From the IMG/VR virus record IMGVR_UViG_3300035145_002457, positions 1 to 64,000 of that record: a stretch of DNA of 64,000 nucleotides, one strand, 5' to 3'. Shown here piece after piece: positions 1 through 64,000 of this stretch. The notes under the pieces were generated by a model. The model was given only the letters and a program-made list of their open reading frames with translations, had not been told where the DNA came from and did not search any database. How positions within the stretch are numbered: the stretch's first letter is position 1; each line of letters starts with the position of its first letter. The DNA comes from a virus. Made by a program: the position numbers and the translations under genes.

Positions 1-330
1 ACGGTCAAACTGTTCCTTTGCCTCTAGATAACTCATAATGCCTCTGGTTGGACACATATATAATATTTCTCTAGTAAAGTTTTCTGGGCCTAATTCTTCA
101 ACGTCCTGAAGTAAATGCTCTGAAGATCCCCAATAGTCTCTCCAGTCACTTTCCTTAGTTCCACGTCTTTTATTTTTTTTGCCTTTGAGGGGTGGCTTTG
201 TGGTTTTGAACTTAGCTAATTTTTTGCCTACGTACTTTTTATTATTTGTTAGATTGGTAATAAGATAAACAAATCCTTCTATACCTTGAGGAATTTCCGT
301 TATTTCTTTACCTTCGTACGTCCATTGCAT
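1..330 (-). CDS. GIY-YIG nuclease domain protein, 3' end cut by window edge
   Basis: I translated the minus strand from an ATG at 330; the frame stays open for 110 codons to the window edge, so the C-terminus is missing. Residues about 19-38 carry the GIY-YIG nuclease signature in the form VYLITN-x5-KYVGKK, with a following DWRDYWGSS segment and an LGPENFTREIL stretch that are typical of T4-type Seg-like and other phage GIY-YIG proteins. Such proteins are single-strand or double-strand DNA endonucleases, often homing enzymes. The gene lies 18 bp downstream of the 67-residue gene and probably shares its transcript. The family assignment rests on the motif; whether it is a free-standing homing endonuclease or a domesticated repair nuclease cannot be decided from the visible part. 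Confidence 0.7.
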   Translation of the reverse strand, partial: MQWTYEGKEITEIPQGIEGFVYLITNLTNNKKYVGKKLAKFKTTKPPLKGKKNKRRGTKESDWRDYWGSSEHLLQDVEELGPENFTREILYMCPTRGIMSYLEAKEQFDR

Positions 331-348
331 GAACGTACTTACCGTAGC

Positions 349-552
349 CTATTTTTTATTCGCCTCGATCTTGGTTTGAAACTTATCATGTATTTCTTCA
401 GCACGTAATTTACACAGTCTACGTATTTCACGCAACCAACGTCTGCTTGCGCGGTGCGTTCTGAAGCTAACACGCTGTTCAAAATTTTCATTTGCCTTGA
501 AATATTCTAAGTATGCCTTTACAAGTTCGTCATGTACATCATCTTCAATCAT
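349..552 (-). CDS. small basic hypothetical protein (67 aa)
   Basis: This short protein has an acidic N-terminus (MIEDDVHDELVK) and a strongly basic middle rich in Arg (RTHRASRRWLREIRRL), predicted from composition to be mostly helical. It starts inside the 3' end of hemC (8 bp overlap), so it is likely translationally coupled to it in the gp47-gp46-hemC transcript. I do not recognise a defined family. The Arg-rich helix would suit nucleic-acid binding, which is inference only. No cysteine, signal peptide or membrane segment is present. Confidence 0.7.
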   Translation of the reverse strand: MIEDDVHDELVKAYLEYFKANENFEQRVSFRTHRASRRWLREIRRLCKLRAEEIHDKFQTKIEANKK

Positions 553-1288
553 AATACATTGCCTTTAGTGTAATAGGATCAGATCCTGTTGCATGAGCGG
601 CAATTTTAGTATGACAATCGCCTCCTACGCCCTTGAGAAATGCACGTTCAATAGTAGCTTGGGCAAATGTTTTTGTGTGATTTGCTTGTTTTACTATTTC
701 ATTTACTTCAACATCATCTGATCTTGTTTGTAATGCTATTACTCCTTGTCCTACAGCTGGAATAATTGGCAAGCGTAACCATGTTCTATTAATATCTAAT
801 GCTTGCAATCCAGCTTCAGCTAGTACTATAGCATCATATTCTCCTTTGTCAAGTTTTTCTAATCTTGTGTCAATATTACCCCTAATTGGTTTTATCTTTA
901 CTTGTAGGTTTTTGTATTGATCTTTTAGTTGTGCAGTTCTTCTTGGACTACTTGTACCAATTATACATCCAAAACCAACTTTACCTAAGATTACATCGTA
1001 AGGGCTATTTCGTTTTAGCATTGCTGTAATTGTTAACCCTTGTGTTTCATCACCTGGAATATCTTTTAAACTATGTACAGCAACATCGATATTACCTTTA
1101 AGCAATTCTTGTTCTATAGCACTGCAAAAAACACCTTTGCCTCCCATTTCGTAGATAGGTGTTTCTATATCTTCATCACCTTGTGTTTTTATTATCACAA
1201 GTTCCGTATCACAAGACAAAGCATCACATGCTTGTTTTGCATATGCCAGTGCTAAATTGCTTCCTCTTGTTCCAATTTTCAGTTTCAT
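545..1288 (-). CDS. hemC: hydroxymethylbilane synthase (porphobilinogen deaminase), short form
   Basis: This enzyme condenses four porphobilinogen molecules into hydroxymethylbilane, the third common step of haem, chlorophyll and corrin synthesis. All diagnostic motifs are visible: GTRGSNLAL near residue 6, VHSLKD with the catalytic Asp at about 76, GTSSPRR, RGNIDTRL, PAVGQG and the cofactor loop GVGGDC with the dipyrromethane-binding Cys at about 225. The Arg residues that bind substrate carboxylates in the family are retained. At 247 residues it is shorter than the usual 300-320; the shortening is at the C-terminus, just after the cofactor loop, so domain 3 is trimmed. The start overlaps the gp46 stop by 4 bp and the end overlaps the next gene by 8 bp, placing it inside the recombination operon. 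It is a probable auxiliary metabolic gene of host origin. Confidence 0.93.
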   Translation of the reverse strand: MKLKIGTRGSNLALAYAKQACDALSCDTELVIIKTQGDEDIETPIYEMGGKGVFCSAIEQELLKGNIDVAVHSLKDIPGDETQGLTITAMLKRNSPYDVILGKVGFGCIIGTSSPRRTAQLKDQYKNLQVKIKPIRGNIDTRLEKLDKGEYDAIVLAEAGLQALDINRTWLRLPIIPAVGQGVIALQTRSDDVEVNEIVKQANHTKTFAQATIERAFLKGVGGDCHTKIAAHATGSDPITLKAMYYD

Positions 1289-3057
1289 TCTACTATGTCA
1301 ATATCATTTTCATATGATGTAAAGCCGTTTTCTTTAATTACTCTCATCACGTAATTGACCCTTCCTACTAATTCATCTTTGTGCGAGATAAGATATACAT
1401 TTTTGTCTCCTTCTCTACCCATTTTCTTAAGAACACCTAGTGAATTTTCAACACCAGCTGTGTCCATACCACTATCAATAAGCTCATCAATAAACAATAA
1501 ATTAATTTTTTGATATAGACTTTCCCAAACATCACGAAACGCAAAACTCATACCAAGTATTAGTCTATTACGTTCACCTCTTGACAAGTTATCAAAGTCT
1601 AAGTCCTGTCCTAGTTGTGTAATTTCAACAGCAAGGTCGTTTTGGAAAACAACACTGTGCGGTAATCCAAGTTTATCAAGATAATATGTTAGTCTGTTGT
1701 TTAGATATGCTAGGTTTTGATCGATTATCTTCTTACGTATAAATGAATCTTTGTTTGTCAGCAGTTTAAACAAGAAATCTTGATGTTCTTTGAATGTTGT
1801 CAAGTCGTTTACAGGAGTCCAGTCAATTTCCTGCATTGCTGTTGCGTTTAATTCATCGATTTGTGATTGATATGGATCTACTTCGTCTTGTTTTGCCTTT
1901 AGAGATTGTTTTAAACTGTCAACATTTTGTCTATGCTCATATGCTTCTTTAGCAGTTTCATAAAATGTAGTAGGACGTCCGTTGATGTCACCAATTTCTT
2001 TCAAGTCGTAGAAGATACCTTGCAGTTTATCACTAATTTCGTCTAGATACGATTGTGCATCTTCTAATTCTTTTTGTTTTCGCTCAGCAATCTCAGTTTT
2101 TTTGTCTTCGTGTAGTGCTTGCCCGCATGTATAACACACAGCATCTTCTAATTCTGCGATGTCTTTAGTGACTTTTAACAAAGACTTATTGGCACGTTGT
2201 AGTGCAGGCTCAAGAGTGCTTTGTTCCTTTTTAAGAGCCATAATTGCATTGTTATGCTGAGTCCAGTTTTGTAATTTTTCATGTGATTCGAGTTCAACGT
2301 CAATGTCTAAATGCTCTAATTCGTCGATTGCCTTGGTTAGTTTATCACAATCTTGCTGTTTTTTTGCTAACCATGCTCGTTGGGTGCTACGTAAACTTTC
2401 TATAGTACCTTCAATCTTGCTATTTGCTGTTTGTATTGCATTAATTTTAGCAGTTTCTTCTGTAATTGCTTCTCTTGTAATGCGTGTTTGTTCTTTTAGT
2501 GCTTCGGCCTTTTCAGAAAGTATAGTTATACCAAGCAATTGTTCAATAATAGCACGTTGATCGTTAGTCCGCATACTTAAAAACGGTTCGGTGTAGGTAT
2601 TTAGAGCAACAATATGCTTGAACATGTCATGACTCATATCCAACAAGTCATTAATTGATTCTTGTGTTTTACGACTGTCACCTTGTGACTCGTCGGTCAT
2701 TTCTTGTTCGTGCTCATTTATAAAAAATTTAAGAACATTAGGACTACGTCCACGTTCAATACGATAATCCACACCATTCTTTTCAAAATGCAATGTAACT
2801 AACATGCCTTTGCTGTTAGTTTTATTAATTAAGTTATTGCGTTTGATATTTGTTAGTGCTTGTCCGTATAATGCATAAGAAAGTGCATTAATTATTGTAG
2901 TTTTACCAGTACCATTACGTGATCCACTATCATCACCACCTTGATCTAGGTTTTCTCCTAGTACAAGTGTTAGTTGTTCACGATTAAAATTTACGGCCTG
3001 GGTTTGATTGCCCACGCTCATAAAGTTTTTTACTGTTAGGTCTTTAATCTGTATCAT
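1285..3057 (-). CDS. 46: gp46 recombination endonuclease subunit (Rad50/SbcC-like)
   Basis: This is the ATPase subunit of the phage Mre11-Rad50-type complex that resects DNA ends for recombination-dependent replication and helps degrade host DNA. The N-terminal Walker A is visible as GSRNGTGKTT at residues 45-54. Long heptad-rich helices follow, interrupted at about residue 306 by the zinc-hook motif CYTC. The C-terminal half carries the ABC signature LSRGERNRL and the Walker B INLLFIDELIDSGMD. Its length (590 aa) is close to that of T4 gp46 (560). It overlaps gp47 upstream and hemC downstream by 4 bp each, so all three are translationally coupled. Confidence 0.96.
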   Translation of the reverse strand: MIQIKDLTVKNFMSVGNQTQAVNFNREQLTLVLGENLDQGGDDSGSRNGTGKTTIINALSYALYGQALTNIKRNNLINKTNSKGMLVTLHFEKNGVDYRIERGRSPNVLKFFINEHEQEMTDESQGDSRKTQESINDLLDMSHDMFKHIVALNTYTEPFLSMRTNDQRAIIEQLLGITILSEKAEALKEQTRITREAITEETAKINAIQTANSKIEGTIESLRSTQRAWLAKKQQDCDKLTKAIDELEHLDIDVELESHEKLQNWTQHNNAIMALKKEQSTLEPALQRANKSLLKVTKDIAELEDAVCYTCGQALHEDKKTEIAERKQKELEDAQSYLDEISDKLQGIFYDLKEIGDINGRPTTFYETAKEAYEHRQNVDSLKQSLKAKQDEVDPYQSQIDELNATAMQEIDWTPVNDLTTFKEHQDFLFKLLTNKDSFIRKKIIDQNLAYLNNRLTYYLDKLGLPHSVVFQNDLAVEITQLGQDLDFDNLSRGERNRLILGMSFAFRDVWESLYQKINLLFIDELIDSGMDTAGVENSLGVLKKMGREGDKNVYLISHKDELVGRVNYVMRVIKENGFTSYENDIDIVE

Positions 3058-4064
3058 AGTTCGTTATAAATGTCCAATAGCATTTTCTTATTAAAGTTGT
3101 CAGAGTCAATAGCGGCAATTTCACCTGCCACAATTTGATCAACACTTTCAAATTGTTGTATGTCTAGTTCTGTGTTGATTTCTTCTAGTTGTTTTTGTGG
3201 TATAAGACTGATTTCTCTACAGTTGTAGTTTGTTATAAATGTTTCTTTAACAAAACTTGCTTCTTCATAAGAAATAGGCAAGTCTAAATTCACACGAAGA
3301 TACATATTAGGCTTTATCAAAGTAGATTGTTCATCTATTAATTGCGATAACTTAACAGTTCTATACTTAGGACAATCTGGCCAGTTGATGTAAACTGGTT
3401 CTTTGTTGTTTTCTTTGTCAAGTATCATCATTCCACGTTCATCATCCCATGCATCTGCATAGTTGTGAGGAAATGCATTCCCGATATAATGTATCTTGCC
3501 TTGTTTTTGGCGTTTATGGAAATGTCCTGAAAACACATATTCTTGATTTTGAAAGTGTTCAGCTTTTAATTCGCCATGATCGGGCATTTGTACCATAGCG
3601 TTCATATAGAAACTTGGTAGTTCAAAATGTCCAAACATGTATCTTGATTTAATTTTACTAATTTTCTTCCATTCATCACCAACTAACCAAGGAACAAGTG
3701 CTACATCATCTTCTTCGTAAACAGAATCTACAAATGTTATACCAGGAATGTGCTTTGCAAATGCAGTTGAGTTAACATCACGCTTGTCTTTGTAGTACAA
3801 ATCGTGATTGCCATCAAAGAAATAGAATTTTTCAAATGCCTGACCAAGTTTTTCCATACTACGGATGGTACTATCCATAGTTGTAAGATTAAGGCTGTTT
3901 CGATTGTGATGCCAGTCACCGCAGAAGATGCCTGTTTCACAGCCATTTTCTTGTGCTTGTTTGATATACCAATCAATAAAGTCTTCACAATCTTGATTGT
4001 GTATTTTACTGTTGCCTTTTAGGCCAAAGTGAATGTCTGTAAAGACTGCCGCTTTTTTAAACAA
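3054..4064 (-). CDS. 47: gp47 recombination endonuclease subunit (Mre11/SbcD-like)
   Basis: This is the metal-dependent phosphoesterase partner of gp46. The calcineurin-like nuclease motifs are all visible in order: TDIHFG near residue 9, GDWHH near 50, GNHD near 99 and a later GHFHKRQ. Its length of 336 aa matches T4 gp47 (339). The start is a TTG at 4064-4062, chosen because no in-frame ATG lies nearby, a Shine-Dalgarno sequence (GGAAGG on the minus strand, 4078-4073) stands 8 nt upstream, and the FTDIH motif must lie close to the N-terminus. A near-perfect sigma70-type promoter lies immediately upstream at 4097-4125. The nuclease motifs are intact, so an active enzyme is expected. Confidence 0.95.
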   Translation of the reverse strand: MFKKAAVFTDIHFGLKGNSKIHNQDCEDFIDWYIKQAQENGCETGIFCGDWHHNRNSLNLTTMDSTIRSMEKLGQAFEKFYFFDGNHDLYYKDKRDVNSTAFAKHIPGITFVDSVYEEDDVALVPWLVGDEWKKISKIKSRYMFGHFELPSFYMNAMVQMPDHGELKAEHFQNQEYVFSGHFHKRQKQGKIHYIGNAFPHNYADAWDDERGMMILDKENNKEPVYINWPDCPKYRTVKLSQLIDEQSTLIKPNMYLRVNLDLPISYEEASFVKETFITNYNCREISLIPQKQLEEINTELDIQQFESVDQIVAGEIAAIDSDNFNKKMLLDIYNEL

Positions 4065-4096
4065 AATATATACCTTCCGAATTCGTAGTATAAAAC

Positions 4097-4125
4097 AGTA
4101 TAGTTTCTTAACACTGCTTTGTCAA
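4097..4125 (-). promoter_or_regulatory. sigma70-type promoter of the gp47-gp46-hemC operon
   Basis: On the minus strand a consensus -35 TTGACA (4125-4120) is followed by a 17-bp spacer and a -10 TATACT (4102-4097). It lies in the 65-bp gap between gp55 and gp47 and points at gp47. This fits transcription by unmodified host RNA polymerase early in infection; the timing is inferred from the motif and the function of the genes. Confidence 0.85.
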
Positions 4126-4129
4126 CGAT

Positions 4130-4963
4130 TTATTTTGTATTTTCTTGTGCCGCTACTTCTCTTTTCATTTGATTGTCCCATTCACCGGCAGCTTGTCTTG
4201 TGTAACTAGGATTCATGTCGTTCATTTCTAAAATATCGTCTCTAATGTTCTGATTGCGTTTTTCTATGTTAATAACACGTACAAATGAGTTTGTTACAGC
4301 CGCAGTATAGTAAGCAAACGGGTTTTGTGACTTGGATTCGTCAAATTGCAAGCCAATTTGAGCAAGTTGTAGTATTGCTTGCCCACGCATTTCGTCATTG
4401 TACGTGTATCCACGCACATTTCCTCTAGTTGCGTATCTATCACACAGTTTCATCCACATCATTGCAAGTTTGTTTGTTGATTGTCCGTGATTTAGACTAA
4501 AATATCCGTTTTCCATACCACCTTGCCAGTGTGATTTACCTACACACACTAATTCATCGTTATCATTGAATTTGTAATGTTGGAAAGGAGGAAAATTAAG
4601 TTTTACTTTTTTATCTGCTTCTGTTTTTGGTGTCTTTTTGCGTCCCGGCTCATCAGGAATATGCTCAAATGTCATTATACGAAAAATTAATTCTGTTTTT
4701 TCAATTTTTCTGTAGTCAACTTCGCATTGAGCAAGTTTTATTTTTTCACCTGCGGCTTTTCTTGCATCAAAATCAGCATGTTGTAGCCTTTTGGCTTTGT
4801 TTCTCTTTGCTTCTGCTATAGTTCTAATGTTTATTTTTTCTACGCTAGGCAGAATTATATCAAATTGATGATATTCGGGATCCACATAACTACAAAATGT
4901 GCTTTTTGACCTATGTATTTCTTTTAAAATATCTTTGTTGTTGAGATAGTTTACTCTTTTCAT
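4130..4963 (-). CDS. 55: gp55-like sigma factor for late transcription
   Basis: The T4 gp55 family directs host RNA polymerase to TATAAATA late promoters. The match includes the N-terminal YLNNKDILKEI segment (T4 YVNNKELLQAI) and a C-terminal region with RGYTYNDEMRGQAI, LQFDESKSQNPFAYYTAAV and FVRVINIEKRNQN, corresponding to the T4 region around NPHAYITQACFNAFV. At 277 residues it is longer than T4 gp55 (185); the extra length is a lysine-rich insert at about residues 40-160 that I do not recognise. A GGAG Shine-Dalgarno sequence precedes the ATG. It has its own sigma70-type promoter. The late promoter cores found upstream of virion genes here are its expected targets. Confidence 0.88.
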   Translation of the reverse strand: MKRVNYLNNKDILKEIHRSKSTFCSYVDPEYHQFDIILPSVEKINIRTIAEAKRNKAKRLQHADFDARKAAGEKIKLAQCEVDYRKIEKTELIFRIMTFEHIPDEPGRKKTPKTEADKKVKLNFPPFQHYKFNDNDELVCVGKSHWQGGMENGYFSLNHGQSTNKLAMMWMKLCDRYATRGNVRGYTYNDEMRGQAILQLAQIGLQFDESKSQNPFAYYTAAVTNSFVRVINIEKRNQNIRDDILEMNDMNPSYTRQAAGEWDNQMKREVAAQENTK

Positions 4964-4985
4964 TTTTGCTCCAAATTTATAACAT

Positions 4986-5014
4986 ATTATAATATACGTA
5001 CATTAAAAAGTCAA
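4986..5014 (-). promoter_or_regulatory. sigma70-type promoter of gp55
   Basis: On the minus strand TTGACT (5014-5009), a 17-bp spacer and TATAAT (4991-4986) form a near-consensus sigma70 promoter 22 bp before the gp55 ATG. The same 74-bp gap carries the start of the oppositely oriented virion operon, whose late-like core ACTAAATA (5014-5021, plus strand) abuts this -35 element. Confidence 0.87.
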
Positions 5015-5037
5015 CTAAATAATGTATAGGAGTTAAT

Positions 5038-5940
5038 ATGCCAACAGTATTCAAAGATGGAATTATTTCAAAAGGTGGTGTGAACCAAGGAGTTCCTGTC
5101 GGAAACACAAATCCAACCCAAGCATCACAGAGCAGGAATAGTAAAACACCACAACAAGCCATAAGTGATTTAGCAGGAAGCAACATTAGTTTTGGACAAA
5201 GTGTAGTACAAAACGGTTTTAAACAAACTGTAGAAGATGTTTTTTCAAACGGTGCATCTGGTTTGATGAGTTTAATACGTGGCAAAGGCATTCCAGTTAA
5301 CGGTTTAAGTAGTCTATTTGGTGGAGGCGGCTCAGCAAGTTGGGCACGTAATGACGACGAAGATTGGCGTGTTAAGTTATCTATACCACCAGGAATGTCC
5401 TTAGAGCCTTTTTTACAAAGCAAGCTCAGTGAAACTAATGGTATGATTTTTCCTTACACTCCTTCAATTATTTTCGCCCATAGTGCTAATTACAGCCAAA
5501 TCAAACCTACACATAGTAATTATCCATTTCCTGTTTATCAGAGCAGTCAACCTGACACGCTACAAATTACAGGTGATTTTTATGTAGAAGGAGCAGATGA
5601 AGGCGCTTATTGGGTAGCATGTGTACACTATCTAAGAAGTGTTACAAAAATGGCATACGGACAAACGTCAAATGCTGGAACTCCTCCACCTATTGTTAAT
5701 ATCAACGGATATGGAGATTATGTTTTTAAAAATGTTCCAATTGTCATAGTAAACTTTTCAATTGATTTACCTACAGATGTAGATTACATATATGTTCCTG
5801 CATGTAATACATATGCTCCGACAAGAAGTGCAGTCACAGTACAAGCTGTACCAATATATTCAAGAAGAGAAGTACAATCATTTAGTTTAGATACATTTGT
5901 AAAAGGTGGTTACGCTAAAGGCAGAGGAGGATTTATTTAA
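5038..5940 (+). CDS. 48: baseplate tail-tube-associated protein, probable gp48
   Basis: This 300-residue protein opens the virion block, directly before gp53. Its N-terminal ~110 residues are Gly/Ser/Asn-rich and low in complexity, followed by a compact domain with DWRVKLSIPP, FPYTPSIIFAHSANY and YWVACVHYLRSVTKMAYG. Tail-tube-cap proteins of T4-like phages (gp48, gp54) have this general layout, and marine T4-like phages usually place a gp48 homologue beside gp53. The YWVACVHYLRSVTKMAYG helix resembles the helix near the middle of T4 gp48. An AGGAG ribosome-binding site (5028-5032) stands 5 nt before the ATG. The alternative assignment is gp54; both act at the tube-baseplate junction. Confidence 0.62.
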   Translation: MPTVFKDGIISKGGVNQGVPVGNTNPTQASQSRNSKTPQQAISDLAGSNISFGQSVVQNGFKQTVEDVFSNGASGLMSLIRGKGIPVNGLSSLFGGGGSASWARNDDEDWRVKLSIPPGMSLEPFLQSKLSETNGMIFPYTPSIIFAHSANYSQIKPTHSNYPFPVYQSSQPDTLQITGDFYVEGADEGAYWVACVHYLRSVTKMAYGQTSNAGTPPPIVNINGYGDYVFKNVPIVIVNFSIDLPTDVDYIYVPACNTYAPTRSAVTVQAVPIYSRREVQSFSLDTFVKGGYAKGRGGFI

Positions 5941-6236
5941 TGTATGCTAATACAAGTCCTTACTACAAAACACAGATTGTAAACGGACAATACCTTGATT
6001 TATTACAAATACGTCCTGTGCCAGCAGAACCAGATGATGTACTCTATGTGATTGAAGTACAATACACTCACCGTCCTGATTTACTTGCATTTGACATGTA
6101 CGGAGATAAAAATTTATGGTGGGTTTTTTCACAGCGTAATATAGAAAAACTAAAAGACCCTATCTACGATTTTGAAGCAGGTACAGAAATTTTTGTACCT
6201 AAAGGACCCGCTCTTAAAAGATTATTAGGATTGTAA
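5940..6236 (+). CDS. 53: gp53 baseplate wedge subunit
   Basis: This is a small wedge protein of the T4-type baseplate. It shows the family-typical stretch YTHRPDLLAFDMYGDKNLWWVF and then DPIYDFEAGTEIFVP, the last part resembling the short LysM-like end of gp53 proteins. At 98 residues it is half the length of T4 gp53 (196) but similar to the short forms of marine T4-like phages. The ATG overlaps the previous stop codon by 1 bp (TAATG), so translation is coupled to the gp48 gene. Confidence 0.85.
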   Translation: MYANTSPYYKTQIVNGQYLDLLQIRPVPAEPDDVLYVIEVQYTHRPDLLAFDMYGDKNLWWVFSQRNIEKLKDPIYDFEAGTEIFVPKGPALKRLLGL

Positions 6237-6237
6237 T

Positions 6238-8895
6238 ATGCTTCCACAAAATATTACAGAAAGATTAAAAGCAAAAGGAAAAGACATTGCTGAAGCAACA
6301 GAAAATGCGGCTTCATCAGTAGCAAGTAGATTTGAACAATCGGGAAAAATAACTGTAGGCGGAGTAGCAAGTGCAGTTGAAGGTGCGCTAGATCAAATTT
6401 CTGGTGCAACAGTAGACATGACTAATTCTGTAAACGGTATTAGTGGTCCTGCTCTTGGACAATTAGATTTGGCTTATGGCGGTATTAGCCAAGTTTTAGA
6501 TTTTAAATTACCAAATTTAGCAGGTGGCGGAAGTCTTATATCTGCTTTAGGTGGCGGAATGAGCGGTTTTCTAGGCGGCGGATTTAGTAAAAGGAATGTT
6601 TTAGAAGAGTTTGCAAGCTACAATTATGTTTTTACTTTAGGTTGTCTAACAAATTTTGAACTTAACTTTCCTGATCTTTCATACAGATATAGAGATCCTT
6701 TAATAACAATCCTAAGAAGCGGCGGCGGAAATTTAAGAGGCAGTAAAACTGTCTTTGAAAGAAATGGAAAAACAGAATATTTTATAGATAATGTAGAAAT
6801 TGAAACTATTATAGCACCTAATCCAAAAACAAGAACTACTAACGCTGTTAGTTTAAGTTTTCAAGTAACTGAACCTTATAGTATGGGATTATTTTTACAA
6901 GCCTTACAAATTGCCGCTTTAAGTGCAGGACATAAAAATTATATTGAAGCTCCATTTGTATTAGCAGTAGAATTTAAAGGATTTGACAGTGCAGGGCGTC
7001 AAATGAATATGACAAATGCACGAAGAATTTTTCCGTTAAAATTTACTAATATAGAATTTGAAGTTAATGAAGGCGGAAGCCAATATTCAGTTGAGGCAAT
7101 TCCTTTCCACGAAGTTGCTCTTGCAGACCAAGTTCAAACTACTAGAAATGATATAACGTTCGAAGGAAGAACTGTTGCAGAAATGTTACAGTGGGGATTT
7201 CAAAGTTTAACAGCCAATATGAATAATAAGGAACTTGAGCAAGTAAAGGTAAAAAACAAAACTAAAGCTGATCAGTATGTAATTTTATTTCCTACTGAAA
7301 AGTCTAGTGCGGCAGAATCAGCGGCATTTTCAAAACAAGAAGAAAATTCAGGAAGTGCAACTACTCAAGGTAACGGAAATCCAAACGAATTCCAATTAAG
7401 AGAATTTACAGAAGAAGAATTACAAAGATTATATGAAAGTGCCAACGGTGTTCTCAACGGTGGAAAAACAACAAAAGAATTTGAAGAAGAACTTTCTCAA
7501 CTAGAAAGCGATTTAGGAATAAGTGTAAAACGTTCTGATTTAGGTGAAACAATCAGAGATTATGCAGATGCAGAAGAAAATATCAATCCTATAGGATTAA
7601 GCAAAATTGTAAAGTCCCCAAAAGATCCTGGTAAAAAAGGATGTGCTAAACCAGGAGACACAGAAGACGAAGAAACAGCAGGTAAAGTTGATAGGTGTAA
7701 AGTGCAAACACCTAAAGATCAGCGAATTATGTCAGTAAGTTCTGGTAAAAGAATAGAAGACATAATCGAAGAGGTAGTTATTCTTAGCGAATTTGGTAGA
7801 GGTATTGTTGATGCAGAACCAGATGACAAAGGAATGGTAGACTGGTTTAGAGTTGAAACAAATGTATACCAAATTTCAGATGATACTAATATTGACAAAA
7901 CAGGAAAACCTGCTAGGGTATTCGTTTTTAGGGTGGTACCATATAAGGTACACCATAGCAAATTTAGAAGTCCTACAGAAAAAAGTAAGGGTCTGAAAAA
8001 ATTAGAATCACTTGTGAGTAGGGAATACAATTACATTTACACTGGACAAAATACTGATATTATAAGTTTTGATATTAATTTTAATCATGCATTTTTTACA
8101 TCAATTGCAGGAGATTTTGGACAAAAAACAGGCGATGCAAAAACTTCAGCAAGTTCAGGAAAAACATCAGATAATCAGGTAGCTGTAATAGGCGCACCCG
8201 AAAGTGATTCTAATTCGATTAATGCAGACCCAACAGGCGCAGATCCTAACAAAGGTAACACAAAAGATGTTGGTGGTCCTATGGTTCACCCAGAAAGTGT
8301 TGTAGCAAGAAACTTTAATGAAGCATTAGTTAATAGTCCTGTTGATTTGATTGCAATAGATTTTAAAATATGGGGAGATCCATATTACATAGCAGATAGC
8401 GGAATGGGAAATTATTCTGCACCAGAAGCAACTTTTAACATGAACGCAGACGGAGCAATGGAATATCAAAATGGCGAAGTTGACATAAAAATGAATTTTA
8501 GAACACCTATAGATTACGCAGGAGCATACATGGAATTTCCAGGAGGAGGATTTGCACCAGTAGGACAATTTAGTGGGACATATCAAGTTTTATTTGTTAA
8601 CAATAGTTTTAGTCAAGGAGAATTCACACAAACATTGCAGACTATTAGACGTCCTAAACAAGATACAGATACAAAGCAAACAGCTGGAAATCAAACAGGA
8701 GCAACAACTAAAGGTGATTCGGAAAAACAAATCGAAAAAACAGAAACTAATAGCGAAGGAGGAAAAGCAGAAAATGCGTATGCTAATGATGCAAATGCAA
8801 GTGCGCCTCCAAAACCAAAAAGCGGACCTCCTGGCAAAATTGAAGGTACAAGTGCTAGACGGTTACCAGACGGTAGAATAGTTGGAGGATTGTAA
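6238..8895 (+). CDS. large baseplate hub protein (gp27/gpD-like candidate)
   Basis: This 885-residue protein sits between gp53 and gp5, where the hub is expected. After a Gly/Ala-rich N-terminal 120 residues, a region with FPLKFTNIEFEVNEGGSQY and AIPFHEVALADQ (about 262-298) is followed near 534-575 by a segment with VDWFRVETNVYQISDD and FVFRVVPYKVHHSKF, typical of gp27/late-control-gene-D hub proteins. A region at about 775-810 with YQVLFVNNSFSQGEFTQTL resembles the end of hub domains. The tail (about 810-885) is charged, Gly/Lys-rich and probably disordered. It overlaps gp5 by 1 bp. The hub role is inferred from these segments and position; no direct alignment was possible. Confidence 0.58.
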   Translation: MLPQNITERLKAKGKDIAEATENAASSVASRFEQSGKITVGGVASAVEGALDQISGATVDMTNSVNGISGPALGQLDLAYGGISQVLDFKLPNLAGGGSLISALGGGMSGFLGGGFSKRNVLEEFASYNYVFTLGCLTNFELNFPDLSYRYRDPLITILRSGGGNLRGSKTVFERNGKTEYFIDNVEIETIIAPNPKTRTTNAVSLSFQVTEPYSMGLFLQALQIAALSAGHKNYIEAPFVLAVEFKGFDSAGRQMNMTNARRIFPLKFTNIEFEVNEGGSQYSVEAIPFHEVALADQVQTTRNDITFEGRTVAEMLQWGFQSLTANMNNKELEQVKVKNKTKADQYVILFPTEKSSAAESAAFSKQEENSGSATTQGNGNPNEFQLREFTEEELQRLYESANGVLNGGKTTKEFEEELSQLESDLGISVKRSDLGETIRDYADAEENINPIGLSKIVKSPKDPGKKGCAKPGDTEDEETAGKVDRCKVQTPKDQRIMSVSSGKRIEDIIEEVVILSEFGRGIVDAEPDDKGMVDWFRVETNVYQISDDTNIDKTGKPARVFVFRVVPYKVHHSKFRSPTEKSKGLKKLESLVSREYNYIYTGQNTDIISFDINFNHAFFTSIAGDFGQKTGDAKTSASSGKTSDNQVAVIGAPESDSNSINADPTGADPNKGNTKDVGGPMVHPESVVARNFNEALVNSPVDLIAIDFKIWGDPYYIADSGMGNYSAPEATFNMNADGAMEYQNGEVDIKMNFRTPIDYAGAYMEFPGGGFAPVGQFSGTYQVLFVNNSFSQGEFTQTLQTIRRPKQDTDTKQTAGNQTGATTKGDSEKQIEKTETNSEGGKAENAYANDANASAPPKPKSGPPGKIEGTSARRLPDGRIVGGL

Positions 8896-10817
8896 TGTCA
8901 GAAACTACAAGAAGTCCCCATATTAAAGACGTTCCAAAAAAAGTAGAAGGACCAGGTCCGTTTTTAGCCGTAGTTCGAAACCATTTAGATACAGAATACA
9001 TGGGGCAATTAGAAGTTGAACTTTTAAAAACAAACAGTGAAGGAAATACCACTGATGCAACTGGAGAAGTTGTACCTGTTAGTTATCTAAGTCCATTTTA
9101 TGGTGTAACTCCTTACAACGGTGTGACAGAAAATGAAGGATTTGATTACACACAAAAAAGTTACGGTTTTTGGGCAGTGCCTCCTGATGTAGGAACTAAG
9201 GTTTTAGTAATTTTTGCAGAAGGAAACAGAGGCAGGGGTTATTGGATAGGTTGTGTGCAAGACTCCAATATGAATTTTATGGTGCCTGGAAATGCAAGTA
9301 CAACATACAATAGTGAAGACAAAGGAAAACCTAGACCAGTAGGCGAGTATAATAAAAAAACAGAAGACGGTGTAGGAAACGATCCTACACAATATATAAA
9401 ACCTTGTAATCCTGACCATTGTGCAATTTTAGATGGTGCTGGCCTTGCAGATGATCCGATTAGAGGAACAACTACTTCTAGTGCAAGAAGAGATCTTCCA
9501 AGTATGGTTTTTGGTTGGAGCTCACCAGGACCTCTTGATAGAAGAGACGGTAAGCCGACAGTTCCTTATGGTGAAAAGGGCAAACAGATCAATATTAAAA
9601 GTTCTAGGATGACAGGAACTACAATTGTCATGGATGATGGTGATCCAACATTATTCCGTAAAGGACCTGCAAGAGGACCAGATGCAGTACCGAGTGAATA
9701 TACTACTCTAGCAAAAGGCGGAAATCCCGGAATACCTTTTAACGAGCTATTCAGAATTAGAACACGAACAGGCCATCAAATTTTGTTACATAATGCTGAG
9801 GACTTAATTTACATTGCTCACGGAAGTGGCGATAGTTGGATAGAAATGACAGCAAACGGAAAAATAGACATATATTCAAAAGATAGTGTAAGCATTCACA
9901 CAGAAAACGACTTTAACTTCAAAGCCGATAGAGATATCAATATTGAAGCTGGACAAAATATTAATATAAAAGCAGGCAATCAAATGATGATAGAAACTGT
10001 TGCAAACTGGGAAGTAAAAGTAGGAGCCGATGGTAAGTTAACTTGTGTAGGCAATAGTAACATAAAATCTAAACATCATTTTGAGACTGCTGATAGAATT
10101 GATATGAATGGTAGCACCAAGGCAGCTGAAGCAGGTAATGCACCTATTCCTACAAGAGTTCCAAAAAGAGGATCGTGGACAGGACAAGAAAATAAAAATC
10201 CCTTAGAACACATACCTGAGAAGACTGAAAGTGATCCTGAAAAAATTAAAAAAGGCACAGCAAACGGAAACAGTGACGATAAAAACAAAGAAAAAGCACC
10301 AGATGATACATTTAAAAAATGCCCTCCAGCAGAAGAAGAAAGTATAGTCGATGATGATCCTGTAGCAGATAGTACAGTAGAAACATCAAACGCAACATTG
10401 TCAGAAAATGGACAAACACAGCCTGCATCTACAACAACAAGTTCTACAACTACAACAAATGATGGCACGACTACAACAACATCAACTTCAACTTCTACAA
10501 CTACTGAATCAATAACAAGCGGCGGAAAAGCAGTTCTTATAGGCAATGATGGACAAGTTATTCCAGAAGCAACTGCTCCTAAACAGATATCTGTAGGAAA
10601 AAATTCAGACGGACAGATCATATCAAGAACAGTTGAAGTACAAGGTGTAGATGAAGACGGGTTTGCATATACTCAAAAGAAAGTAATTAAAGTAGATCCA
10701 GTAACAGGGAAAGATATTGTAAAACCTGTATCTAACGTAGATACCTCAGCTATTGATGCTGAAACAGCGGCGTTTGAAGCTGAATTTGATGCACAAGAAG
10801 ACGGTCAAAGTACATAG
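8895..10817 (+). CDS. 5: gp5-like baseplate hub / tail needle protein without lysozyme domain
   Basis: The N-terminal ~150 residues have an OB-fold pattern as in gp5 and VgrG proteins (GPFLAVVRNHLD, GQLEVEL, YGFWAVPPDVGTKVLVIF, RGYWIGCVQD). Residues about 315-395 form short repeats of the triple-stranded beta-helix type (DIYSKDSVSIHTENDFNF, DRDINIEAGQNINIKAG), the needle that pierces the outer membrane. Unlike T4 gp5 there is no lysozyme domain between these parts. A Ser/Thr-rich low-complexity stretch occupies about residues 510-545, and the C-terminus (about 546-640) is a small unrecognised acidic segment. It sits between the hub gene and gp25, as usual for the central baseplate. Confidence 0.85.
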   Translation: MSETTRSPHIKDVPKKVEGPGPFLAVVRNHLDTEYMGQLEVELLKTNSEGNTTDATGEVVPVSYLSPFYGVTPYNGVTENEGFDYTQKSYGFWAVPPDVGTKVLVIFAEGNRGRGYWIGCVQDSNMNFMVPGNASTTYNSEDKGKPRPVGEYNKKTEDGVGNDPTQYIKPCNPDHCAILDGAGLADDPIRGTTTSSARRDLPSMVFGWSSPGPLDRRDGKPTVPYGEKGKQINIKSSRMTGTTIVMDDGDPTLFRKGPARGPDAVPSEYTTLAKGGNPGIPFNELFRIRTRTGHQILLHNAEDLIYIAHGSGDSWIEMTANGKIDIYSKDSVSIHTENDFNFKADRDINIEAGQNINIKAGNQMMIETVANWEVKVGADGKLTCVGNSNIKSKHHFETADRIDMNGSTKAAEAGNAPIPTRVPKRGSWTGQENKNPLEHIPEKTESDPEKIKKGTANGNSDDKNKEKAPDDTFKKCPPAEEESIVDDDPVADSTVETSNATLSENGQTQPASTTTSSTTTTNDGTTTTTSTSTSTTTESITSGGKAVLIGNDGQVIPEATAPKQISVGKNSDGQIISRTVEVQGVDEDGFAYTQKKVIKVDPVTGKDIVKPVSNVDTSAIDAETAAFEAEFDAQEDGQST

Positions 10818-10828
10818 GTAAATACAGC

Positions 10829-11278
10829 ATGAGCACAGAAGAAAAACGTTTATACCAAGATATACAAGTAAAAAGTTCTGTTAAACCAGATTACGGTATT
10901 GGCAGTAAAACATACAAAGGATTTTCTACAGTAGACCCTGAGAAAACCGGGTTTAAGCTCTATGATTTTCAGATTATTAAACAAGATATCATTAACCATT
11001 TTCATATTCGTCAAGGAGAACTGTTAAGCAACCCTGATTTTGGTACAATTATCTGGGACATATTATATGAACCAATGACTGAGCGCCTTAAACAGATTAT
11101 AGTAGACAATGTTACTCAAATCGTAAATTACGATCCTAGGGTAAATGCAAGATCGGTAACTGTTGATCAGTACGAGAACGGTATTCAAATAGAAGCTGAA
11201 ATTGTTTTCTTGCCATACAATATAGTTGAACAAATGCGTTTTACTTTTGATCAAAACAATGGCTTGTTTAGTGGGTAA
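10829..11278 (+). CDS. 25: gp25 baseplate wedge subunit
   Basis: gp25 joins wedge and sheath and belongs to the gpW/gp25 family shared with contractile injection systems. The family signatures are visible: a start-proximal DIINHFHIRQGELLSNPDFG, the core IIWDILYEPMTERLKQ containing the conserved EP pair, and a C-terminal beta-rich part ending in VEQMRFTFD. At 149 residues it is close to T4 gp25 (132). The gene lies 11 bp after gp5 and before gp6. Confidence 0.92.
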   Translation: MSTEEKRLYQDIQVKSSVKPDYGIGSKTYKGFSTVDPEKTGFKLYDFQIIKQDIINHFHIRQGELLSNPDFGTIIWDILYEPMTERLKQIIVDNVTQIVNYDPRVNARSVTVDQYENGIQIEAEIVFLPYNIVEQMRFTFDQNNGLFSG

Positions 11279-11301
11279 AATAATATACGCACTTAACAAA
11301 A

Positions 11302-11317
11302 AACAATAAATATTGTT
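11302..11317 (+). promoter_or_regulatory. late promoter core inside a small inverted repeat, upstream of gp6
   Basis: AATAAATA at 11305-11312 matches the T4 late core TATAAATA at 7 of 8 positions and lies 26 bp before the gp6 ATG, leaving room for a short leader with AAAGGA (11326-11330 region). It sits within AACAAT-AAAT-ATTGTT (11302-11317), a 6-bp inverted repeat. The repeat may be incidental in such A+T-rich DNA. Confidence 0.55.
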
Positions 11318-11338
11318 GTATAATAAAGGAAAGCAATT

Positions 11339-14300
11339 ATGTCCGCAACTGACAGACAAAATAGATTATTAGTAGCAGAAGATTGGAAGCGTATCTATCA
11401 AAGTTATAGAAATGCCGACTTCAAATCTTATGATTTTGATAACTTGCGTAGAACAATGATCAACTATCTACGTCAAAACTATCCAGAAGATTTTAACGAT
11501 TACATTGAGTCATCTGAATATCTTGCATTAATTGATCTCATTGCATTTTTAGGCCAAAATTTTGCTTTCCGTTCAGACCTAAACGCAAGAGAAAACTTCT
11601 TAGAACTAGCAGAACGTAGAGAAAGTGTGCTACGATTAGCACGTACACTAAGTTACAATCCTAAGCGTAATATTGCCGCAAATGGATTACTTAAACTTGA
11701 AAGTGTATCAACTACAGAATCTGTCAGAGATTCTAATAATCTTAATTTAGAAAATCAAACTATTGTATGGAATGATCCTAGTAATTCAAATTGGCAAGAA
11801 CAGTTTACAAAAGTATTAAATGCCTCTTTACCAGTAAACGGCACAATAGGTAGACCAGTTAAAAAAGAAACAGTTAATAATATTCCTACAGAGCAGTATC
11901 GTTTAAACAGCACAAATTCAACAGTGCCTGCATTTGGATTTAATAAAACTGTAAGTGGTGTTACAAGTAGATTTGAAATAGTAAGCACAGACATTGAAAA
12001 CGGCACAATTATAGAAGAAGCACCATTTCCTGGAAATAACTTTGCATTTTTATATAGAAACGATGGCAAAGGTCCTAGCAGTAGTAACTCCGGATATTTC
12101 GCACACTTTAGACAAGGTACATTAGATAACGGATCATTTACTGTTGGATCACCAAGTACAAATCAAGTTGTCAGCATAGATGCAATTAATGTTAATAATA
12201 ATGATGTTTGGCTTTATAGTGTTGACGAATACGGATTAGAACAAGAATTGTGGACAAAGGTTGAAGCAGTAGAAGGCAACAATGTAATCTATAATAGTTT
12301 AAGCAAAAGCATAAGAAACATTTACAGTGTTTTGACAAGGGCAAATAACAGAATCAGTTTAATTTTTGCTGACGGCACCTTTGGCAATTTGCCACAAGGT
12401 AATTTTAAAGTTTATTATAGAACAAGCAAAAATGAACGTTTAATTATTGAACCTAATGACATGCGAGGCATCAATATCAATGTTCCATATGTAAGCAGGA
12501 CTGGAAAAACCGAGACGTTGTCTATGGTATTTCAATTGAAATATACTGTTGACAATGCTTCAGTAAGCGAAACAAATGTCAGCATAAAAAGAAATGCGCC
12601 TGCTAATTTTTACACACAAAATAGAATGGTTACAGGAGAAGATTATCAAATTACACCATTAACCAGTAATCAAGAAATTATAAAAGTAAAAAGTGTAAAC
12701 AGAACATCAAGTGGTATTAGTAGATATCTTGATTTAATTGATTCTACTGGTAGATATAGTAAAACAAATTTATTTGCTACAGACGGTATACTGACAAGAG
12801 AATATTTAGATACCAAAGTGGGATTTAGTTTTGTAACAAAAACAGATGTTGAAGGTGTAATAGCCAATATCATTGAACCTATTTTACAAGATAGAAAAAT
12901 CAAAAATTATTACCTTACAAAATTTCCTAAAATTTTAGTAGGAGATTTAGGATTAGTGTGGAATAGTTCAACAACAGAGACTAATTTAAACACTGGTTAC
13001 TTTACAAACTCAACAGGAACTAAAGTACAGTTAGGCACATTCACTGCAAGTACTTTAAAACTAATTAGAACTGGAACATTATTGAAATTTATTCCGCCTG
13101 CAGGAAAGCATTTTATGAAAGACAACAACAATGCTGTAATGGACGGCGATGCAAATCATCCAGGATCTATTTCTTACAAATGGGTCAAAGTTATTAGTGT
13201 ATCAGGTGATGGTACTGTAGTTGCAGAAGACGGATCTGGACCAGTAAGTATAAATGACATAATTCCTGCAGGTGCAAGGCTTCAACAAATTATACCAAGA
13301 CTGCCTGGACTTTTACAAAGTTCAGTTGCAACGCAAGTTATAGATCAAATTTTTGCATACAGAACATTTGGTTTACGTTTTGACACAAACGCAGGAGAAT
13401 GGCGTTTGGTAACTTCAACTAATTTAGATAGTTCTAGCCCATTTAGCATTGGTAAAACAGGTGACAACACAAATCAACAATTAGATAGTAGTTGGTTATT
13501 ACTTTTCGAAAACAACGGCGAAACATATAAAATTACATATCGTGGCGGAAGATACTTATTTGAAAGTGATGAAGAAATAAGATTTTACTTTGACAATAGT
13601 GATAAAGTTTACAACAATAGAACAGGTAAAATAATTAAAGATAAAATTAGTGTGCTTAGTATTAACCAAAAAGATCCAACAGACAATCCTGCTCCATTTA
13701 CAATAGATTATGATTGGGAAATTGTTGAGGATTATAGAGATTCAGAAGGTTATGTGAATAGCAAAAAAGTTCAGGTTAGCTTTTTTGATGAAGATGATGA
13801 TGGTGTAGTAGATGACCCAGAACTGTTTGACCAGATTGTCAACGAAGTAAACAATCCATTACAAAAATATATATTCTCAGAAAAGATTACTAGTATAGAT
13901 GGAGTAGAAGAATGGTTTTACAAACCAAACAGTGAACTTAATGTTATCACATTACAGAATAAGAGTGTATTGGGTTCTTTATCGTCATATGAAGATAATC
14001 AAATATTTTATTTTGTAGATGAAAACATATTTGAAATTTTAGATAAAGCTACAGGTACAACAAATATCGCTCAAAACTATAGAGCTCAAGTAGGCAGAGA
14101 TAAGTTAAAATTCCAATATTTACATGCGGCAGATGAAAGCACAAGAATTGATCCTAGTGTTAGTAATATAGTTGATACATATATGTTAACTAGATCATAT
14201 GATAATTCTTTTAGACAATATTTAGAAGGGACTGTAAGTTCTAAACCATTAACACCTAGCAGTGATCAGCTATTTTTAAATTATGGCACAGTGCTTAATA

Positions 14301-14851
14301 ATGTTAAATCACTAAGTGATGAAATAATATATCATCCTGTTAAGTACAAGATATTATTCGGTGAAAAGGCAGACGCAGATTTGCAAGCAGACTTTAAAAT
14401 TGTTAAAAACCCAGATATTGTAATTAATGATAATGAAGTAAAATCTAGAGTAATAAGTGCAATAAATGAATTTTTTGCTTTAGACAATTGGGAATTTGGA
14501 GAAAGTTTTTACTTTTCAGAACTATCAACCTTTGTAATGCAAAGGTTAGCTCCAAACATTGTTACATTTGTTATTGTACCAAAACAAGAAAATCAAGCGT
14601 TTGGAAGTTTGTTTGAAATAAAATCAGAATCAGATGAAATTTTTATATCAGGTGCAACGGTTTCTGATGTTGCAATTATAGATTCTATAACTGCTACAAG
14701 ATTAAAAGCGGATGGAGCAATTACTACAACCGCAACTACAACAAATGTTGGTATTACAAGTTCTAATTTAACAACAAGTACATATACAAATACTACATCT
14801 ACAAATGGTACAACTAGCACCACAGGTTCAAGCGGAGGATCTAGCTACTAA
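11339..14851 (+). CDS. 6: gp6 baseplate wedge subunit (J-like)
   Basis: gp6 forms the inner iris of the contractile baseplate. The N-terminal ~100 residues contain FKSYDFDNLRRTMINYLRQNYPEDFNDYIESSEYLALIDLIAFLGQN-type sequence, characteristic of gp6 of T4-like phages, followed by RENFLELAERRESVLRLAR. The middle is beta-rich, and the region near residues 1010-1090 (HPVKYKILFG, VISAINEFFALDNWEFGESFYFSEL) corresponds to the J-like C-terminal domain. At 1170 residues it is much longer than T4 gp6 (660), as in other marine relatives. The last ~45 residues are almost pure Thr/Ser/Asn/Gly. The stop codon overlaps the start of the giant gene by 1 bp. Confidence 0.9.
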   Translation: MSATDRQNRLLVAEDWKRIYQSYRNADFKSYDFDNLRRTMINYLRQNYPEDFNDYIESSEYLALIDLIAFLGQNFAFRSDLNARENFLELAERRESVLRLARTLSYNPKRNIAANGLLKLESVSTTESVRDSNNLNLENQTIVWNDPSNSNWQEQFTKVLNASLPVNGTIGRPVKKETVNNIPTEQYRLNSTNSTVPAFGFNKTVSGVTSRFEIVSTDIENGTIIEEAPFPGNNFAFLYRNDGKGPSSSNSGYFAHFRQGTLDNGSFTVGSPSTNQVVSIDAINVNNNDVWLYSVDEYGLEQELWTKVEAVEGNNVIYNSLSKSIRNIYSVLTRANNRISLIFADGTFGNLPQGNFKVYYRTSKNERLIIEPNDMRGININVPYVSRTGKTETLSMVFQLKYTVDNASVSETNVSIKRNAPANFYTQNRMVTGEDYQITPLTSNQEIIKVKSVNRTSSGISRYLDLIDSTGRYSKTNLFATDGILTREYLDTKVGFSFVTKTDVEGVIANIIEPILQDRKIKNYYLTKFPKILVGDLGLVWNSSTTETNLNTGYFTNSTGTKVQLGTFTASTLKLIRTGTLLKFIPPAGKHFMKDNNNAVMDGDANHPGSISYKWVKVISVSGDGTVVAEDGSGPVSINDIIPAGARLQQIIPRLPGLLQSSVATQVIDQIFAYRTFGLRFDTNAGEWRLVTSTNLDSSSPFSIGKTGDNTNQQLDSSWLLLFENNGETYKITYRGGRYLFESDEEIRFYFDNSDKVYNNRTGKIIKDKISVLSINQKDPTDNPAPFTIDYDWEIVEDYRDSEGYVNSKKVQVSFFDEDDDGVVDDPELFDQIVNEVNNPLQKYIFSEKITSIDGVEEWFYKPNSELNVITLQNKSVLGSLSSYEDNQIFYFVDENIFEILDKATGTTNIAQNYRAQVGRDKLKFQYLHAADESTRIDPSVSNIVDTYMLTRSYDNSFRQYLEGTVSSKPLTPSSDQLFLNYGTVLNNVKSLSDEIIYHPVKYKILFGEKADADLQADFKIVKNPDIVINDNEVKSRVISAINEFFALDNWEFGESFYFSELSTFVMQRLAPNIVTFVIVPKQENQAFGSLFEIKSESDEIFISGATVSDVAIIDSITATRLKADGAITTTATTTNVGITSSNLTTSTYTNTTSTNGTTSTTGSSGGSSY

Positions 14852-17800
14852 TGGCTTACGATAATGACCAATCAGAACAGGCACTACCAGGTGGCAACAA
14901 CAAAAGAAAAAGAGAAAGTGCAAGCCACCTTCCTAGATTCTTTAGAACACAAGCAAATAAAAAGTTTTTATCTAGCACAGTAGATCAATTAATACAGCCT
15001 GGAGTAGTAGAAAAACTTAATGGCTATGTAGGTAGAAAAACTTCAAAAGCATTTACTGCAAGTGACAATTACATTGCTGATGTATCCGATGAAAGACAAA
15101 ACTATCAATTAGAACCAGCATCTGTTGTAAAAGATAATTTAGGAAATGTTGTATTCTACAAAGATTATAACGATTATATAAATCAATTAAATTATTTTCA
15201 AAAAGGAATAAATGATCATTCTGTTTTAAATGCTCAAGAATATTATGCATGGGATCCTCACATTGATTGGGATAAAATATCTAATTTTAGAGAATACTAT
15301 TGGTTGCCAAATGGTCCACAAAGTTTTGCTGTACCTGGAAATACCATTGAAGTTGAAAGCACATATACAGTACGAATAGGAGATAATGTAGACAATAACA
15401 CCTATGTTTTCTCTCCAGACGGATTAACTAATAATCCTACTATAACTTTATATAGAGGTATAACATATCGTTTTGACATTGATACACCTAATCTCCCCTT
15501 TACAATAAAAACTAAAAGGACTCTTGATGAAGGTTTTGATTTAGATAGTTCTAGCATAATTGTACTAGAAGGTGTTGATGTACAAGGCTTAGAAAAAGGT
15601 ATAAGCACATTACAATTAGGCACAGACACGCCTGATACACTTTATTATACAGCATCAAACGATCTACAAGCCAGTGGAACAATTGTTGTTAAAGACATTC
15701 AAGATGCAACCTTCCTCGATGTAGAAGCAGAAATTGTTGGTAAGAAAAACTACAAAGCAAGTAGCGGAGTTGACTTATCCAATGGAATGAAAATATATTT
15801 TACAGGAGAAGTTGAGCCTGCAAAATATGCTAATGGTTCATTCTATGTAGAGGGAGTAGGAGACGCAATTAAACTTGTAGCCGAAACTGATTTGAGTGTC
15901 CCCACAGAATTTACAGATGACGTTGAAGTTGAATTTGATACAAACGGATTTGATAGACTTCCTTACGGTAAAGCAATTGGATTTCCTAAAGAAAAAGATT
16001 ATATTGTAATTAACAGATCAGCACAAGATGGTAATCTATGGAGTAGGTACAATAGATGGTTTCATAAAAGTGTTATTACTACAAGTGCAGAACAAAACAA
16101 TCAGCCTGTAGAACTTGATCAAGAGCAAAGAGCAAAACGTCCTATCATTGAATTTGAACCCAACATTAAATTACATAATTTTGGAACAAAATCAAAACTT
16201 GATGTAGACTTAGTAGATAATTTTACTAAAGACGTATTCAGTACTATTGAAGGAAGTATTGGTTATAACATAGACGGTATTGATATTGTAAAAGGCATGA
16301 GAATACTTTTTACAGCAGATACGGATATTTTAGTTAAAGGCAGGATATTTGAAGTTGATGTGATCAAATTTGCAAATAACCAAGCAACAAACAATCAAAT
16401 CACTCTTAAAGAAGTTACTGATAGTATTCCTCAAGAAAACGAAGTAGTATTAGTTTTGAACGGCGATGAGTTTAAAGGTAAAATGTTCTATTATCAAAAT
16501 GGGTCTTGGAGTTTAACTCAAGAAAAAACACAACGTAATCAAGCACCATTATTTGATATTTTTGACGAAAACGGTATAAGTTACTCAGATGAAACAACCT
16601 ATGAAGCAAATAACTTTGCAGGAAACAAAGTTTTCAGTTATAAAGAAGGAACAGGTTCAGCAGATACAGAATTAGGTATTCCTTTAAGTTATAGAAGTAT
16701 TAATAATGTTGGAGACATTGTTTTCAATTACGATATTCAACAAGGGTCAATGACATACACAATTGACAATAATCTACTTACACAAAATACTGATGTAGGA
16801 TTTTTAAGAAAATATTCAAGTTTGACAGATTTTACCACTATAAGCGGCTGGAAGAAGGTTGACACCTACAGTGAACAACCTGTAATTAGGCAATATGTTT
16901 ATGATAATACTACTACAGGATTTGCAATTGATGTATATGACCAAAGCGGATTAATAGAAGATTTATGGGTCAGGGTGTATTTAAATAATAAATTGCAGTT
17001 TGAAAATGTAGATTTTACCATTACTTCAGATCTAAATAATAACGCAATTATTAATTTTACAAATACTTTAGAATTAAATGATATTGTTGTAATCAAAACT
17101 AAAACAACAACACTAAAAAATGAAAATGGTTATTATGAAATTCCTACAAATTATGAACGCAATCCAAAAAATGACAATCTTGGAGAATTTACACTAGGAG
17201 AAGTTAATGATCATGTTTCTACAATAGTAGAAAACTTAGATGTATTTGAAGGTGAATATCCCGGAGTAGGAAATCTACGAGATATTACAAATCTGTCGTC
17301 TTATGGCAGAAGATTTTTGCAACACAGTGCGCCTTTAAATCTCAGTCTTTACCATATAACTGATAAAGATGCAAATATTATTAAAAGTATTGACTTTGCT
17401 AGGACAGAGTATAACAGATTCAAAAGAGTCTTTTTACAGATTGCTGAACAAACTGAATTCCAAGGATCTATTAGAGACAGAGTTGATGATATTTTAAGAC
17501 AAATTAACATTGATAAAAATAAAAATCAACCTTTTTATTTTAGTGACATGATAGGTTTAGGAGCAAGTAAAAAAACCGACCATATAATTATAGATGCAGA
17601 TGAAACATTTTTTGCCCTTGACAAAATATTCGATATAGATACACCTAGTAAAAGATCTGTTTATGTTTATTTGAATGATGTTCAATTAATTTACGGGAAA
17701 GATTACACATTTAACAATGACGGTTTTGCTGTTGTAACAGCAACAAAAAATGTTGACGATGTAATATCTATATACGAATATGAAACTACTAACGGTAGTT

Positions 17801-20800
17801 ATATACCGCCAACCCCTACTAAACTAGGATTATATCCCAAATACGAACCAGAAATTTATCAAGACAACACATACTTAACTCCACAAAATGTTATTCAAGG
17901 TCATGACGGAAGTAGATTTATCGCATTTGGCGATTATAGAGATGAACTTTTATTAGAACTTGAAAAAAGAATATTTAATAATATAAAAGTTACTTACAAC
18001 AAAGATTTATTTGATATACACAAATTTGTTCCTGGTGAATATAGAAAAACTGGGCTCGACACTAGTGAAATTAATAAATCAATGCTTAGTGGATTTATCC
18101 AATGGACAAAGTTTATAGATCAAGATTATACATTACATAATTTCTTTGAAAGAACAAATAGATTTACTTTCAATTATAATCAAGCCAATTTTGCTTCTAC
18201 AAACAAAATGCCAGGATTTTGGCGTAATATTTACAAGCAATTATTTGATACAGATCGTCCTCACACTCATCCTTGGGAAATGTTAGGATTTACAATTAAA
18301 CCAAAATGGTGGGAGGATCAATACGGGCCTGCACCATACACAAAAGACAATCAGCTGATGTGGACTGACATACAAAATGGCATTGTAAGAGAACCGAATA
18401 AAAACTACAAAATTTTAAATAATTACAAACGACCAGGATTGTTAAACACATTACCTGTTGATTCAAGCGGAAACTTGAGACCACCTTTAGATGCAGGAGT
18501 AGTAACTAACTTCCAAGCAGACACTATAGATTTTAGTTTTAAATTTGGAGACGGTGCTCCCGTAGAATCTGCCTGGAGAAACAGTTCAGATTATCCTTTT
18601 TCACTGTTGAAATCTTTAACCATTAATAAACCTAGCGCAGTTTTTGCCACTGGGTTTGATAGAATAAATCAAGTTAGAAATAGTGCTGGTGCAATAGTAT
18701 ATAAACCTACTAACAAAAGATTAAAACTAAGCGATATTGTTTTTCCTAGCACAGCAGATGATGATGTCCAAATATTTACAAGTGGTTTAATAAACTATGT
18801 TTCTTCTTACATGGCAAGCGATGTTTTAAAAAGTTATACAGATTACAAAACTAACATTGTTAATATAGATAATCAAATTGGATTCAAATTAGGTGGTTTT
18901 ACTGACAAAGAAAAATTTAGATTAATACTTGATAGTAGAACTCCGTTAAATGAAGGTAATGTTTTTGTACCTGAAGAAAACTATAAAATATTCCTTAATA
19001 CTAGTTCTCCTGTGCAGACAATAGAGTACAGTGGTGTTATAATAGAAAGAAGAGCAGATGGTTACGTTGTTAAAGGTTACAGTCCGAACTCTACTACATT
19101 TAAATATTTCGACGCTGTTGGCACCCAAAACGATCCATCAATAAACATTGGTGGTATAAGCGAGTCTTATGTTACGTGGGACACAAACAAAACATATGTT
19201 GCAGGACAGAATGTTGAATATCAAGGTTCCTATTACAGAACTAGTGTTGCTCATACAAGCGAACAAAATTTTGATGATACTAAATTTGCAAAACTTGCGG
19301 CATTGCCGTTAATAGGAGGCAGATCTGCTTTTGTAAGAAAGCAATTTAATCAAGAGATTGTAAACGAAATCGAATATGGCACATTGTTTACAGAAATACA
19401 GGATGTAGTTGATTTCTTATTAGGCTACGGAAAATATTTAGAATCAAAAGGTTTTGAATTTGAGTATTTCGACGGTGAACAAAGTGTAGTTTTAAATTGG
19501 CGTCATGCAGTTAACGAATTTTTATTCTGGACAACACAAAAATGGGCTGAAGGTAGTGTAATTACTATTAGTCCAAGTGCATCTGAAATAAGATTTAATT
19601 CACAATATTCTATGGTAGATAATATATTTGACGGTTTTTACGGCTATGGATTATATAAAGCAGACGGGCAAAAATTAAACGAAGAATTTAGTAGTTTAGG
19701 AAGAAGTCCTAATCAATTTATTTTACGTCCTAAGAACACAGCAGATGGTGTATTCTATATTAGCTTACCATTAATACAAAAAGAACACGTAGTATTAATT
19801 GATAACAAGACAGTATTTGGTGATGTAATTTTTGATCAACAACCTGGTTACAGACAGGAAAGAATTAAAGTTTTAGGGTATAGGACAACAGAGTGGGACG
19901 GAAGTCTTAATATTCCAGGATTTACATATGATGATGCACAAGTTACAGATTGGGAATCTTGGACTGATTATGATATAGGTACAGTAGTAAAAAATAAAGA
20001 ATTTTATTATAGTGCTCCTAACAAAATTTCAGGTACAGAAACATTTGATGCATCTAAATGGAATATATTAACAGAAAAGCCCGAAGGTGGTTTATTTGCA
20101 AACTTTGAATATAAAACAAATCAATTTGCAGATTTTTACGATTTAGATAGTGACAACTTTGATACCGAACAGCAAAAACATGCACAACATTTAATAGGTT
20201 ATCAAAAGCGTCAATACTTAGAAAATATTGTAAATGATGATGTTAGTCAGTATAAATTTTACCAAGGATTTATTCAAGATAAAGGCACAAAAAATGCTTT
20301 GACAAAATTATTTGATGCTTTAGCTAGTGACAATAAAGATAGTTTAGAATTTTTTGAAGAATGGGCTATCAAAGATGGACAATACGGTGCATCTGAAGGA
20401 TTTGATGATGTTATATTTAAATTAGATGAAAGTAAATTTAGATTAACACCGCAGCCTATACAACTTGTAAATTCTGTCACAGGCAATGAAACAGATTTAA
20501 TCTACAGAATTAGACCATATGAAGTTTATCAAAAATCTAAAAATTATGATCATTCTCCTTTTCCAGGAAAGTATGTTTTTGATTCCTATACAAAAAATGC
20601 AGGATACGTCAATCAACAAGATGTTAGAGGAATAGTTACAAATTACTCTAACATTTTAGACTTTAACTTTGTAGACATTGCCAAAAATAGTTATATTTGG
20701 GTCGGCAACGAAAATAACAATTGGAACGTATACAAACATGTTGACACTGAATATACTGTAGAAAAAATAGATAAAGGTACTGACACATTCAAAATATATC

Positions 20801-23800
20801 TAACCTCAAATGCTAATAATCTTAGCAAAGGCGAAATAATTGGATTACATAGTGTATATGATTTTGTAGAATCTTTTGAAGATAGCACTGTAGAAAATGT
20901 AAAAACAACAAAATATGACTTTAGTAGTTTTTATGAGATACAAGATGTTACTAATAACATTTTAACATTAAAAACAAGCAATCCTGTATTAGAAGATATA
21001 CCTCAGTGTTTAGGTAGTTTAACTAAATTTATGTCTGTGAGAGCTTTGAATGTTTCAGAAGCAAATAGTATTGCACAAAATAAATTATCAGGACAAGATT
21101 TATTATGGATTGATAATGTCACAGAAAATAATGAATGGGCAGTATATAAAAATTCTAATAACTTTAGCGAACAACACCGTATTCACAATACTGATTCAGG
21201 AACTGGTTTTGATTACGGCAAAGCAATAGCATCTGATGATAGAAATACTACATTGTTGATAGGTGCTCCGGAAAATGCTGACGGAAAAGTTTATGTATAT
21301 AATAGACCAACAGACAAATTAACTTATACATTGACACAAGTGCTTGAACCTTTTGGTTGGGGCGATGCAGGAGAAAAATTTGGCGCTAGTGTAGCACTAA
21401 GTCCGGACGGACAATATGCTATTGTAGGTTCACCTAATGCATCAAATGTCAAAACAAAATACGCTGGTGATTTTGTAGACACACAAAATTACGGAAAAAA
21501 TAGTATTGTAAGAAAAGATGAACAACTATGGCGAGCAGTGGTTGATATATCTGGAGCCACAGATAATATTGAATTTAGTAGTTTTAATTCTGTAGCACAA
21601 ACTATAGAACAATTAAATTTACAAACTAATAACAATTATAATATTCCTGTATTGCTTGTTGGTAACTATGCAATAGATCCAAACAACAATCAATATGCTT
21701 TTAATAATATTCCTACAAGCCATATTTTAATAAGAGCTCCTAAGGTGCAATATGACGGAAGTGGTATTAATGATCAAATAAAAATTGCTTGGAATACAAT
21801 AACGTATGCTAACCAAGATCTAAACGCACTAGAAGCAAGAGCTCCATTTAGCGGCGATCATTCACCTATAACAGATGCATTCTTAAGTTTAGAACATACG
21901 ATACAAAGAAAAATTGACGCTGTACTCTATATAAATGAAACTATTGTTACACCTGATATTGGAGATACTGTAAGGACTGGTACTGCTCAAGGAACTGTAG
22001 ATTATATCGCAGAAGACGGTGCAGAAACGATACTATATATAAGGGATTTAAACGGATCATTTAATTCTGCAGATAGTTTGTTTAGAATTGATGGAGACTT
22101 TGTTGGTGAATTTATTAGACAAGCACCAGATGACACTGTTGATACTGAAGGTGTTTGGGGAGGTTTTTGGTGGATAGATACACCTCAGTATACTCCTACA
22201 GACCAAACAACAAATATAGACAAAGGTTTAGGCATTGTTTATTACGATGTTATAAGTGATAGTACACCTACAGGCAGATATTATTATAACAGTTTAGATT
22301 ATGCTACCACAGACATTAGTAGTTTAAACATACAAAATAGTTTAATTAGAACATTAACGTATAGAGGATTACCAGGTGCAGGCGGAAGTAATAGTACGTT
22401 CTTAAGTGATCTATATGTAATGAGAGCACCAAAAGCACTAACTGATTTAATATCAGCAGGTGATACTGTAAGTGTTTATGTAAACCAATTACCTCAGTAT
22501 ACAACAGGTGATCTTAAGGATCTTACAACTATAGGACTTACTACAACAGTTACAAATACCTCTAGACAAGTTTATGATGTTTGGGATGGATATATTAATT
22601 TTGATTTTACAAAATTTGATGTAGAAGGAAATCCATTCGAACCAAGAGTTGGAGATATCGTAGAGGATTTGACCACAGGTGCTCAAGCTGAAGTTACTTT
22701 TTATCAAAGAGATTCTTTAGCCGCAACAATTTTTGTAAAAAATGTTACAAATAATTTTAGTGTTGGTAATGATTACGGACAAAACTCTGAAATCAAATTT
22801 TTAGGCACCCCCGGAGACCCAGACATTAATTATCAAGTTGATCGTGTAATGGGTGATATTCAAAGTGTAAGTTTAGGTTATACTCCTGCTGGCATTGGCA
22901 AATTATTGGTTTTCGAAGCACCAGCAGATATTTTGCTAAGTGCAGAACAAGAATTAATAGATATTGAGTATTGGATGTATCAAGAAGGCACAGTTTTAGG
23001 TATTCCAAGATTAGCTAATATTCCTTCTAGCGTTAATAACGAATGGGAAAATGTTTTTAAAATTCCTGCTGAATCAACAGGCACTGCAAGCGGATTGGCT
23101 AACGAAGGATTATATAATATCTATAGTAGAGCCGCGCCAGGAAGATATGACCCTATAGGGTCATATACAGTACCAGAAAAACAAGCAAACTTCTATCTAG
23201 GATCGAATGTTAAAATAACAAAAAATAATGATTTGTATAGATTAATGGTACATGCTAAAGGCACTGAAACACAATCCAATCCCGGAAGAATTTATTTTAT
23301 AAAAACCGGAGAAGAAAACGGAAACACATATACTTGGGAATACGCAAAAAATAAAAATTACAAAGGGTCATTTAATGAGTCGGTAAACTATTTCACAGGA
23401 GATATAGTCTACAGAGAAAATCCTGCGGTTACAGGCACAGGTGTGCTTTATAGTGCTAAAACTAATCTTGCACCAGGTGTTTTTAATCCTATTGACTGGA
23501 ATGTTAACGACAGTCTAGTAGATTATGTTGGATATATTCCTAATAATACAGGAAATAGTGTTGTAAATGACAGTACAGATGGAAGCACAGTACTAGACCA
23601 ACAGTTGTTATCTGCATTTGGTGGCGAATTTGATGTCAATAAACTTGGAGATGTAATTGTTACTACAGCGTTGTATGATAGTTCAAAACCTAACTTAATT
23701 GTTGTATACAGATTGAACAATGGATTCTTTGAAAGAGGACAACAAATACCAGCACCTGATACTACAAGCGGATTTGGACATGACGTAGCAATATCTGATG

Positions 23801-26800
23801 ATGGCATGTATATTGCTGTATCTGCACCGTTCAATGATGATTATAAACAAGACCAAGGAAAAGTATTTATTTACAAGCAAACTAATGGTGTGTTTGAATT
23901 ATTCCAAGAGTTGCGTAGTCCTAATGATGAACGTGCAGAAAAATTTGGTTGGCGTTTACAATATGATGGAAATAAATTACATGTTACATCAAGAAATGCA
24001 GATAGTATCAAGAAAACATCCTTTGACGGCTCAAGTTTAGGTAATGACAAACCTCAACTTACTTTTGATGGTTCATTTACAGAATTTGTTGAATATGAAA
24101 GTGACACTGGTGTAATTTATGTTTATGAAAAAACTGCACAAGGAATGTTGTATGCACAAACCGTGCAGATCCCAGATTCTGATGTAAACACATTTGGTAG
24201 AAACATTTTTGCAAAAAACAATCATTTGTATGTAGGCTTGCCAAACAAAATTGTTGATAACAGAGAAGGGCAAATTATTGACTTTAGCATGACAAACAAT
24301 GTTTCAATGTGGACAGTTCACAGATCCTCTAACGAAACAGTTGATATTGACAAAATTAAAAAGATATTTTTGTATGATACAAAACAAAATGAATTACTTA
24401 CATACTTAGATTATATTGATCCAATACAAGGAAAAGTTGCAGGACCAGCCGAACAAGAGTTAACCTATAAAACATATTACGATCCAGCAGTTTATTCTGC
24501 AAGCAGAGATACAAGAGCATCAAGAGATACAACATCATCATGGGGTCCTGAAAGAGTCGGTGAAGTTTGGTGGAACCTGACTAATGCTAAATTTTACAAT
24601 GCATATCAAGGATCTATAGAATATGCAACTAACAATTGGAACAATGTTTTCCAAGGGAACACTATAGATATTTACGAATGGGTAGAATCTGATGTTGTTC
24701 CTAGTGTGTACGATACTGAAGCAGATACAGAAACGGGATTTGCAAAAGGTTACAGTGGACAAAGTTTGTACGGAGATAATGCATATAGCACAAGAAAGGT
24801 ATATGATGATGTATCTCAAAGTTTCAAAACTTATTATTATTTCTGGGTAAGTGAAAGAACTATAGTTCCTGATGCAGAATTTAGAAATATTAGTATTAAA
24901 GAAGTTAGAGAATATATTGAAGATCCTTTAACAAAAGGTCATCAGTTTGTTTCTTTGATAAGTCCAGAAAAATTTGTTCTTAACAATTGTGACGGATTAA
25001 TTAAAGGTACAGATACTGCTCTTAATGTACAGTTTTGGACTATTAAAAATCAACAACAAAATATTCACAATCAGTACCAAATTGTAAGTGAAGGTTTGGA
25101 AACAAGCCAACCAAATCCAGACATAGTTAAAAAATGGTTTGACAGTTTGATAGGTTATGATGCACAGGGTAGAGTTGTACCAGATCCTAATCTAAGCGAA
25201 AAAGAAAAATATGGAACGCTTTATAGACCAAGACAAGGTTGGTTTAAGAATAAATCTGAAGCACTAAAACAATTTATAGAACGTGTGAATTTAAAACTGA
25301 AAGAAAACATAATTGTAGATGACAAAAGTTTAAGTGCTATAGATAGTCAACAACCTATCCTTACAACTGCAAGTGGATTGTATGATGTTCAAATTGCAAC
25401 ATTAAATGATATTTCTACAATTGGTACAAATACTTTAAAAACTGCAATACTTACACCTGTAATTGTTGACGGAAAAATAATTGAGGTTGTAATTTCCGAT
25501 CCAGGTAAAGGATATAGAAATGCTCCTACTGTTACTGTAGCAGGAGCAGGAACAGGCGCAGAGATTTCTACAGCAATAGATTCTGCAGGAAAAATAATAT
25601 CTGTAACTATAGACGAACCAGGACAAAATTACAATCAAAATACTACTCTTACTGTAAGAAATTTTGCAGTTCTAGTCACTAACGATGAAACACTACAAGG
25701 TAAATGGAGTTTATACGAGCGTCAGATACAAGATAGTAAATGGAATAGAATTCAAAGTCAATCTTATAACACCACTTTGTTCTGGGAATATGTTGACTGG
25801 TATGCTACAGGATATAACAGTAGCACAGATATAGATTATCTAATAGACAACAGTTACCAACTTACTAGCCTAGATAATCCTATAGGATCAATTGTCAAAA
25901 TTTCTAACATAGGATCCGGTGGTTGGTTATTAATTGAAAAACAATTTGATTTTGATACCGAAGATTATACTCAAAATTACAAAACAGTTGGACGCGAAAA
26001 TGGTACAATACAATTTAAAAATACTTTGTATGATACTGCGGCTGGTTACACAGGTTTTGACACAATTAGTTTCGATACAAAAATATTTGACAGTGAACCT
26101 ATAACTGAATTAAGAATTATACTTGAATCTATTAGAGATGATTTATTAATAGATGAGCTACTTGTAGAATTTAATAAACTGTTTTTCGCAGGGTTAAGAT
26201 ATGTATTTTCTGAACAAACTTATGTTGACTGGGCATTTAAAACTAGCTTTATAAAAGCAAAGCATAATGTTGGAAAATTGCGCGAAGATATAACATTTAA
26301 CAATGATAATCTTCCTAGTTACGAATCATATGTAAAAGAAGTAAAACCATTTACAACAAAAATTAGAGAATATCTAAGTTCTTACGAAGGACTAGACGGA
26401 ACACAAACAGTAACAACAGATTTTGATTTGCCTCCTTCATATAATACAATTGAAGGTAAGATACTTCCACAAAATGTGAAAGTAAAAGACAACATATTAA
26501 TTGGAACAAACAGCGATTTAGAAACTTATCCTAATAAAAATTGGTTAGAAAATAGTTCCTATTCGGTCATATCAGTTAAGCCAGTTGATCAAGGAGAAGG
26601 TTATAGGCTTCCTCCAGAGTTAACTGTTGTAGGAGGAGGCGGTTCAGGCACAGTTCTAAAAAGTTATCTTGGAGCAAAAGGAAACGTTGTAAAGGTAGAT
26701 GTACTAGTAAAAGGAAGTGGTTATTATTCTGCACCTACTATCGAAGTAAACGGAAATTTACTTGATACAGGAAGACATGCAACATTTAGTGTTCAACTAG

Positions 26801-29787
26801 GTGATAATCCTGTGAGGGGAATAACAACTACTATGAAATTTGATAGAACTACAGGAACTTATGTTTACACTTCTATTGATAAAACAGAAACATTCACAGC
26901 ATCAGGCTCACAATTCCAATTTGATTTAAAATGGCCTGTAGATTTAAAAATTACAGATGTATCAGTAACAAAAAACAATTTAGAGCAACTTAGCAATGAA
27001 TATACATTTTATAATGTTTTAGATGAAGATGCGGAATATGAAAGATATTATGGTAGAATTGAGTTTGATACTAAACCTAATATAAATGACGTAATTGTTG
27101 TAACATACAAAATATCACCTGATTTATTCCAAGCACAAGATAGAATCAATCAATTATATTCTCCAGGCTTAGGTCAACCTGGCAAAGAATTAGGTCAGCT
27201 GATGAGCGGTATAGACTATGGCGGAGTAGAAGTAAAAAGTTTTGGATTTACACAAGGACAAGGTTGGGATTCAGATAACTGGTTTGAATCAACTTGGGAT
27301 AGTTATGATAACACCTATGAAGATGAGATATTTGAGTTTGATGGCTCAACAACAGTTATAGAATTAAACAAAGCTCTTGAATCTGGTGTGGAATATCATG
27401 TTTACAAGAATAATGTAAGATTAGATGATCCTAACTACGACGGAAGCACTGTTACTTCAAACCCAAATGCAATTATGCGAAGTTTGATTGGAGATGGTGT
27501 TACTAAAACAATGTATCTAGATGATTTCAAAGTTCAAACATATGATGAATCAGGAAATAATACAGGTGTAGTAATACAGGTAACAGACGGTGATGTTTTA
27601 GTTATTAGAAAATCAACTAGTGATGGTACATTTTTACCAAACGAGCAAACATATGATAGCATATTGCAAGGTGGAAACCTAAATTATTCTACAGCAACAG
27701 GTTTAGCAAGTGGAGACATCAGGATAGACGGTGATGGTTTTGTAACTCCTACCACAAGTGCTGGTCCTGAAGAACAGGTTCCAGGACAGATTTTAGATAC
27801 AGTAGATATCCAAGTTTATGAAAAACCAAAAGGAGGTTCAAGCACATTTACTTCTATGGTATACGAAACAGATGGTTCAACTCTACGCTATAAAATAGGC
27901 ACTACCCCTATTGCTAATGAAAACGTATTTGTAAAAATAGATGCAAATATTGTAACAGATTATACTATTGATTATTCTACAAGTGAAATTGTATTTGCAA
28001 GTGCGCCGAACGCTAATAGTATGTTGAACATTGTTACTATGGATGTAAGCGGTAATAAAATTTTAGATATAGACAATATTACTGCTGACGGTAGCACAGT
28101 TAGATTTATAACTTCAGTAAGATATGCAAGTAATTTACAATCTATTGTTACACTAAATGGCGAACCTGTTAATAATGCATTTGCTGAAAGCGAAGAATCT
28201 GATGGTATTGCAGGTAATGTGGTTATTAGATTTGGTACACCTCCTACACCAGGAAGTGTTATACGTTATGTGATTTTTGAAGCAAATGAAGATGTAAAAA
28301 ATTACAGTGAAGTTAATATACAGAATATTGTAGCAGATGGAAGTACAACAACGTATAATCTTTCTACAACTCCGGGAGTTGCGGAACCTGCCTCATACAA
28401 AACTATAGTTAAAGTAGGTAACAACATATTAAATGCAGGATATACTAAGAGATATATTACAACGTCTACAAAACTAGAATATGAAGTTGATGACTTCCAA
28501 TTTCCTCCTGGTACGTTGACAAAAAATAAAATAAGACTTTACCTAAACGGAAAAGAATTAGATGAAAGTCTGTATAATCTTGTTGTAAGCACAACAACAA
28601 TTATTAGATTAAGAACAAATGTACAGCAACAGGATGGAGATAAATTAGATTTCTATGTACTAGATGATGGAGAATACAGATTTGGATATTTTGAACAAGC
28701 AACTGGTATTTTTGTAAGCACTCCTAATCAAATACATTTTGATAATACATACGCAGAAGATACAAACATAACAATTTACCATTTTACCAATCACGATTGG
28801 CAAGATATACAACGTTTGGAATTTGATGTTGTAGATAGAATAACTCTAACACCAGGTACTGAACAGTATATTAGATATTTACAAATACAAAATGGATTAA
28901 TTGCATTAAATTCACCAGCAGTTGATGCACAATACCTTTGGGTTACGATAAACGGTGAACTTTTGATACCTAGTGTAAATTATTATGTAACTGATAACAA
29001 ACGTTATGTGAAAATAATCAGTGAAATTTCTCAAAATGATGTTGTTCAAGTGATACACTTCGCAGGAAGCACTACAAAAAATAGATTTGGTTGGAGTCAA
29101 TTCAAAGATATGATGAACAAAACACATTATAAAAGGATCACTGATTCTGATAATGTTACATTAGCAAAAGATTTGCATGAATATGATCAAACTATAACTG
29201 TTATTAACGGACAAAATTTACCTTCTCCACCAGCAGGTTCAAGACAGCCTGCGGTAATATTCATTGAGGGTGAGCGTATAGAATATTTTGTAAGAAACGA
29301 TGATGTAATCAGTCAATTTAGAAGAGGTACTTTAGGTACAGGAGTCAAATCTGTATATCCGGCAGATACAAAAGTGTTTGATTCAGGACCAGAAAACCAA
29401 ATGCCATATAAAGACGAAACACTTACTACTATATTCACAGCAGATGGCACTTCGACAACATATGAATTAGATTTTACACCTAATAGTGTAAACGATTTTG
29501 AAGTTTTTGTAGCAGGAAAAAGGTTAAGAAAAAACAGTATAAGTAGCTACAAATTTAATGATGGTCCTATTGCACTTGATAGCCCAGAGGGGGACGAGAC
29601 TCTAGCACCTGAATTTACAATTAGCAGTAATAATTTAGTATTATTAAATGCTCCAATACTTAATACAAAGATAATTGTTGTAAGAAAACAAGGAAAAATA
29701 TGGACAGATCCAGGCACAGCATTGGTAGATAGCGATTCAGACATTGCTAAATTCTTACGTGCCGCAACAGTTGACTTACCGCGATAA
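14851..29787 (+). CDS. giant virion structural protein in the gp7 position (4978 aa)
   Basis: This single 14.9-kb reading frame would encode a protein of roughly 550 kDa. Position directly after gp6 suggests a greatly enlarged baseplate wedge initiator (gp7-like) or peripheral baseplate/fibre protein. The N-terminus (SHLPRFFRTQANKKFLSST, then AWDPHIDWDKISNFREYYWLP) is soluble and lacks a signal peptide. FG-GAP-like beta-propeller blades occur near residues 2115-2205 (FGASVALSPDGQYAIVGSP) and again near 2910-3150 (FGHDVAISDDGMYIAVSAP). Two GxGY-rich modules occur near 3530-3600 and 3905-3970. The last ~900 residues contain repeated beta modules that begin with a DGST-type motif. No frameshift or stop interrupts it. 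I do not recognise enzymatic motifs. Exact equivalence with T4 gp7 is unproven. Confidence 0.8.
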   Translation: MAYDNDQSEQALPGGNNKRKRESASHLPRFFRTQANKKFLSSTVDQLIQPGVVEKLNGYVGRKTSKAFTASDNYIADVSDERQNYQLEPASVVKDNLGNVVFYKDYNDYINQLNYFQKGINDHSVLNAQEYYAWDPHIDWDKISNFREYYWLPNGPQSFAVPGNTIEVESTYTVRIGDNVDNNTYVFSPDGLTNNPTITLYRGITYRFDIDTPNLPFTIKTKRTLDEGFDLDSSSIIVLEGVDVQGLEKGISTLQLGTDTPDTLYYTASNDLQASGTIVVKDIQDATFLDVEAEIVGKKNYKASSGVDLSNGMKIYFTGEVEPAKYANGSFYVEGVGDAIKLVAETDLSVPTEFTDDVEVEFDTNGFDRLPYGKAIGFPKEKDYIVINRSAQDGNLWSRYNRWFHKSVITTSAEQNNQPVELDQEQRAKRPIIEFEPNIKLHNFGTKSKLDVDLVDNFTKDVFSTIEGSIGYNIDGIDIVKGMRILFTADTDILVKGRIFEVDVIKFANNQATNNQITLKEVTDSIPQENEVVLVLNGDEFKGKMFYYQNGSWSLTQEKTQRNQAPLFDIFDENGISYSDETTYEANNFAGNKVFSYKEGTGSADTELGIPLSYRSINNVGDIVFNYDIQQGSMTYTIDNNLLTQNTDVGFLRKYSSLTDFTTISGWKKVDTYSEQPVIRQYVYDNTTTGFAIDVYDQSGLIEDLWVRVYLNNKLQFENVDFTITSDLNNNAIINFTNTLELNDIVVIKTKTTTLKNENGYYEIPTNYERNPKNDNLGEFTLGEVNDHVSTIVENLDVFEGEYPGVGNLRDITNLSSYGRRFLQHSAPLNLSLYHITDKDANIIKSIDFARTEYNRFKRVFLQIAEQTEFQGSIRDRVDDILRQINIDKNKNQPFYFSDMIGLGASKKTDHIIIDADETFFALDKIFDIDTPSKRSVYVYLNDVQLIYGKDYTFNNDGFAVVTATKNVDDVISIYEYETTNGSYIPPTPTKLGLYPKYEPEIYQDNTYLTPQNVIQGHDGSRFIAFGDYRDELLLELEKRIFNNIKVTYNKDLFDIHKFVPGEYRKTGLDTSEINKSMLSGFIQWTKFIDQDYTLHNFFERTNRFTFNYNQANFASTNKMPGFWRNIYKQLFDTDRPHTHPWEMLGFTIKPKWWEDQYGPAPYTKDNQLMWTDIQNGIVREPNKNYKILNNYKRPGLLNTLPVDSSGNLRPPLDAGVVTNFQADTIDFSFKFGDGAPVESAWRNSSDYPFSLLKSLTINKPSAVFATGFDRINQVRNSAGAIVYKPTNKRLKLSDIVFPSTADDDVQIFTSGLINYVSSYMASDVLKSYTDYKTNIVNIDNQIGFKLGGFTDKEKFRLILDSRTPLNEGNVFVPEENYKIFLNTSSPVQTIEYSGVIIERRADGYVVKGYSPNSTTFKYFDAVGTQNDPSINIGGISESYVTWDTNKTYVAGQNVEYQGSYYRTSVAHTSEQNFDDTKFAKLAALPLIGGRSAFVRKQFNQEIVNEIEYGTLFTEIQDVVDFLLGYGKYLESKGFEFEYFDGEQSVVLNWRHAVNEFLFWTTQKWAEGSVITISPSASEIRFNSQYSMVDNIFDGFYGYGLYKADGQKLNEEFSSLGRSPNQFILRPKNTADGVFYISLPLIQKEHVVLIDNKTVFGDVIFDQQPGYRQERIKVLGYRTTEWDGSLNIPGFTYDDAQVTDWESWTDYDIGTVVKNKEFYYSAPNKISGTETFDASKWNILTEKPEGGLFANFEYKTNQFADFYDLDSDNFDTEQQKHAQHLIGYQKRQYLENIVNDDVSQYKFYQGFIQDKGTKNALTKLFDALASDNKDSLEFFEEWAIKDGQYGASEGFDDVIFKLDESKFRLTPQPIQLVNSVTGNETDLIYRIRPYEVYQKSKNYDHSPFPGKYVFDSYTKNAGYVNQQDVRGIVTNYSNILDFNFVDIAKNSYIWVGNENNNWNVYKHVDTEYTVEKIDKGTDTFKIYLTSNANNLSKGEIIGLHSVYDFVESFEDSTVENVKTTKYDFSSFYEIQDVTNNILTLKTSNPVLEDIPQCLGSLTKFMSVRALNVSEANSIAQNKLSGQDLLWIDNVTENNEWAVYKNSNNFSEQHRIHNTDSGTGFDYGKAIASDDRNTTLLIGAPENADGKVYVYNRPTDKLTYTLTQVLEPFGWGDAGEKFGASVALSPDGQYAIVGSPNASNVKTKYAGDFVDTQNYGKNSIVRKDEQLWRAVVDISGATDNIEFSSFNSVAQTIEQLNLQTNNNYNIPVLLVGNYAIDPNNNQYAFNNIPTSHILIRAPKVQYDGSGINDQIKIAWNTITYANQDLNALEARAPFSGDHSPITDAFLSLEHTIQRKIDAVLYINETIVTPDIGDTVRTGTAQGTVDYIAEDGAETILYIRDLNGSFNSADSLFRIDGDFVGEFIRQAPDDTVDTEGVWGGFWWIDTPQYTPTDQTTNIDKGLGIVYYDVISDSTPTGRYYYNSLDYATTDISSLNIQNSLIRTLTYRGLPGAGGSNSTFLSDLYVMRAPKALTDLISAGDTVSVYVNQLPQYTTGDLKDLTTIGLTTTVTNTSRQVYDVWDGYINFDFTKFDVEGNPFEPRVGDIVEDLTTGAQAEVTFYQRDSLAATIFVKNVTNNFSVGNDYGQNSEIKFLGTPGDPDINYQVDRVMGDIQSVSLGYTPAGIGKLLVFEAPADILLSAEQELIDIEYWMYQEGTVLGIPRLANIPSSVNNEWENVFKIPAESTGTASGLANEGLYNIYSRAAPGRYDPIGSYTVPEKQANFYLGSNVKITKNNDLYRLMVHAKGTETQSNPGRIYFIKTGEENGNTYTWEYAKNKNYKGSFNESVNYFTGDIVYRENPAVTGTGVLYSAKTNLAPGVFNPIDWNVNDSLVDYVGYIPNNTGNSVVNDSTDGSTVLDQQLLSAFGGEFDVNKLGDVIVTTALYDSSKPNLIVVYRLNNGFFERGQQIPAPDTTSGFGHDVAISDDGMYIAVSAPFNDDYKQDQGKVFIYKQTNGVFELFQELRSPNDERAEKFGWRLQYDGNKLHVTSRNADSIKKTSFDGSSLGNDKPQLTFDGSFTEFVEYESDTGVIYVYEKTAQGMLYAQTVQIPDSDVNTFGRNIFAKNNHLYVGLPNKIVDNREGQIIDFSMTNNVSMWTVHRSSNETVDIDKIKKIFLYDTKQNELLTYLDYIDPIQGKVAGPAEQELTYKTYYDPAVYSASRDTRASRDTTSSWGPERVGEVWWNLTNAKFYNAYQGSIEYATNNWNNVFQGNTIDIYEWVESDVVPSVYDTEADTETGFAKGYSGQSLYGDNAYSTRKVYDDVSQSFKTYYYFWVSERTIVPDAEFRNISIKEVREYIEDPLTKGHQFVSLISPEKFVLNNCDGLIKGTDTALNVQFWTIKNQQQNIHNQYQIVSEGLETSQPNPDIVKKWFDSLIGYDAQGRVVPDPNLSEKEKYGTLYRPRQGWFKNKSEALKQFIERVNLKLKENIIVDDKSLSAIDSQQPILTTASGLYDVQIATLNDISTIGTNTLKTAILTPVIVDGKIIEVVISDPGKGYRNAPTVTVAGAGTGAEISTAIDSAGKIISVTIDEPGQNYNQNTTLTVRNFAVLVTNDETLQGKWSLYERQIQDSKWNRIQSQSYNTTLFWEYVDWYATGYNSSTDIDYLIDNSYQLTSLDNPIGSIVKISNIGSGGWLLIEKQFDFDTEDYTQNYKTVGRENGTIQFKNTLYDTAAGYTGFDTISFDTKIFDSEPITELRIILESIRDDLLIDELLVEFNKLFFAGLRYVFSEQTYVDWAFKTSFIKAKHNVGKLREDITFNNDNLPSYESYVKEVKPFTTKIREYLSSYEGLDGTQTVTTDFDLPPSYNTIEGKILPQNVKVKDNILIGTNSDLETYPNKNWLENSSYSVISVKPVDQGEGYRLPPELTVVGGGGSGTVLKSYLGAKGNVVKVDVLVKGSGYYSAPTIEVNGNLLDTGRHATFSVQLGDNPVRGITTTMKFDRTTGTYVYTSIDKTETFTASGSQFQFDLKWPVDLKITDVSVTKNNLEQLSNEYTFYNVLDEDAEYERYYGRIEFDTKPNINDVIVVTYKISPDLFQAQDRINQLYSPGLGQPGKELGQLMSGIDYGGVEVKSFGFTQGQGWDSDNWFESTWDSYDNTYEDEIFEFDGSTTVIELNKALESGVEYHVYKNNVRLDDPNYDGSTVTSNPNAIMRSLIGDGVTKTMYLDDFKVQTYDESGNNTGVVIQVTDGDVLVIRKSTSDGTFLPNEQTYDSILQGGNLNYSTATGLASGDIRIDGDGFVTPTTSAGPEEQVPGQILDTVDIQVYEKPKGGSSTFTSMVYETDGSTLRYKIGTTPIANENVFVKIDANIVTDYTIDYSTSEIVFASAPNANSMLNIVTMDVSGNKILDIDNITADGSTVRFITSVRYASNLQSIVTLNGEPVNNAFAESEESDGIAGNVVIRFGTPPTPGSVIRYVIFEANEDVKNYSEVNIQNIVADGSTTTYNLSTTPGVAEPASYKTIVKVGNNILNAGYTKRYITTSTKLEYEVDDFQFPPGTLTKNKIRLYLNGKELDESLYNLVVSTTTIIRLRTNVQQQDGDKLDFYVLDDGEYRFGYFEQATGIFVSTPNQIHFDNTYAEDTNITIYHFTNHDWQDIQRLEFDVVDRITLTPGTEQYIRYLQIQNGLIALNSPAVDAQYLWVTINGELLIPSVNYYVTDNKRYVKIISEISQNDVVQVIHFAGSTTKNRFGWSQFKDMMNKTHYKRITDSDNVTLAKDLHEYDQTITVINGQNLPSPPAGSRQPAVIFIEGERIEYFVRNDDVISQFRRGTLGTGVKSVYPADTKVFDSGPENQMPYKDETLTTIFTADGTSTTYELDFTPNSVNDFEVFVAGKRLRKNSISSYKFNDGPIALDSPEGDETLAPEFTISSNNLVLLNAPILNTKIIVVRKQGKIWTDPGTALVDSDSDIAKFLRAATVDLPR

Positions 29788-29790
29788 ATA
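29783..29790 (+). promoter_or_regulatory. T4-type late promoter core
   Basis: GATAAATA matches the TATAAATA late core at 7 of 8 positions. It overlaps the stop codon of the giant gene and lies 22 bp before the next ATG at 29813, the right distance for a short leader. Confidence 0.6.
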
Positions 29791-29812
29791 CAACAGCAGG
29801 ATGGTATAAACT

Positions 29813-30427
29813 ATGACAGATAAAATAAACGAACAAAGCGGTGTGCTACTACAAGGACACATAAAGATTCACAACCCAGAATCTGGCGAAGTTTTAGTTG
29901 ACAAACGCAATGCTATTCATTATGAAAATATGAGTATAAGCCTTGCAGAAAGTCTAGGAAACGGTGGTACAGGTTGGATTTATGAAATGGGGTTTGGTAA
30001 TGGAGGAACAAGTGTAGATCCTACAGGGATTATCACATATCTCACACCTAATTCAACTGGCACAAACGCAAGTTTGTACAATGAAACATTTACAAAAATT
30101 GTAGATGACAGAAGTGTTAACAATTTAGATCCTGCTAGAAACAAAATTGAAACACGTCATGTTAGCGGAACCAACTATACGGATATATTAGTCACTTGTT
30201 TATTAGATTATGGCGAACCAACAGGTCAAGATGCTTTTGATACTGCTTCAGATCAAAATAATTTATATGTATTTGATGAATTAGGCCTCAAAGCATATAG
30301 CTCTTCTGGTTCGGGAAGACTACTTACACATGTTATTTTCCATCCTGTGCAAAAATCATTAAACAGACTAATACAAATTGATTATACTGTTAGGGTGCAA
30401 AGTTTAACAGGATTTAACGAAGGATAA
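29813..30427 (+). CDS. conserved virion structural protein (204 aa), role uncertain
   Basis: The sequence has an N-terminal beta-rich start (GVLLQGHIKIHNPESGEVL), a glycine-rich central part (IYEMGFGNGGTSVDPTGIITYL) and a C-terminal segment (YVFDELGLKAYS, LTHVIFHPVQKSLNRLIQIDYTVRVQSL). Proteins with this pattern occur next to tail-fibre genes in marine T4-like phages, so a baseplate-periphery or fibre-attachment role is likely. It does not resemble T4 gp8 by eye. Its own late promoter core lies just upstream, and it is followed 4 bp later by the first tail-fibre paralogue. Confidence 0.72.
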   Translation: MTDKINEQSGVLLQGHIKIHNPESGEVLVDKRNAIHYENMSISLAESLGNGGTGWIYEMGFGNGGTSVDPTGIITYLTPNSTGTNASLYNETFTKIVDDRSVNNLDPARNKIETRHVSGTNYTDILVTCLLDYGEPTGQDAFDTASDQNNLYVFDELGLKAYSSSGSGRLLTHVIFHPVQKSLNRLIQIDYTVRVQSLTGFNEG

Positions 30428-30431
30428 TTAG

Positions 30432-32822
30432 ATGTCATATACTATAAATTTTACAAATAGTGCTGATAAAGATCCGATAGTTATTGAAGACGGCACTATA
30501 AACAGATCTACAAGCATTGGGTTTCCAGGAAGAAGTAGCACAGGTTACGGACAAGTAATTGCAGAAGACCTACTCCATTTATTAGAAAATTTTGCAAGTC
30601 CTACAGAACCTAGTAATGCTGTTGAAGGACAGTTGTGGTATAATAGTTCTAGCGGTCAATTACTAGTATATGATGGAACAATATGGGTACCATCAGGCGG
30701 ACTTAAGAAAAGCACTACACAACCGGATACAACAGAAGCAGTTGATGGAGATTTATGGGTAAACATTGACTCTCAACAATTATATTTGTTTTCAGGATCA
30801 AACTGGGTTTTAGTAGGTCCTGAATTTAGCCAAGGTCTAACAACAGGTACTAGACCTGCGACAATTACAGGTCAAGATAACGTAGACTATACTGTAATAC
30901 AAATTGAAGTGAATGCAAACGTTGTTGGAATAATTGCTTTCAACGAATTTACTCCTAAGGCAACTGTATCAGGATTTACAACAATTAAACCAGGTATAAA
31001 CTTAGCCAATAGAGACACCGATGGTGATGGAATAAACAATGTAAAATTTTATGGTATTGCTGAACGTGCTGAAAATTTAATTATAAACGACTTACCAGTT
31101 CCTGCGGCAAACTTTTTAAGAGGTGATGCTGAATCAACTACAACTTTTCCTATAAACATTCAAAATAATACAGGATTAAGTTACGGAATAAACGGTGAAC
31201 TTAATATTGGTATTGAAGGTAGTGCAGGTGTTATACAACATAACATTGAAGGTTCTAACATTGACATGCGTGTAAGAAACGCAGGGTCTAGTAACACAGT
31301 ATTAAGAGTTGATTCAAGTTTGAGAGTAGGAATAAACAACGAAGCTCCAGATGAAGCATTAGATATTACAGGAAATGTTCTTGCAAGTGGAACAATCAAA
31401 ACAAATGATGTTACTGAAAGTTCTAACATTGGTAACGGTAGTATTGTTGCAAAAGGCGGCGTTGGTGTAGCAAAAAGTTTAAATGTTGGCGAAAACATAA
31501 CTGTACAAAAAGGTATTACTTTAGGTAATAATAACCTTACTGTTGATTCAGCAGATAGTGATCTTATAATGCCAGATCTTAACAACACAAGAAACATTGG
31601 TAGTTCTGCTAATAAATGGCGTAAAATTTATGCAACAACATTTATTGGAAACTTAGAAGGTGAAGTATTAGGTAACATCACAGGTAAAGCAGGTAGAGCT
31701 GATAAGCTAACAAGTTCAACTACTTTTAGATTAACTGGTGATGTTGAAACTGTTGAACAAGTTTTTGACGGACAAGACGGAGGTAGTTTAAAAGAATTTG
31801 ATCTTAGTATTAAAAACACTATCATTTCAAGCAAAACACAAGTTACTGATAGTTTGTCCAACGATGAATTCATTATTGATAGAATAAGTGGACAAAGCAC
31901 AGGACTTCGCAGAATAAGTAGACAAACATTATTCCAAAATATTTCAGGATTAACACCTATTGGTAGTATTATGCCATATGCAGGTAACGTAGAACCTACA
32001 GGATGGAAATTTTGTAATGGACAAGAATTAAGCACAGGTACATATAATACATTATTTCAATTGTTAGGTTACAATTATAAACCGCAAGGCGATGTTTCCC
32101 CCGGACAATTTGGACTACCAGATCTAAGAGGTAGATTTCCATTAGGTAGTTTAACTATGGGCGGCACAAATCCGCCAGTTGCTGAACCTAACATAGCAAC
32201 AGTTACTGGTACTATATCTGGACCAACTGTGACAGCTTTTGATGCTTTTAGTATCAATGGCACAACTATTAATTTAACTGGCACTGATCTTGCAAGTGTT
32301 ATAACAGATATCACAAATGCAAATATAACTGGTATATCTGCATCAAACAATGGTAACAACCAATTACAAATCACAGGTACTAATGTAAATATTGTACTAG
32401 TAGATGTAGCAAATACACCATTAGCTGATTTAGGACTTTTAGCTGGCACAACTATAACAGTAAAAAGTGCTGATACTAGAGCAAGAGGCGGTAATACAAC
32501 TGTACTTGGTGCTGTAGACGGATCAGATGATGTTACAATTAATTTAGAAAACTTACCTGAACACGAACACGATTTAAAAGCACAAAACGGTGTGCAGTTT
32601 AGTGCTATAAGAGCAGTTGATGGTAGAGGCGGAGACTTGCCTAGCGATGCACAAACTAGTAGTATTCAAACTGGTGCAGACAAAGTTTCACAGACAATTA
32701 ACAAAAGTGGAGGTGTTGATATTCCTGCAGGAAGTTCATTTAGTGCAGTAGGTGAATCAATGGATATTATGAATCCATACCAAACTATAAATTACATTAT
32801 ATATACTGGAGTAGTAGCATGA
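30432..32822 (+). CDS. tail fibre protein with phage tail collar domain
   Basis: Residues about 1-135 form a module (DGTINRST, STGYGQVIAEDLLHLLENFA, EGQLWYNSSSGQLLVYDG, FSGSNWVLVGPEF) that recurs in the next two genes. The middle resembles fibre shaft sequence (GINNEAPDEALDITGNVLAS). Near residues 506-565 lies a tail-collar domain (TPIGSIMPYAGNVEPTGWKFCNGQ-type start, then FGLPDLRGRFPLG), followed near 705-715 by NLPEHEHD, resembling the His-x-His metal site of short tail fibres such as T4 gp12. It is the most likely receptor-binding protein of the three paralogues. The stop overlaps the next ATG by 4 bp. Confidence 0.85.
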   Translation: MSYTINFTNSADKDPIVIEDGTINRSTSIGFPGRSSTGYGQVIAEDLLHLLENFASPTEPSNAVEGQLWYNSSSGQLLVYDGTIWVPSGGLKKSTTQPDTTEAVDGDLWVNIDSQQLYLFSGSNWVLVGPEFSQGLTTGTRPATITGQDNVDYTVIQIEVNANVVGIIAFNEFTPKATVSGFTTIKPGINLANRDTDGDGINNVKFYGIAERAENLIINDLPVPAANFLRGDAESTTTFPINIQNNTGLSYGINGELNIGIEGSAGVIQHNIEGSNIDMRVRNAGSSNTVLRVDSSLRVGINNEAPDEALDITGNVLASGTIKTNDVTESSNIGNGSIVAKGGVGVAKSLNVGENITVQKGITLGNNNLTVDSADSDLIMPDLNNTRNIGSSANKWRKIYATTFIGNLEGEVLGNITGKAGRADKLTSSTTFRLTGDVETVEQVFDGQDGGSLKEFDLSIKNTIISSKTQVTDSLSNDEFIIDRISGQSTGLRRISRQTLFQNISGLTPIGSIMPYAGNVEPTGWKFCNGQELSTGTYNTLFQLLGYNYKPQGDVSPGQFGLPDLRGRFPLGSLTMGGTNPPVAEPNIATVTGTISGPTVTAFDAFSINGTTINLTGTDLASVITDITNANITGISASNNGNNQLQITGTNVNIVLVDVANTPLADLGLLAGTTITVKSADTRARGGNTTVLGAVDGSDDVTINLENLPEHEHDLKAQNGVQFSAIRAVDGRGGDLPSDAQTSSIQTGADKVSQTINKSGGVDIPAGSSFSAVGESMDIMNPYQTINYIIYTGVVA

Positions 32823-34741
32823 GTTATAAACTGAATAAAACAGATGGATCTTTGCTTGTTGAACTACAAGACGGTATAATTGATGATACTAGTTCAGACC
32901 TAACACTTGTTGGAAGAAATTACAAAGGATTTGGAGAATTTCTAAACGAAAATTATATTAAATTATTAGAAAATTTTGCAAGCTCATCAGCACCATCAAA
33001 TCCTATCATGGGACAATTATGGTATGATAAAACCAGCCAACGATTAAAAATTTACAATGGCGAAGCATTCCGTGTTGCAGGCGGACCTGTAATAAGTGCT
33101 ACACAGCCAAATATGATAGCAGGCGATCTATGGATTGATAACGATCAAAATAAACTTTACTTTTTTGATGGCACAGATGTAGTCCTTGTAGGACCAAATT
33201 ACAGCAGTACGCAAGGTAAAACAACCTACGAAGCAGTTACTATGGTTGACACTTCAGGACAAACTAGAGCAGTTCTTGCTCAATATTTGCAAGGTACATT
33301 AGTTGGTATACACAGTAAAAATGAATTTACTCCTCGAAATGAAGATGTCTTGCTTCCTTATGCGGCTGGTAGAGTAATTAAAGTAGGATTCAATCCGCTA
33401 TACAAAACAGACAACGGAGATAATATTGCATATCGTTGGCATGGTATTGCAGAAACAGCAGAAAACCTAATAGACGGAACAGGAAATAATTATTCGCCTA
33501 CAGATTTTGTAAGGACTAACGAAAGAAATAGTCAAAATTTGATTGTTGACCAAACAATGGACGGCGGATTGTTTGTCAAAGGAGAAACAGGATTAAAAGT
33601 TGGTTACGGAGATACACAATACGGTGTATTTAAAGTTTTAAGCACAGATACAAAAACAGTGATAGATGTGGTACAACAAAATAAAGATTTTGCTATTAGA
33701 CGTAAAGTTGGAAACGACCAAATTGAATTTTTCACTTTTGATGCAACTAACAGCAAAATAGGTTTGTTTCAAACTACACCAACTGTAGAATTAGATGTCC
33801 TAGGCGACGGAAAATTTTCAGGAGATTTAACAGTTGAAGGAAACCTTTCTATAACTGGTACTACATTTGCTGTTGACACAGAACAAATGCGTATCAAAGA
33901 TCCTCAAATTAATTTAGGTGTATCAGAAGATTCAACAGAACTTACAGATGCACAAGTCGACGGCGGCGGATTTGTTATTAATAGTTTAAATGGTAGTAAA
34001 GATTTTATTTGGCGTAGTGCTACAGGCAATTTTACAAGTAATCAAAATATTGACCTTGAGTTAGGAAAGTCATATAGAATAAACAATAACAATGTTTTAA
34101 CTGCCAACACATTAGGAAGCGGAGTAATAAACAGTTCGTTAACTAGTGTAGGAACATTAGGCACATTAACTGTATCCGGAAATGCGGCAGTAGGTAGCAT
34201 TAGTTCACCAGGAGCATTAAATATTAGTTCAACTGGTGATATAACAATAAATTCTCAAAAAATTACAGGCGTTTCTGATCCAACTGTTGCCGCTGATGTT
34301 GCAAACAAAGGATATGTTGATAATACTGTTGCTATAGAAAATATTGCGTTTGCACTTGATATTACAGGTTTTTCAACACCTGATCCAGCAGGAACAGCAA
34401 GCGGTCCGATAACAGATGTTAAGAATGTTCTTGATAGTATCTATCCTGCAGGAGCAGATGCAAACGGCAAACAGGCAAAAATACATTGTACTTCATATGC
34501 CTCTGCAACAGTAAGTGGAATTATTATTTCTGTAGGTACTTCACCAGATGCAACAAAGACATTACAAAAATCTAGTATTGCAGTTGACTCTGCAGGTACT
34601 CAAAACCAAACAGTAATACAGGATATTACTGCAACAAACACTGCTTCAGGTACAGTATCACTTACTCCTGGCAGATACACAATGACATTCACAATAACAG
34701 GGGGCGTGTGGACGCACAATAGCACAGTAGCATATCCGTAA
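32819..34741 (+). CDS. tail fibre-like protein, second paralogue
   Basis: The first ~130 residues repeat the module seen in the neighbouring fibre genes (LLVELQDGIIDDTSSDLTLVGRNYKGFGEF-like start, MGQLWYDKTSQRLKIYNG, LYFFDGTDVVLVGPNY). The central part has fibre-shaft features (KIGLFQTTPTVELDVLGDGKFSG). Unlike the first paralogue it has no collar domain; the C-terminal ~150 residues (DITGFSTPDPAGTASGPI onwards) look like a separate beta-rich head with no recognisable motif. Translation is coupled to the upstream fibre gene. Distinct C-terminal heads on a shared N-terminal attachment module suggest different receptor or assembly roles. Confidence 0.78.
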   Translation: MSYKLNKTDGSLLVELQDGIIDDTSSDLTLVGRNYKGFGEFLNENYIKLLENFASSSAPSNPIMGQLWYDKTSQRLKIYNGEAFRVAGGPVISATQPNMIAGDLWIDNDQNKLYFFDGTDVVLVGPNYSSTQGKTTYEAVTMVDTSGQTRAVLAQYLQGTLVGIHSKNEFTPRNEDVLLPYAAGRVIKVGFNPLYKTDNGDNIAYRWHGIAETAENLIDGTGNNYSPTDFVRTNERNSQNLIVDQTMDGGLFVKGETGLKVGYGDTQYGVFKVLSTDTKTVIDVVQQNKDFAIRRKVGNDQIEFFTFDATNSKIGLFQTTPTVELDVLGDGKFSGDLTVEGNLSITGTTFAVDTEQMRIKDPQINLGVSEDSTELTDAQVDGGGFVINSLNGSKDFIWRSATGNFTSNQNIDLELGKSYRINNNNVLTANTLGSGVINSSLTSVGTLGTLTVSGNAAVGSISSPGALNISSTGDITINSQKITGVSDPTVAADVANKGYVDNTVAIENIAFALDITGFSTPDPAGTASGPITDVKNVLDSIYPAGADANGKQAKIHCTSYASATVSGIIISVGTSPDATKTLQKSSIAVDSAGTQNQTVIQDITATNTASGTVSLTPGRYTMTFTITGGVWTHNSTVAYP

Positions 34742-34748
34742 GGATATG
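34731..34748 (+). repeat. perfect 7-bp hairpin with GTAA tetraloop over a stop codon
   Basis: CATATCC (34731-34737), GTAA (34738-34741) and GGATATG (34742-34748) form an inverted repeat whose loop carries the TAA stop of the second fibre gene. A GNRA-type loop would be stable in RNA. No U-run follows, so it is not a standard rho-independent terminator; the late core begins at its last base. Confidence 0.6.
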
Positions 34749-34755
34749 ATAAATA
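34748..34755 (+). promoter_or_regulatory. T4-type late promoter core
   Basis: GATAAATA matches TATAAATA at 7 of 8 positions and lies 21 bp before the ATG of the third fibre paralogue. An AAGGGG ribosome-binding-site-like run at about 34764-34769 lies between them. Confidence 0.6.
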
Positions 34756-34776
34756 CTTGCAACAAGGGGTTTATAA

Positions 34777-36285
34777 ATGGCGTATACAATTAACAAATAT
34801 GATACTACCCAGCTTACAGTAGTTCAAGACGGTACTATTGACCAAACTACCGACATAAAACTTGTTGGTAAAAACTATGCAGGGTATGGTGAAATACAAA
34901 ACGAAAATTTTGTATTTTTATTAGAAAACTTTGCTGGCGCAAATCAACCACCAAGGGCAATAAGAGGCCAAGTTTGGTTTGATAGTGCAAACAGCAAATT
35001 GAAGTTTTATGATGGTGATAAATGGCGTACAACAGGAGGTGCAGAAATTAGTGCATCTGCTCCTGCAGGTTTATCAACTGGTGATTTTTGGTGGGACACA
35101 ACAAACCAACAGCTATATGCATACAACGGAACAGACTTTGTACTAGTAGGACCCCAAGATGCTGGATCAGGCATTACACAGATGCAAAGTAAAACAGTAC
35201 GTGATGTAGGCAGTGTAAGTAGAAGTGTTATTGCCGCAACAGTAAACGACGAAGTCATATTTATTATAAGCCCAGTAGAATTTACAATTGACAGTACAGA
35301 CGCAGAAAACGCTATTTCGGGATTTGATGTAGTAAGACAGGGTGTAACACTTAAAAATACGCAAAGTGCTACAGCAGGTGTAACAAGCACAGATCACCAA
35401 TTCCATGGTACTGCCTCAAATGCTTTAAGATTAGGCGGCGTAGAAGCAAGTAGTTTTGTTAGAGCAAGTGTTGGTACTCCTACAGTATTCACAGAAATTA
35501 CAAATTTCCAAACAGATGCAGGTATAGCAATTGGTGCTGGACTAGATTTAAAACTGTTTATTGAAAACGATAACGAAGGCGTTATTCAAAACTCGCAAGG
35601 TGATGAAATTAAATTCCGCGTAAAAGAATCAGGCGGAGCCAGTGTAAATGTAGTAGATATACGTCCTGGTGCAGTATTACCAGGAATTCAAAGCACTGGT
35701 CCAACCGTTTACAAATCAATTGATTTAGGATCTTCGGCGGCCGCATTTAACGACATACATGCAGGAAACATTTACGGAACTTCGGAAAAAGCATCGGCAC
35801 TTATAGTAGGTGGTAATGCAAGAAATGGCTCAGTTGATAGCAGTGGCACAGGTACAGGAAATACTGTTGCTGTTAGAGATGGATCTGGTAACTTAAATGC
35901 AGTTTTATTCCAAGGTACTGCTACAAGTGCAAGGTATGCAGACTTAGCTGAAAAGTATACAACCGATCAAGAATACCCTGTCGGCACAGCAATGTGTGTA
36001 GGTGGCGATGAAGAAACAACAGCATGTAGAGCAAGTTGCATGTGTATAGGTGTTATATCAGCAGAACCAGCATACTTAATGAACAGTGATGCAGAAGGAC
36101 AAGCAATTGGACTTAAAGGTCGTGTTCCTGTAAGAGTAAAAGGAACAGTGAAAAAAGGCGATCCAATTTACGCATGGGCAGATGGTATTTGCTCAACAGT
36201 TGCAACAAGCGCACTTGTTGGTGTTGCATTAGAAGCAAGCGATTCAGAAGAAGAAAAATTAATAGAGTGTGTACTTAAGGTATAA
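34777..36285 (+). CDS. tail fibre-like protein, third paralogue, Cys-rich C-terminal domain
   Basis: Residues about 1-130 repeat the shared module (VVQDGTIDQTTDIKLVGKNYAGYGE-like start, RGQVWFDSANSKLKFYDG, LYAYNGTDFVLVGPQ). A fibre shaft region follows. The C-terminal ~115 residues begin with YADLAEKYTTDQEYPVGTAM and continue with AYLMNSDAEGQAIGLKGRVPV and VKKGDPIYAWADG, a C-terminal domain common in marine T4-like fibre proteins. Here it contains an unusual cysteine cluster (AMC, TAC, ASCMC at about residues 405-423). Enzymatic autocleavage, known for some fibre chaperone domains, cannot be read from this sequence. Confidence 0.8.
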   Translation: MAYTINKYDTTQLTVVQDGTIDQTTDIKLVGKNYAGYGEIQNENFVFLLENFAGANQPPRAIRGQVWFDSANSKLKFYDGDKWRTTGGAEISASAPAGLSTGDFWWDTTNQQLYAYNGTDFVLVGPQDAGSGITQMQSKTVRDVGSVSRSVIAATVNDEVIFIISPVEFTIDSTDAENAISGFDVVRQGVTLKNTQSATAGVTSTDHQFHGTASNALRLGGVEASSFVRASVGTPTVFTEITNFQTDAGIAIGAGLDLKLFIENDNEGVIQNSQGDEIKFRVKESGGASVNVVDIRPGAVLPGIQSTGPTVYKSIDLGSSAAAFNDIHAGNIYGTSEKASALIVGGNARNGSVDSSGTGTGNTVAVRDGSGNLNAVLFQGTATSARYADLAEKYTTDQEYPVGTAMCVGGDEETTACRASCMCIGVISAEPAYLMNSDAEGQAIGLKGRVPVRVKGTVKKGDPIYAWADGICSTVATSALVGVALEASDSEEEKLIECVLKV

Positions 36286-36288
36286 ATA
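36281..36288 (+). promoter_or_regulatory. perfect T4-type late promoter core
   Basis: TATAAATA is an exact match to the T4 late core and overlaps the stop codon of the third fibre gene. It lies 26 bp before the ATG at 36315, with an AAGGA ribosome-binding site (36303-36307) between them. Confidence 0.72.
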
Positions 36289-36314
36289 ACTACGTACTTT
36301 AAAAAGGATAGAAA

Positions 36315-37238
36315 ATGGCAGTAACAGTCGGACAAACCATAGGGGAAACAGAATATACTACATTACGTAGTACAATGCAGACAGTAATGGGAACACCTTC
36401 CGGTACAGGAACTGGGGCGGCAGGATATTTGCAAACAACTACTGCACCTTCAGTTAGTCCAGGAGACACTATTACAGCCGCACAGTGGAACGCACTTAAA
36501 GAAGATATTTCAAAAGCATACACACACCAAGTAGGATCAGCACCAAGCGGACCAGCACTGGTGACTGTTGATACTGACACTGGCATTACAGCTCAAATAC
36601 ATAATGATTACGAAACTGTAGCAAACTTTATTTCAAATGCTTCTAATAGATTTTTATTAGCGGCAGGACAAAGCACAACAACATCTGCTAGATCAAGAAC
36701 AGCAACAAACTGGAATGGCACAATTATACACGATGTAACGTTTACTTGGACTAACGAAAATAATGCCAAAGCATTTTTTAACGCTGGCGGCGTAATTAGA
36801 TGTTCGTCAACCCTTTCATACACAGGTAGTGAAGCAAAAACCCTACAATGGAAAAACATGCTTTCAGATTCTAGTGTTATTGGTATTAATTATGTAGACG
36901 GTTACAAGTACACAGGTACATCGGGTACTATTGATAATAATGATGGATACTACGATTTAACTACAACAGCATCTAACATTTATACACAAGATAATGCCGC
37001 AAACCCATATTCAGAAAACAGGTACAAAGTAGAAGCTCGAAAAATTACTAACGGATTGCGTGTTAGAATGATTTACGAAGACAATGATGCAGGTGATAAA
37101 ACTGGAACAGGACCGGCTGTTGACGAAAATGTTCAAGGCACGTTGACAAGCGAATTTTCATATATTCGTGCTACAGGATCTAATGTTTCTGTAAATGCAC
37201 CATCAATTGGCACAGGCGCAACAAATACTTTCACATAA
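36315..37238 (+). CDS. probable virion/fibre structural protein (307 aa)
   Basis: The N-terminal ~75 residues are Gly/Thr-rich (MGTPSGTGTGAAGYLQTT) with ITAAQWNALKEDISKAYTH, a pattern seen in small structural proteins of marine T4-like phages. The rest is beta-rich (FFNAGGVIRCSSTLSYTG, RYKVEARKITNGLRVRMIYED). It is the last gene of the late virion block and has its own perfect late promoter core. I infer a fibre or tail accessory role from composition and position; no domain is recognised with certainty. Confidence 0.72.
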   Translation: MAVTVGQTIGETEYTTLRSTMQTVMGTPSGTGTGAAGYLQTTTAPSVSPGDTITAAQWNALKEDISKAYTHQVGSAPSGPALVTVDTDTGITAQIHNDYETVANFISNASNRFLLAAGQSTTTSARSRTATNWNGTIIHDVTFTWTNENNAKAFFNAGGVIRCSSTLSYTGSEAKTLQWKNMLSDSSVIGINYVDGYKYTGTSGTIDNNDGYYDLTTTASNIYTQDNAANPYSENRYKVEARKITNGLRVRMIYEDNDAGDKTGTGPAVDENVQGTLTSEFSYIRATGSNVSVNAPSIGTGATNTFT

Positions 37239-37241
37239 GAC

Positions 37242-37270
37242 TTGACAAATTGGTAAAATTGTTATATACT
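37242..37270 (+). promoter_or_regulatory. strong sigma70-type promoter of the tailoring-enzyme cluster
   Basis: TTGACA (37242-37247), a 17-bp spacer and TATACT (37265-37270) form a near-perfect sigma70 promoter 25 bp before the ATG at 37296. No late core is present in this gap. It is the only promoter I could find for the ~23.5-kb run of overlapping genes that follows, which suggests early or host-polymerase-driven transcription, separate from the virion genes upstream. Confidence 0.87.
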
Positions 37271-37295
37271 TTATGCGTATATACAAGGAGTTCCA

Positions 37296-37643
37296 ATGGA
37301 CGAAAGACTAGAAAAAGCATTAGAATTTTCTAAATTTGTTGAGACACAAAACAATCAAAAAACTATTTTTTTGAATCAATTCAAAGAAAATCTAATACAC
37401 TATACCCATGGACATAAATTTACAGCAACTCAACAGCTGATTACATTTGTATCTGTGATTGTTGAATCAGGAGAAGACACTGCAATCATTCTAGATGACA
37501 ATAACCTACCTGTTCTTATTGAAGATTTAAAAGGCTTTATGAGAGAATTAGTTGGTGTATATGTTTTTGCATCACGAAAATATGCTAAAGATTACAACGA
37601 TATCAAGACGCATAGATCAGTTGAAGGGCTAACAAATTTATGA
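37296..37643 (+). CDS. hypothetical protein (115 aa), first gene of the cluster
   Basis: The sequence is soluble and mainly helical by composition (LEKALEFSKFVETQNNQKT, LPVLIEDLKGFMRELVGVYVFASRKYAKDY). I do not recognise a family. A strong AAGGAG ribosome-binding site precedes the ATG, directly downstream of the sigma70-type promoter. Its stop overlaps the start of the first glycosyltransferase by 4 bp (ATGA), so expression is coupled to that gene. Confidence 0.78.
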   Translation: MDERLEKALEFSKFVETQNNQKTIFLNQFKENLIHYTHGHKFTATQQLITFVSVIVESGEDTAIILDDNNLPVLIEDLKGFMRELVGVYVFASRKYAKDYNDIKTHRSVEGLTNL

Positions 37644-38488
37644 CAAATGGTGTATTGCTATTTGCATTCAACAACGAAACTATTGATTATGTAAAACAGG
37701 CTGTTTACTGTGCTAAACAGATTAAGCGGCATCTTGACTTGCCTGTACAAATAGTAACAAACGCTGTAGATTACATCGAAACAGAATTTCCTTTTTATAA
37801 AAAATATATAGAACACGTTACTTATTCACCCGCCCCGGTTGGAGCGTCAAAGACTTTTTATGATGGCATTTATCATAATAAAAAATTGACCTGGAAAAAT
37901 AGCCTTCGTGATAGTGCTTATGATTTAACATTATTTGATAAAACACTTGTATTAGATACAGATTTACTTGTAGGTAATAATAAATTGTTAAAATGTTTTA
38001 ATACAAATGAAGATTTTATGATTGCCAAAGATTACAATATGGTTAATACTACAAAACAAATTGAAGGATTTGATAGGGTTAGTGATAGAACAATTCCAAT
38101 GTATTGGGCAACCATACTTTATTTTACAAAAAGCAAAACAGCAAAAACGGTTTTTGATTTAGCGTCACACATACGAGAAAATTATAATTATTACAGACTT
38201 GTTTATGATATACAAGAAAGCAAGTTTCGAAATGATTTTGCATTTAGTATTGCTGTTCATATAATGCGTGGTTTTACAGAAACCACAGATTGGCCAATGC
38301 GATTACCTACAGACATGTGGGTAAGCACTGATAGAGATGTTTTGTTAGAAAATACTGATGGAACAGCAAGATTACTTGCACAACGCGATTACGACTATCT
38401 TCTAGTAAAACTAAACAATGCCACTTTACATGTTATGAATAAATTTAGTTTGAATAAAGTAATTACTGGAGAATTTGAAAATGAGTAG
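37640..38488 (+). CDS. GT-A fold glycosyltransferase-like protein (GT8-like)
   Basis: The sequence begins with an N-terminal Rossmann-like strand (GVLLFAFNNETIDYVKQAVYCAKQIK) and has a DxD metal/nucleotide-sugar motif at residues 106-108 (LVLDTDLLVG), as in nucleotide-diphosphosugar transferases. A soluble cytoplasmic enzyme is expected, since no membrane segment is seen. Donor and acceptor are unknown. The neighbouring gene is a paralogue with the same layout, suggesting two successive sugar transfers. It overlaps the previous gene by 4 bp and the next by 8 bp. Confidence 0.78.
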   Translation: MTNGVLLFAFNNETIDYVKQAVYCAKQIKRHLDLPVQIVTNAVDYIETEFPFYKKYIEHVTYSPAPVGASKTFYDGIYHNKKLTWKNSLRDSAYDLTLFDKTLVLDTDLLVGNNKLLKCFNTNEDFMIAKDYNMVNTTKQIEGFDRVSDRTIPMYWATILYFTKSKTAKTVFDLASHIRENYNYYRLVYDIQESKFRNDFAFSIAVHIMRGFTETTDWPMRLPTDMWVSTDRDVLLENTDGTARLLAQRDYDYLLVKLNNATLHVMNKFSLNKVITGEFENE

Positions 38489-39305
38489 AGGGTACTTTGT
38501 TGTTGCACAGAATAATGCTAAAACAGATTATGTTAGACAAGCATACGCTCTTGCATTAAGTATATTGGCACAGTCGCCTGATGCTAACATTAGCGTCATG
38601 ACCAACGATGATGTACCTACCAAATATAAAAAGGTTTTTGATCAGGTAATTGATATACCTTGGGGAGATTTATCAGAAGACTCAAAATGGAAAATTAACA
38701 ACAGATGGAAAATATATCATAGAACGCCGTATAGGCAAACAACAGTATTTGATACTGACATGCTAGTTTTAGATAATTTAGATTATACGTGGACTAGTTT
38801 ACAGCATGTGTCTTACCATTTTACTAAAGATGTACTTACTTACAGGCAAGAACCTGTAACATCACGTTACTATAGGAAAGCATTTGATGCAAACAATCTT
38901 CCTAATCCATATGTAGCAATGTTTCAGTTCAATAAATCAAATGAAACAAAAGAATTTTTTGTGTTACTAGAAATTATAATGAAAAATTGGAAAATTTTTT
39001 ACAGTAAATATGCACCTAATAGTATGCAAAATTGGTGTAGTGTTGATATGTGTGCCGCTATAGCTCTAAAAATACTTGGTACTGCTAATATATCTGTAAA
39101 TAATAACAACATGCTATCTTTTGTTCATTTAAAATCACATGCACAAAATTTGTCTAATCCTTTAATCAAATCCACTGACTTAACGTGTGATGTTGGAGAT
39201 ACAGGATTATTTTTAAATGGATACAAACAAAAAGGTGTGCTTCATTATGTTGATGATGAATTTTTGACAGATGAAATAATTGACTGGTTAGAGGAACAAG
39301 TGTAA
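38481..39305 (+). CDS. GT-A fold glycosyltransferase-like protein, paralogue
   Basis: The layout matches the preceding gene: an N-terminal YFVVAQNNAKTDYVRQAYALALSIL and the DxD motif TVFDTDMLVLDN with Asp at 91 and 93. I chose the ATG at 38481 over an in-frame TTG at 38475 because GGAG (38468-38471) is spaced 9 nt from it. The C-terminal half contains MQNWCSVDMCAAIALKILG, probably the acceptor side. The two paralogues differ enough to suggest different acceptors. Substrates cannot be read from sequence. Confidence 0.77.
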   Translation: MSRGYFVVAQNNAKTDYVRQAYALALSILAQSPDANISVMTNDDVPTKYKKVFDQVIDIPWGDLSEDSKWKINNRWKIYHRTPYRQTTVFDTDMLVLDNLDYTWTSLQHVSYHFTKDVLTYRQEPVTSRYYRKAFDANNLPNPYVAMFQFNKSNETKEFFVLLEIIMKNWKIFYSKYAPNSMQNWCSVDMCAAIALKILGTANISVNNNNMLSFVHLKSHAQNLSNPLIKSTDLTCDVGDTGLFLNGYKQKGVLHYVDDEFLTDEIIDWLEEQV

Positions 39306-39853
39306 TGTTATATGTGCAATATGACGATGATGGAAGAATACTTTCTGTAACCAATGAATATGATCCAGCTATTTCAAGTTTAGAAGTTGACTTAGAGACT
39401 TATGAAGCATTCAGCAACGGAACAAGAATGTTAGCTGAATACCAAGTTGTTGAAGATTATCACCAAAAAGGAAAAATGCATCTTGTAAATGTAAATGTAG
39501 AGCAAGATGGTTATATTGATCAAGAAAAGGGAATTGTGTCAAAAAAAGATATTACAAAAGAAGGTATAATATTTGAACAACTCGACAAATGCTGGCACAT
39601 ACACAATCATTTGAGTGGTCCAATACCTACACTAATTAATTTAGGAACAGATTATTTTAGGGAATATTACATAGTAGAAGCACGTAATAGATTTGTGCTG
39701 TTAGATACTATTGTTATAGACATGAAAGAATTAGTTAACACAGACAAATTAGTTGTACAAGGACACTCTGCAGATAAAGAAGTAAGTATTGTGTGTTTTG
39801 AAAGTAGACTTAGACACAGACACAAGGTAGGAAAACAAAATGCGTATAATTGA
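39305..39853 (+). CDS. hypothetical protein (182 aa) in the glycosyltransferase group
   Basis: The protein starts with a short beta hairpin-like region (MLYVQYDDDGRILSVTNEYDP), followed by a mixed alpha/beta sequence with IIFEQLDKCWHIHNHLSGP and VVQGHSADKEVSIVCFESR. I do not recognise a family. Its ATG overlaps the stop of the upstream glycosyltransferase by 1 bp (TAATG) and its 3' end overlaps the next glycosyltransferase-like gene by 14 bp. The tight coupling suggests a partner role in the same pathway, which is inference. Confidence 0.72.
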   Translation: MLYVQYDDDGRILSVTNEYDPAISSLEVDLETYEAFSNGTRMLAEYQVVEDYHQKGKMHLVNVNVEQDGYIDQEKGIVSKKDITKEGIIFEQLDKCWHIHNHLSGPIPTLINLGTDYFREYYIVEARNRFVLLDTIVIDMKELVNTDKLVVQGHSADKEVSIVCFESRLRHRHKVGKQNAYN

Positions 39854-40754
39854 TTACGATATTATATATTTAAGTTATGACGAACCTAATGCAGAAAAAA
39901 ATTATGCAGATTTGGTAAGCAAAGTTCCTTGGGCAAAACGTATACATGGAGTTGAAGGATCAGACGCGGCACACAAGGCTTGTGCAAAACTTGCAGAAAC
40001 AGATAGATTTATCACTGTGGATGCAGACAATATTATTAATCCTAAGTTTTTAGAGCAAGAGTTAGACATACCTAAGGATAGTGACTTAGAGCACAGTGTT
40101 ATTAGTTGGTGTGGTAGGAACATAATAAATGGACTGATGTATGGTAACGGCGGATTAAAATGTTGGCCAAAAGAATATGTATTAAACATGCGTACACATG
40201 AAAATGCAGACCCTGATAATCCTCAAGCACAAGTTGATTTTTGTTGGGATCTAAAGTACCTACAGCAAAATAGTTGTTATTCAGATGTGTATAACAATGC
40301 AACACCTCAGCAGGCCTGGAGAGCAGGGTTTCGTGAAGGTGTTAAGATGGCACTAGATCAAGGTGTGAAGCCAACAGTTGAAAACTTCTTACAAGGACAT
40401 TGGAAAAATTTGCATAGACTTTGGATTTGGTTAATGATTGGCTCTGATGTTGAAAATGGTCTATGGGCTATCTACGGCGCAAGAGAAGGCTTAGTTAAAA
40501 CAATGTTAACTGATTGGGATTATGTCAATGTAAGAGATTTTGAATATCTCAATAATTTATGGAAAGAAAAAGAATCTGTAGACTCTAAAATGTTATTAGA
40601 AGCAATAGAAATACTAGGTGCTTCATTAATAGATAATTTGGATATACCTATAGGACAAATGCCGTTAGACGAACAGCAAAGTAAATTTTTCAAAACAGTT
40701 TACCAAAATCCTAGCCGTAACCCTAAACAACAATTTGTGATTGATCCAGAATGA
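39840..40754 (+). CDS. glycosyltransferase-like protein (VDAD-motif family)
   Basis: Residues 1-70 show a GT-A-like nucleotide-binding layout: YDIIYLSYDEPNAEKNYADL, then KRIHGVEGSDAAHKACAKLA and the metal-site-like ITVDADN with Asp at 61 and 63. The central region (ISWCGRNIINGLMYGNGGLKCWP) and the C-terminal half, with AWRAGFREGVKMAL and LWAIYGAREGL, recur in shortened form in the gene at 42090. Related proteins are common in marine T4-like phages near fibre genes. The transferred sugar and acceptor are unknown. It overlaps its neighbours by 14 and 4 bp. Confidence 0.68.
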   Translation: MRIIDYDIIYLSYDEPNAEKNYADLVSKVPWAKRIHGVEGSDAAHKACAKLAETDRFITVDADNIINPKFLEQELDIPKDSDLEHSVISWCGRNIINGLMYGNGGLKCWPKEYVLNMRTHENADPDNPQAQVDFCWDLKYLQQNSCYSDVYNNATPQQAWRAGFREGVKMALDQGVKPTVENFLQGHWKNLHRLWIWLMIGSDVENGLWAIYGAREGLVKTMLTDWDYVNVRDFEYLNNLWKEKESVDSKMLLEAIEILGASLIDNLDIPIGQMPLDEQQSKFFKTVYQNPSRNPKQQFVIDPE

Positions 40755-42097
40755 TTGAATTTAAAGATATAAAAGATGAATTAGATCAAGTAGGGTGCGG
40801 ATTTTGCCTTGCAAAATGGTCGCAGGTTACAATACATTTGGCATCAGGTATTAACCATAGTTGTCATCATGTTGCGGCTCATAAAATTCCGTTAGATGAA
40901 CTTGCAAAAAATCCTAATGCTTTGCACAATACACAGTTTAAGAAAAATCAAAGACGTATGATGTTGAAAAATCAACGTCCGCCGGAGTGTGATTATTGTT
41001 GGAGAATAGAAGACAACACAAATGAGTATAGTGACAGGGTAATTAAGAGCAGTGCAAAGTGGAGTCAGATTGACAAAGAAAAAATTATTGCAAGTGATTG
41101 GATGGATGACATATATCCAAGGTATGTAGAAATAAGTTTTTCAAATGTATGTAATTTTAAATGTGCATATTGCGGCCCGCCTTTCAGTAGTAAGTGGGCA
41201 GAAGAAATAAAGCAACATGGATTTTACAAACTTAAAAGAAAACCCTACAATAGGATAAGAGAAGAAGAAGTTCCTATTCCTGAACGTGAAGAAAATCCTT
41301 ATATTGATGCTTTTTGGAAATGGTTTCCTGAAGCTGTTAAGCATATGCTTGTGTTTAGAATAACAGGCGGTGAGCCTTTGCTTAGTAAACACACTAAAAA
41401 AGTTATTCAGTATCTTAGAGACAACCCACAACCTCAATTAGAATTTGCTATTAACACAAATGCTTGTCCACCAGATAAACTTTGGGAAGAATTTGTTGAT
41501 AGTATACGCGAATTAGAAGAAAATAATTGTGTTAAAAATTTCCAACTTTATACAAGTGCTGAAAGTTTTGGAAAACAAGCAGAGTATGTTAGGTATGGAA
41601 TGAATTTTAAACTTTTTGAAAAAAATCTAAAATATTTTATAAAAAATACACATAAAGCAAGAGTATTTTTTATGAGTGCATTTAACATATTAAGTTTACC
41701 AACACTTATTCCGTATTTGCGTTTTCTTGTGTCTATGAAAAGAATGAAAGAAAACACAGTGTTTGTAGATTGGGCGTATGTAAGGCATCCTGAATTTTTA
41801 GACATAAAGGTAGCAGATAAACAGTTGATAGAAAAATACTTAGAGCCTGCACTAGATTTTATGAAAGAACGTAAAAAGAACTCTAATAGATTTATGGATC
41901 ACGAAATATGGAAACTAAAAAGGATATATGAAGACTGTTTGACTAACCTTTCTAGAGAAAATGATTATACACTTGAGTATTGTCAATTTTGGCAATTTGT
42001 AAATGAATATGACAAAAGGCGAGGCACAAATTTCTTAGAAACATTTCCTGAATTCAAGAATTTTTATAAAAAGTGTGGAGTATATGCCAATGTATGA
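40751..42097 (+). CDS. radical SAM protein, architecture A variant (N-terminal auxiliary Cys half)
   Basis: The radical SAM CxxxCxxC motif is CNFKCAYC (Cys 134, 138, 141), preceded by YVEISFSNV, and the SAM-binding GGEP is at 206-209. The N-terminal ~90 residues carry extra cysteines (C16, C19, C38, C80, C83) resembling the N-terminal auxiliary-cluster half of the other type A proteins here, but C38 is followed by His-His instead of a second Cys. A 4Fe-4S cluster that cleaves SAM to a 5'-deoxyadenosyl radical is expected; the substrate is unknown. The gene lies between two glycosyltransferase-like paralogues, which argues for a sugar- or glycan-related substrate, an inference only. Confidence 0.86.
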   Translation: MIEFKDIKDELDQVGCGFCLAKWSQVTIHLASGINHSCHHVAAHKIPLDELAKNPNALHNTQFKKNQRRMMLKNQRPPECDYCWRIEDNTNEYSDRVIKSSAKWSQIDKEKIIASDWMDDIYPRYVEISFSNVCNFKCAYCGPPFSSKWAEEIKQHGFYKLKRKPYNRIREEEVPIPEREENPYIDAFWKWFPEAVKHMLVFRITGGEPLLSKHTKKVIQYLRDNPQPQLEFAINTNACPPDKLWEEFVDSIRELEENNCVKNFQLYTSAESFGKQAEYVRYGMNFKLFEKNLKYFIKNTHKARVFFMSAFNILSLPTLIPYLRFLVSMKRMKENTVFVDWAYVRHPEFLDIKVADKQLIEKYLEPALDFMKERKKNSNRFMDHEIWKLKRIYEDCLTNLSRENDYTLEYCQFWQFVNEYDKRRGTNFLETFPEFKNFYKKCGVYANV

Positions 42098-42773
42098 TAT
42101 TGCTTTTATAAGTTATAATGAAAAAGAAGCTGATCAAAACTGGGAAAAATTATCAACAAAGTATCCTTATGCAAAACGCACACACGGAGTAAAAGGTATA
42201 CACCAAGCACATATCGCCGCGGCAAATAAAGCAGTAACACCTATGGTATGGTTTGTAGATGCAGATGCTTATATAGAAGATGATTTTGATTTTAGTTATA
42301 TCCCACCAAGGAAGGACCGTGATGCTGTACATGTTTGGCGTAGTCGTAACCCTATTAATGATTTAGTTTATGGATATGGTGGTGTTAAACTATTCCCAAG
42401 GATTGCAACTACAAAAGTGGATGTTAATAAACCTGACATGACTACAAGCATAAGTGAAAAATTTATAGCTATGCCTGAAATAAGCAATACCACTGCTTTT
42501 AATGTAGATCCATTTAGTACTTGGCGCAGTGCATTTAGGGAATGTGCAAAATTAGCAAGCAAAATAATTGATAGACAAAGGGAGGATGAAACAGATGAAA
42601 GACTCAAGACTTGGACAACCGTGGGACACGATAGAGAGTTTGGTGAATATGCGATTAGAGGTGCTCATGACGGTATGGAGTTTGGCCTTTCTAGGGGGTC
42701 TGATCTTCGGTTAATTAATGATTACAAATGGTTAAAGGAACAGTTTGATGAAAACCCAAGAATTATTAGATAG
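42090..42773 (+). CDS. glycosyltransferase-like protein, shorter paralogue of the 39840 gene
   Basis: The sequence opens with YDIAFISYNEKEADQNW and continues with KRTHGVKGIHQAHIAAANKA and WFVDADAYI, matching the gene at 39840 motif by motif. Later shared parts are HVWRSRNPINDLVYGYGGVK, TWRSAFRECAKLA and EYAIRGAHDGMEFGL. I chose the ATG at 42090 because GGAG (42077-42080) is spaced 9 nt away and because it gives the same N-terminus as the paralogue; a GTG at 42075 is less likely. It ends inside the next gene (26-bp overlap). Confidence 0.7.
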   Translation: MYDIAFISYNEKEADQNWEKLSTKYPYAKRTHGVKGIHQAHIAAANKAVTPMVWFVDADAYIEDDFDFSYIPPRKDRDAVHVWRSRNPINDLVYGYGGVKLFPRIATTKVDVNKPDMTTSISEKFIAMPEISNTTAFNVDPFSTWRSAFRECAKLASKIIDRQREDETDERLKTWTTVGHDREFGEYAIRGAHDGMEFGLSRGSDLRLINDYKWLKEQFDENPRIIR

Positions 42774-43656
42774 ATACGAACTGTTATATCCGAAAAATAC
42801 ATATATTTCAGATTTACGCAGAGCATATATTGATAAAGATATCAGTAGTATATTTAGATTGCTTCCTGATACTGTTAACGGCACAAAAGATGATTTACGT
42901 AAAGCAGTTTTAGAAAACAATTTACACAGTATATTTAGATTATGCGAAAATGATAATTTAAGAAAATTATTGCTTGAAGATAATGTTTGGAAGCTCTGGC
43001 CGTTACTTGAAAAATATGTGGACACCCATTTTACCTCAGCATTCAAAAGATTTTTTGCAGAGAATATTAAAATTAACAATCATTGTTTTAGCAGAGGTCA
43101 ACTACAAAGTAAATTATGGTTAATCGAGGAACTCGAGAACACAGGAGTTGATCTTGGTACTGTGTTTATTTGTGCAGGATGGTATGCTACACTTGCTACT
43201 ATGATTTTTGAAAGCAATATGAACGTAGAAAAAATACGTAGCTTTGACATTGACTCAAGTTGTGCTGGAGTTGCTGAAATATTTAACAAACCTTGGGTAA
43301 AGGATGATTGGCAATTTAAAGCATGTACACAGGATATAATGGAAATTGAATGGCAAGGACATAACTATCCTGTTAAACGTAATGACGGCAGTATTTGTAT
43401 GCTATATGATTCACCAGATACAATAATTAACACTAGTTGCGAACACATAAAAGACTTTGATACATGGTTTAGAAAAATACCTGAAGGTAAACTTATATGT
43501 TTACAGAGCAATAATTACGTTGCCCTGGAAGAACATGTAAATTGTGTAAAAGATAGTTTACATTTTGAAGAAATGACACCATTTAGTAAAGTATTGTTTA
43601 CAGGAGAATTGCCGTTAGAAAAATACACGAGGTATATGAGAATTGGAATTAAGTAA
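42748..43656 (+). CDS. probable class I SAM-dependent methyltransferase-like protein
   Basis: A Rossmann-like segment near residues 137-172 (TVFICAGWYATLATMIFES, then IRSFDIDSSCAGVAE) has the order expected of motif I and the acidic end of beta-2 in class I methyltransferases, although motif I lacks the usual GxGxG. The N-terminal ~100 residues are helical (LLDRYELLYPKN, DDLRKAVLENNLHSIFRLC). I chose the ATG at 42748, with AAGGA at 42735-42739, over an in-frame TTG 3 bp earlier. The substrate is unknown. It overlaps both neighbours, within the glycosyltransferase/radical SAM run. Confidence 0.6.
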   Translation: MKTQELLDRYELLYPKNTYISDLRRAYIDKDISSIFRLLPDTVNGTKDDLRKAVLENNLHSIFRLCENDNLRKLLLEDNVWKLWPLLEKYVDTHFTSAFKRFFAENIKINNHCFSRGQLQSKLWLIEELENTGVDLGTVFICAGWYATLATMIFESNMNVEKIRSFDIDSSCAGVAEIFNKPWVKDDWQFKACTQDIMEIEWQGHNYPVKRNDGSICMLYDSPDTIINTSCEHIKDFDTWFRKIPEGKLICLQSNNYVALEEHVNCVKDSLHFEEMTPFSKVLFTGELPLEKYTRYMRIGIK

Positions 43657-43867
43657 TCTTACAGTTAGACAATTGCAACAAGAAAGTGCTAGGGCTTTAA
43701 GTACAATGCAAGCTACTAATAATAACATTTATCAGTTTAATAAACAAGCACATCACAACAGCCATAATTGGTATGCGGCTGTTATAGATTGGTATGTAAA
43801 AGAATATGGAGATTTACCTAGCCGTGCAGGCCCTGGAAAAAATGTAAGGTTAGTTTTAGATGAATAA
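43643..43867 (+). CDS. small hypothetical protein (74 aa), TTG start
   Basis: The protein is mostly helical, with LTVRQLQQESARALSTMQA and NWYAAVIDWYVKEYGDLPSRAG. The start is a TTG at 43643, since an upstream in-frame stop excludes an earlier start and GAGG (43629-43632) is 10 nt upstream; the next ATG would remove a third of the protein. It overlaps the methyltransferase-like gene by 14 bp and the next gene by 8 bp. I do not recognise a function. It is too ordered in sequence and lacks a typical leader/core pattern, so I do not regard it as a clear peptide substrate for the radical SAM enzymes, but it is one of very few short genes here. Confidence 0.62.
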   Translation: MELSNLTVRQLQQESARALSTMQATNNNIYQFNKQAHHNSHNWYAAVIDWYVKEYGDLPSRAGPGKNVRLVLDE

Positions 43868-44996
43868 AATTGTTTTAAAATTTGTTGATGACAACCAATA
43901 CAAACTAAATGTTGCAGTAAAAAATTTTAATTTATCAGCAAACACTGGTGCTAGAATAAATTCTTATTTTAGTACTTCTTTAAATAGTTTATATGACTCT
44001 GTAGATGCTATAGAAGATAATAATATTTTTGACCCTAATAATTTTTATATTTTTCCTATATTCTATTTTCACGAAGAAACAGATCCACAATACGAATATT
44101 GGGTGTCTTTCCTAAAATATTTTGCAAAAAATAACTATGAAAGATTGAAAAACAAAAACACATGTCTTTGTATTTGTGATTTGTTTGAAAGCAGTAGAAA
44201 TCTTGTTAAAGTTGCAGAAGAAATTAAATTTAAATATCCAGAAATAAAAATATGGATATTGACTGCTGATAAAAAACTATCTTCTAAAATTGTAAAAGTA
44301 ATTTATAACGATGTATGGATATCCCAATTCCACCCAAAGACATCCGTAATGCCGTACAAGCCAAAAAAATTATACATTAATCTTACTAGAGTAGCTAGGT
44401 ATCATAGGTGTGTGTTAGCTGATAGTTTAATTAGTAACAATTTACTAAAAATTGGATACAATACCTGGGGTGATGTTTATGATGCTTTTGAAATGTATAA
44501 ACAAGATCATCCTAAAACTAAAATTGCACAAGCAAAATTTGATGTTTTAGATATTGAAGATCTTAGTAAAACAAATCCTAATGATGTAGTTCCAGAATCT
44601 CACTGTAAAAAAAGTTTTTTATATCTTGCAACGGAAACACATGTAGATAGCGGATATATGTTTTTTAGTGAAAAGGTATACAAACCTATTGGTCTTGGTA
44701 TGCCGTTTATTACACTAGGCAATCCAGGTACATTAGAGGATTTAAGACAGCGTGGATTTTTTACTTTTAGTGAATGGTTTGATGAAAGTTATGATTTAGA
44801 CTTACCTTTACAAAAACGCATAGACATTATATGCAAAAACTTAATTACACTTTCAAAATATAGAGCAGATGATCTTATAAAAATACGTAAAGAAATGAAA
44901 GGTATTTTAGAATATAATCAGCAGTTATATGCACTACTACAAAAGAAAAATAGTTTAAAACAAACATTGCGTCTAGCCGCAGAAGGAATACTATGA
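43860..44996 (+). CDS. glycosyltransferase-like protein (GT10/exostosin-like C-terminal donor motif)
   Basis: The C-terminal part (about residues 260-305) contains FLYLATETHVDSGYMFFSEK, VYKPIGLGMPFITLGNPGTL and LRQRGFFTF, a pattern like the donor-binding region of fucosyltransferase-type GT-B enzymes (FxTEK...PI..G). The N-terminal half is an alpha/beta domain (IFPIFYFHEETDPQYEYW, CICDLFESSRNLVKVAEEI) that would hold the acceptor. It is 378 aa and has no membrane segment. It overlaps the small gene upstream by 8 bp and the radical SAM gene downstream by 4 bp (ATGA). Donor identity is not known. Confidence 0.66.
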   Translation: MNKIVLKFVDDNQYKLNVAVKNFNLSANTGARINSYFSTSLNSLYDSVDAIEDNNIFDPNNFYIFPIFYFHEETDPQYEYWVSFLKYFAKNNYERLKNKNTCLCICDLFESSRNLVKVAEEIKFKYPEIKIWILTADKKLSSKIVKVIYNDVWISQFHPKTSVMPYKPKKLYINLTRVARYHRCVLADSLISNNLLKIGYNTWGDVYDAFEMYKQDHPKTKIAQAKFDVLDIEDLSKTNPNDVVPESHCKKSFLYLATETHVDSGYMFFSEKVYKPIGLGMPFITLGNPGTLEDLRQRGFFTFSEWFDESYDLDLPLQKRIDIICKNLITLSKYRADDLIKIRKEMKGILEYNQQLYALLQKKNSLKQTLRLAAEGIL

Positions 44997-45922
44997 AAAA
45001 AATATTTCCTGATAATCCAAACGGCATGAATATAGAGTGGGTGGTGAGTAATATTTGTAATTACTCTTGTAGTTACTGCCAAGAAGACTTATACGGCGGC
45101 ACATCAGGACAACCTGATTATAAAAAAGCATTAGAATTTTTTGATTATATACATAAAGAAGTGCAACCAGGACCCAAGTTACTAAATCTTACAGGTGGTG
45201 AACCAACAGTATGGCCTAAACTTATTCCTTTTTTAAATGAGTTAGACAAAAGTTATTTTACACAACTAACAACTAATGGATCAAGAACCGTGAACTGGTG
45301 GAAACGCTTATTAAATAACTGTGATAATATAGCAAGAGTTGCAATAAGTACTCATCTAGAATTTGCAAGTTTAGATCATATTTTTAATGTAGGAGAAGTA
45401 TTACACAAACGCACCAATCTTACTTTATTACTTTTAGCAGACAAGAAAAACTTTCATATGATTGAAGAATATGCTGAAAAATTTAAAGAGTTAGAATGTT
45501 CTATACTTGTAAAACCTATAAGAGGAATTGATGGGGTGGCACAAGAATATACAGATGAGCAAAAAGCATTTATAAGGTTATTTAAACATTACAGTTCTAA
45601 TATTCCTAATCCAAAAGGAATTCCTACCCATTTAGTTGTAGATGACCAACCAAAACCCTATTCTTATGGATTAGAATTAGTTAGCCAAAACAAACACAGT
45701 TTTCAAGGATGGAAATGTGCTTTAGGTAAAACAAGAGTAGTTATATGGCACAATGGCGATATTAGTCTCGCTCAATGTAGCACAGCAAGGGCAATGGATC
45801 TTGGGAACATATACAAAGGCAATTATTCTATTCCTGATAGTCCTGTAATATGTAAAACTAAGTATTGTACATGTTTACCTGATATACGCATACCTAAGTG
45901 GAGAGAAGATGTACAAGTATGA
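44993..45922 (+). CDS. radical SAM protein, architecture C (GGEP, C-terminal twitch-like Cys)
   Basis: CNYSCSYC (Cys 22, 26, 29) lies close to the N-terminus after IEWVVSNI, followed by LNLTGGEPTVWPK (GGEP at about 68-71) and QLTTNGSRT. The C-terminus has GWKC, an isolated Cys about 20 residues later (LAQCSTA) and CKTKYCTC (Cys 287, 292, 294), a pattern suited to one auxiliary 4Fe-4S cluster. It is a compact 309-residue enzyme with the SAM domain and a twitch-like extension. Paralogues with the same layout are at 59613 and 61980. It overlaps the type B gene by 14 bp. The substrate is unknown. Confidence 0.9.
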   Translation: MKKIFPDNPNGMNIEWVVSNICNYSCSYCQEDLYGGTSGQPDYKKALEFFDYIHKEVQPGPKLLNLTGGEPTVWPKLIPFLNELDKSYFTQLTTNGSRTVNWWKRLLNNCDNIARVAISTHLEFASLDHIFNVGEVLHKRTNLTLLLLADKKNFHMIEEYAEKFKELECSILVKPIRGIDGVAQEYTDEQKAFIRLFKHYSSNIPNPKGIPTHLVVDDQPKPYSYGLELVSQNKHSFQGWKCALGKTRVVIWHNGDISLAQCSTARAMDLGNIYKGNYSIPDSPVICKTKYCTCLPDIRIPKWREDVQV

Positions 45923-46976
45923 AGATATAAAAACAATACATCTTGAAGTTACACAAAACTGTCAAGCAAGTTGTCCTATGTGTGACCGCAACATGAATGG
46001 TGAAGGAATAAATCCTCATATTAATCTTGATGAATTGTCTTATAAAGATTGCACAAACATATTTCCTGCTTCCTTTATAAAACAATTAGACACAATGTAT
46101 ATGTGTGGTAACTTAGGCGATCCAATTGTAGCACGAGATACTTTAGAAATTTTTGAATACTTTCGTTGGGCTAATCCCAACATGTGGTTAAGCATGAATA
46201 CAAACGCAGGAGCAAGAGATGAACAATGGTGGACTAAACTGGCCCATGTCTTTGGAAGAATGGGGGCTGTTATTTTTAGTGTGGACGGTCTTAGTGATAC
46301 GAATCATTTATATAGACAAGGGGTAGTTTGGGAAAATGTTGAACGCAACATGCAAGCATTTATTAACGCAGGCGGCAGAGCTCGATGGGACTTCCTAATA
46401 TTCGAACACAACCAACACCAAGTAGAAGAAGCTGAAGCCCTTGCTAATAAATGGGGTTGTGAAAAATTTATTAAAAAGAAAACAGGCAGATTTGTAGACG
46501 CAAAAACAAATAAGAAAGAAAGTCATCAAGCCAAAGACCGTAAAGGCAAAGACTCAGCTGAACTTAAAAAACCCGACGAGAAATATCAAAACAAAGCACT
46601 TACTAAACAAGAAACAATTCTAAAAAAATATGGATCAATGGATGCTTATTATGATGCAACTCCTGTGATATGTAAAGTAAAAAAAGAAAACAGTTTGTTT
46701 ATCACAGCAGAAGGCCTGGCATTGCCTTGTTGTTGGACTGCTGGTAGAATGTACAAGTGGTGGCATAAAGATCCTAAGGTAGAACAGATATGGGATTTTA
46801 TTCCAGATAAACGTGCATTAGATGCACGTCAAGGATTACAAAAAGTTTTTGATACAGGTATATTTGAACAAATACAAGACAGTTGGAATAAACCTAGTTG
46901 TGCGGAAGGCAAGTTAAAAGTGTGTGCAACAAAGTGTGGTGCCGAGTTTGATCCTTTCACAGAACAGTTCAAATAA
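45909..46976 (+). CDS. radical SAM/SPASM-like protein, architecture B (GDP in place of GGEP)
   Basis: The cluster motif is CQASCPMC (Cys 18, 22, 25). Where GGEP normally lies there is MCGNLGDP. Strongly conserved family segments follow: FSVDGLSDTNHLYR, RARWDFLIFEHNQHQVEEAE. The C-terminal third has cysteines in a SPASM-like order: VICKVKKE, LALPCCWTAGRM and PSC-x7-CATKC (Cys 331, 339, 343), suited to auxiliary iron-sulfur clusters. Paralogues are at 53883 and 58504, and a rearranged one at 50296. It precedes a type A gene by 8 bp, the same B-A order as 53883/54988. Confidence 0.9.
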   Translation: MYKYEDIKTIHLEVTQNCQASCPMCDRNMNGEGINPHINLDELSYKDCTNIFPASFIKQLDTMYMCGNLGDPIVARDTLEIFEYFRWANPNMWLSMNTNAGARDEQWWTKLAHVFGRMGAVIFSVDGLSDTNHLYRQGVVWENVERNMQAFINAGGRARWDFLIFEHNQHQVEEAEALANKWGCEKFIKKKTGRFVDAKTNKKESHQAKDRKGKDSAELKKPDEKYQNKALTKQETILKKYGSMDAYYDATPVICKVKKENSLFITAEGLALPCCWTAGRMYKWWHKDPKVEQIWDFIPDKRALDARQGLQKVFDTGIFEQIQDSWNKPSCAEGKLKVCATKCGAEFDPFTEQFK

Positions 46977-46984
46977 GTAAGTAT

Positions 46985-48388
46985 ATGAGTGATATTTCCC
47001 CTACATTTTGTGCCTTGCCTTGGTTACACCTTAGTTCTCGACCAGATGGTAAGATGAGAACATGCTGTACATCAAATGCAAGCAGTGTACAAGATCCAGA
47101 TTCAAATAAAAAAGTTGGCGGCGGCGAAGTTGGCGTTGTAAAAAACGATGACGGTATACCTGCTAACTTTAACCACACAAGTTTAGAAGAAGCATGGAAC
47201 AGTGCTTATATGCGTAATGTTCGAAAAATGATGTTGCGTGGTGAAAAGCCTGCTAGTTGTTTAAAGTGTTACAAAGAAGAAGATGCAGGACATCTTAGTA
47301 AACGCAACTGGGAAACAGAATACTGGGGCAACAGATACGATTTACAGCAACTAATAGACGAAACTAAAGAAGATGGCAGTATTCCTCCTAAGATACGCTA
47401 TATAGACCTTAGAATGGGTACAAAGTGCCAATTAGCGTGTGTTATGTGCAGTCCGCACGATAGTTCAGGATGGATAAAAGATTGGCAAGCAATTAATCCT
47501 AAAATTACTAACGAAAAATTAGCAAACACAAGCCAATGGACAAACAAAGGACGCAATCACGGAGCAAGTTATAACTGGCACAAAAACAACCCACGCTTCT
47601 GGAAAGATCTTATGGATCAGATTCCGCATATGTATCAACTATATTTTGCAGGTGGCGAAAGTCTTATAATTGATGAACACTATGAACTATTAGAAGAATG
47701 TATCAAACGCGGACATGCTAACGGCATAGAACTACGTTATAATTCAAATGCAGTTGAATGGCGCAAAGATTTACCAGAACTATGGAGCCATTTTAAGCGT
47801 GTGCGTTTCCATTACAGTATTGATGCATATGGTGAACAAAACGATTACATACGCTATCCTAGTAACTGGGAACATCAAGAGCGTGTGTTCCATATGCTAG
47901 ATAACACAGCACCGCAAGTAGAAGTCACAACAGCAACAACTATTATGGCATTGAATGTTGCATATATTCCAGAGTTTGTGCAATGGAAAGTACAGCAAGG
48001 ATTTAAAAAACTTAACAAATGGCCATTAGGTGCAGGTGGTATTAACATGCACTTTGCATATTGGCCTCCACAGTTAAATGTAAAAGTTTTACCTAAAGAT
48101 ATTAAACAACAGATTACAGACAAATATGAAAATGAATTTTATCCTTGGCTAGAAGAAAACTGGCAACTGTTCACTGGTGTGCAAGAAGCAGGAATCACTA
48201 AAGAACAATGGCTTAATGCACCTTACGGTATGAAGCGATATAAAGGTATTATTAACTTTATGAATTCTGAAGATTGGAGTGCAAGGCTTCCTGAAACAAA
48301 AGAATACCTTAACCTTGTAAATGAACGTAGAGGATGGACAGAAAAATTTCCGCAAGTGTTTCCTATACTAAAGGATATTATAAAATGA
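46985..48388 (+). CDS. radical SAM protein, architecture A (N-terminal auxiliary Cys half)
   Basis: The N-terminal half carries FCALPWLHL (C9), MRTCCTS (C27, C28) and SCLKCYKEED (C92, C95), a twitch/SPASM-like set placed before the catalytic domain. The radical SAM motif is CQLACVMC (148, 152, 155) and the SAM-binding motif is FAGGESL. Further family segments are FHYSIDAYGEQNDYIRYPS and the C-terminal NERRGWTEKFPQVFP. It is 467 residues, one of the longest copies. No clear ribosome-binding site is visible in the 8-bp gap. Related proteins are known in marine phages as twitch-domain radical SAM proteins of unknown function. Confidence 0.9.
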   Translation: MSDISPTFCALPWLHLSSRPDGKMRTCCTSNASSVQDPDSNKKVGGGEVGVVKNDDGIPANFNHTSLEEAWNSAYMRNVRKMMLRGEKPASCLKCYKEEDAGHLSKRNWETEYWGNRYDLQQLIDETKEDGSIPPKIRYIDLRMGTKCQLACVMCSPHDSSGWIKDWQAINPKITNEKLANTSQWTNKGRNHGASYNWHKNNPRFWKDLMDQIPHMYQLYFAGGESLIIDEHYELLEECIKRGHANGIELRYNSNAVEWRKDLPELWSHFKRVRFHYSIDAYGEQNDYIRYPSNWEHQERVFHMLDNTAPQVEVTTATTIMALNVAYIPEFVQWKVQQGFKKLNKWPLGAGGINMHFAYWPPQLNVKVLPKDIKQQITDKYENEFYPWLEENWQLFTGVQEAGITKEQWLNAPYGMKRYKGIINFMNSEDWSARLPETKEYLNLVNERRGWTEKFPQVFPILKDIIK

Positions 48389-48978
48389 AGTTAGCAGTAT
48401 TTGGATGTAGTCATTCGGGATGCGGTCCCAGAGATTGGAATGAAACTTGGCCATATCATTTATACAAAACCACAAAATTAGAAATACACAATTTTGCAGT
48501 TGGAGGAACTAGTACGCAGTTCCAATACGGGTTTTTTAAAAAACATATTGATAAATTTGATAAATTTATTTTTCAATATACTAGCCCGTACAGATTTACT
48601 GAATATAGAACAATAACTGAACAAAACGGTGATTTACCTACGGATATGGATAAATTTAGAAAATATACGTACTTCGCTCAAGGTACAGGTAATTATTTAA
48701 TATGTAACACATCTGCAAATTTTAACAAAAGATACAAAAGTTGGATAAAAAAAGACAAGGGCGAAATTGAAAAAGAATACAAAAACATTTGCAAAGAAGT
48801 AGATGATCATGAAAAATGTTTATTTTCTTTTCATTTTGTTAGAAATCCAACTAATGTAAAAGGTATAGAAATTATGCAAAACAATTTCCCTGAGATTATA
48901 CCGAATCCAAATATACATCTTAGTAGCGAAGAAAATAAGATTATTGCAAACTATATAAAGGAAAAATGTAACCTATGA
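48385..48978 (+). CDS. SGNH/GDSL hydrolase-like protein
   Basis: The N-terminus MKLAVFGCSHSGCG looks like block I of SGNH hydrolases with Ser in place (GCSHS), followed by NFAVGGTSTQF, a likely block II Gly, and a C-terminal PNIHLSSEENKII resembling block V, where the usual Asp of DxxH is replaced. I chose the ATG at 48385, which overlaps the upstream TGA (ATGA), over a longer in-frame start at 48334, because the strand carrying the nucleophile should be N-terminal. Such enzymes hydrolyse or transfer acyl esters, often on glycans. Catalysis is uncertain because block V is degenerate. It separates two type A radical SAM genes. Confidence 0.55.
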   Translation: MKLAVFGCSHSGCGPRDWNETWPYHLYKTTKLEIHNFAVGGTSTQFQYGFFKKHIDKFDKFIFQYTSPYRFTEYRTITEQNGDLPTDMDKFRKYTYFAQGTGNYLICNTSANFNKRYKSWIKKDKGEIEKEYKNICKEVDDHEKCLFSFHFVRNPTNVKGIEIMQNNFPEIIPNPNIHLSSEENKIIANYIKEKCNL

Positions 48979-50303
48979 ATATAGATGATAAAAATTTTTG
49001 TGTTGTTCCTTTTGTACAGTTGAATACTAGAGGTAAAGGTGATGCTAGGGTATGTTGTAGTATTACAGGTATTGAAAGAGGTATACCTAAAGATTTAGTT
49101 TTAGATGATCTTAATAACGAAAACTATACTGCACAAACGCCTGTATACAATTTACAAAATGATGCTATTGCAGATTTATGGAATAGCAAGTTCATGAAAG
49201 ACTTTCGTATGAAAATGCTTCGTGGAGAACATATTCCTGCTTGCGAATTTTGTCATCGCATGGAAGCAAGTGGACTAACATCTAAGCGAATAGGAAAAAA
49301 TAAAAGATTTAAACAAAAAACTTTACCATTACTCCAAAAGTATTATGAACGTAACGGATATGTTGATATCATGCCACAGTGGTGGGAAATACGTTTGTCA
49401 ACAAAATGCAATCTAAGTTGTATAATGTGTACTCCTGGACTTAGTTCAATGATGTATAAAGAATATTCAAAATGGGAAAAGCAAGGCAAGATTATTCCTA
49501 TGATGCAGGGTGCTTTAGATATTGCTAAAGAAAGCGGAGAGGAATATCTCAGCAGTAGCAAATATTTCAAAGAGCAAATTATGGATAATTTAGAACATTG
49601 TTTGTTTATGGAATTCAGAGGAGGCGAAGTATTTGCTGACAAACCTAGTGTAAAATTTATAGACAGCATTGGTGATACAGCACATGCAAAAAATATCGAA
49701 CTAGATATTAGTACAAATGCTACATTAATTACACCAGAAGTAGTTGATGTGCTCAATAAGTTTAAGGGCGGCACACTACGGTTTAGTATAGATAGTTTCG
49801 ATGAAGAAGATGAATATATTAGATACCATACGGAATGGCAAAGTGTTATAGATAGTATGAAGCATAGTAGGAAATTACACAAAGGTTGGAGATTTTTGAC
49901 ACAAACAACTGTGCAGTATTTAAATTGTCTTAGCATGGATAAGCTAGTCAACTTCTTTAACGATTTTATTCAAGAAGATGATTCACAAAGATTTTATTTG
50001 GGATTTACAACTGTAAGAGGTAAAGATTTTTTAAGACACGAAATGGTCCCTTTACAAACTAGGAAACAACAAATAGAAAAACTACTAAAATTAAAAAGTT
50101 CGCACTACATTTTTAACGAACACAAAAACAAAGACATATATTGCAAATCACTTGATATGTTAATATCAACATTAAATATGCCTGAATACAATGATAAAAA
50201 TTTAGACGACAGAGCAAGACAATATTTTGACAAATTGACTGAGCTAAGAAATTTAGATTATTACAAACAATTTCCTCAACTACAAAGGTTAACAAATGTA
50301 TAA
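48975..50303 (+). CDS. radical SAM protein, architecture A
   Basis: Auxiliary cysteines are at the N-terminus: FCVVPFVQL (C9), RVCCS (C27, C28) and CEFCHRMEA (C90, C93). The SAM cluster motif is CNLSCIMC (145, 149, 152), and the SAM-binding motif reads FRGGEVF, so the final Pro of GGEP is replaced. Conserved later parts are RFSIDSFDEEDEYIRYH and the C-terminal DYYKQFPQLQRLTNV. It overlaps the SGNH-like gene by 4 bp and the permuted type B gene by 8 bp, forming an A-B pair like 57399/58504. The substrate is unknown. Confidence 0.9.
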   Translation: MNIDDKNFCVVPFVQLNTRGKGDARVCCSITGIERGIPKDLVLDDLNNENYTAQTPVYNLQNDAIADLWNSKFMKDFRMKMLRGEHIPACEFCHRMEASGLTSKRIGKNKRFKQKTLPLLQKYYERNGYVDIMPQWWEIRLSTKCNLSCIMCTPGLSSMMYKEYSKWEKQGKIIPMMQGALDIAKESGEEYLSSSKYFKEQIMDNLEHCLFMEFRGGEVFADKPSVKFIDSIGDTAHAKNIELDISTNATLITPEVVDVLNKFKGGTLRFSIDSFDEEDEYIRYHTEWQSVIDSMKHSRKLHKGWRFLTQTTVQYLNCLSMDKLVNFFNDFIQEDDSQRFYLGFTTVRGKDFLRHEMVPLQTRKQQIEKLLKLKSSHYIFNEHKNKDIYCKSLDMLISTLNMPEYNDKNLDDRARQYFDKLTELRNLDYYKQFPQLQRLTNV

Positions 50304-51183
50304 TACACCTTATCCTAGATGCGTTTATCTTAGAGAAATGTATGTTGCAGTTGATGGGCAATGTATGCCTTGTTGTGATTTATCATTAGGAATTGGAGGA
50401 AATGCTTGGACACAATTTTACAAAAAAGAGTGGCATTTAGATTATTTTGATATAAATGATATAATAAAAGATATGCATGTTTTTACAGGTCATATAAACA
50501 ACAGTAAACTTAGCCCTATTGAAAAATGTTCTAAAACCTGTACAAAAAAAGATTTAAACAGACGGAAATATTTCCATTTAGAACTTAGCACACGATGCAC
50601 ATTACAGTGTCCTAAATGTCCAAGAACACGTTGGCAAGAAAATAGTCCTGATAATTTATTTAAAAAGACAGATATGAAATATGAGCATGTTAAACAGTTA
50701 GTCAAGGCGAATATGCATAATGAATTTTTATTGCAAGGAACTTTAGGGGATCCTGTTTTTCATCCAAGACTATTTGAAATAATTAATTTGATTGACAAAA
50801 AGAAAAAATCATTTATAATGAGTACTGCATCTCCTTCAAGGAACATTAAATGGTGGGAAGAATTTTATGACTCATATAGTAATGATAATAGTATTGTTAG
50901 ATTTGGTGTTGATGGTTTAGCAGACACCGCTCATATGTATAGGATAGGAATGGATTTTGATAAAGTTTGGGAAGCAATGTTGTTAGGATCAAAATTAGGA
51001 AAAAACATTCAATGGCAATTTATTCCATTTAGATTTAATGAACACCAGATTGAAGAAGCACAAAAAATGGCTAAAGATAACGGAATAACATTTAAGATGT
51101 TTAAAAGTAATCGTTGGGACGGAAAGAAAGATCCATTAAGACCTAAAAATAAAAATTTATTTCATGTATCGAGGAGTTATTAA
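50296..51183 (+). CDS. radical SAM protein with SPASM-like cysteines at the N-terminus (permuted type B)
   Basis: The catalytic part is type B: CTLQCPKC (101, 105, 108), QGTLGDP in place of GGEP, FGVDGLADTAHMYR and FIPFRFNEHQIEEAQ. Unlike the other type B proteins there is no C-terminal cysteine region; instead residues 1-85 carry C9, CMPCCD (C23, C26, C27) and CSKTC (C78, C82), the same order as the C-terminal SPASM-like part of the paralogues (VNAYAQVFPCCY, then CARTC). This looks like a circular permutation or a fusion of a detached SPASM part to the next enzyme. It is 295 residues long. It overlaps the nitroreductase-like gene by 1 bp. Confidence 0.85.
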   Translation: MYNTPYPRCVYLREMYVAVDGQCMPCCDLSLGIGGNAWTQFYKKEWHLDYFDINDIIKDMHVFTGHINNSKLSPIEKCSKTCTKKDLNRRKYFHLELSTRCTLQCPKCPRTRWQENSPDNLFKKTDMKYEHVKQLVKANMHNEFLLQGTLGDPVFHPRLFEIINLIDKKKKSFIMSTASPSRNIKWWEEFYDSYSNDNSIVRFGVDGLADTAHMYRIGMDFDKVWEAMLLGSKLGKNIQWQFIPFRFNEHQIEEAQKMAKDNGITFKMFKSNRWDGKKDPLRPKNKNLFHVSRSY

Positions 51184-51875
51184 TGATTGTAGATTTACTA
51201 GATAAAAGAATAAACACAAGATGTTTTTCAGATAAATCTATTCCTGACAGTGTTATAAAAGAACTTTTAGAAGTGTTGAATAGGATACCAGCAAAAGAAA
51301 ATCAAATGCCTACAGAGGTTTATGTTTTAGGACAAGACGCTTTAGATGAAAAAAATGAATTATATGTTAATACAGAATGTAGTCCAAATGTTTTCAATCC
51401 TCAAGTACTAGCTCCTTTAGTTTTTTGTTTTGTTGAAAAAGAAAAAATGGTAGACGGTAATGGTATTACAGATGTAAAAATACCTAAAGTTTGGCAAACT
51501 GAAATACATAGATATTATACAGGAATGGCACTAATGGCATTATCTTTATCAGCACTTGAGCAAGGGTTATCTGTAGGAATTTGTCAATCACAAGGATTGT
51601 GTCATATTTGGCCTGATTGGAAAGAAAGAGGCGGTGCGTTTACATATAATAATGAATATAAAAAAGTAAGTTTATCTCTTGGTATTGGATATCCTGAATA
51701 TGAAAGCACAAGCAGTAGAGCAAGAATGCCAAATAAAATTGCTAAAAATTTAAAACCTGATGCAGTAAGAAGAGCTTCTCTAGGTGAAACCAGCAGAAGG
51801 CCAAAATTAAAAAATTATGTAAAAATAATAGGACAGGATATAACTTTACCAAAGACTTGGCAAAATAGGATATAA
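51183..51875 (+). CDS. nitroreductase-family flavoprotein-like protein
   Basis: The N-terminus LLDKRINTRCFSDKSIPDSV matches the typical nitroreductase opening (R...R.F.d..i), with the phosphate-binding Arg residues near 9-13. A central helix pair TGMALMALSLSALEQGLSVG matches the second family signature. Members bind FMN and oxidise or reduce small molecules; some act as azoline dehydrogenases or halotyrosine-type deiodinases in biosynthetic clusters. The C-terminal ~60 residues are basic and unlike the usual domain end. No FMN-site residues could be checked against a structure. It lies between a type B and a type A radical SAM gene with gaps of 0-1 bp. Confidence 0.72.
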   Translation: MIVDLLDKRINTRCFSDKSIPDSVIKELLEVLNRIPAKENQMPTEVYVLGQDALDEKNELYVNTECSPNVFNPQVLAPLVFCFVEKEKMVDGNGITDVKIPKVWQTEIHRYYTGMALMALSLSALEQGLSVGICQSQGLCHIWPDWKERGGAFTYNNEYKKVSLSLGIGYPEYESTSSRARMPNKIAKNLKPDAVRRASLGETSRRPKLKNYVKIIGQDITLPKTWQNRI

Positions 51876-51876
51876 G

Positions 51877-53274
51877 ATGCAAGATACAAAATGTGCAATG
51901 TTATGGATGAGTCAAAGTTATAGAGCCAATGGCGACATACGTGTTTGCTGTCAAGCACAACATGGTCCTACAGGAGGCATACTCAAAGACAAGGATGGCA
52001 AAATATTAAATGCAAGAGATGCAAATTTGCAAGATATTCGTAATGCTCCACTAGCAAAAGAAATACGCAAGGCAATGCTAGAAGGAAAACGTCATCCAGA
52101 ATGTATTCGTTGCCATACTGAAGAAGATGCAGGTATGTTAAGCCGTAGGCAAGTAGAAAACAAACTTTGGATCAAAGGCGGATGGAATCAAATTAAAGAA
52201 GAAGACAAGTATACTTGGGAACAGCTAGAAGAAAACACAAATGAAGACGGCAGTATTGAAACTGATAAAATAGGAAATGCATTTTTTGATGTGAGATTTG
52301 GAAACTTGTGTAACTTAAAATGCCGTATGTGCGGTCCAACTGATAGCAATATGTGGTACGAAGATCAAGTTAAACTATGGGGAAATACTTATAAAGATAG
52401 TCATGGAACAGTTCAACTTATCAAAAATGAAAAAGGAAAACATGTACCAGAAGTAAATGTATATGATTGGCACGAGAGTGACCATTACTGGAAACAAATG
52501 GAACAACAAATTCCAGCTATAAAAAAGTTATATATTGTAGGCGGCGAGCCTTTAATGATAGATCAACACTATGCTTTTTTACAGAAATGTGTTGATCAAG
52601 GTTGTGCAAAAGATATAGTTGTTGAATACAACTCAAATATTACTAACATACCAGAACGTGCTTGGAGCATATGGAAGCATTTTAGGCAAATAGGTATAGG
52701 TGCTAGTATTGATGCAATAGGAGATCTTAATCGATATATTAGGTATCCAAGTAATTTTAATAAAATTTGGGAGAACTTGAACAAATTAAGCAAAGCGGAT
52801 GGAAACTTTAGAGTTTGGTATGCAACAACAATCAGTATATACAATGTATTACACTTACCAGAATTTTTAAAATTTGTTATACAAAACCAATTAAAGCGTG
52901 TTAATGATGACGATTTAAAACCATTAATTACGCCTCATCCGTTACACGGACCTCAATTTTTAAATATTAGAGTATTGCCCAAAGATGTAAAAAAATATGT
53001 AACACAATTTTACAAAGATAGCGTAAGTGAACTTGATAAAGAAATTGACTTGCATATCAAAGATGAAAACAGAAAAATTGCCTGTAAAAAATATATGCGT
53101 AAAATTTTAAAAACGTATGACGAATTTATGTGGGCAAAAGATTTTACAGATAAATTACCTAAGTTTTGGGAACACACAAGGAAGTTAGATACTATCAGAG
53201 GACACAGTTTTGAAAAAAGTTGTCCTGAGATGTATAAATTATTGCAGGAGTATGAGCATGAAACCACACCTTAA
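51877..53274 (+). CDS. radical SAM protein, architecture A
   Basis: N-terminal auxiliary cysteines are CAMLWMS (C6), RVCCQ (C24, C25) and CIRCHTEED (C76, C79). The SAM cluster motif is CNLKCRMC (145, 149, 152), the SAM-binding motif YIVGGEPLM. Further family segments are IGASIDAIGDLNRYIRYPS and DTIRGHSFEKSCPEMYK at the C-terminus. At 465 residues it is nearly the same length as the gene at 46985 and appears to be its closest relative in the window by shared motifs (EEDAG after the CxxC, then a Trp-rich insert). An AGGA site lies 6 nt before the ATG. The substrate is unknown. Confidence 0.9.
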   Translation: MQDTKCAMLWMSQSYRANGDIRVCCQAQHGPTGGILKDKDGKILNARDANLQDIRNAPLAKEIRKAMLEGKRHPECIRCHTEEDAGMLSRRQVENKLWIKGGWNQIKEEDKYTWEQLEENTNEDGSIETDKIGNAFFDVRFGNLCNLKCRMCGPTDSNMWYEDQVKLWGNTYKDSHGTVQLIKNEKGKHVPEVNVYDWHESDHYWKQMEQQIPAIKKLYIVGGEPLMIDQHYAFLQKCVDQGCAKDIVVEYNSNITNIPERAWSIWKHFRQIGIGASIDAIGDLNRYIRYPSNFNKIWENLNKLSKADGNFRVWYATTISIYNVLHLPEFLKFVIQNQLKRVNDDDLKPLITPHPLHGPQFLNIRVLPKDVKKYVTQFYKDSVSELDKEIDLHIKDENRKIACKKYMRKILKTYDEFMWAKDFTDKLPKFWEHTRKLDTIRGHSFEKSCPEMYKLLQEYEHETTP

Positions 53275-53896
53275 ATTAGACAAATTAAATGTAATAGATG
53301 ATGCAATTGATATTTGGAACACAATTGATCATAGTATAGAAAATAATGAAGATATAAATTTTTATAGGCAAGCATCAAAAACAATGGGCCATTATAGTTT
53401 AGGTAAAATTACACAAAGATGGGATTATTTTAGAGAATATTTTAAACCTCTTACTGATGAACAATGCTTGATAGAGTTTTATGTAGGTAACAAAGAAAAT
53501 TATAGAAGTTCTCCGCACACTGACAGAGGACGAACTGTTGCAATAAATGTGCCGATCAAAGTAGATTTAGAAAATAGCATTGCATTTTTTGGCAAACATT
53601 TTGATCTTGCAAAGTATCCTGCACCAAAAGATTTTGGGTATAATTTTAATCTTACAACAAAAGAAACTGATTTTAAGTCCGAAACAAATCAAAGATATCA
53701 AGGTGATTACGTTGAAGGACTTTACGATGATGTTATTTTAGATAGTTTAGTTTTATTTGATCCTGCTGTTCCACATGGCGGCTGGAATAAAGCAAATGAT
53801 AGTCGCGTGTTAATGAGTCTTAGTTTTGACAGCATTACATACGAACAGGCATACAACAAATGTATTGAACTAGGATGGACGAGTGAAATATCTTGA
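53258..53896 (+). CDS. Fe(II)/2-oxoglutarate-dependent oxygenase-like protein
   Basis: The facial-triad pattern is visible as SPHTDRGR (H87, D89) and VPHGGW (H173), with Arg183 in SRVLMSLSF suited to binding 2-oxoglutarate. The spacing fits a double-stranded beta-helix oxygenase. I chose the ATG at 53258 because AGGAG (53246-53250) lies 7 nt upstream; longer in-frame starts at 53210 and 53252 lack this spacing. The gene at 56812 shares the HxDRxR and PHGG motifs at nearly identical spacing. Hydroxylation, desaturation or related oxidation of an unknown substrate is expected. It sits between type A and type B radical SAM genes, overlapping both. Confidence 0.72.
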   Translation: MKPHLKLDKLNVIDDAIDIWNTIDHSIENNEDINFYRQASKTMGHYSLGKITQRWDYFREYFKPLTDEQCLIEFYVGNKENYRSSPHTDRGRTVAINVPIKVDLENSIAFFGKHFDLAKYPAPKDFGYNFNLTTKETDFKSETNQRYQGDYVEGLYDDVILDSLVLFDPAVPHGGWNKANDSRVLMSLSFDSITYEQAYNKCIELGWTSEIS

Positions 53897-54995
53897 TTGC
53901 GTAGATATAAAATATCTACAAGTAGATCATAATTCTACTTGTAACTTGCGTTGTCCTCAATGTGCAAGGACACATGAAGGTGCCACACATCCTGATTTAC
54001 CTTTGTTAGAATTAAATGTAAGTGATTACGAAAAATTTATTCCACATACACCTAATTTAGATATTATTATGTTTTGTGGAAATTATGGCGAAGTTGTAGT
54101 CTCTAACACATTCATGGATTGTTTAGATTACGTATTAGAAAATACAAAGTCTAAAATAATTATTACAACCAACAGCAGTGCAAGGAATGAAGAATGGTGG
54201 TCTTTGCTTGCACAAAAGCTAAAAGGCAGAGGTAAAGTAAATTTTAGTATAGACGGTTTAGAAGATACTAATCATATATACCGAGTTAACGCTGTATGGG
54301 ATAAAGTAATTAATAACGCTAAAGCATTTACTAGTGCAGGCGGAAGAGCACGTTGGGACTATTTAGTTTTTGGACATAATGAACATCAAGTAGACGAAGC
54401 AGTAGCATTAGCAAAAGATATAGGATTTGAAGAATTTCAAATTAAACTTACAAATAGATTTATAAATGATGAACAGTATAAAAATGATATTCAAGCAAGT
54501 GAATCACAAGATGTTATTACAAGAAAAAGCAAGTATGTTTTAGATATGCCTAAAAACAAAGACTTCCAAGGGTCAGGAAAATCACAAAACGATCAAATTA
54601 TAGACAAGTACGGCAGTTGGAAATCTTATGTAAACACAACACCAATTGATTGTAAATGGAGACCTAACGGTCAAATATTCTTAGACTTTGAAGGGAGAGT
54701 ATGGCCTTGTACTTGGACAGCCAGTGGATATCATCATTACGGAAACAATACGCAGAAAGAACAAGCTCAAAAGGTTTTTGACAAGTACGGTAATGACTTT
54801 AACCAGTTATCAAAACATTCATTACCTGAAATATTAAATAATGAGTACTTTGGAAAAACGTTTTGTCAGAGTTGGCAATCTGACATGGATGCAGAAATTC
54901 CAAAGTTGTTTGCATGTGGTAGAACTTGCGGTACTGATTACAATTTTTCTAGTGCGTATGGTTCTAATAAAAGGTTGATTAAATTATATGAGTGA
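53883..54995 (+). CDS. radical SAM/SPASM-like protein, architecture B
   Basis: The SAM cluster motif is CNLRCPQC (20, 24, 27). The GGEP position reads MFCGNYGEV. The conserved family segments are FSIDGLEDTNHIYR and RARWDYLVFGHNEHQVDEA. The C-terminal part has DCKWRPNG, VWPCTWTASG (only one Cys where paralogues have two) and a final CGRTCGTDY. The start is a GTG at 53883 with AGGA upstream, overlapping the oxygenase-like gene by 14 bp; no better ATG exists before the cluster motif. It is followed by a type A gene with 8-bp overlap. Confidence 0.89.
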   Translation: MKYLDCVDIKYLQVDHNSTCNLRCPQCARTHEGATHPDLPLLELNVSDYEKFIPHTPNLDIIMFCGNYGEVVVSNTFMDCLDYVLENTKSKIIITTNSSARNEEWWSLLAQKLKGRGKVNFSIDGLEDTNHIYRVNAVWDKVINNAKAFTSAGGRARWDYLVFGHNEHQVDEAVALAKDIGFEEFQIKLTNRFINDEQYKNDIQASESQDVITRKSKYVLDMPKNKDFQGSGKSQNDQIIDKYGSWKSYVNTTPIDCKWRPNGQIFLDFEGRVWPCTWTASGYHHYGNNTQKEQAQKVFDKYGNDFNQLSKHSLPEILNNEYFGKTFCQSWQSDMDAEIPKLFACGRTCGTDYNFSSAYGSNKRLIKLYE

Positions 54996-56265
54996 TTACA
55001 AAAAAGCAGACGATATAAGTCCATCAATGTGTATTATGCCTTGGATTGGTTTAGCAACTGATGCAAGCGGCGGAATACGACCTTGTTGTTGGATGCAAGC
55101 AATTACTCCTGACAAGTTTCATGGTAGCCCTGCAGAATACAAAGACAGCAAGTACCTCAATGATATGAAAGAGGCTTTTCTTAGAGGAGAATATCCAGAT
55201 ATATGTTCTAGATGTAAACATGATGATGAACGGGGTATGCAAACTAAAAGAACTAGAGAAAATAAATCATGGCAAGACACCGGCGGAGACTGGAATAAAC
55301 TAGACGAACAAGAATTTACTATGATTGATTTACGCCTAAGTAACATTTGTAATTTAGGATGTGTAATGTGTGGACCTAAAAGCAGTAGTTTTATTAGACA
55401 AGAAACAATAGATGTATTAGGTCAACAAGGTAAAACTGCTGAACATTATCAATATCAATATGACGGAACAAAGAATAAAGATTTACTGAATCCTTACACT
55501 GATCAAGATATAGAGGAAATAATTGAAATTATTCCTAAAAATGCAAGGATATATTGCACAGGAGGAGAACCTAGTTTAGTTAAGAAGACTACAAGACTAT
55601 TAGAGAGATTATTAGAAAAAGGATACAATGAAACTGTAATTTTACAATTTAATAGTAACTTTCAAGCATTAAACCAAAAATGGTATGATCTTTTATCTCA
55701 ATTTAAAGGTGACATGCTACCTAGTATTGATGGTATAGGCAAAACTGCTGAATATGTAAGATATCCATGTGATTGGAATCGTGTAGATAATAACATAAGA
55801 GAATTTATCAAGCAGTGTGGCAAAACTTGGACAGTAAAAATTATGCCAACTACAAGTATTGTTAGTGTTTTTGGATTTAAAGATATGTGGGATTGGTGGT
55901 ACAACGATTTAAGAGTAAACTTGCCATATATAGATGAAGCACTTCGTGGAGAAAAAGGCGATTGGGCAATGCGTACCCAATGTAATAATAGACTTGTAAG
56001 TCCTCCGTATTTTGACATAAGAAATTTACCAGAAGCCGGTAAACAAAAAGTTATAGAAGATATTGATTACATAATTAAAAATTACAGCAAGTATTGGCAA
56101 GTAGGTAATGAACGTAACTATCTTAATGATGTAAAGAAACAAGTTATGTTAGAACCAAATGAGCCATTTTCTCGAACTATAGAAAATTTAAATAGGCTAG
56201 ATGCTGTTAGAGGAAACAATTGGAGAGAAAGTTTGCCAGAACTAGCGAGATTAACAAATGGATAA
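54988..56265 (+). CDS. radical SAM protein, architecture A
   Basis: N-terminal auxiliary cysteines are MCIMPWIGL (C15), RPCCWMQ (C33, C34) and CSRCKHDDE (C73, C76). The SAM cluster motif is CNLGCVMC (121, 125, 128), with the SAM-binding motif YCTGGEPSL. Later conserved parts are LPSIDGIGKTAEYVRYP and the C-terminal DAVRGNNWRESLPELARL. The protein is 425 residues long. It is coupled to the type B gene upstream and to the SDR-like gene downstream by 8-bp overlaps. The substrate is unknown; the N-terminal cysteine half probably holds a second iron-sulfur cluster, by analogy with twitch domains. Confidence 0.9.
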   Translation: MSDYKKADDISPSMCIMPWIGLATDASGGIRPCCWMQAITPDKFHGSPAEYKDSKYLNDMKEAFLRGEYPDICSRCKHDDERGMQTKRTRENKSWQDTGGDWNKLDEQEFTMIDLRLSNICNLGCVMCGPKSSSFIRQETIDVLGQQGKTAEHYQYQYDGTKNKDLLNPYTDQDIEEIIEIIPKNARIYCTGGEPSLVKKTTRLLERLLEKGYNETVILQFNSNFQALNQKWYDLLSQFKGDMLPSIDGIGKTAEYVRYPCDWNRVDNNIREFIKQCGKTWTVKIMPTTSIVSVFGFKDMWDWWYNDLRVNLPYIDEALRGEKGDWAMRTQCNNRLVSPPYFDIRNLPEAGKQKVIEDIDYIIKNYSKYWQVGNERNYLNDVKKQVMLEPNEPFSRTIENLNRLDAVRGNNWRESLPELARLTNG

Positions 56266-56815
56266 AATATTAGTTGCAGGAAATCCTGAGTACGGGTTAT
56301 CACAAGGCATAAAATCATTATTTCCTGATGCAAAATTTGTCAGTAGAGACTATGGAGGGTTTGATTTATCTATTCCAAGTACACAAAGAGAAATTGCAGA
56401 AATGAGTATGGACTATGATGTGTTTATTGCTGTAAGTTGTATATGGAGATTTGCCCAAACAGAGTATGTCCAAGAAGTGGCAAAACGTTGGATAGAAAGA
56501 AAGCATGGCTACATAATTGCTGTAGGTTCTAGTGCAGACACACCAGTTAAAGGTAGTGCATGGATGTACCCTGCAGAAAAAAAAGCGTTAAGAGCATATT
56601 GTAGGCAATTAAGTCAAATCAGTGCAGGAGAAAATGATTGCAATTTGAAAGTAACATATTTAAGTCCTGGTAATATTCACACCCCTAAACAAGACGAAAA
56701 ATTACCTGATGTTAAAAAATTAGAATCAGTATATATTGCCAATACTATAAAATGGTTATTAGAACAACCTAAAGATGTTAACATAAGCGAAATTTGCATG
56801 GATAGGATGCCATGA
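56258..56815 (+). CDS. short-chain dehydrogenase/reductase-like protein
   Basis: The 185-residue sequence has an N-terminal nucleotide-binding-like turn (ILVAGNPEYGLSQGI), an active-site-like VGSSAD (Ser 91/92), a YxxxK pair (Tyr104, Lys108 in MYPAEKK) and a late YLSPGNIHTP, the order found in SDR enzymes. The usual TGxxxGxG is altered to AGNPEYGLS, and the protein is shorter than the common 240-260 residues, so cofactor binding is uncertain. An NAD(P)-linked oxidoreductase acting on an alcohol, ketone or sugar is the natural guess. It overlaps the type A gene by 8 bp and the next gene by 4 bp. Confidence 0.65.
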   Translation: MDKILVAGNPEYGLSQGIKSLFPDAKFVSRDYGGFDLSIPSTQREIAEMSMDYDVFIAVSCIWRFAQTEYVQEVAKRWIERKHGYIIAVGSSADTPVKGSAWMYPAEKKALRAYCRQLSQISAGENDCNLKVTYLSPGNIHTPKQDEKLPDVKKLESVYIANTIKWLLEQPKDVNISEICMDRMP

Positions 56816-57399
56816 ATATATTCTATTTGAATAACACTCCTACAAAATTCTACAAAACACTAAAAAAGATTGCAGACAAATATAAAAACAAACCATTTGA
56901 AATAATAATGTCTGATAGACATCATTCAACTGATTTAAGCGAAGAAGATTGCTTTGTACTTAATCAATTTTTACCTTTGCAATCTCCTGGTATATCCTTT
57001 AATATGATTAATCAAGCGTTAGAAACTTCTCATATAGATAGACAACGAAAAACAGCATTGCAAGTAGCAGTAAAATCAGATCCAATGAAACACTTTGCAT
57101 ATGCTGTAAAAAATGAATTTTTAGATGAACTTGTGCCACTTGAAATTGCTGATGGTTTTAGAAACAAGCGATATGTGGATTGGGAAAATGGCGGAGATGA
57201 GCGTCCTATGTTTTACCATTATAATCCGTGTTATAATGATCATATAGCAATAGAGAAAATGAAAGCATATCTTTGTAATACTACTTTACCGCATGGAGGG
57301 TTGCATACTATACCAGGCAAACATGAAAGATTATTTTTTAGTTTTTCCTTTTTACAAACAATAGATGAAGTTAAAGAAAAATTTAAGGATTGGCTCTAA
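56812..57399 (+). CDS. Fe(II)/2-oxoglutarate-dependent oxygenase-like protein, divergent paralogue
   Basis: By itself the protein is hard to place, but SHIDRQRKTALQVAVK (H74, D76) and LPHGGLHT (H161) with Arg173 in HERLFFSFSF repeat the pattern of the oxygenase-like gene at 53258: HxDRxR, then a conserved V..K, then PHGG 87 residues later and Arg shortly after. The metal triad is therefore intact. The first ~70 residues differ between the two. A separate oxidation step in the same pathway is a reasonable inference. It overlaps the SDR-like gene by 4 bp and touches the type A gene at its stop codon. Confidence 0.62.
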   Translation: MNIFYLNNTPTKFYKTLKKIADKYKNKPFEIIMSDRHHSTDLSEEDCFVLNQFLPLQSPGISFNMINQALETSHIDRQRKTALQVAVKSDPMKHFAYAVKNEFLDELVPLEIADGFRNKRYVDWENGGDERPMFYHYNPCYNDHIAIEKMKAYLCNTTLPHGGLHTIPGKHERLFFSFSFLQTIDEVKEKFKDWL

Positions 57400-58499
57400 T
57401 GGGATTACTTTGTAGCGCATTAAAAAATAGCATAAGTATAGCCCCTACGGGTGAAATCCGTCCTTGCTATTTGCATGATTTTAATCATGACTACAATGTT
57501 GATAAAATATCTATACAAGATTATAGAGAAAAAGTAGCTCTACCTATGTATAAAGAAATGAAAAAAACAGGAAAATTACCAAAAGGTTGTTGGAAGTGTA
57601 AGTCGATCAAACATTATGAAATATTTAACAAGTATTTGAAATGGTATGAGGCAAACGAAAGCGAAGAATTATTAATGTTAGATATTTCATTAAGTAATCT
57701 TTGTAATAACGGTTGTATAATGTGTAATAAGAAAAATAGCTCTTATTATAAAAAAATAGAAAAGAATATGTTTGTATTTCCTATACAAACCGGAGCGCAA
57801 GAGCTTAAAATTAATCATTCAAAAAAAGTTTTTGAAGATTTGTGTAGTAATGTAAAGTCATTAAAAGAGTTATATATTAAAGGCGGAGAACCCACTTTAG
57901 ATACTAAAGTACAAGACATATTAGATTATCTTATTAGTATTGATAAGACTGATACTGTTATAAAATTAAACACAAACTTAACAAATACAAATAAAAGATT
58001 TATGGATAGTATTAGTAAATTTCCTTATAAAAATGTTAGTTTCAGTATCGATGCAAAAGGAGAATTAAACAATGTATTGCGGCATCCTAGTAAGTTTAAT
58101 AGTGTGATTAAAAATTTGCAAAGATGGACAGAAATTAAAACCGAACAAGATCGATATAATATTTCTAGTGTGATAAGCATTTATAATCTATTTAAATATC
58201 CAGAATTAAAAAAATATTTAAAACAAAATTTTAATGAATATATTCATTTCTATCACATTAATATTTTGCAAACACCAGAATATATGGATATCTCTCATGT
58301 TAATAAAAAAATATTCAATCAAGCTCTTTTACTCTATGATGTTAGCGATAGAAAAACACTAATAGATTATTATAATAATAAAAAGACAAAAAATAATATC
58401 AATGATTACGAGGTATTTACAAAACGAAGTATACAATGGTTTAATAGTAGAGGATATGATCTATCTATAACTGGTAATCCGTTTTTTGAAGGAATATAA
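57399..58499 (+). CDS. radical SAM protein, architecture A (reduced N-terminal Cys set)
   Basis: The SAM cluster motif is CNNGCIMC (102, 106, 109) and the SAM-binding motif is YIKGGEPTL. The N-terminal auxiliary set is incomplete: C5, RPCYLHD (C23, with Tyr where other copies have a second Cys) and CWKCKSI (C64, C67). I chose the ATG at 57399, 9 nt after AAGGA (57385-57389), over an in-frame TTG at 57390. At 366 residues it is the shortest type A copy. A conserved VSFSIDAKGELNNVLRHPS corresponds to the family SIDA segment. It lies 4 bp before a type B gene. The loss of one ligand suggests a changed auxiliary cluster. Confidence 0.88.
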   Translation: MGLLCSALKNSISIAPTGEIRPCYLHDFNHDYNVDKISIQDYREKVALPMYKEMKKTGKLPKGCWKCKSIKHYEIFNKYLKWYEANESEELLMLDISLSNLCNNGCIMCNKKNSSYYKKIEKNMFVFPIQTGAQELKINHSKKVFEDLCSNVKSLKELYIKGGEPTLDTKVQDILDYLISIDKTDTVIKLNTNLTNTNKRFMDSISKFPYKNVSFSIDAKGELNNVLRHPSKFNSVIKNLQRWTEIKTEQDRYNISSVISIYNLFKYPELKKYLKQNFNEYIHFYHINILQTPEYMDISHVNKKIFNQALLLYDVSDRKTLIDYYNNKKTKNNINDYEVFTKRSIQWFNSRGYDLSITGNPFFEGI

Positions 58500-58503
58500 T
58501 AAA

Positions 58504-59616
58504 ATGTATCATACATTCGAAACTGTACAAGACATGCATGTAGAAATAACTAATCGCTGTAATGCGGCTTGTCCTATGTGTGCAAGAAATGATTTCGGAG
58601 GAAAAACTAAAGAAGATCTTGAGCTTGACGAATGGAGCAAGGATGATATTGATCGTATTTTTAACGGACAGTTTCCTAAATTAGAAAATGTAATGTTTTG
58701 CGGCACTCACGGAGATCCATGTGTAGCAGAGCATACTTTATATGCTATAGATAAAATTAAAACAAACACAGATGCAACAGTTGAATTTTATTCTAATGCT
58801 AGTATGCGTACTCCTGAATGGTGGAGTAATCTTGGAAGTTTCATGAATCAAAAGAAACCAGACCATTGGCATTATAGGAAAAACGATCTTGCAATTTTTA
58901 GTATTGACGGCTTAGCCGACACAAATCATTTATATAGACGAAGAACTAATTTTGAAAAAATTATGGAAAATGCAGAAGCATATCTAAAAGCAGGTGGTAT
59001 TGCACGTTGGGATTTTATTGTGTTTAAACACAACGAACATCAAGTAGAAGAAGCAGAAGCACTTGCTAAAAAGATGGGATTCAAACAGTTCCGCATACGC
59101 AAAACAAGCCGTTTTGATTACTCACCTGACGGACCAGACAAATGGCGTGTGAAGGACAAAAACGGTAATGTAGAATACTATCTTGAACCTCCTGGCGAAA
59201 AGTATCGTAATCCTCAAAGTCAAAAGTTTCAAGAACTTACAGAGCAATACGGTACTATAGAAAAGTATTATGATGTTGCACCTATTGAGTGTTTGTATAA
59301 AAACGAATTCCGTAGAATATATGTAAATGCATATGCACAAGTATTCCCTTGCTGTTATATCTCAGACGATAGTTATCCCCATAAAAATAAAATTTACCTT
59401 GACACACAAGAAAAGATATTCAAAAAGTATGGGGTAGGCTTCAACAGTTTACGTAAATATGATTGGAATGATATTCTTAATCATCCATGGTTTGCTGGAG
59501 ACTTAGAACAAAGTTGGCAATCAGATCTTGCAGGAGGAAAATTAATGCGTTGTGCAAGAACATGTGGTAAAGGATATTCACCTATAAAAAGCCAAAGTAA
59601 GGATACAAACTTATGA
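58504..59616 (+). CDS. radical SAM/SPASM-like protein, architecture B
   Basis: The SAM cluster motif is CNAACPMC (19, 23, 26), with MFCGTHGDP at the GGEP position. FSIDGLADTNHLYR and IARWDFIVFKHNEHQVEEAE match the other type B copies. The C-terminus carries IECLYKNE, VFPCCYISDD and RCARTCGKGY, a SPASM-like cysteine order. I chose the ATG at 58504, 10 nt after AAGGA, over an in-frame TTG at 58486. It overlaps the type C gene by 4 bp. It is the best-conserved type B copy here and is useful as the reference for the permuted copy at 50296. Confidence 0.9.
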   Translation: MYHTFETVQDMHVEITNRCNAACPMCARNDFGGKTKEDLELDEWSKDDIDRIFNGQFPKLENVMFCGTHGDPCVAEHTLYAIDKIKTNTDATVEFYSNASMRTPEWWSNLGSFMNQKKPDHWHYRKNDLAIFSIDGLADTNHLYRRRTNFEKIMENAEAYLKAGGIARWDFIVFKHNEHQVEEAEALAKKMGFKQFRIRKTSRFDYSPDGPDKWRVKDKNGNVEYYLEPPGEKYRNPQSQKFQELTEQYGTIEKYYDVAPIECLYKNEFRRIYVNAYAQVFPCCYISDDSYPHKNKIYLDTQEKIFKKYGVGFNSLRKYDWNDILNHPWFAGDLEQSWQSDLAGGKLMRCARTCGKGYSPIKSQSKDTNL

Positions 59617-60791
59617 ATCCAGTAGCGAGTTATTTTAAATTTAATCCAACAGGAGCATTTTCTGTGGATTGGTATATAGGAAAACGTTGCAACTTTAGTT
59701 GTAGTTATTGTGTCGATTATTTGCACGATAATCATTCACCTCATGTGCCTTTAGAGAAAATGAAAATACTTGCAGACGCTATTATCGACAAACATGGTAA
59801 AAATGTATTTTGGAGTTTGACTGGAGGAGAACCTACAGTGAATCCTAAATTTATGGATCTTTGCAAATACATAAAAAAAGAAAGAGGTGCAAGATTTGTT
59901 AGTCTTACTACTAACGGAACAAGGACAGCCGCCTACTACAAAGAATTATATCAATACATAGATGGCATTACACTAAGTTTTCATTTTGAACATATACAAG
60001 ATAGAATAGATGAGTATATTGACAAATGTATACAGATAGAAGACTGGCGTAGAGAATGGAATGGTATAATGGAAGAAACAGAAAACTTTCCAGATTGGGA
60101 TAATGGTAAAGTAAGGAAAACATTAATTCTTCGTTTTATGGTATACCCAGGGCAGTTTGAAAATGTAGAACGCATGGAAAAAGCATTTAGAGATCATGGC
60201 ATAACAAATATTGAACACAGATATATACGACCACCAGGTGGAAATTCAAATGAACTTATGCCTGATGTAAAGTTAGACTTTGGTAAAAATCACGATAAAA
60301 TGGATCCTAAAAAATTAGTTTCTTCTGAAGATAAAGCAGAAATAAAAGCAATTGAAACAAGAGAAAAACAATTCTATAAAGAAGGCGAAAAAGAAAAAAT
60401 TAAAGATCTATATACATCTAAAATTACACCAGACAAGCGTAAATTAAAATTTTGGTTTGTTGATGAAAATGGTGAATATAAAGATGAAGATTTTCATTAT
60501 AATGAATTAAATTTTGATAAAAAGAATAATTATGAAGGATGGTTATGTTGGGCAGGTGTAAAGCATCTCAAGGTGACACCAACAGGAGATATCTATATAG
60601 GTAGTTGTCATGTAGGTGGCAAACGTGGTAACATTTACGAAATAGAAAGTTTAGATTTGCCTACTGAGCCTATACGTTGTCCTAAATGGCGTTGTACTGA
60701 TAACTTAGATTTAAAAGTTCCAAAAATTAAAGATTGGGATCATTATCATTTAGTCAAAGATATGATAGAGTGGACTGATCAAAAGTCATAG
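59613..60791 (+). CDS. radical SAM protein, architecture C
   Basis: CNFSCSYC (26, 30, 33) follows FSVDWYIGKR, with SLTGGEPTVNPK and SLTTNGTRT as in the other type C copies. Compared with the 44993 gene, it has a charged insert of about 100 residues (EIKAIETREKQFYKEGEKEK region). The C-terminus has GWLCWAG, IGSCHVGG, RGNIYEI and CPKWRC, suited to one auxiliary cluster. It is the last plus-strand gene of the long coupled run and ends in a 13-bp convergent overlap with the minus-strand radical SAM gene. The substrate is unknown. Confidence 0.9.
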   Translation: MNPVASYFKFNPTGAFSVDWYIGKRCNFSCSYCVDYLHDNHSPHVPLEKMKILADAIIDKHGKNVFWSLTGGEPTVNPKFMDLCKYIKKERGARFVSLTTNGTRTAAYYKELYQYIDGITLSFHFEHIQDRIDEYIDKCIQIEDWRREWNGIMEETENFPDWDNGKVRKTLILRFMVYPGQFENVERMEKAFRDHGITNIEHRYIRPPGGNSNELMPDVKLDFGKNHDKMDPKKLVSSEDKAEIKAIETREKQFYKEGEKEKIKDLYTSKITPDKRKLKFWFVDENGEYKDEDFHYNELNFDKKNNYEGWLCWAGVKHLKVTPTGDIYIGSCHVGGKRGNIYEIESLDLPTEPIRCPKWRCTDNLDLKVPKIKDWDHYHLVKDMIEWTDQKS

Positions 60792-61915
60792 TAACTACAA
60801 ACTTCTTTAAAATTTTGATTCCTTGACTTATCCCAGAATTCTGTATGTGACCAAAATTTATCTAGTAAGTGTGTTTTGTCTTCGCCGTCCATATAAGTTG
60901 TGATATAATTACACAGATTTTTAATCTTTTCATTTGTATAGTTATAATTTGCATATTTGTCTCTAATAATTTGTTTTTGTTTTTCTGGTAGGACAGTCAC
61001 ACTCAAATATAATGGATAGGTTAGATGTGTAGGATTAATTATAATGCCTCTTTTGTCTAACCATTCTAATGTTTCTGGCAAGTGATAAGCGTTGTAAATA
61101 GTTACTGTTGGTCTTGCAATAACAGTCATTCCTATTTCTTCACTTACTTCAACATATTTTTCAATGTTCTTAAGAGCTTCTTCGTGTTTTGTTAAGTGCC
61201 GTTGATATTCGTTTTCTTTGCCTACAATGCTATCAAGGCTGACAGCAAGTTCAACGTGATCAAACTGTTTCCAAGTTTCTACAATTTTTTTCTTAGGCCA
61301 TACTGTACAATTTGTACTGTAATTTAACCTTATATTTTTTGCATAACCTTTCTCAACAGCATGTTCTAATAGCGTCCAATGATCTTTGATTATTAAAGGT
61401 TCGCCACCTGTAAATTTAATATACTTCATATCTTTAAGATGCGGATATATGCTATCTAAATTTGCATGGGTATGTCTAGTTTTAGCAAAGGTTTTGCCGT
61501 GATATTCTTGTTCTTCGTCGAATAGTTTATGACTATATCTACTATCGCACATTCTGCACATTAGATTACAATCGTTACTTAGACTTAGTTCTAGGTATTC
61601 TAATTTGTAATCTTTAGTGTTAACAGTATGAGTGCCTACCTTAGGGTGTTCATTTAATCTCATACGTAGGCTTTTTTTGTTGTTATCTTCTTCTTCATAA
61701 CAACGTCTACAACCTTCTAACCGTTCTCCTGCAAGTATGCGTTTACGAAGATCGTTTTGAAAATCGCTGTTAAAAATATTTTGAATAGTGTCGTTATCAA
61801 GAGTGTGTTCTTTAGGTCTGTGATCTTCTAAAAACCTACAACAAGGCTTAACACGCCCTGTACCATCTACCATTTGATGATTCCATAACACTGAACAGAA
61901 AGTTTTGCTGACCAT
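60779..61915 (-). CDS. radical SAM protein, architecture A, inverted
   Basis: The N-terminal auxiliary set is FCSVLWNHQ (C7), KPCCRFL (C25, C26) and CRRCYEEED (C69, C72). The SAM cluster motif is CNLMCRMC (116, 120, 123) and the SAM-binding motif KFTGGEPLI. Later parts (LAVSLDSIVGKENEYQRH, NFKEVCSYYDF) fit the family. It is the only cluster gene on the minus strand. The ATG at 61915 has no visible ribosome-binding site, and a sigma70-type promoter ends only 7 bp upstream, so a nearly leaderless transcript is predicted. Its last 13 bp overlap the end of the type C gene at 59613. Confidence 0.9.
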   Translation of the reverse strand: MVSKTFCSVLWNHQMVDGTGRVKPCCRFLEDHRPKEHTLDNDTIQNIFNSDFQNDLRKRILAGERLEGCRRCYEEEDNNKKSLRMRLNEHPKVGTHTVNTKDYKLEYLELSLSNDCNLMCRMCDSRYSHKLFDEEQEYHGKTFAKTRHTHANLDSIYPHLKDMKYIKFTGGEPLIIKDHWTLLEHAVEKGYAKNIRLNYSTNCTVWPKKKIVETWKQFDHVELAVSLDSIVGKENEYQRHLTKHEEALKNIEKYVEVSEEIGMTVIARPTVTIYNAYHLPETLEWLDKRGIIINPTHLTYPLYLSVTVLPEKQKQIIRDKYANYNYTNEKIKNLCNYITTYMDGEDKTHLLDKFWSHTEFWDKSRNQNFKEVCSYYDF

Positions 61916-61922
61916 AAATATA

Positions 61923-61951
61923 TTTATATACGTGGTTTATTTGTCTTGCAA
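61923..61951 (-). promoter_or_regulatory. promoter of the inverted radical SAM gene, shared -35
   Basis: On the minus strand TTGCAA (61951-61946), a 17-bp spacer and TATAAA (61928-61923) form a sigma70-like promoter. The -10 also lies in an exact late core TATAAATA (61928-61921). Transcription would start next to the ATG at 61915, leaving no room for a ribosome-binding site. Confidence 0.6.
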
Positions 61952-61974
61952 AACTGGTGTTAAGGTGCTATAAT
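61946..61974 (+). promoter_or_regulatory. promoter of the 61980 radical SAM gene, shared palindromic -35
   Basis: TTGCAA (61946-61951), a 17-bp spacer and a consensus TATAAT (61969-61974) point at the ATG at 61980. TTGCAA is its own reverse complement, so the same six bases act as the -35 of both divergent promoters. The predicted start point falls at about 61980-61981, on the start codon itself. Confidence 0.68.
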
Positions 61975-61979
61975 ATATT

Positions 61980-63101
61980 ATGAATGAAGACTTAAAATGG
62001 AGCAATTATGACTTCTCTAAGATCCCTTTTGATGACATTGTCAGTGTGGGTCAACGGACTTTGCTTTATCGTGATATTTTTACTGTATCATGGCTACTTG
62101 GAAGGTTCTGTAACTACAGATGCTCCTACTGCTGGCCTTATGCCAGAAGCGATCGTAAAGACCACCGTCCTACCGAGCTCTGCTTGCTTACAGTGGATGA
62201 AATCAAACGTCAAGCTAGACTCAACGGTTTCAATTCTTTCCACTTCTCCTTGTCAGGAGGAGAACCTACTTTCCATCCTGGATACTTGGACATACTAAAG
62301 CATCTAGCAGATGATGTAGCAAATACAAATTATACTAGTATACACATGACTAGTAATTGTAGTCGTCCTATGAAATGGTTTAAAACGTATGTTGAATATG
62401 CAAAGCCCTTTCATAGAGCAAGTATAACAGCAAGTCTGCACACAGAACATGTAAATACAAAGGAGAAGATGCAGGATTTTGCAGACAAACTAATCTTGTG
62501 TCAAGAGCATGATGTACAAATTACAATCAATCAAGTTATGGTTCCAGAATGGTTTGAAAGAGATTGGGAAAACGCTTTATTCTTTCACGAGCAAGGAATC
62601 AATGTCACACTCAAGCCTCAATCGGATCCGACTGCGTCAAGGGTGGTTGATGGATACACTGGGGATCAACTTAAAAAACTTTACAACGGCATGCCACAAA
62701 GAGCATACACAGAAAGCAAACGTAAATGGCAAGAAAGACCTAAACCGTCATTCGAAGTACCTAAAGGAATAATGGGTAAAAATGATGCAAGTGTGCCTTG
62801 GCACATGCAAGTAGAATTAAAAGACTCTAAAGGTAAAAAGTGGTATATGGACCAAGCAGAACGCTTTAATGCCTTTAATTTCAACAATTTTGAAGGATGG
62901 CGGTGTAACGCCGGTTTTAGCGGAATAATAATACGGGAGCCTGACGGTTCGGTAAAAAGGAGTTATTCTTGCCATGATGCACCCCTTGGTAACATAGAAA
63001 CAGGTTTTAACCTATTTAAAGAGCCAAAAAAATGTATTACAAAAAGTTGCGTAAGTAGTGCTGATAGTAAAATACCTAAAGTAAAAAATGGAAACATATA
63101 G
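61980..63101 (+). CDS. radical SAM protein, architecture C, possibly leaderless
   Basis: CNYRCSYC (44, 48, 51) follows FTVSWLLGRF, then FSLSGGEPTFHPG and HMTSNCSRP. The C-terminal part has GWRC, YSCHDAP, GNIETGF and CITKSC, matching the twitch-like end of the other type C copies. The N-terminus is ~20 residues longer than in those. No ribosome-binding site is visible; an in-frame stop lies 9 bp upstream of the ATG, and no other ATG precedes the cluster motif. The first ~300 bp are about 43% G+C by hand count, clearly richer than the rest of the window and with many C-ending codons, suggesting a recently acquired or recombined 5' part. Confidence 0.88.
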   Translation: MNEDLKWSNYDFSKIPFDDIVSVGQRTLLYRDIFTVSWLLGRFCNYRCSYCWPYARSDRKDHRPTELCLLTVDEIKRQARLNGFNSFHFSLSGGEPTFHPGYLDILKHLADDVANTNYTSIHMTSNCSRPMKWFKTYVEYAKPFHRASITASLHTEHVNTKEKMQDFADKLILCQEHDVQITINQVMVPEWFERDWENALFFHEQGINVTLKPQSDPTASRVVDGYTGDQLKKLYNGMPQRAYTESKRKWQERPKPSFEVPKGIMGKNDASVPWHMQVELKDSKGKKWYMDQAERFNAFNFNNFEGWRCNAGFSGIIIREPDGSVKRSYSCHDAPLGNIETGFNLFKEPKKCITKSCVSSADSKIPKVKNGNI

Positions 63102-63906
63102 TATATTAAGTTATAATCGTACTGGTAGTACAGTAGTAGGACAATGCCTGGCAGGTCATTTTGGCCAAGAATATCAAGCAGAAATTACAAATATTCCTAG
63201 TGTATTAATGCGTTATGATGACAACGGAAATGATATAAATGTCCCTTTTAAAAAACCATTACCTGAAGGTACCTATGTAAAAACATATGAGATACAAGAA
63301 GGATATGTTAAAAGATATTTAGAATTTGACAATCCGGAACCATTTATATTTGGTACATCACGTTTTACAAAAGAAGTAGAAAAAAGAAAAAAATTATTAA
63401 AATATAATTGTAAAAGCAAAAACAAAAGTATTTTTAAAATTCAACCGCAAAGTTTTATGGAAAATTTTAATGAACCTAAAATACTTGATGGATATAGATT
63501 CATTTTTTGTGCTAGACGTGATATTAGAGAACAAATATTAAGTTACCTAGTAGCAATGGAAACAAGATTATTTCATATTGGCTATAATGATCAAATTATA
63601 CATCTTGATAAAATAACAATAAAACGTAAATATTTTGATTTTTGTTTAGAAGGATTAAAACTTACCAACAAATTATTTGAATATTACAAATCAACTAACC
63701 AAATTGGTAAAATTATATTTTATGAAGACTGGCAAGATGATGTATCTAAAGTGCTTCCATTATTAGGATTCAAACATACCCCAACAAAAACCTTTAAAAA
63801 GATAAAATATAGTGTAGGTTCTAAACATAATCTTGTAAATAATTTAGAACAAGTATACAAATGGATGGATAATGCAGAAGAATTTAATTACACCTATAGA
63901 CTTTAA
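63088..63906 (+). CDS. sulfotransferase-like protein
   Basis: The N-terminus SILSYNRTGSTVVGQCLAGH contains the 5'-phosphosulfate loop typical of PAPS-dependent sulfotransferases (S.xRTGST), and CARRDIREQILSYLVAME (about 141-157) matches the 3'-phosphate-binding motif RR....Q..S...A. Both hallmarks of the family are present, so transfer of sulfate from PAPS to a hydroxyl or amine, most likely on a glycan or small molecule, is expected. It is 272 residues long and has no membrane segment. It overlaps the radical SAM gene by 14 bp and the next gene by 35 bp, and so belongs to the same unit as the 61980 gene. Confidence 0.8.
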   Translation: METYSILSYNRTGSTVVGQCLAGHFGQEYQAEITNIPSVLMRYDDNGNDINVPFKKPLPEGTYVKTYEIQEGYVKRYLEFDNPEPFIFGTSRFTKEVEKRKKLLKYNCKSKNKSIFKIQPQSFMENFNEPKILDGYRFIFCARRDIREQILSYLVAMETRLFHIGYNDQIIHLDKITIKRKYFDFCLEGLKLTNKLFEYYKSTNQIGKIIFYEDWQDDVSKVLPLLGFKHTPTKTFKKIKYSVGSKHNLVNNLEQVYKWMDNAEEFNYTYRL

Positions 63907-64000
63907 AGTTGACATAGAACGATTGAAATATGATAGTGCAAAGGCTATCGAAACATTTCCGTTTAACAATCATAACCAAATTTGCTTTGTTAATACTTCG
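63872..64000 (+). CDS. 5' end of a hypothetical protein, cut by window edge
   Basis: An open frame starts with ATG at 63872 inside the end of the sulfotransferase-like gene and runs to the window edge (43 codons). The visible part reads LITPIDFKVDIERLKYDSAK and then TFPFNNHNQICFVN. Several phage oxygenase-like proteins begin in a similar way, but too little is visible to assign a family. The 35-bp overlap matches the coupling seen throughout the cluster. Confidence 0.6.
   Translation, partial: MQKNLITPIDFKVDIERLKYDSAKAIETFPFNNHNQICFVNTS

Follow-up and report, generated by a model that had tools for sequence, protein, structure and literature searches.

A radical SAM gene array in a T4-like phage

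The window analyzed here spans 64,000 nucleotides, positions 1 to 64,000 of the 84.6-kb IMG/VR fragment IMGVR_UViG_3300035145_002457. It holds exactly 14 open reading frames (ORFs) with a CxxxCxxC motif, all at 40751 to 63101, compared with 0 of the 32 other main ORFs and 0.075 expected when residues are shuffled within ORFs, which confirms the 14 separate motif-bearing genes of a first-pass annotation. All 14 array proteins match the Pfam profile PF04055 at E < 1e-4, 10 of them above the gathering cutoff; the four below it begin at 45909, 46985, 50296, and 53883, yet the ORF at 46985 (R4) scores 423 bits against NF033640, an N-terminal-twitch subfamily whose curated cutoff of 170 bits is passed by 7 of the 14 (R1, R4, R5, R7, R9, R10, and R13). 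Each protein carries an additional set of cysteines, which is N-terminal in 8 proteins and C-terminal in 6 and fits a twitch domain, and GG[ED], the SAM-binding GGE motif, is present in 10 and missing from the four group B proteins. Paralogues are only about 18 to 35% identical and are thus not recent copies, so recent gene amplification was rejected. A 15th radical SAM gene, of the B12-binding type, lies just outside the window (contig positions 68251 to 69723, minus strand), with a QueE-like gene further along the contig; both had been overlooked, as had a 74-amino-acid gene at 43643 to 43867 and the operon start at 36315.

The genome had been called T4-like, an assignment supported by baseplate wedge gp25, SbcC/D, and a T4-type late sigma factor (gp55-like; 4130 to 4963, minus strand; phrog_12791, 5.8e-79); late promoters of the form TATAAATA are a further such marker. 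Unless a minus strand is given, features below lie on the plus strand. The tail region includes w29813, a conserved protein (29813 to 30427; phrog_11259) whose closest cultured relatives, at 53 to 57%, are in the jumbo phages Phosso and Atu_ph07, and three tail-fiber-like genes (starting at 30432, 32819, and 34777; 30432 to 36285) with PHROG tail fiber or virion matches. An independent record (L210/G338) has R4 and R14 at 100% identity and radical SAM genes spaced as they are here, and another, G018, joins the array to matching tail genes; on this evidence and on synteny with other records, a chimeric assembly was rejected. Rfam and tRNA scans were uninformative, as was an analysis of DNA repeats in the giant gene.

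A run of mostly overlapping genes extends from 36315 to 60791. At its head, w36315 (36315 to 37238; AF2 pLDDT 87) is a beta-rich fiber-region protein and candidate acceptor whose predicted structure matches only other phage predicted structures; a search against PDB folds was uninformative. It is followed by its 115-amino-acid partner w37296 (37296 to 37643; 27 viral loci), by two GT8 glycosyltransferases of family A8, GT8a (37640 to 38488) and GT8b (38475 to 39305), and by a protein of unassigned function (39305 to 39853) with an equivalent at the same position in record G001 (27%). Both a profile match (A8 versus glycogenin, 4.5e-7) and an invariant DxD mark the GT8 family. GT39 (39840 to 40754; AF2 pLDDT 94; invariant DxD) is a core partner resembling GT-A fold glycosyltransferases; Foldseek returned ThuS/SunS, RmlT, and WrtF at probabilities of 0.93 to 0.99, but at a low TM score of about 0.35.

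The array proper opens with R1 (40751 to 42097), an N-twitch protein of group A (PF04055; NF033640, 316 bits), GT42 (42075 to 42773), a core member of the GT39 family (family 2; 56 viral and 7 bacterial loci), the methyltransferase-like core protein MT42 (42745 to 43656; weak PDB methyltransferase matches), and SP (43643 to 43867), the conserved 74-amino-acid protein, with a TTG start. A protein of unassigned function (43860 to 44996; no Pfam or NCBIfam match) precedes R2 (44993 to 45922; group C; PF04055, 39.8 bits), R3 (45909 to 46976; group B, core), and the N-twitch core protein R4 (46985 to 48388). Beyond these lie an SGNH-like protein recognized by eye (48334 to 48978; no family match), R5 (48975 to 50303; N-twitch; NF033640, 284 bits), R6 (50296 to 51183; group B, N-terminal cysteine set; PF04055, 7.6e-5), a nitroreductase (51183 to 51875; PF00881 above cutoff), and the recurrent R7 (51877 to 53274; N-twitch; NF033640, 362 bits). 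Two weak, by-eye 2OG-oxygenase-like proteins (53210 to 53896, no Pfam or NCBIfam match; 56812 to 57399, no Pfam match) flank R8 (53883 to 54995; group B, recurrent), R9 (54988 to 56265; N-twitch; NF033640, 284 bits), and a recurrent SDR (56258 to 56815; PF00106 above cutoff; 43 to 59% in Bdellovibrionota). The run closes with R10 (57390 to 58499; N-twitch; NF033640, 176 bits, barely above cutoff) and the recurrent R11 (58486 to 59616; group B; PF04055, 32.9 bits) and R12 (59613 to 60791; group C; PF04055, 57.4 bits). R13 (60779 to 61915, minus strand; N-twitch; NF033640, 324 bits) is divergent from R14 (61980 to 63101; group C, core), which is followed by a sulfotransferase-like protein recognized by eye (63088 to 63906; no Pfam or PHROG match; 59% in G017). 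The tailoring enzymes that had been read as interleaved with the array are confirmed in part: nitroreductase and SDR by Pfam, GT8 by profile, and GT-A by fold.

An invariant core in viruses and Bdellovibrionota

Amid variable radical SAM genes, we observe an invariant core, new here, composed of R3, R4, and R14, the GT-A glycosyltransferases GT39 and GT42, and MT42. In IMG/VR, R4 orthologues, and with them the core, are found in at least 104 contigs, including records of 275 to 330 kb; several hold 16 to 25 radical SAM genes, and some hold 20 to 25. An array of this size had been thought exceptional, a view that these records and a 12-gene case from 2017 (PMC5332604) contradict, and database scans rejected its uniqueness. 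Across 35 long R4 loci, R3 (≥55% identity) is found in 35, GT42 in 33, and MT42 in 29; the MT42 family covers 61 viral and 11 bacterial loci, and R14 is single copy in 16 of 18 large viral records. Identities across the phage arrays examined are 63 to 78% for R3, 79 to 87% for R4, 78 to 90% for R14, and 37 to 51% for the fibers. Among 50,697 phage records, the array genes tested have no close relative: R14, GT39, SP, w36315, w37296, and GT8a gave no match, and MT42 gave one (27%, to a “putative methyltransferase” of Pelagibacter phage Mosig). Direct scans with A1 and A6 were uninformative, with no conserved stretch.

Recurrent partners across arrays include SDR, nitroreductase, carbamoyltransferase, PP-loop ATPase, and varied oxidoreductases. 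Such a repertoire would suit the synthesis, during infection, of a diffusible small molecule or cofactor that alters the host or competitors. We consider this very improbable, as no export, carrier-protein, or resistance genes were recognized and the linkage to fiber genes and glycosyltransferases would go unexplained.

The core is also chromosomal in some Bdellovibrionota, a phylum that includes bacterial predators. It is present in 15 to 17 of 291 genomes (R4 in 15), and its genes co-occur (p < 1e-13), with R14 in 15 of 15 R4-bearing genomes (p = 3e-23) and in 14 of 18 GT39/42-bearing genomes (p = 8e-18). The 17 positive genomes have one copy of R14 in 16 cases and two fragments in the 17th, and R3 identity is 42 to 47%. 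Glycos_transf_2 (GT2) accounts for 12 of 83 core-neighbor proteins, whereas its share of genes overall is about 0.5% (p = 1e-14 to 8e-12). This is an approximately 30-fold enrichment, in a count for which some neighbors were picked manually and related genomes do not amount to independent samples. This chromosomal core, with its co-occurrence and GT2 surroundings, is new here. An R3 homologue also lies within a Deltaproteobacterial polysaccharide-type cluster. R3-TPR fusions occur in cyanobacteria and are uninformative for context.

One Bdellovibrionota contig bearing pheS/pheT (G205) retains the fiber-region cassette in synteny, in the order R4-GT-R14-w36315-w37296-GT8-GT8-x-GT39-radical SAM, with the w36315 homologue adjoining R14 and a w37296 homologue at E = 4e-35. 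Phage contamination of these genomes is not supported, because phage R14 sequences form their own clade with G205 outside (99% SH-aLRT, in a quick tree only), bacterial core loci adjoin rpoB, uvrA, and pheST, and the tail gene w29813 was not found in the G205 genome; contigs MED657 and MED685, probably phage, were set aside. Just 1 of 291 Bdellovibrionota genomes has w36315 and w37296 alongside the core, so an acceptor elsewhere would need to be something different, and the pair was rejected as a universal acceptor in that phylum.

SP, a highly conserved gene that is also new here, shows 78% mean column identity across 49 loci and matches no known family. Twitch/SPASM radical SAM enzymes are best known as peptide maturases, typical of RiPPs, which counts against a glycan reading. 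The array could instead mature a ribosomal peptide or protein, with radical SAM enzymes modifying SP or a fiber protein directly (crosslinks, D-residues, or hydroxylation) and glycosyltransferases being ancillary; SP directly precedes R3 or R2 in most loci, the solved structure nearest to the A1 profile is the sactisynthase SkfB, and ThuS/SunS, which are peptide S-glycosyltransferases, are among the top folds for GT39. SP is conserved along its whole length, however, and so lacks the pattern of a RiPP precursor, a conserved leader plus variable core beside a maturase. It was also not found in the G001 array or in 16 of 17 core-bearing Bdellovibrionota genomes (the 17th has a marginal partial match, E = 0.002), and it was rejected as a universal substrate. 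Maturation of this kind seems unlikely.

Late promoters and a candidate glycan pathway

A predicted T4-type late promoter element, TATAAATA (36281 to 36288), lies 26 to 27 nt before the ATG at 36315 and has only two exact copies in the window; divergent predicted elements for R14 (plus strand) and R13 (minus strand) lie at 61914 to 61928. ATAAATA is 5-fold depleted (8 observed versus 43 expected), and 6 of the 8 copies precede genes, among them R13/R14 and the gene that opens the 36315 to 60791 run; one lies 23 nt upstream of w29813. From these motifs, putative T4-type late promoters, new here, head the array operon and precede R13 and R14. Such promoters are compatible with earlier transcription from host-type promoters as well.

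That the array forms a large biosynthetic or modification system, as first proposed, is supported by the conserved core, the tight operon, the glycosyltransferases, and the bacterial co-occurrence. The core common to phages and Bdellovibrionota suggests a shared, undescribed route to making or decorating an unusual glycan. Glycan work is favored among the roles first put forward because of the GT8 and GT-A genes and the GT2-rich bacterial neighborhoods, and fiber decoration is favored over early host alteration because late promoters are shared with the fiber genes; a free small molecule keeps the slight chance given above. Our main reading, to which we assign a probability of about 0.4, is a late-expressed pathway for building and tailoring a glycan that most likely decorates virion or adhesin fiber proteins, with a putative acceptor and putative chemistry throughout. 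The core would assemble a common, unusual sugar-containing unit, which the variable radical SAM enzymes may alter by oxidation, epimerization, deoxygenation, or C-C bond formation in ways that vary from phage to phage. GT8 and GT-A enzymes would then transfer the product, with virion fiber-region proteins such as w36315 as the likeliest targets; these proteins would be made from the same late operon as the enzymes, and in the bacterium an adhesin-like counterpart may receive the product.

Alternatively, the substrates could be lipid-linked or nucleotide sugars of the host. The same enzymes would then remodel surface glycans (LPS or capsule precursors), blocking superinfection or altering the receptor, which is how the radical SAM cassettes and GT8 genes of the pelagimyophage clusters for host recognition have been interpreted (PMC7029224). 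UGD lies within or adjoins many arrays, and the GT2-rich neighborhoods and the Deltaproteobacterial cluster also fit; against this, surface exclusion is expected early, the late promoters are common to the array and fiber genes, and no polymerase, flippase, or ABC exporter was matched by Pfam among array proteins scanned in 36315 to 63906. Host-surface remodeling is rather doubtful. Fiber decoration also has a bolder form, which we think improbable: jumbo phages and some Bdellovibrionota would share a dedicated radical SAM/glycosyltransferase system for adding a glycan, modified heavily and in variable ways, to attachment fibers, altering binding or hiding the fibers, with the core making a conserved unit and interchangeable radical SAM genes diversifying it.

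Relation to known systems

Twitch/SPASM radical SAM enzymes carry out chemistry that few other enzymes manage, and phages have no known need for many such enzymes. The conserved trio of radical SAM enzymes that jumbo phages share with Bdellovibrionota is a small, testable entry to what may be a novel type of glycan or protein modification, and the array hints at a purpose for the radical SAM genes so often noted in uncultured marine viruses. Half of the array proteins (7 of 14) exceed the cutoff of the NF033640 subfamily, but that name conveys no function, and groups B and C fall outside it. The array glycosyltransferases resemble glycogenin-type GT8 enzymes and the GT-A enzymes ThuS/SunS, RmlT, and WrtF in profile or fold and in DxD, but their global similarity to these known enzymes is weak. 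The hypervariable host recognition cluster of pelagimyophages likewise brings together fibers, GT8 genes, and radical SAM cassettes, but no radical SAM set of such size was described (Zaragoza-Solas et al. 2020, PMC7029224). The 183-kb TARA_ERS488813_N000010, compared by description only, received a single sentence, on Fe-S usage, with the core, array, partner genes, promoters, and bacterial counterpart not described; like the present array, its 12 radical SAM genes belong to a marine T4-like phage (Nishimura et al. 2017, PMC5332604).

Radical SAM genes and their phage

A motif search of the window, which covers bases 1-64000 of an 84,586-base IMG/VR virus record, located fourteen CxxxCxxC ORFs, all at 40751-63101 and none in the rest of the 46 main ORFs; within-ORF shuffling gives an expectation of 0.075. 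All fourteen proteins match PF04055 in a profile search (E<1e-4), which confirms the fourteen radical SAM enzymes (here R1 to R14) claimed by the first-pass annotation. Each carries a second cysteine set that fits one auxiliary cluster, and identity between paralogues is about 18-35%. They form three groups: A, with an N-terminal twitch (seven proteins above the NF033640 cut-off); B, four proteins with CxxxCPxC and without GG[ED]; and C, with CNxxCSYC (three proteins). One more radical SAM gene, the fifteenth and of the B12-binding type, lies beyond the window (contig 68251-69723, -).

Gene content marks the phage as T4-type: it has gp25 and a late sigma factor, along with baseplate genes and proteins resembling SbcC/D. 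The nearest relatives of its tail-region protein w29813 are in the jumbo phages Phosso and Atu_ph07 (53-57%). A 4978-aa protein (14851-29787, +) has one FG-GAP_2 match and one weak CBM_5_12 match, with homologues in the same position in phage records G018 and G017. Just beyond the right window edge, in adjoining stretch L001, are an Asp/Asn beta-hydroxylase (L001:10-396, +) and a UDP-glucose/GDP-mannose dehydrogenase (L001:2175-3236, -). Farther along, overlapping frames (L001:14021-15605, contig 78021-79605, -) encode GTP cyclohydrolase I together with a protein that resembles QueE and has the motif CNFRCMNF, a pair that may serve deazaguanine chemistry.

A conserved core with a variable periphery

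The array is an operon in which a conserved core and a variable periphery co-occur with glycosyltransferases. R3, R4, and R14, with genes of the GT39/42 (GT-A-like glycosyltransferase) and/or MT42 (methyltransferase-like) families, are common to arrays G001, G018, G017, G013, G012, and G009, across which the remaining radical SAM genes differ in number and kind; R5, R7, R8, R11, R12, R13, and SDR recur frequently. Radical SAM genes lying within ~21 kb of R4 number 4-12 (median, 9), and R14 is single copy in 16 of 18 large records. Between phages, R4 and R14 are 79-90% identical, versus 37-51% for fibres. The left flank is also kept: the giant protein, w29813, three fibre genes, the fibre-region protein w36315, its partner w37296, GT8 glycosyltransferases GT8a and GT8b (both with profile matches to glycogenin), x (the protein of 39305..39853), GT39, and R1. 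The predicted GT39 structure is confident (pLDDT 94), with GT-A enzymes as top PDB folds at a TM of only about 0.35; that of w36315 (pLDDT 87) is beta-rich and matches solely other phage models.

An unannotated 74-aa gene, SP (43643-43867, +), lies between MT42, which its TTG start overlaps, and 43860. SP was found at 49 loci (mean column identity, 78%), usually with MT42 on one side and R3 or R2 directly after, and matched no known family.

ATAAATA, the late-promoter sequence of T4, is about five-fold depleted in the window (8 observed versus 43 expected), and six of the eight copies lie <=60 bases upstream of a same-strand gene (binomial p about 1e-8), as if stray late promoters had been purged. 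One precedes w36315, the first gene of a mostly overlapping run ending at 60791, and two outward-facing copies precede R13 and R14; the array is therefore probably expressed late, together with the fibres. We suggest that the core would build a glycan or sugar unit that is unusual and shared by all arrays, that the variable enzymes would diversify it, and that cytosolic glycosyltransferases would transfer the product onto fibre-region proteins. Remodelling of the host surface and maturation of a RiPP or other protein by the array are both live alternatives to this fibre glycosylation.

Bacterial and viral relatives

A genome-contig scan revealed many Bdellovibrionota loci, some on long contigs adjoining rpoB or uvrA. 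Among 291 Bdellovibrionota genomes, R14 occurs in 17 (54-69% identity), R4 in 15, all 15 also with R14 (p 3e-23, kinship ignored), and the GT39/42 family in 18, 14 of them shared with R14 (p 8e-18, kinship ignored). Glycos_transf_2 matches account for 12 of 83 core-neighbour proteins; 50.4 Mb of sequence from these genomes holds 229 such matches, or about 0.5% of genes. SP was not found in the core-bearing genomes, save one marginal partial match. On contig G205, R4, a GT42/GT39 fusion, and R14 come immediately after pheS-pheT, followed by homologues of w36315 (30%), w37296 (28%), GT8a (32%), and GT8b (36%), a 163-aa protein, GT39 (49%), and then a trio of radical SAM genes, the order being that of the phage; the tail gene w29813 was not found in this genome. 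A quick R14 tree unites the phages (99% SH-aLRT) with G205 outside, its rooting unsure. Carbamoyltransferase (L086:19827-21050, -) and QueC/NAD-synthase-like PP-loop (L091:6564-7316, -) families recur in both viral arrays and Bdellovibrionota loci. A Microcoleus protein (L133:10004-11587) fuses an R3-like radical SAM domain to TPR repeats, as do proteins of Tychonema, Lyngbya, and other Oscillatoriales.

Against 50,697 phage records, R14, R7, GT39, SP, w36315, w37296, and GT8a had zero matches, R4 had 23-27% matches only, and MT42 had a single match (27%, Pelagibacter phage Mosig). In scans of viral contigs, group B relatives are encoded at >580 places and R4 relatives in at least 104 stretches (the best 80 at 68-100% identity). 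Single records hold as many as 25 PF04055 matches (76.8 kb), with others at 23 (179.6 kb), 20 (59.0 kb), 18 (in a record of 275 kb), and 16 (in one of 330 kb), so the array is not unique, and the first-pass view that it appears exceptional is not supported. Phage-like arrays on public bacterial MAG contigs of MED657 and MED685 (L083/L108, NZHE01000012.1; L119, NZGL01000008.1) are probably misbinned phage.

In the literature, a 2017 paper (PMC5332604) mentions a T4-like genome from TARA that carries 12 radical SAM genes, and one of 2020 (PMC7029224) describes pelagimyophage host-recognition clusters with radical SAM cassettes; the core/variable layout, the 74-aa gene, the bacterial counterparts, and the late promoters are in neither report.
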